Below, piece after piece: positions 1 to 27,485 of a stretch of 27,485 nucleotides of DNA. Source of the DNA: Saccoglossus kowalevskii (Eukaryota > Hemichordata > Enteropneusta > Harrimaniidae); NCBI RefSeq assembly GCF_000003605.2, contig NW_003116948.1:437437-464921 (forward strand). The letters run 5' to 3'. Positions within the stretch are counted from its first letter, which is position 1. Every line of letters begins with the position of its first letter. The notes under the pieces are model-generated. The model saw nothing but the letters and a program-made list of their open reading frames with translations. It was not told the DNA's origin and did not search any database. A program made the translations under genes and the position numbers.

Positions 1-444
1 CACTTTTAAGGGGAACTCAAGGCTGACAACATAATACTCCCAGATGAAAGAGCTCATCAAATGTGAGAACATGCCGGTAGATATTCAACTTTTCGTCAAT
101 TTATGTAGTCCACCACCTTGATTCTTCAGCAAAGGATTATGGGTAAAGTATGACATCATATCCACTGTTCCTTTAAGGTCAGTTCGGTTGTATTGACATG
201 ACTTTACGAAAAGAAGAACAGAAAAACATCAGACTATAATTTTGGTGATCTGTACTTTTAAAGATAAAAACGGTTTATCAAAGAGCCTCACAATTGCACG
301 TGCGTTCCCAGGTCAGTGGTAACAACTTGTACACGTGCGCTATTGGAGTTTCCTCAGATGTTGTAATTGCATTGGGAAATTCCAGCTGATAAACAAACTG
401 GCAATAGGTGGCAAATATAGTTCCTTCTTGGTGATAATAACTGC

Positions 445-461
445 GAAAGTGAAATTGAAAC
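445..461 (+). promoter_or_regulatory. Perfect tandem IRF response element (GAAANNGAAANNGAAAC)
   Basis: With two flanking bases this is GCGAAAGTGAAATTGAAAC: three GAAA cores with exact 2-nt spacers, matching the IRF-E layout of vertebrate interferon promoters. No gene is recognisable nearby, so the target may lie left of the window. Confidence 0.55.
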
Positions 462-1106
462 GTTCTGGTCAATTGGCAGTCACTCGGGTGAGTAGTGTTT
501 TGGGTAAAAACAGTGATATCACGTAGCAACAGGAATAAAACGAGTTACAATTGATTGAGGCATTTGTGTAAGCAGTTATTCGTAACAATTTACAAGAAAC
601 TTACAACTCTTTTTATATGCTTTACTTGTTTTATCAAAACTATAGATTATCGTGGTTAAAAAACAAAGGCAGATGAAGAAAAAAAAAGATGAAAGATGAA
701 CCGCTATCTTCAAGCCTTCAGCGATACGAACGTCCGTTGCAATCACGGGTCATTTATGTCACCACCGGAAGTGTTAAAAAGCAATGTTTTCCATAGTCGG
801 AATAGTCGAAAAAAGAATAGCAAAAAGGCTGAAAAAAGGTATTTTTTTTCCGATTTTTCACCCGGAATGAAAGACGTAAACCAGTAACTGAAAAAAACAC
901 AACTACGATATGTTATTGTCAAAGACGTCAAAATTAAATCTAAGTATGTGGGGGATTCTCTCTCATCCAAATACAAAGGTATGGCAAGCATCTGAAAACA
1001 CGATGATATGCGAATAATTTGTATTGTGTTACATACGCCAGTCAACTACAAAAAACAAATTAGCCCAAAATGGCAACATGCATAAAGATCATATTCCAAG
1101 ACTTAA

Positions 1107-1263
1107 AGCGGGAGGGTCGCCACCTGCGCACGCGCGGGAAATGAGTACCAAGTGATGATAACAACACACGCTGAGAACGCAAAGGCTCATGGGTAGACGC
1201 TTGTTTGTAAACAATAACACGCTATGATCACCTGATGCATGCGTAGGTGACGACTCCCCCGCT
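1107..1263. mobile_element. TTAA-flanked MITE (piggyBac-like), family 2a
   Basis: 157 bp flanked by TTAA at both ends (1103-1106 and 1264-1267), with imperfect inverted ends of about 25-30 bp (AGCGGGAGGGTCGCCACCTG against AGCGGGGGAGTCGTCACCTA). TTAA target duplication is typical of piggyBac elements. There is no ORF, so it is non-autonomous. Confidence 0.7.
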
Positions 1264-2535
1264 TTAATTACTTACATGTTTTAAACTATGTTGTTACCTT
1301 AAATTTAAGGGGAATATTTAAGAAGAATGTGCCATGACATCAATGCAAAATACACATGTGTTAAAAAGCAATGGTTTATTTTCAAGTTTCGATCAATCGA
1401 TTGCGGCACAATATATCGACAAATCAGTTATCACAACACTTACATCCATGAAAAACTCTTGACTCACATGTGGTGCCCAGCATATAAAAATCTGTTAAAT
1501 GATCGAAAAACGTCCGTGTTATCATATTTATCCCCCAAGCACTCTGACGTCGCTTTATAACCTCAGTTTTGTCACTAGCTACATGCCCTGACATAGAAGA
1601 TAAATATGCAAATTTACCTCCTTCTTAAATATTGTAAACATTTGTGAAAGTAAAACTTGAATTAGAATTTGTTTCATCAATTTCCACACCTCCACAGCAG
1701 TAGGCGACATCCCCGATCCGTGGAATATAAATTCCCAAGATCAAGTCAGAAGAGATCCCCCTCGACATCGCGTCCACTATTCCGAGTATCATGGGTGCAT
1801 ATATAGATCAGGGGAACAGTAAACGCGATGAACCGCGAGATTTGAGCACTAATTAAGTGGCGAAACAAGTAGTGTGGTTCTCAACGAAACCTTGATAGCC
1901 GTTTTCGTCTGAGGTCTATTGACACGGCGGCACAGATACCTGCCCACGCGCTATTTGAGGTACAAAAGCATGTTTCGTGGCCCACTCGCTCTGAGCGAGA
2001 TATCGGCGGCCACTATTACAGACCATGCCATTTTAACATAAACTAGTTGATGATGACTTCATATATGGCAATGCTATATAAACAGGATGTGCTCTTCAAA
2101 GCATTCTGGCATCGCTTGTGGTCTCTATACCTTACTGTCGTATATTAGTTAGAATGATTGTTTTCCAAGAAGAAATAATTAATTGTTTTATTAATAAGTC
2201 CTTTTAGCGTGATAGCGGAAACCAACGGCGGTCACTCACGCAAGTATATTTTTTGTAAAACAAAAAAGAAGTCCCGGCTTTGCCACTCTATATATTAGTG
2301 TGCTTGCCAGTATTGTGTTTGTGTGTTGTCTTTGTTTTGTGTTTAGTGCTTTAGGCAAAGCACCACTTTGCATTGGTGTTTGGTCCTATTTTTTTAAATG
2401 AATAACATAGGATAGATAGTATGTAAGGTTTTATTTTATGTCATTTGAGTATGTGACAATTTGTTTTGTGACGTAATATTTTTTTGTTTTTAATGTGTCA
2501 TTTTCATACTGGCTTTGTTACAAATTTTCAGCTTT
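1264..2535. other. No gene seen
   Basis: Only short ORFs without recognisable domains. The right part (2280-2535) is T/G-rich. No repeat or RNA gene found. Confidence 0.6.
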
Positions 2536-3130
2536 TTTTATTGCCGTTAATTACTAATAACGATAATTCTTATGTATTTTCATTATTTCCATAATAGTAC
2601 TGGTTGCATGTCACTATCTGTGGCAGTGCTTAATACATTACAGTTATGCATATCAATTAGGTCACATGGCCAAATATGGACATCTGATATTTCATATCTC
2701 TGGTCAAATGTCTTCAATATAGTACTAGTTGCATGTCCTTATTTGTAATTGAGATATTACATTTATGCATATTAATGAGGTGACATGAATCCAGTTATAC
2801 AAAGTAGATAATTAATATGCATGGATTTCAACCCTGAAGTAATCAGTGGATAATCCAAAAGCAAAAGCATTGATTCATTTGGATTTGATGAGTGTTACTC
2901 ATGTAATCTGGGGAACACCCATAAATTGGTTAATGTATGCAAATTAAGTAATTAAGAATTGCAACCAGACGGAAACTAATCCGGTCTGCCCATCTCAGAC
3001 TATCTATGTATCAAGTTTCATTGAAATCTGTTGAACAGATCTTGAGAAAAAAAGTGAAAACGCCTAAAATTGGCCAATTAATATGCAAATTAGGTAATTA
3101 ATATGCACGGATTAAAAATCAAAACTATTC
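2536..3130. repeat. AT-rich interspersed repeat with internal repetition
   Basis: Internally repetitive DNA. TACTGGTTGCATGTC-like (about 2599) and TACTAGTTGCATGTC-like (about 2722) segments recur with a TTATGCATAT-AATTAGGT-CACATG block. The motif AATTAATATGCAAATTAG recurs in variants at about 2800, 2930 and 3080. No coding capacity. It looks like a decayed dispersed element of unknown class. Confidence 0.5.
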
Positions 3131-3572
3131 CAGTGTGTGTATTATCCCATAGCACCAATGTACCAGCAGTAACCACAACAATTAGTGCCTCTAGCGGCTG
3201 AGCTATTTCCGACAGAGGGTTTGAGTGTGTGTGTGGGAGGGGGGGGGGTATATCTATAAATCGTAAACCTTTTCGCGGTGTTTCTAAGACATAATAAATA
3301 TGGTGCTTTATGCTTCAAAATATATAGGCGACAAATGAGTTAATAATTAACTAACTGCAAACACCAGATCGATAGTTTGTAGGACATCAGAAATTCTTTT
3401 GTGATATGTCAGACTGAAATTCCAGTTAATCTTGTTATTGTTTAAAACGTCTGTGCAATTTCTCGGAATTGTTTGAATATGTCGTAGCTCGGCACTGTGG
3501 CCTTGAGACAGAAAACTTGTCAGGTCTGGGTCACGCCGCACTCACGCAAATGTTCTTAAAAATGATATGTGA

Positions 3573-3742
3573 TACTGTAAAATACTTCATATTTTCGCTG
3601 AGGGAATGATTCAGTGCAAAAAAAATCCAGTGAATATACCTGTTTTCTTATATTTTACATTCAACTCGTCAAAAATCAGTGAAAATAAATTCTATGCAAA
3701 ACACGCAATGTCTTTTCAGCGAAAATAAAGTAGTTTAAAGCA
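3573..3742. mobile_element. MITE family 3-like element, older
   Basis: Starts TACTGTAAAATACTTCATAT and contains the inverted pair TATTTTCGCTGA (from about 3591) and TCAGCGAAAATA (near 3717). The right end GTTTAAAGCA is a decayed mirror of TACTGTAAAA. It sits immediately next to the family 1 copy at 3770. Confidence 0.5.
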
Positions 3743-3769
3743 CTTCAGTCGCACCATCCCGTGTTCGTA

Positions 3770-4106
3770 TCTCGGGCGGACATTCGGGCATTTTTGTCGC
3801 CTGGCAACCATCACGGTGAAAACAAGAAAAACCGAAACTTTAAGAAAACTGTACTTGAGGAGTAGTTGAGTACCCTGAACAGTACAGTGTTACAAGATTA
3901 TCCCTACACGTGCAACATATATAAATTTGGTTGCTCAGAATTCTCATGAAGTTGAGTTTGTTCTGATTTCTCGACTTTAGCTATTTTCACCGGCTCTCCG
4001 ACCGTAGTCCCACAGCTGCTCGCACGGAGCCCATAGAAATACATGGTACAGTGGCGCGCGTCTTAGCAACGTGGTAGACGTCTTGTGACGTAGCTCCGTC
4101 CCGAGA
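3770..4106 (-). mobile_element. MITE family 1, copy 3, diverged
   Basis: A reverse-complement copy of the 17470 element with many substitutions. Matching landmarks include the TCTCGGGCGGACATTCGGGC end, CCTGGCAACC, CCCATAGAAATACATGGTAC and GTGACGTAGCTCCG. The divergence marks an older insertion than the two intronic copies. Confidence 0.75.
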
Positions 4107-4716
4107 TGTAATACGCATTGTTTGTTTACAAGAAATTAGAACACGCACTGCTCACGGCGCCTCGGCGTTTTATAATATTAACGAATTAAAAAAAAAAAAA
4201 GGTGTGTGTCTACTGGCGACGCATGTAGAAATACTGCAATAACCTCGTCGCCACTCGTGGTCGCTAAATATAGTACACAATGAAAAAAAAACTTGGCCAC
4301 TTGCCACATAATAATGAGTCAGTCCATGTGGAGGTGTGGGTGGACGAACTGAAAACGATTTGGATTGTTCCCCTGCACTAAAACCAATAAAGGTGATCTT
4401 CGCCCTCGGAGAGATGCGATCGTGTGCATATTTGATTAGTGTAATGAGTGGTTGATACTTTGCGTCAATGTCGAAAATTGAAATCCAGGGATCTATGGTA
4501 CTCTCTTTACTGGAACTATTTAAAAGCAGACATGAAATAAATATTCCATGTTGTGGTAATTTATTGCTAAGTGTGCAAACTAATTGAGCTGATTACTTCA
4601 AAACACACCCACTTTATAATAGAAATCGTGTTTTTTCTGGTATTGATAACGGTTGCATAATCTAATAGCGGTTACATGCAATTAGTGTGCAAATTAAACT
4701 ACTAATAAGATTATAT

Positions 4717-4786
<70 letters not shown>

Positions 4787-6202
4787 CCAACACGACCTTA
4801 CTTTTCGTTCGTGGTTTGCACACACGGGAACCAACAACCAGAGTTCTACTAGGTGAGACACCCCCGGGGGAGACCCAACGTGACCTAATATATAGACATA
4901 TGACAGGCATGTGTTTATTATTTATTCCGTATTCCGCAATGAGCCTGAAATAGATATAATGACAATTTAAGTCTTTGTTACCTCTTGAAAAAAATCTAAT
5001 CTAATGTAAAACTAACTATCACGTTTTCTAGGATCATAATTGCCACAGAGTCGCTATGATTCATACCCGTCTAATATGGGTATTCTTATTCACGTGACTC
5101 ATAATATGACTGTTGGGAAAATCCATGTTTATCACACATGGGGTTTGCAGTGCATGCTGGTCCTGTTTATTACTTTCCTTTACCCTGGCATTCTATAAAT
5201 AGCGTTACAGATGAGTTCTATTACCTCGAGGTGCACATGACGAATATGGGATCTGTAGTATCGTAGACTGAATAAACACGGATTAAGACGTCGCATTAAG
5301 GTCCGGTTTGGATTGTAGGGTTAGATACAGTTGCAAGACTGGGTGTAAATGCGTTCGGGCGATAGAAGGTCGCGCGTTAAATGTATAAATTGAAAGCTAT
5401 TTTAACATTTTTGATAAATTATCCTTAATATGATTTATTCACTATGTGGTTTAGGAATGTGCCTGTTTCGTTTGTTAATGTTTTGTTCGTAGAAAAGTCA
5501 TGCATATAGCGTCAACAATTAGTGTGCGGTAGCGTATAGTCGGTATAGAACTGGGTGAATGGCGTAGCAGAGGCGGCGGCACGACATTATGTATGAGGGT
5601 GCGAGATCTAAAATCTAGACACTCTGAAACGCTATTTCCTGTAATTTTAGAGCCAAATTTTGCTGACACAAAGCTTGATTTGGGGGAACGCTCCAAACAT
5701 TTTTTTTGGGTGGGCGACCTCTGACCTCTGACCCCCCGGTTCCGCCGCCACTTCGTAGTCATTAAAGGGACATACGCTGCGTTTTTCCGGCAATGTGATT
5801 GCTATACCACCATGTGTTTACCCGTTTGAACCACAAATGTAAATTTTAGCTCAGTATTTCATGAATTTATAAATATGGAAAAAAATGGTGAAAAACGCTG
5901 CATGAATATTCGAAGAAAAGTTCGACCACGATCGATATTGGCGTTTCTCGTCACGTCTGACATTAAACGTCATCGACTTGGCGTGCCACACAGAAGTAGA
6001 GTAAACGAGTAGAGTGTACTTATTCCTTATTTGTTTTATACCCATCTGAGCTTGAGCCCACATAAGAACGTTGACGACATATGGCTAGTCATAATGTTAT
6101 TTCTAGTGAACAAGTTGGCGATTTGCCAATTTTATAAAGTTACTATTGGTTTCCATCACAACGACATCTCAAAAACATGAGACGTGAGGTGGACAGTCAT
6201 TA
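4107..6202. other. No gene seen (contains (CAGA)n)
   Basis: Unique-looking AT-rich sequence with a poly-A run near 4188 and a GGCGACG/CGTCGCC inverted pair near 4213-4254. The reverse ORFs at 5475-5762 and 5851-6063 show no domain and look like chance. Confidence 0.6.
4718..4787. repeat. (CAGA)n microsatellite
   Basis: About 17 nearly perfect tetranucleotide units. The reverse-strand ORF of repeated SVCL residues is the translation of this tract, not a gene. Confidence 0.95.
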
Positions 6203-6326
6203 TACTTTAAGATACTTTATTTTAGCTTGAATTAATTTTCGCTGAAAAAAAAACTTTTTTTGGGTGTTTTGTATGGATCATCCATCATCCCTTCAGCGAA
6301 AATAGCAAAAATAAAGTTTTGACATT
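6203..6326. mobile_element. MITE family 3-like remnant
   Basis: Contains the exact 12-bp inverted pair ATTTTCGCTGAA (near 6235) and TTCAGCGAAAAT (near 6292), with TACTTTAA and CTTTATTTT at the left resembling decayed family 3 ends. Confidence 0.4.
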
Positions 6327-6559
6327 AGATCATCTTTTTCAGTTCTCTTAAATACTTATATCACCGAGTTCTATGGCAATGTATGAAAAAAGTGATTGCT
6401 GCATAAGATTTGACTTTTCTGTTTTTGTAGTACACGACCAATGTTGTTCACCGCTAACTGGCATCAAAAATGAACAGCTGAACACTGATTCGGGATCATG
6501 TATCATGTCCTTATAATACACGTATAATACAATTAATTTTAATTAATTTTATTTAATGT

Positions 6560-6692
6560 ATTTAATGTTATTTTTTTATTTTACTTCTTTTTTTCCCTTT
6601 TTTTTCTCTATACTTTATTGTACACTTTTGTCAAGATCCTAATAAGGATACGATTACAATAAAGATTATTATTATTATTATTATTATTATTA
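6560..6692 (+). repeat. Retroposon-like 3' tail ending in (ATT)n
   Basis: A T-rich stretch followed by ATTACAATAAAGATTATT and a pure ATT tract at about 6664-6691. A 3' end of AATAAAG plus an ATT microsatellite is typical of invertebrate LINE and SINE insertions. No reverse-transcriptase sequence precedes it, so it is at most a 5'-truncated copy. Confidence 0.4.
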
Positions 6693-7894
6693 CAAGTTCA
6701 AGTACATCCTAATGAATTGGCCGTGACGTACTAGGATGCAATAGATTGACCATACCCAATGAACTTGAACGAAGGGTTAGCGTCTTCCAGAGTAAATTTT
6801 TGATAAATATTTATAAATTATAACTGTGTATGAAATTCTATGTATATTAAACAACGTGGTAAAATTCATCGAAACGTATATACCGCGTGTTCAAATTATC
6901 ATAATGTCCATCTTCGGATTGTGAACTGTGTTTACCTGTATGCAACGCTGATTGGAACAACAGGGCCAAGGACGAGTTGTCTGGGGGGGGGGGTCTGACC
7001 TATGTATGACCCCATATTAAAAACATCGATTGTAGGTCATTATGTATATGAGCAAAGCTTTTCTGGTGTCTTTGATATAAGTATTGGGATTTGTCATCTT
7101 TATAAATATACGCAACGCCGTTACAACCCACGCCTTGGCCACTGAACACACACGTGACTACACCCACTGTATTTATTTTTCAGTCTGTTAAAAAACACTC
7201 AATATTCTCGTAACTGCGTTTGTGAATCCATAGAACAATCAGATTCGTAGTAGTCAATCGCTGCGTATATTTCAACTTAGGATACGCGGCATGGTGCTAA
7301 AAGGGGCATCCCCTGATATTAAATATACATCCCGTGCCAGGCTATCTTTTTTTTATTTAACCGCACCCACTCGTTAAATTCATTACCATGGAGTTTTGCT
7401 AGTAAAAGTAAAAAAAAAAAGTAAATAAACATGAAAATCGCCTTTACGTTATATTTTCGCGTGGGGGTATGTCACTAATAAGTAGACCGCTATGGCGATG
7501 ACTAACGTCTGAGACACGTCCTAGGCTATTAACGTTATTACATCATGACACCAGTGACCTAGCCTATTTTGTGCATGTCTGCGCTGGTGGGGTTGGTTTC
7601 CTAATCACAAAATGTCGTAGAAATCTTTGAACTTCGAAAAAGATTAATGTTGGTCTGTAAGTGTTTTTAAATCGTAAGAAATAAAATAGGCATGTGTTTA
7701 TGTGGCACTGAAGTAATCTTTGAATGTCATACTAGGTATTAATGAAAACAACATCATTGTCTACATGTCTGCCGATTAAACTTGGAGTTCACCGGAAACA
7801 ATGTCATTCTCTCTCTCTACTAAACGTAATGATATGCGTCGCTCTGACGTATTACTTAAAATAAAAGAATATGATTGGGGCCGCCCACATTTAC

Positions 7895-8010
7895 ATTTGC
7901 ATGTTCGGGGGAATCCCCGTCTGAAAAGCAGTATCCACCAATCAGGGTGCCCTCTTCAGTCACGTGATAATTACAAAACTGGGAATTCCCTGTTGTTCCG
8001 GGAATACCCC
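7895..8010. promoter_or_regulatory. NF-kappaB-type site cluster with octamer, CCAAT and E-box
   Basis: Within 116 bp: the octamer ATTTGCAT (7895-7902), palindromic GGGGAATCCCC (7908-7918), CCAAT (about 7938), the E-box CACGTG (7961-7966), palindromic GGGAATTCCC (7981-7990) and GGGAATACCCC (8000-8010, one mismatch to the 10-mer kappaB consensus). A further consensus site, GGGGCATCCC, begins at 7302. The block overlaps a 105-codon ORF (7801-8118) with no recognisable domain. It lies 5.3 kb upstream of gene A. Confidence 0.5.
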
Positions 8011-8099
8011 AGCGTTGAACAAAAGTGTCCATCCAGCTGCTTGGAGATCCCCAATCGCTATTTTAGCAGAACATTTAAAGGCAACTATTCACGTCTGCC

Positions 8100-8212
8100 A
8101 GCTTTTTCTCATTTCTAACCGAATTCTGTCGTAGTGAACTCTCAGTCACTGGATCTCAGAAGAGTGATTGAATATTTGCGCTGACTGTTGCTGTTGGACG
8201 TAGATATTACAA
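8100..8212 (+). other. Speculative non-coding first exon downstream of the kappaB cluster
   Basis: Downstream of the kappaB cluster there is a TTTAAAG at about 8074, TCAGT initiator-like sequence near 8142 and a splice donor ACAAG|GTAATA at 8213. Together these could form a distal 5' exon of gene A splicing to a CAG acceptor near 13258 or 13289. No transcript evidence exists in the sequence. Confidence 0.15.
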
Positions 8213-9613
8213 GGTAATAGTACAACGCATATATCAACATATAAACCTGTTTTAACATCACCGGCAGCGAGCGACGCGTACACAATCACACATATATACA
8301 CAAGTCGGTCCAAGTGGCGTTTAAATCGAAGGCGCCATGATGTTGAGACTGGGCGGGGTCTGCGAGTGTGTTGTTATCACACACGAACTAAACAAATCGA
8401 TTCGATGGTAACGTCTTTATCGTCTTTAAAAAAAAAAATGATATGCGAAAAAAAAAATATTAGTTTTGATGATCCTTCTTGGCAACAAGTTCACATAATT
8501 GGTATTTATGATGGCCATAGTGCCCCGGGGAAAAAACAGTATTAGTAATACAAGAATGGAGATATGAAGGTATTAGTACCAACGTGTATTGTGATATGTA
8601 GGCTTTCACAGAATGCTATTTTGCCGATAATCTTATATCACGAAGTACAATGTATATAAATTGAGGCGAGTCCATAAGACTTTGGAACTTTTGTTTGCGG
8701 TGTCGGGCCCGTGTCTGTCTTGGCTGCTGGTTATTTCATTATTTATATTCCACCTATGATTTTAGTAGAAATAAAATTATGCTTATCAAACCATTAGAAT
8801 GCTTCGGAGGTATTGTTAGTATTATTATTAATAATTATTTAATGAGGCCCTCCAACTTGAACATGGCAGTACTACCACAATGCATGTCAGTCACTACGTA
8901 CACAACTGCCTGCCGTGTAAGACTACTGGTATCAAGTGAAGATTTGTGTTATCCTGGATCAACAGTTCTAAAATTTTTCGTTAGCGAGACATAGTTGAAA
9001 ATATTATAAGTGTGTACATGGCCTAATTTGTCGTGCATCATTTTATTTTTTTAAAAATTTCTTGATTTTGAACCAAATAATTATAATTTTACACTGGCTA
9101 TAGGTCTAGTTCAACATTTGGTGGGAAAATATAACAATAATTTTGTGAAATTTATTTGACGAAATTTGACTTTGGTAAAGAGGTAATGGCGATAACCTGA
9201 TATCAACATGTACATGTATACGCACAGTCACCCCATTCACACATGTGATACGTATTGTTACCATATACTTCCTCTTTAACAGCACGTTTGCTATAAATTC
9301 ACAGTTGTAAATATATCAGCACGCCATTGCCTATTTAGATGGCGATGATAACTGATTTTTGCATATTTGTTCTACCAGTTCCCTATTATATTATACCCGA
9401 ATATATGGCCACGATTCACAAAGTTGGCCAATTGCCAAACATACAAACATACGGGATATTTGGGTCGACTTCAATGTATTTATTCAATAATAATTTGTTC
9501 GTTTCACCCAATAACAGTAGTCACCGCTTACTACAGTCGTACTATGTGAGTGATTGTAACAAACTTTCTTCTTCTTCTTCTAAAAAAAAAATCAATCCGC
9601 GTTGATTGATTAT
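8213..9613. other. No gene seen
   Basis: ORFs at 8695-8994 and 9339-9605 have no recognised family and no convincing splice context. A short CTT tract lies near 9566. Confidence 0.6.
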
Positions 9614-9617
9614 TTAA

Positions 9618-9742
9618 AGGGCGGCAGTCGTCGTGCCGCGTCCTGTTAGATATGGGACTCACAGCGACGTATACAACGCGTGTAAAATACATTATTTATT
9701 TACATGAAATTCGAACACGCGCTTCGCGACGACCACCACGCT
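9618..9742 (+). mobile_element. TTAA-flanked MITE (piggyBac-like), family 2b copy 1
   Basis: 125 bp with TTAA on both sides and inverted ends AGGGCGGCAGTCGTCG and AGCGTGGTGGTCGTCG (the latter on the opposite strand). The interior includes TGTAAAATACATT. An inverted copy of identical length is at 22270-22394. Confidence 0.75.
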
Positions 9743-10506
9743 TTAATATTCAGTAGTAAGTATATTGAATTCGAGAAGCGCAGAAACTGTGTTTCATATT
9801 AGTGCACGCTCGTTCAGTTGTGTTTACATCACGATACTCCACCGAGGCAGTACCACAGTGTGTGTGACTTGACCAAGTGTTAGTCAATGATGATTTAGAA
9901 CACTACCACAAAACCCCTTCACCCCGACCCGATACTATAGCGTGTGATACACGTGAAAAGACGCCAAATCCCAACTCCAATAGACTCAGCCATATCTCCA
10001 CGCTTAAAACAAACTAAAAGAAAATAATAATGCCGATTACATTTTACCCGCACTACAGGGTCGCTAATGGAAATAAATCGTTTCCCGGAAGTCCTGACTA
10101 CCTGGGATTCACGTATTGATTTCAACTCGCCGGCTGTTGTTTTCTTTAATCATGAAAGAGCGTAGTCGAATTAAGCCGCTTCGTAAGCATCGGCTGTTTC
10201 CGGTGATATTCGGAGCTATTTATCATTAGCACCAGTTGCATCGTGCTGATAAAAAGTGACTCGGCGATATAGTGCGAATCAGTTTGTTTATAAAATTCTA
10301 ATGTTTGACCTCAACTATTTGAGCGCCAATGTCAATTTTGTTTACTATTCACAAAATTTAATACCACAAAACTGATGAATTATGTTTATCAGTGCGGTCT
10401 AAAATTAACAAAGAAATTCAAGAAAAATACTAGCACCCAAATATATGTAATGCATCATTTTTTGGCGAGCAAAATTATGGGGTATAAGGTGTAATAAAGT
10501 ACAATA

Positions 10507-10531
10507 ATTTTATTTTATTTTATTTTATTCG
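10507..10531. repeat. (TTTTA)n microsatellite
   Basis: About five pentanucleotide units in an otherwise featureless stretch. Confidence 0.85.
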
Positions 10532-10980
10532 TTCGTGTCTTACTTATTCTGGGGCGGAAACCCAGATGTGCTCGTGAAATGTTCAATCTTCTTACGATTA
10601 CGTAACGTGGTCGTGAATGGCGATAACATAATTAAATAGTGTAATATTTCTTGTTAATTGTGGGGCGTGATCGGGAGAAACCTGCGAAGGAAACAACTAC
10701 TAGAATTTTTAATAACTCAAAAAAAATGACGTCTATTGTACTGTGAATGTATGTGTAGTGAAATCAAAGCTATAGATCGACTGCACTCAAGTATTCGGAG
10801 ACAATTTGTCTTAAACAGAAACTTGAAACACCTGTTTTCCAATAAGAAACCGCTATATTTGTTCTTGGAAATCATCGGATGGGTCAACTAAAGTCAGATA
10901 ATAAATAGGCGTCAAAACTGTTTTCACTAAGTCCCATTGCTTGCTGTCATTGATGGTGTAGATACCGTTTTTGTTTTGTG

Positions 10981-11024
10981 TGGCTGTGTCGCGAGGAGTG
11001 TGTGTGGCTGTATCGCGAGGAGTG
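10981..11024. repeat. Short tandem duplication, 24-bp period
   Basis: TGGCTGTGTCGCGAGGAGTG at 10981 and TGGCTGTATCGCGAGGAGTG at 11005, one mismatch over 20 bp. It explains the repeated residues in the reverse-strand ORF here. Confidence 0.8.
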
Positions 11025-13290
11025 ACTCGAGCGACGACTCGAACGAGGAGTACAGAATAGCGCCCCCACGGTAGATTATTTTTTCCGCGGTTATACACGA
11101 TTTTAGAGACACGTGTAAGGTGTTGTCCCCTGTTATTTTTTAATTTAATTTTTTCATTCATTTTGACAAATCATGTCATGAATCAGCAATTTCAAAGAGC
11201 TTAGCCTACGCCTCTTCCAAAGCATATGGAATTACCAGAACCACACTTGAACTTGAACAAAGAAGGCTAGATGTTTGTTTATATGCGGGGACCTCTCCCG
11301 AAAAAAGTAGAAGTGGACCACCTTATACCAATTTCCATCCAGGCACAAATTTCAATGGATCAATTAAATTGTTTGGGGGAAGTGATTATGAGTACGTGTA
11401 AGAGTTTGTTTTTGCTGGAAATTAAAGGCTTTAACGCCATTGTTGTGGGGTTTTTTGGAGGGCTGGGTTGAGTGTCGTTTCAGAAAAGACACCTAGTTAA
11501 AGGCGCAACTCTAAGTACAATCTTAGGCTCACGTCGCTTTAATAGTGGGCTATATTGCATTGGAGATGTAGTTTGGACCGCTCGCATTAATAATACGTCG
11601 TTTAGTAAAAGGTGGCAGGCGTACATTTGGCGGTATATTGAAAACTACCAGAGCCAAAACCCTTCACAAGATCAGACGGACCCGTGTATGAAATCGACTT
11701 GTATGACTACATTCGCAGTATTTAGGCTGCATCAAACAGAAAAACTGACGAATTACTAAATCACTGGCTACTCGTATTTTCATGGATGCATCGTTATCTA
11801 ACACTCATGGTCGGTTAGAGTGGCTCTCCACTTCGTAACTATAGAAACGAAAGCAGGGCTACTCACAAGTTGCCAGTATGCTTCAGTAATTTATTTGTCT
11901 CATTTGCTGTGACGTTCCCGCACGAGAATGGAAGAGGTAGATGGAAGTTAATTAAATTAAAATAATTGTGGTTTTGTAACCATTGTGGAATTAGAAATTA
12001 ACTCGTGATTGACACCGTAACCAATTGAGTCACGTGTTTCTTTCAGGGCTTATGTTCATTGGTCAAAAACTATAACACTGGCAATACATATGACATGTAG
12101 ATTTTACGGTGTCTGTTTGTATGCATTTCTAATGCTTCGAATGACCGCACATCATAGTTATTGTATACATAAATCATAAATTAACTCTAGCGGTGACGTG
12201 TGCTCATCGGTGACGCCACCGGAGTCGCGCGCCGTACGAAAACACGTGCCAACATAACTAATGGAAATCTACGCATACCTACTACTTTGTCCCCCATTGT
12301 TATATATAAAAATCATCGTTATCAAAATTCGCACCCAGTCTCATTTTATGTTCTATGAAACATGACGATTCTGGAATTAGCGCACTTTCTGTCTACAGTT
12401 CATTCATCCTATATTTCAATGTTAATGCAACTGGCTGAGTGGCGTGTTTCTGTGAATAACAGAATGAGGATGGAATTAAATTGTTTTGTTAAAATTATCG
12501 TGATATGCACACCTTTAGTGTTAGCGGATTTTCCGCGTCCGGAGACAGCTATATGTGTTGTACTATGCGTGAACTCAGTGTACTAAGATGCAGGCCGACC
12601 GGTGATGTTATCATGTAATGTTTTGTTCATTTATTTCCTTATAAAATTATCTAACTCGAAGGTGTTTCTCTATTTTCAGAAAGTGTAGTATATCCTTTAG
12701 TTTGCTTCTGAATTGTCCGAAATTTCAAACGGTTTGGGTGGGTGGCTGAGTGAGTGGGTTCTGGTGCGTTGGGGAATCGTCATTTCCGATTTTACCTTTT
12801 CAAAATTTATAAATAAAGTTTACAGACTTTTGTAGGTGGTTCGTGTGTTACGTATAAGTCACGTACATGAACAGTGGCACTTTAAAAACCCGTATATCTT
12901 TAGCGATGAACAGCGCAGTACACCGTAAAGGCAATTTAACGTGTTGAGAAAATTGTGTGGTTTATACATGAATTCGCCGGAATTGGCCACTTTGAGTGTG
13001 CGGGAGTGAGATCTGTTTTTGCTCCTTCAAGATACCGACCCTAAAACAGTCGGGGTCACTTCCCATGCAGCGTCTGCTTCCAAATTTGGCATTACACACA
13101 CTAGAGGACGCTAGCGTCTGTCACGACTTCTTTCTGCACATGCGCAGTTGCACAGCGCGGATAATCGTATTAATCAAGAGTTTGAAACCATACACCGTGA
13201 TGTTTGGGCGATAGGGGGCTACACTATTTAAGTTAAATAGTTTGAGAAAGTTTGACAGTGTATTCCCAGACAGTCAGTCGATTCACAGTG

Positions 13291-13446
13291 ATGTCGCACG
13301 TTCCGTACCATGAGATGGACACGCATACCAAGTGTAATATGTATAACAACTACGCAGTACCTATGGATAAGTATTACTACTCATGCCAGCATCAACAACA
13401 ACGGCAACAATATTATGAGCAATTCACCTATCCGCCGCTTCCTATG
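13291..13446 (+). CDS. IRF: IRF gene A exon 1: Tyr/Gln-rich N-terminus
   Basis: This exon encodes 52 residues beginning [10 protein letters not shown], with 9 tyrosines (including YYY at 28-30) and a Gln-rich patch at 33-44. The ATG has G at -3, and an in-frame TGA lies upstream at 13243. The donor is ATG|GTCAGC, weaker than the consensus. Splicing to 13770 is phase 0 and joins two compositionally similar segments (PPLPM then [10 protein letters not shown]), which supports the link. It is also possible that exon 1 is not used and translation starts at the ATG at 13827. Further non-coding exons upstream cannot be excluded. Confidence 0.7.
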
Positions 13447-16400
13447 GTCAGCTTTAGCTTCTTTTTACATTAAGAAAAAAAAGCAATAACGCAAACTGTC
13501 GTGCAATTGACACTGTACCTTGTTTAGTAGTTTAATGGTTCTTAGGGGTAGTGTACAGTTCCGTATTTTGTTCTTTCTTTATTTATTTATTGTGTTGCGT
13601 GTCTGCTATTTTGCATATTTACAATGCGATTCCTTTTTTTCTCAAACCCTGGACAAATCTGTATGAACCTACAGTTCTGTAGATAACGATGACTCACGCA
13701 CGACGGGCAGTACTTTAACTTCATGATGCAGTCGCAATAATCTCCCCCCTTCTCTGTCTTTCCTTACAGTACTCCTCACAGGCTAGCTACAACGGAGATC
13801 ATTTCTTAAAACAACCGCCTTTCAGAATGCTATCTGAAATAACAACAGCTTCTACAAACCCGTCTGGACGGCAGCGAATGCGTCCCTGGCTTATTGACCA
13901 AATTAGCAGCGGGAATTACAGAGGACTGGCGTGGTTGAATGAAGAAAAAACAATGTTTAAAATTCCGTGGAAACATGCAGGAAAACAAGACTATGACAAG
14001 GAAGAGGACCCAAAAATTTTCAAGGTAAACCCCAATATATATATATATATATATATATGGATTGTTTATTTTCACGACAATGCATCTGAAATTAAATTTC
14101 ACGAACGGTGAGTTAGGAATCGGTTTTTAATTTATTCACGACTACCACAATGATTTAATTATCTGAATAATGGAGCGTGGCAGCAGTTGTGTGAGTCGAT
14201 TCGTGACACAAGGCGGATGAAGAGTTCACACATGGTTTACATTTACTTTTTCTAAGTTTACGGAGCTCGTTCATCAATACAAATATCACGACGGGGTGGA
14301 GAGCCAAGTGTGGGGGAAAGGATGGGGTAGAAGTAATGCTGGCGTCCTTTTCATGTAACTTTCTGAGAGTAAGTTAAACTGTATTGTGATAGCCGTGAAT
14401 TGAAGCTGTCACGGGTAGTAAAGGCACGAAGACCAACGTTCAAGAATGACGCTGCCCGGAGATCAGATACGACTGTGTGTTATTGTGTCTCGTGATGCGG
14501 TATGACAATTTGTGTTCGCTGTCTGGCAGCGTGTTATTACGTTTCTCCAGCCATGCTAATACATGGTACGATTCCACGCGTCGCCGTCATTCAGCAACAG
14601 ACATTTAATACCACCATCCTATTAAACAGGGTCACTATGATATTGATGCGTACGATACACAAACGCCATGAAATAACAACCGCCTGTGTTTCGTTTTGTG
14701 CGTAGGTAATCACTTTCATTGACAAAAAACCCACGGCAGTATTGGTATTGTGCGATTAATATGAATAAGCACGAGGTCATTATTCATCTAGCTTCCTTGG
14801 AAGTTGGATGTGCCCAAATGTGCCACCAATCTCCACGACCTCCTGAACCCAGCCGGCTTCAAGTCAGAACCCCGGACACGACACAGCAATAGCGTATATT
14901 TCAGTGTACTTGGGAATATTAAATTACGTTATATTGCATGAGTTACTCAAGTAGTCGTTGAAACTGATCCATGGGCAGCGGTACGAGTATACATATGTGG
15001 CTTGACATTATTTGACAGTTGGACTCGATGAATTACAAAATAATGTCGACATTCGACAAATATTAAAGTTTAAGTCATGTGCACATATTTGTTCACGCAA
15101 ACTTCTTGATGTCAAACAATGGCCCGATTCAAACGAGCACTTCCTCTAAATCTCGATTTGCCAGTGGTGAAGAAGGTCTGGCCACCTGCCAATATATAGC
15201 GCCATCTCATCCCCGCTTACGTGCTTCGCGGCGAAAAAGGGATGTAATAATGCAAATGAAATTTATTTATTTATTCATTTAATATGCTACTCTAAAACAT
15301 GATTGTATCGAGAAACGCCACTGTTGGAAAGTTAGTAGCAATTGAGACAGATGATGATACCATATTTGTGTGCTGACTTGTCATATGAGTCCTGTTACTG
15401 TTTAAGTTTTAGATGTACGCCCCTCCCCCGGCATTATACATAGGGTAGGGCTATTGGTCATGTTACGAACATCACTAAAATACAAACTTGCCGTACGAGG
15501 CATGCCATCCCGATCAAATGCGGTGTTTAAACAAAACCAACATTGATCATTCTCGACGGATTTGAATAATTGTTTTTCTGGATTAAAGTCAAGCCCTGTA
15601 TTATATCCATGAACGTTTCAGTGTTACAAATGTTGGTAGATTTCCTTTTTCTCAATTTAAGTATTTAAATAAATATAAACATAATACTGGACTGTTGTCT
15701 TCATTGTCTGCAATATAAATGATGGCATGCGTTGTTATTGCTGTTGTCTGTCTCTCATAGGCTTGGTCGCTGCACACCGGCAAGTATCGGGAAGGTGTCG
15801 ATGACCCTGATCCTGCCATGTGGAAAACGCGACTACGCACTGCTTTGAATAAACTGCCGGACATACAGGAAGTGCAAGAGAAGACGCAACTGGATATCCC
15901 GGAACCGTATAGAGTGTACCGACTGTTACCAAAGAAACGTAAGTTTGTAATTATAGGGGATCAGAGTTGTTGACGTCATTATATAACGTCACGGTGTTGC
16001 TGCCGTCCATGATACAGACTGAGTACAAGCATGGACGTGTTGAAAACAGATGCGCGTGAACATATTTCAGAAGATGTATGTGATTGAGAAATCGTCATAA
16101 ATTACACAATTTACGCCATGTGTGTTCGTGAACACACTTACACAGGACTCTCGATCGCTATCTCAATGATAAGCGATTTAAGTCGAGGATTGCGGTCAAT
16201 TCCTACTTAATGCTGTTGTTCTGCAGTTAAATGAATCTTTCGAAAATTGAAAATGATGGTACATGATATTTTCAAAAATAAAACCATCTGCTTGGGCTTG
16301 TTACTTCAGATACAAATGACGTTTCCAGCCGACCCTCCGTCGAAGGTGTTTTTTGTACTTATAAAAAGGGGAACGACTTTTTCAGAAATTAAAAGTAGAA

Positions 16401-18427
16401 CGAATGGAGTAATTCATTTCAATGAGGTGTTTGTCCTTTCCTTCAAGCACTTCGTAAATCATATTCATCAAGGTTTTTACGGCGGAAGTGGCATGTGTCA
16501 AACTAATGAACGCTACTTCATTTGCGAATAGCGCCCTCGCGGCGGGGGATGGGTGTTCATCGTTCAACACAAAAAGGTCAAATCATAGTCTTCATTACAA
16601 ATTTCCGGATATCCAATAATTTTCCCAAAGGCCGAATCTTCACTCCCGGAATTCAGAAGTCCATGATTACCCAATACATCGTATGCGTAGAGAGATAAAC
16701 ATCATCAATTTTCAATACTAACTTTTACATTTTGTTCTTACCCCTATGTCCATGAACACCAGTGTTTGGTCTGTAACGATCTTCCTGACTGTAAATCATT
16801 TTGTTTTTCAGAAACGCTTCGGGATGCCAAGGCCACGGTTAAACAGGTATGTACCATTCCATTTCTGGGAAGATCAACTTTCTTTTAAAATTGTTTATAC
16901 GATTTAAAAGTAATATGGCACATACATCATTGGTGATACCGTTTATAAGGGTCAAGTTTTCCAGTGACGAATCTCTTCTCTGACGTCAGAATGACGTAGC
17001 TAGGGTATAGCAATGTAGTATTTTTCATTATTTAGAATTTAACACAGTTCTAGAAAACAGTATTTGTTATTGGCTATATATATATATATATTGATCTTAA
17101 AATCGTCTCTTACACCCACTTACAACTCATTTGGGTTTCTAAGAACCGTGGCAGTGTACATGTAATAACATGTTTACGGCCATACGATATGCGATGATAT
17201 GTCGACATTGTGATTGCAAACGTTGAGTCTGTCGGTGAGGGCGCAGTTCCACGTCACCCATTTCGTAATTTTTTTTTTAAAGGAATGCTCCTATATTCCT
17301 GGACATAATCCTGCGTTATCCCTTCCAATGACCAACAGAAGTACAAGTACTGAAGGGTACTTCAATCTGGGTAAGTCTAGTACTCAAAACACTGACTAAA
17401 ACGATAATAGCTCAGTTCAAAAACATGAATGTAAATGACTTTCAAGTTAGGGTTGCAGATAACTTGTTATCCTCGGGGGCGGAGCTACGTCACGGACGTT
17501 CTACGTTGCTAAGACGCGCACCACTGTACCACGTATTTCTATGGGGCTTTGTGCGCGCTGCTGTGGAACGCCGTGGAGCCGGTGAAAACTCGAGAAAACA
17601 ACACAAACTCAACTTTGAAGTAATCCTGAACAACCAAATTCATATATGTTACACACGTAGGGCTAATCTTGTTACACTGTTCAGGGGACTCTCAACAACC
17701 ATCGCAAAGTACCGTTTTCTGCGAGTTTTTGGTCTTTGTTTTCACCGCGAGGGTTGCCAGGCGGTAGAAAATGCCCGGATGTCCGCCCCTGAGGATAGAA
17801 CATTGTCTGGATAACAACTGGTTTGAACTTTGTTCTATGACAGAAAAATAACGTTCACACACATTTTCATTTTATACATTGAGAAGGAAATGGTTAGAAA
17901 ATAAAGATAAGATTAAAAGTCATTTTTGCGACACTAACCTTTCTTGGAGTATTCTGTGGAACTTGACGTGACATTAGAGAAAAAAAAAATGAATCCACTT
18001 ATGAACATGAAAGTCATCATTAATGAATCAGACAACAACAATACCAACACTGACAACAACGATAGCAACAACAGGTGACTGTCGCAGATCCTTCTTGAGT
18101 GAATAGTAATTTATTTGTATTGAAAAAAAAAACACAGAATGATACATGTCAAATATAAACTGATTTGATCTTATTTGATTGGTTTCAGTTATCAGTCCCA
18201 CATCTACAAGTTCTACTACTTTGAGTCTTCCACAAGCATTAGAAGACCTGGACGGAATTATTCAGAGTGATCTGGGGGCTGCGAGTGATTCACCAACGGC
18301 AACGACTAGATCAATGTCATGGTCAACGTCATCTCCGGGTATTTACACGTTATGAATATATGTTTAATACAAATGGATTTCCGATAATCTAAACTAATGA
18401 TATCTCTCATGAACTTGTATAATCTAT

Positions 18428-18505
<78 letters not shown>

Positions 18506-20922
18506 TATTTTATCATCACTCTTTGAGAACGAATCCATTTTCTATGTCTGCTCGTACATATGTGTAAACTCTAGTTAAACTCCAGATGGCGCTGTCATAC
18601 ACGCAGTTTCATGGACAATTGTTACCTTTCTCACCTTACTTGGAGACTGTGGCTGAGCAAGGGCGCCCTCTCGGAGTTGAAGACCACACGACATTCCTTT
18701 TGTTTTTATTTACTTTAGTGGGGGACAGTCGGTGAATTGATCTTTGCTATTACTAACTATGCCCCTCTTTGTGTCACTAGATTCAACTCAGAACTTCGAC
18801 TGTTGGGAAGAGAGTATCGACGACAACAATAACTCACCATCAAGCATAACAGCAAACTTTGGTACCCCGCAGAGAAATGCCTTCAAACGTCAACTCTGTG
18901 ACAGTAACTATGACTATGGGATGATGATGGCAACACCAATCAAGAAAGTCAAACTGGAATCACACTATTCGCATTTTTCCAGTCCTGACTCGGATGGGAA
19001 TGATTGTGACGACCGCTCGCTATATACGATGAACAACTGCAACCGAATGATAGGTCATCATGACCCACCAGGTACGTCATGTCGGTTGGTTACCATAGTA
19101 ATTTCAGACATTCCACGTTGATATGTGTTTGATTTCCCACGTTTTGCACCATGCCCTTTATCAGCCTACATTCTCCATTCAACCGTCTCAACATTACGCA
19201 ATTCATTCACCTGTTAGCTAGCACATGTAGGTGGCGCAGTCCAGCCCACATAAGCCCAAATAACTGTATAATAATACAGTAATCCTCGGGGGCGGAGCTA
19301 CGTCACAGACGTTCTACGTTGCTAAGACGCGCACCACTGTACCACGTATTTCTATGGGCTTTGTGTGCGCTGCTGTGGAACCCCGGTGTTGCCGGTGAAA
19401 ACTCGAGAAAATAACACAAACTCAACTTTGAAGTAATCCTGAACAACCAAATTCATATATGTTACACACGTAGAGCTAATCGTATTACACTGTTCAGGGA
19501 CTCTCAACAACCATCGCAAAGTACCGTTTTCTGCGAGTTTTTGGTCTTTGTTTTCACCGCGAGGGTTGCCAGGCGGTAGAAAATGCCCGGAGTGCTGTGA
19601 TCGGTACTGACGGAAATATCTTTGGTTATGTGGGACGTAACTGGACACATTGTGTTGGCAGCAAACCATTAACATGATGTTATTAGATGAAACAATAAAA
19701 ACCGCCAGTACACACAATCTTTGATTTTTCTGTATAGATTACGATAACGAATTCCCCGCCGTGTTTATCAAAGTGCACCGTCTGCCAAATAAAATTATTT
19801 AAACATGGTGTTCTCGCCTTATTAAAAAACGGATTTTTGGAGAAGATGCTGATTAGAGCACCAAGCTTGACACACACCTTTGATAACGTTTTTTTTTCTC
19901 TTTTTTTGTTTGTTATAACTCACAGTGCATTATATGCAAGTGAAAATTAGCTACAGAGCTGTCACTGCGTGTGAGTATCGCGTTGTAGCCCCTGGCGGAT
20001 TCCTGCTGACCAACAGTGGTAACAGCGATACACCTAACCAGAATACGCTCATTGATAACATAGTATTCCCTGACTGTACGAAGTGGAGCACGAGTCCCAA
20101 ACAGACCCAGTTGACCTCGACTCTTCTCGGTCACGTCGAAGGAGGGTAAGTTCAATTTTTGTGGTAAAAGTTTGTCGTCTACTCTCACTTTGGCAGTTTT
20201 CTGAAGGCACTGTTATTATTTGACATGCTTGGCAATAGAAGTATTTTCGTTTAGTCATTCATATTTGATATTCGAATGAGTAATCAAAATGTTGGTCTTG
20301 AACGTTGCGTTTAATTGTACACAATTGCTTCTGAAACTAAAATAATGGGTATACAATATGATTTGACTTGAATATGTGATTAATTAACTATTGGGCTATC
20401 TTGAAAAGATTTCATGCGAATTTTCATTTTCATTGAATATTCAGAATTCTGGTCGAAAGCTGTGATGGAGACGTTTATGCTACTAGGAACTGTCGGACCG
20501 TATTCTTCTGGAACACCTCCGCCCCGTCCGAAGAACCACGACGCTTACCACGCAATGAACGAGTCAAGCTTTTTGACTATGGACAGTTCAAAAAGGAGAT
20601 CAACATGCATCTACAGAACGGTGGTCCTAAACCGTCTTTGCCTCACATTTTCTTCGGCGTCGGGCAGAGATGGGATCTCCTCTGCCCATTGCGGAATAAC
20701 CTCATTTCCGTCACCGTGACGCCACTGAAGGCACTCGAAGAACGAATGATCCTAAATGCTTCGTCGCTGGGGGTGATGATGCCTGTGCCACAACACCAGA
20801 GTCCTGAACATGATGTCCAAACCATGGACGATTTTGAACTCATGCCGGACAGTTCGGGTTCTAATGATTTGAATTCGTTTGAGATGGTAGTAGCTAAGGC
20901 CCTGCAGACGTGCAACGCATAG
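13291..20922 (+). CDS. IRF: IRF gene A: interferon regulatory factor, IRF4/8-like, complete nine-exon gene
   Basis: Joined exons are 13291-13446, 13770-14024, 15761-15938, 16812-16846, 17283-17370, 18189-18338, 18781-19071, 19926-20145 and 20445-20922, giving 616 residues plus TAG. All junctions are GT/AG and phase-consistent (phases 0,0,1,0,1,1,1,2). Residues 1-85 are a Tyr/Gln-rich extension. Residues 86-196 are the IRF winged-helix DNA-binding domain with its tryptophan pentad W92, W107, W119, W139, W158. Residues 197-384 are a Ser/Thr/Asn/Asp-rich linker. Residues 385-560 are the IRF association domain, followed by a 56-residue tail. The segments [18 protein letters not shown] and QLDI-PYRVYR resemble vertebrate IRF4/IRF8 as I know them. 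By family knowledge it is a nuclear transcription factor binding GAAA-core sites and pairing through the association domain. The start is the first ATG after an in-frame TGA at 13243. Exon 1 is the least certain part; gene identity is near certain. Confidence 0.93.
13770..14024 (+). CDS. IRF: IRF gene A exon 2: first half of DNA-binding domain
   Basis: Residues 53-137. The acceptor is TCTTTCCTTACAG and the donor AAG|GTAAAC. The exon carries the first three tryptophans of the IRF pentad (RPW at 92, LAW at 107, IPWKH at 119) and ends at KIFK. By family knowledge, vertebrate IRF genes also break near this point, just before the AW motif. The reading frame stays open upstream of the ATG at 13827 to the acceptor, adding 19 residues that continue the Tyr/Gln-rich segment. 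An (AT)n tract begins about 10 nt after the donor. Confidence 0.95.
14025..15760 (+). other. IRF gene A intron 2 (1.7 kb)
   Basis: The largest intron of gene A, splitting the DNA-binding domain. It opens with an (AT)n tract at about 14034-14058. I see no exon-like, RNA-gene or transposon structure in the rest. The short ORFs near 14502 and 15079 lack IRF-like sequence and bordering splice signals. Confidence 0.8.
14034..14058. repeat. (AT)n next to the exon 2 donor
   Basis: About 12 AT units beginning roughly 10 nt downstream of the exon 2 splice donor of gene A. Confidence 0.9.
15761..15938 (+). CDS. IRF: IRF gene A exon 3: second half of DNA-binding domain
   Basis: Residues 138 to the first base of codon 197. 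It starts AWSLHTGKY and carries W139 and W158, completing the pentad. The recognition helix reads [11 protein letters not shown], followed by [15 protein letters not shown], the usual end of an IRF DNA-binding domain. The acceptor is TCTCTCATAG and the donor C|GTAAGT. The residue equivalent to human IRF4 Cys99 is threonine here (residue 164). Confidence 0.96.
16812..16846 (+). CDS. IRF: IRF gene A exon 4: micro-exon in the linker
   Basis: A 35-nt exon between TTGTTTTTCAG and CAG|GTATGT. It completes codon 197 (C|AA, Gln) and adds [11 protein letters not shown], keeping the frame exactly between exons 3 and 5. It is too short to stand as an ORF; support comes from two good splice signals and frame compatibility on both sides. 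Confidence 0.85.
17283..17370 (+). CDS. IRF: IRF gene A exon 5: linker
   Basis: An 88-nt exon after a T-rich tract ending AAAG, with donor G|GTAAGT. It adds residues 209-237 ([10 protein letters not shown] to GYFNL) plus the first base of codon 238. There is no recognised domain; the sequence is Ser/Thr/Asn-rich like the variable linker of other IRFs. Confidence 0.85.
17470..17795 (+). mobile_element. MITE family 1, copy 1 (intron 5 of gene A), intact ends
   Basis: 326 bp bounded by matching inverted ends (TCCTCGGGGGCGGA at the left; the right end reads TCCTCAGGGGCGGA on the other strand) and flanked by TA on both sides, as with Tc1/mariner-type target sites. It has no coding capacity: the 129-codon ORF across it is a by-product. 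A near-identical copy is at 19283 and a diverged copy at 3770. Confidence 0.8.
18189..18338 (+). CDS. IRF: IRF gene A exon 6: Ser/Thr-rich linker
   Basis: A 150-nt exon between TTGGTTTCAG and G|GTATTT, phase 1 at both ends. Residues 238-287 are rich in Ser and Thr ([19 protein letters not shown]) with an acidic stretch [10 protein letters not shown]. By analogy with other IRFs this is a likely activation or phosphoregulatory segment; that role is inference. Confidence 0.87.
18430..18505. repeat. (TA)n microsatellite in gene A intron 6
   Basis: About 38 uninterrupted TA units, a likely length-polymorphic and possibly cruciform-forming tract between exons 6 and 7. Confidence 0.95.
18781..19071 (+). 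CDS. IRF: IRF gene A exon 7: linker with basic/SUMO-like motif
   Basis: A 291-nt exon, residues 288-384 plus one base. The intron before it has a textbook branch-point TACTAAC at 18751 and acceptor GTCACTAG; the donor is G|GTACGT. The protein is Asp/Asn/Ser-rich with one basic patch, PIKKVKLE (340-347). V344-K345-L346-E347 fits the SUMO acceptor consensus (hydrophobic-K-x-E), and the KKVK run could add nuclear targeting. Both are pattern matches only. Confidence 0.92.
19283..19591 (+). mobile_element. MITE family 1, copy 2 (intron 7 of gene A), right end lost
   Basis: Nearly identical to 17470-17780 over about 310 bp, from TCCTCGGGGGCGGAGC through the ATGCCCGGA segment. The right terminal inverted repeat is missing. 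It has the same orientation as copy 1 within the same gene. Confidence 0.8.
19926..20145 (+). CDS. IRF: IRF gene A exon 8: start of IRF association domain
   Basis: Residues 386-457, starting [10 protein letters not shown]. It carries the expected beta-strand pattern (VKISYR, then a PGG turn, then NIVFPDC, then TLLGHVEGG) of the SMAD/FHA-like IRF association domain. The acceptor is AACTCACAG and the donor GG|GTAAGT. The break after LGHVEGG matches the family's L-x-H-L-E-x-G segment. Confidence 0.95.
20445..20922 (+). CDS. IRF: IRF gene A exon 9: rest of association domain, C-terminus and stop
   Basis: Residues 459-616 and TAG at 20920-20922. It begins [16 protein letters not shown] and contains [21 protein letters not shown] and [11 protein letters not shown], all recognisable association-domain landmarks (compare KLFDxxxF and the FGxxW region of vertebrate IRFs). 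The domain ends near residue 560. The last 56 residues are acidic/Ser-rich ([16 protein letters not shown]) and could be an autoregulatory or activation tail; that is inference. Overlapping ORFs on both strands here are shadows. Confidence 0.96.
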
Positions 20923-21718
20923 AACACAAAAAAGTCTCGGTTCAAAGCAGCTTGCCAATAATATGTTACTTGAGTGCGATGACACCGTACCTAAAACAAC
21001 TTTCACAACCGTGAACGGGAAACTCTGGTCGCATATAAGTGTGTATCGGACTACTGCCAATATATATCTTCCTTTTTTAAAATAGACTTCATTTATTTTC
21101 ATATGCTGATCATTGTGCTATTCACCACATAGTTACTGATATATATATATATATAACTTGAGTTGTACAAAGTGATAACATTTATGTTAAATTTTTTGTT
21201 TTGACTTCGTCTGTGGGCGGGTGTGAAACACTACATCGCCAAGATTATTGACACGACAGCGCCACCTGCGACATTTTAGAGGAACTTTATGATGACGTGC
21301 TAAAACGATCATTGGTTGGCTGGTTGGCCAGAGTTTTCAATACTTTGTTAAGCCTTCATTCAAAATGACTTAGAAAATGCGGCTTCTATAACCACAAACA
21401 CTCCACCATAGTGGGAGTAATAAAAAAAAAGCGGAAAAAATGTTGCGTAAGTCGGATTCCTTCATTTGATATTTACCGACAAATATTATTTATACATACA
21501 GTATTTTCAAACTTGATGAAATTACGACTAGTAGAAAAGAAAGGACTAATTGTGGCTCAGTTAGAGTGTCGGTATCTTGTATTTATGTCATGATTGCCTA
21601 CTCTAGCTCCTACAACGTTATATGTACTAATGGTCTGGCATCCACTTTGACACAACATTCTCCCGAGTAGTTCATCTCGGAAGAGTCAACTTGCTACTAG
21701 AATCTGTTGACAAATAAA
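20923..21718 (+). other. IRF gene A 3' untranslated region with candidate poly(A) signal
   Basis: After the stop, the first AATAAA is at 21419-21424, inside an A-run. A cleaner one is at 21713-21718, in CAAATAAAAG, which would give a 3' UTR of about 0.8 kb. An (AT)n tract lies at about 21141-21154. Which signal is used cannot be decided from sequence. Confidence 0.4.
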
Positions 21719-22269
21719 AGATTTGGAAGTAGTAATTCCATTCGCTGGGTAAACCCGTCCGATTACTTTTAAATACCATAATTCATGTTGTGATTTTCGA
21801 AACAAAATTAATTAATGTTTAGTTGATTTCATTGAAAGATTAGTCGAACTTACTACGGTACACATGACATTGCGGAATCCGTATCCGTATTTTATTTGTT
21901 ATCTCGGCACTATGTGGATTCATATGTGATCTTACGGCAAATGAAAGTGTGAGCAAAATCAATCAAACTTCAGACCGCAACTCAAGCGAATATATGTACA
22001 CACATTATTATCTGAATAAATAAGATAAGACAATTTCTCTATATAATGCATAGTTTTAAAGTTATTGCATATCTTCTCAAAAACGATGTATACAACAAAG
22101 CAGTATAATGCATTCACTTGAGGATAGGTAGTGGTGGAAAGACTGATTTTTCTCACTTTTATTTTCGATAGAATTCAGAGATACGTGCCGAGATAGAACA
22201 AAATATCATCATACGTATACAACCTGCCATAGTTACACCAAATCATTCAAGTAAATAACTAAGATTAGA

Positions 22270-22394
22270 AGCGCGGTGGTCGTCGCGCAGCGCATGTTCG
22301 AATTTCATGTAAATAAACAATGTATTTTACACGCGCTGTGTACGTCGCTATGAGTCCCATATCGAACATGACGCGGCACGACGACTGCCGCCCT
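22270..22394 (-). mobile_element. TTAA-flanked MITE (piggyBac-like), family 2b copy 2
   Basis: The reverse complement of 9618-9742, also 125 bp, with about 10 substitutions by eye. TTAA is intact at 22395-22398; the other flank has decayed (TTAGA). It lies between genes A and B. Confidence 0.75.
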
Positions 22395-23035
22395 TTAAAC
22401 TTGGCCTCTATAATTTGAACGAAATATCCTTAAGATAGACAAGTCCCCTTTAAATACCGGTTGACAAGTTAAAACACAACGTATAACTCATTTCGAATGT
22501 CATTAGATTTATCTTTACTGGAGATGGTCAGAGTAAATTGTACACAAACTTGAAAATTTCCAGTAGACAACTTAGTATTTTCAAAATAGAATTTGTATTT
22601 GTTTTTGTTATTTCCATAGTTGAATATTTGAATTTATACTTCTTCAGAAATAAATGAATGTTTCTCCTAATTAGTAATCTTGTTATGATATTTGTTATAA
22701 GGCCTGTTCTCGGTCTGGTCAGTGATTCAAAATAATTTAGCAGTCACACCTGTTTTCATACGTGTATTTTTTGTGTACGTGTCAATGTTCTGTGTGTCGT
22801 TGCCCCGTAGTAAATTCTGTATAGTAGCATTCAATTTGTCTACATCCTTTCACATCGGCCATATCGAGTCACTGGATAGGAATGTCCGAGATTGTTGCTT
22901 TCATTTTAGGTGCCCAAGTCTACAAAAGTGCGCCCTCACACTGACCCTTGACTTGTTTATTGAGAGCCTGCAGGCTTACGTCGCTGACTGGGGGTCACCC
23001 GAGGACGACTTAATCATCTTACCACTATACTAGAC

Positions 23036-23069
23036 ATGCTAGACATCGTCCAAGGAATGTATCGGAAAG
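23036..23069 (+). CDS. IRF: IRF gene B candidate upstream coding exon
   Basis: An ATG at 23036 (G at -3) opens MLDIVQGMYRK and reaches a strong donor AAAG|GTGAGT at 23070. Spliced to the acceptor before 24416, the frame continues exactly (G|GC ACA ATG ACT) into the gene B ORF. It would add 13 residues before the Met at 24421. A chance in-frame match is about 1 in 3, and a non-coding first exon ending at 23628 is a competing model. Confidence 0.35.
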
Positions 23070-23289
23070 GTGAGTGATTTCATTTCAAATGAAAACACCT
23101 GGCAACTCTTACACACTCTGGTCGCCGTTGAATGTTAGCGACTGACATGGCAATATGTAATTTCAGAGGCATGTGGAGGTGCAATGCGCTTGCCAGTCGG
23201 AATCGGTGTGTGCGTGTGTGATCCGTCGACACTTTTAAAAAACACACATTCTGTATGTGTGGGCAGTCTCATTCATAATGCCTTTCACT

Positions 23290-23628
23290 CGCGATACACT
23301 CGTAGTTTCGATTTCATTTTCGCTATAGTAAACGTCTTGAACTTGTGACAGTTGTTGCCTGATACGCGCGATTTCGAAGGGTCCGAATGTATCGCTGTGC
23401 TACGCGCAAATTAGTTTGTCGTCTGAAACGTTTCGAAACCGGGAGTACTGAGAGCAAGTCAAGGCTATCGCTTTCAAGTTTCAGTCTCTCGCCTTGAAAA
23501 CATCCTGTTTGTACCTCGTGATAGCGCTGTATCTAGGCCATGTTCTAACTTTTGCTACCCCCATTTGCGGATCTATTCTTTTGTACCCAACTTTTATAAC
23601 CGCCTCGTGTCGGATCGGGTGATTTTTG
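23290..23628 (+). promoter_or_regulatory. Candidate promoter / first non-coding exon of IRF gene B
   Basis: A CpG-dense island in AT-rich surroundings. It holds a perfect triple-GAAA IRF element on the minus strand (23305-23321), an alternating GAAAC-GTTTC-GAAAC block (23425-23439) and a TTTATAAC at about 23593. It ends in a strong donor, TTTTTG|GTGAGTAAAG, at 23629. Splicing this donor to 24416 would make a non-coding 5' exon directly joined to the gene B ATG exon. The transcription start is not defined. Confidence 0.4.
23305..23321 (-). promoter_or_regulatory. Perfect tandem IRF response element (GAAANNGAAANNGAAAC)
   Basis: Read on the minus strand, with two flanking bases, this is GCGAAAATGAAATCGAAAC: three GAAA cores at exact 2-nt spacing, ending GAAAC. 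This is the canonical ISRE/IRF-E layout. It is 1.1 kb upstream of the gene B ATG exon and about 2.4 kb downstream of the gene A stop. Confidence 0.6.
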
Positions 23629-24420
23629 GTGAGTAAAGTTCAATTGACTGTGTGTGACAGGTTTGAGTTTGTAAAGTAAACGATACCAAAACATAAGTGC
23701 GTCACCCGCCTTTATTGTGCATAATCTCTTCCATGCGGAAATAAGTAAGCTAACTTTTTTGTTTTTGCGGAAGCGAGCGCTGTTCAGGAAACAAAATATT
23801 TCCGAAACTTCTTCCCTTTTTTTTTATTTTCCAATGTTAAATTTTATTCACGCACACAATCTTGTCGCGTTAGCCGCTACTCATACTTCGAGTACTAGTA
23901 CCGTATGCAGCTTATCTATTTGGAAAGATCTCTACTGACGTGGACTGTCAATCGTCGTGCGTTCCCTTGACGGGTTCTCTGATGCAATATTACCTTTTGA
24001 CAGATATCCATATTATGTCAATGCCCGACCCTTTTGCGTTTGTTTTTAGTGATTTTTTTTTTACGGTTGCTAGCCTACCAATGCTTAGTTGACAAGTTAC
24101 CGTAGATAAATTTGGACAGGTCACCATATCTAAGGTTGGTATCAATTTGCCATCTGTAAGGTACATAATATTAGTTCGTGTTGTAATCATAGACTGGAAC
24201 ATTCTAGAACAGACTCCATCTCACCATTAGTTTACCTCTTCTCTAGCAACCGGAGTCCTGATTTTTCTTCATTACACTTTTGAGTTCCTAGGTCTAACAA
24301 TATTTTTTGAGGGGCAGAGATGATTCCTGTTTTCTAAAAATAAACTCTTCTTGTTATTAAACTGAATCCATCGAAAATCTAGAAATTCACGTTGATGATC
24401 TATTTGACTATTCAGGCACA

Positions 24421-24618
24421 ATGACTACGGAAGACGTGGACAGTGTTCAGTCAACACATCACCGCCAACGACTGCGACCATGGATTGTAGAACAGATTCA
24501 TAGCGGAAAATATAAAGGATTGGAATGGACTAATGATCAGAAGACTGAATTTAAAATTCCATGGAAACATGCTGCAAAAAATGATTACGATCAAGAGGAA
24601 GACTCCAAAATATTTAAA
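24421..24618 (+). CDS. IRF: IRF gene B (partial): first half of DNA-binding domain
   Basis: A 66-residue coding segment beginning MTTEDVDSVQ, with the first three pentad tryptophans (RLRPW, GLEWTN, KIPWKH) and ending KIFK|GTAGGT. That is the same intron position and phase as gene A exon 2, and 36 of 52 residues are identical. The acceptor (GACTATTCAG) lies 5 nt before the ATG, so at least one exon precedes it. Unlike gene A, little N-terminal sequence precedes the domain. The exon with the remaining tryptophans is not visible in the 2.87 kb to the window end, so the gene continues to the right across an intron longer than 2.8 kb, or it is truncated. No stop or frameshift marks it as a pseudogene. 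Confidence 0.9.
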
Positions 24619-24979
24619 GTAGGTCCAATTTCAGGCGGGTCCTTTTCATCTACTATCAGTGAATATTTATGGTGATTCTTAACTGTTTAAAATTCGAAAT
24701 TGGTACAAGTTGTTATTACAGGATAGACCCAGCTTGGTGGACCCTATCAAATCATTAAATTTAACTGATGTCAAATACAGTGTGTTCTAACATGATCACA
24801 CATGAGTTCGTGGGAACGATCATGGATGTTCGGGTTTCAGCGAAACCATTCTATTGGACGTTGGTCACATGAACATATAAACCAATTGATTTTTTTATTG
24901 TACGTGATATAAGAGTAGGGCACACAGCACTGCACTCTTAATTAGGAACTTTTATACAATTCGTGTTTAGTGTTTTTAA

Positions 24980-25158
24980 GGGACATTGAGATTAATACAG
25001 TGCATGTAATATTAATTGAGGAACACATTGGCTAGTATTTTTCTTGCCAAATTTTGCTTAGATATTATGCCATACTATTATTTGTTTTAAAACTCACGTT
25101 ATATTCTATTAGGGACAATGAGATTAATACAGTACATGTAATATTATTTAAGGAACAT
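24980..25158. repeat. Direct repeat pair, about 46 bp, spacing 132 bp
   Basis: GGGACATTGAGATTAATACA at 24980 and GGGACAATGAGATTAATACA at 25112. Both continue through CATGTAATATTA to GGAACA with few differences. Located in the gene B intron. Confidence 0.65.
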
Positions 25159-25360
25159 GAATATTAATAATTAATAAATGTACTCATGATGACTTTAATT
25201 GGTGTTCTTGCCCATTTGTTGTCAGAATTGTTCACACTTAAATTTTTAGGATATATTATTTCATTATTTCAGAAACAGTAACTCTCATTTTTTCCATGCT
25301 GACAAAAGATTGTGCATCGTTAGTTTGTATCTACCCATCCATTTGTTTTTATCTCTGGTC

Positions 25361-25645
25361 CTGACTTTGTCAAGCGAAGCTCATCCGTCAGTGTTCACAT
25401 CAACTTTTTACTTTGTTGACTTCTGTTTGAAAACTACAAGTCTGATTGCTTTGATACTTGGTGTATATGTACCTCAGGTGAACCTCTCTCAGATTTGTTC
25501 ATTTCGTGATGATATCTTCAATTCTCTAATTTAGATGTATATGTTTGGTAAAAAAGTGATATTTTTGACTTCTTCAAGAAAATCGCAAGTCTAATTGCTT
25601 TGATATTTTACATTTAGGTATCTGCCTCAGATTTGACCAGTGTGA
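25361..25645 (+). repeat. Tandem repeat family 4, diverged copy
   Basis: Two units starting GACTTCTGTTTGAAAACTAC (25418) and GACTTCTTCAAGAAAATCGC (25567), preceded by a GACTTTGTCAAGCGAAGCT head. They match the array at 27039-27485. A 74-codon ORF across it is not a gene. Confidence 0.65.
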
Positions 25646-25937
25646 TTTAGATTCTCAATGGACAAGGTTGTAATAGTTACGCTATGTTCTTTCAAGGTTG
25701 TGTATGACTTTTAGTGTATATGGTATTTCTAGGGGCTTTCCCTTTTGACTTATTGACTTAAATGAAAATCTTATAAATGTATAAAGAGTTTTCTTTTCTT
25801 CTTCCCAGTGACTTTCCTTTTCTTGTATTCTGGGAATTCTCAAATAGTTTTCTTTGAATATCACATCGATGAGAAAGTGGAATCATGAGATGTCAATACC
25901 ATGGGACACTCCTAAATATCACTGTGTTTTTTCTTAA

Positions 25938-26148
25938 TACTGTAAAAGGGGTAATTATTCACTGGGTTTTAATTTAGCTTATTTTGCTGACTGGAAAAAT
26001 GCGCTAAATTAAAACACAATGAATATGTAAAAATAGCATAGAACACATTATTTAAATGACGAAACCGTGAATTTAAAACCCACTGAATATGCCAGAAATG
26101 GTAAATCAGTGAAATTTAAACCCAGTGAAAATTAGTCATTTTACAGTA
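25938..26148. mobile_element. MITE family 3 (TACTGTAAAA ends)
   Basis: 211 bp with long imperfect inverted ends: TACTGTAAAA then TTCACTGGGTTT at the left, and the mirror AAACCCAGTGAA then TTTTACAGTA at the right. No ORF. It is inside the gene B intron. Confidence 0.65.
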
Positions 26149-27038
26149 ATTTAAAAATTGTTTGCAGTTTTTGTGTCTCATTAATTCTGACGTTTCTTAG
26201 TCTCATTTAATTTCTGTAAAGTACATTAAAAAGTTTTCTAAACAAGACTGAGCCACCTAACTGATTGCCTAAGAAATTGTAAATTCATATTATTATAGCA
26301 TTTGAAAATTCACCAGTGAGTGCCGGTCATTTTCAGTAACAGTAGATTTACATGTATCTGTAAAGCTTCAACTTTTCAGTTCATTTTAAAATATTTTGTT
26401 GCAAAGTGCGTTTATGTACAGAATGTAATCCAATAAACCAGGGTCAGTCTTTTACAAATGTTCGCATTATTTACAAATTTAATTTTATAAAATTAGAAAG
26501 TACACTGAAAAAAAAAGGACTAATAACAATATACAAAATATGAAGAATATGAAAAAAAAAAGGCATAAATTTGTATTAATTTTTGTATAAACCGAAAAAA
26601 AGTAACATACCAATCAGGTTCGTATGGCATATCATTTAAATCTAAAAATTACATGAAATAAACCAGCCATAAAACTTACCCTGGTAAAGATCAATTATTT
26701 TTGTTAATAAACAGTCATGATTTTTTTTATATCAAGCAATTAATAAAAATATAGAGCATGTTAATTATTAATTTGAGATCCTCGTTTATACGTATGAACG
26801 GTAAAGGAACAGGGGTCCTATTGTTGAAAATTGCAGCCAGCATTTCATCAAAACAAGTCAGTGGGCGTAACCCTGAATTGTTCGCTATTAATGGAAATTA
26901 ACTTAACTTGTACAATCTGTATAATTCTACATGTGTATTTGAAAAACAAAGTAAAGTTTCAACTTCTTATCTGCTAAAAACATTATCAGTAGGTAAAAAC
27001 ACGTATTAAATAGTGTGTTTATATTGTAAGCCATTTTT

Positions 27039-27485
27039 AGCTTCACTGTCGACTTTGTCGAGCGGAGCTTATCATATGAGTGATTGTCCGTCGTCGTCGT
27101 CCGTCGTCCGTCGTCCGTGTCAATGTTTTACTTTTTCGACTTCTTCTTGAAAACTACAAGCCTGAATGCTTTGATACTTGGTGTATATGTACCTTGGGTA
27201 GACCTCTCTTAGATTTGTTCATTTCATGTTGATATCTTCAATTCTCTAATTTTGGTGAATATTTTTGTCATTTTTGGTAAAAAGTGATATTTTTGACTTC
27301 TTGTTAAAAACCGCAAGTGCAATTGCTTTGATATTACATATATAGGTACTACATGTGGACCTCTCTCAGATTTGTTCATTTTGTAATGATATCTTTAATT
27401 CTCTAATTTTGGTGAATATTTTTATCATTTTTGGTAAAAAGTGATATTTTCGACTTCTTGTTAAAAACCGCAAGTCCAATTGCTT
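27039..27485 (+). repeat. Tandem repeat family 4, 157-bp period array, cut by window end
   Basis: The head is a hairpin: AGCTTCACTGTCGAC (27039) pairs imperfectly with GTCGAGCGGAGCT (27057). Next come a (GTC/CGTC)n tract at about 27087-27118 and units starting GACTTCTT at 27138, 27295 and 27452, an exact 157-bp period. The third unit runs off the right edge. Confidence 0.75.

Follow-up and report, generated by a model that had tools for sequence, protein, structure and literature searches.

Two near-identical 19-mers, each carrying three GAAA cores, lie beside a tandem pair of IRF genes (gene A and gene B) within the window, the whole 27,485-base stretch of DNA analysed here. These 19-mers are probably IRF/ISRE-type sites in the regulatory DNA of the tandem pair, which would then be under NF-kB- and IRF-responsive control. 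The motif pair is real, non-random and in a fitting place, an element of the expected kind, whose function and targets we propose from its sequence context. The observation of the motif is itself well supported, and the type of target is an expected one.

The triple-GAAA elements

A scan of both strands with the pattern GCGAAARTGAAATYGAAAC, allowing up to three mismatches, returns exactly two matches in the 27,485 bases, sites 1 and 2 (Table 1), and these are also the only occurrences of GAAANNGAAANNGAAA, that is, of GAAA three times at 2-nt spacing. The two sites are identical at 17 of 19 positions, including five of the seven that lie outside the GAAA cores. The pattern scan thus bears out the coordinates, strands, 17/19 identity and 2-nt spacing of the three GAAA given in the initial annotation. 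Its description of the sites as bracketing the locus holds for gene A, which they flank, but not for the pair, as site 2 lies between A and B and gene B leaves the window.

Whether the elements are perfect, as had also been proposed, depends on the definition. In the broad wording of one source, an ISRE consists of two or more GAAA repeats (PMC7819612), and both sites, with three cores each at 2-nt spacing, fall within it. Under the strict consensus RRAAANNGAAAYY, as given in another (PMC6242948), the description fails, since the four GAAA pairs of sites 1 and 2 carry 1, 2, 1, and 1 mismatches and none is exact, whereas three exact matches lie elsewhere in the window, at 3827 (+), 4473 (+), and 15639 (-). 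The unusual feature is therefore the triple array rather than the strict consensus. By sequence, sites 1 and 2 are of the IRF type, and so putative IRF response elements.

Table 1. Positions of the elements, gene models and associated signals in the window
Feature	Position	Strand	Description
Site 1, triple-GAAA IRF/ISRE-type element	443-461	+	GCGAAAGTGAAATTGAAAC; pattern match, 0 mismatches
Site 2, triple-GAAA IRF/ISRE-type element	23305-23323	-	GCGAAAATGAAATCGAAAC; pattern match, 0 mismatches
kB-type site	374-383		GGGAAATTCC; 60 bp upstream of site 1
Donor-like GTGAGT	488-493	+	26 bases after site 1; one of 9 GTGAGT on the + strand
kB-type cluster	7908-8052 (145 bp)		four sites (7908, 7981, 8001, 8043), upstream of gene A
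Gene A, complete IRF gene model	13291-20922	+	9 coding exons, 616 aa; open spliced frame
Gene A, exons 1-5	13291-13446, 13770-14024, 15761-15938, 16812-16846, 17283-17370	+	
Gene A, exons 6-9	18189-18338, 18781-19071, 19926-20145, 20445-20922	+	
Putative gene B promoter	23301-23500		GAAA/TTTC-dense, 10 in 200 bp; CpG o/e 1.6-1.8
Gene B, first IRF-domain coding exon	24421-24618	+	66 aa, ends KIFK in phase 0; PF00605 E 6.4e-18

Rarity and origin of the elements

Under Markov models of order 0-3, with 150 sequences for each order, 0-0.02 triples are expected in the window against the two observed, and 0-0.0067 when the final C is included; 300 dinucleotide shuffles averaged 0.013 triples. Calculated from the GAAA and GAAAC frequencies of the window itself, the expectation is 0.0038 triples with the final C, near the chance estimate of about 0.002 that the initial annotation had reached by assuming 31% A and 19% G or C. 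The pattern GAAANNGAAANNGAAAC has two matches in the window against a mean of 0.00 in 100 dinucleotide shuffles, and GCGAAARTGAAATYGAAAC, with up to three mismatches, averages 0.05 matches in shuffled sequence (largest, 1). When the unit GAAANN was reordered and searched for in the real sequence, 51 of 60 orderings gave no triple; the true order with its trivial shifts gave two, and any other ordering at most one.

These figures bear on the reading that GAAA-rich DNA simply carries two non-functional triples. The motif was chosen post hoc, simple GAAANNGAAA pairs are only mildly above expectation (6 in the window, 4 of them within sites 1 and 2, vs 1.8-2.8 expected), and single triples are also reached by other tetramers. 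Among non-AT tetramers repeated three times at 2-nt spacing on the + strand, five other entries were found (TTCT, CAAC, GTCA, TTTG, and TTGT), of which the TTTG and TTGT triples overlap, and the five lie partly in microsatellite or low-complexity DNA. However, the triples exceed the Markov expectation in a stretch where two IRF genes are found independently of the motif, and the sites share extra identity outside their cores. We regard chance as a quite improbable source of the pair.

Origin as one copied repeat was considered and, within the window, rejected. The 619-bp regions formed by each 19-mer with 300 bp per side are unalignable (best match 10 bp, E 0.28). When searched against the window, each region finds itself and weak matches outside the 19-mer (E 0.014 and 0.59 for site 1, 0.004 and 0.59 for site 2). 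No repeat within the window covers either 19-mer, whether in the region self-search or among the 20 of 26 direct families and 25 of 127 inverted pairs listed. Because the flanks are unalignable and the 19-mers lie outside every repeat match, sites 1 and 2 appear, within the window, not to be copies of one repeat.

The tandem IRF genes

The gene A model was drawn by eye from splice signals. Its product belongs to the IRF family, with an IRF DNA-binding domain (aa 88-192, Pfam PF00605, E 1.7e-40) followed by an IRF association domain (aa 387-554, Pfam PF10401, E 7.2e-28), and for both domains the nearest solved structures are those of IRF4. The recognition helix aligns to IRF4 WKTRLRCALNK, keeping its Arg and Asn but with Thr in place of Cys. 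In IRF1, the DNA-contact residues are given as Arg82, Cys83, Asn86, and Ser87 (PMC7819612), and the kept Arg and Asn of gene A would map onto these contacts.

The gene B exon covers positions 1-49 of the 105 in the PF00605 profile, the first half of the domain; the remainder was not found in the window, where gene B runs off the edge. This exon is identical to the matching piece of gene A at 36 of 52 residues and ends at the same KIFK junction as gene A exon 2. By total score its top solved-structure match, split over two stretches, is an IRF7/IRF3 fusion construct; IRF4 comes next. Elsewhere in the window, the 10 ORFs scanned outside gene A (of 54 listed) had no Pfam family at E 0.1, there were no Rfam matches at gathering scores, and no tRNA or tmRNA was found. 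A comparison of the gene A DNA-binding domain with viral contigs gave three pattern matches, none of them confirmed.

Surroundings of site 2

Site 2 lies 2,383 bp past the stop codon of gene A and 1,098 bp ahead of the start codon of gene B. No 200-bp stretch of the window is denser in GAAA/TTTC than 23301-23500, which 25681-25880 equals, and the density of GAAAC near site 2 is tied with that of 10651-10870. Vertebrate genomes are CpG-depleted; here CpG o/e is 1.03 for the whole window, which makes an invertebrate source probable. Around site 2 it is 1.62-1.79, and 23700-23899 also reaches 1.68. A donor-like GTGAGT at 23629 follows site 2 by 306 bp, a second one precedes the site at 23070, and the gene B start codon has an acceptor-like CAG before it. 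Near 23629, gene B may plausibly have a non-coding first exon. Placement of site 2 within a gene B promoter, which the initial annotation had called probable, is likewise plausible given the distance to the start codon and the CpG- and GAAA-rich sequence, the promoter being putative. Within 1 kb of site 2 there is no strict kB site; a search of 22301-24420 gave one relaxed match, at 22991.

kB-type sites and the surroundings of site 1

Sites of kB type, which do not figure in the initial annotation, were called with GGGRNNYYCC, which we take to be the kB consensus. It occurs at eight places in the window, against 1.1 +/- 1.1 in 300 shuffles, and four of the eight form the cluster upstream of gene A. 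Four such sites within 150 bp were seen in 0 of the 300 shuffles, whose maximum was two. Among 40 column-permuted palindromes, the close kB variant GGGNRYNCCC came top, with five sites, three of them clustered; an unrelated permuted pattern also reached five, unclustered, and the strict palindrome GGGRNNYCCC ranked third by count, with three sites, two of them clustered. Of the kB evidence, the clustering is thus the stronger part.

Downstream of the cluster, visual inspection shows a TATA-like ATTTAAA near 8073 and a donor-like AAG/GTAATA near 8213. As these signals follow it, the cluster is a possible gene A promoter; the region 7908-8052 may serve in this way, with a possible 5' non-coding exon downstream.

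Site 1 lies 12,830 bp from the start codon of gene A. This distance, together with a kB cluster closer to gene A than site 1 is, lends some weight to the alternative that site 1 belongs to another gene with its promoter at the left edge of the window and that the two sites are unpaired. However, none of the 10 scanned ORFs, two of which lie left of 1,046, had a Pfam match, which still leaves room for a gene beyond the edge. We judge this alternative possible but the less likely one.

Candidate binding factors

Predictions for the bound factor can be drawn from human EMSA data. In that study, binding by IRF4 alone was confined to two-core ISRE probes carrying G or C at N1 and also at N3; BLIMP1 recognized probes having a G at either position, and none of the 16 probe variants failed to bind IRF1 (PMC13307996). 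As described there, these rules hold for human proteins and two-core probes with N2 fixed as T, a set to which a triple does not belong. At N1/N3 the four pairs of sites 1 and 2 read G/T, T/C, A/T, and T/C, and the fourth has C at N2, outside the probe set. Under the human IRF4-alone rule (two-core probes, N2 = T), then, none of the four pairs qualifies; one site 1 pair fits the BLIMP1 rule, and three pairs could be bound by an IRF1-type factor.

Regulation by the protein that gene A encodes is thus the weak step of the circuit proposed below. With Thr replacing Cys in its recognition helix, the DNA preference of gene A may differ from that of IRF4. Because the rule derives from two-core human probes and gene A carries this substitution, autoregulation is kept as a candidate. 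The initial annotation had suggested either this or cross-regulation between IRFs, which is likewise a candidate.

A related reading is that the sites are functional but that their main reader is a factor other than the products of genes A and B: a repressor of Blimp-1/PRDM1 type at site 1, or an IRF1/2-type protein at both sites. It draws on the BLIMP1 and IRF1 behaviour in the EMSA (PMC13307996) and on the GAAA-GT-GAAA-T carried by site 1; in site 2, neither pair has a G at these positions. On the other hand, the human two-core probes (N2 = T) include no triple, and the Thr-for-Cys change means that the preference of gene A may not follow that of IRF4. We consider this reading unlikely, and retain IRF-family proteins as the candidate binders.

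The usual composite sites of IRF4 and IRF8 with their partners are EICE and AICE. With EICE taken as GGAANNGAAA and AICE as TGASTCA with GAAA at set spacing, our working definitions, neither pattern has a match in the window. The IECS-like pattern GAAANNNGGAA has one, at 24324 (-).

Proposed regulation

Upon the sites, their rarity in the window, the IRF genes and the clustering of kB sites, all directly observed, we infer binding, target genes, the direction of the effect and the identity of the binding IRF. Site 2 would most likely act in the gene B promoter, and site 1, with the kB site beside it, most likely in a distal promoter or enhancer that serves either gene A or an unseen gene further left. 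Infection signals would cause NF-kB to bind the kB sites and IRF-family proteins would bind the triple-GAAA sites, and the two together would raise IRF transcription in a feed-forward or feedback manner. The simplest account that this suggests is ordinary immune control of immune regulators.

A bolder version, which we hold to be doubtful, is an interferon-independent circuit in which a tandem pair of IRF4-like genes has a kB-ISRE module upstream and, between its members, an ISRE promoter; NF-kB would start gene A and IRFs would lock both genes on. The animal may lack interferons, and such a circuit would predate that of vertebrates. If the sites are bound, they would also offer short, mutable sites for studying the origin of IRF feedback.

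Comparison with known systems

In the literature searched, in which subscription journals are thinly covered, no report of an ISRE in an invertebrate IRF promoter was found, which leaves its absence unproven. Among non-vertebrates, oyster CgIRF2 and CgIRF8 activate ISRE reporters (PMC5557890), as does a shrimp IRF, at Vago4, with EMSA on an ISRE from the shrimp's own genome (PMC4602278). These resemble the present case in that non-vertebrate IRFs act through ISREs, but what they act on is a human reporter promoter or a Vago gene rather than an IRF gene.

The interferon-beta enhanceosome joins IRF3/7 with NF-kB and AP1 (PMC6242948). Site 1 is similar in having a kB site as a close neighbour, at 60 bp. 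It differs in that no AP1 site lies within 900 bp (the nearest is at 1460), the spacing is less compact and the target is not a cytokine gene. Vertebrate IRF1 is controlled by NF-kB and STAT1 (PMC7819612, PMC6242948), a likeness in that an IRF gene is under kB control, although the present kB sites precede an IRF4-like gene and are predicted from sequence.

The vertebrate STAT1, STAT2, and IRF9 genes are controlled by an ISRE, or by an ISRE with a GAS, via ISGF3/IRF1 (PMC5985295). Like the present pair, they encode ISRE-binding factors and have ISREs of their own, in proximal, distal (-5.5 kb) or intronic positions, and autoregulation or positive feedback has been proposed for them (PMC5985295). 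Their elements are mostly two-core, several with a GAS, whereas the elements here have triple cores, with a kB neighbour at one site, as seen at the level of sequence. If sites 1 and 2 are bound, the control that IRF and NF-kB exert on vertebrate IRF and STAT genes would extend to IRF genes outside the vertebrates.

Candidate regulatory motifs in and upstream of gene A

When the whole window was compared with the strict ISRE consensus (as quoted in PMC6242948), only three exact matches to RRAAANNGAAAYY were found, and none at either triple-GAAA site of the initial annotation (site 1, 443-461, +; site 2, 23305-23323, -). Judged from sequence, the region of clustered kB-type sites (GGGRNNYYCC) is a better candidate than site 1 for a putative promoter of gene A, the complete IRF gene model. 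One of its kB-type sites shares bases with a GAS-like TTCCGGGAA at 7996, and a TATA-like site and a donor-like site were noted by eye 3′ of the cluster.

Motifs and repeats in the window (repeats are among those listed)
Feature	Position	Location or basis
Exact RRAAANNGAAAYY	3827 (+), 4473 (+), 15639 (-)	Pattern match, whole window
kB-type cluster, four sites in 145 bp	7908-8052	Upstream of gene A
Repeat family, direct copies	17466-17779, 19279-19591	Gene A introns
Same family, inverted copy	3884-4072	Upstream of gene A
Inverted repeat, 131 nt	9613-9743, 22269-22399	One arm each side of gene A
~150-nt repeat, tandem and dispersed	25395-27485	Downstream of gene B (IRF-type) first IRF-domain exon

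Repeats

The intronic family is probably a mobile element; its direct copies reach 100% identity over 95 nt, whereas the inverted copy is more diverged. The arms flanking gene A are 93% complementary and separated by 12.5 kb, and the ~150-nt repeat has a period of 157 nt at 27201-27485.

Recognition helix

In the DNA-contact helix encoded by gene A exon 15761-15938, Thr occupies the position of a Cys of human IRF4 (C99).
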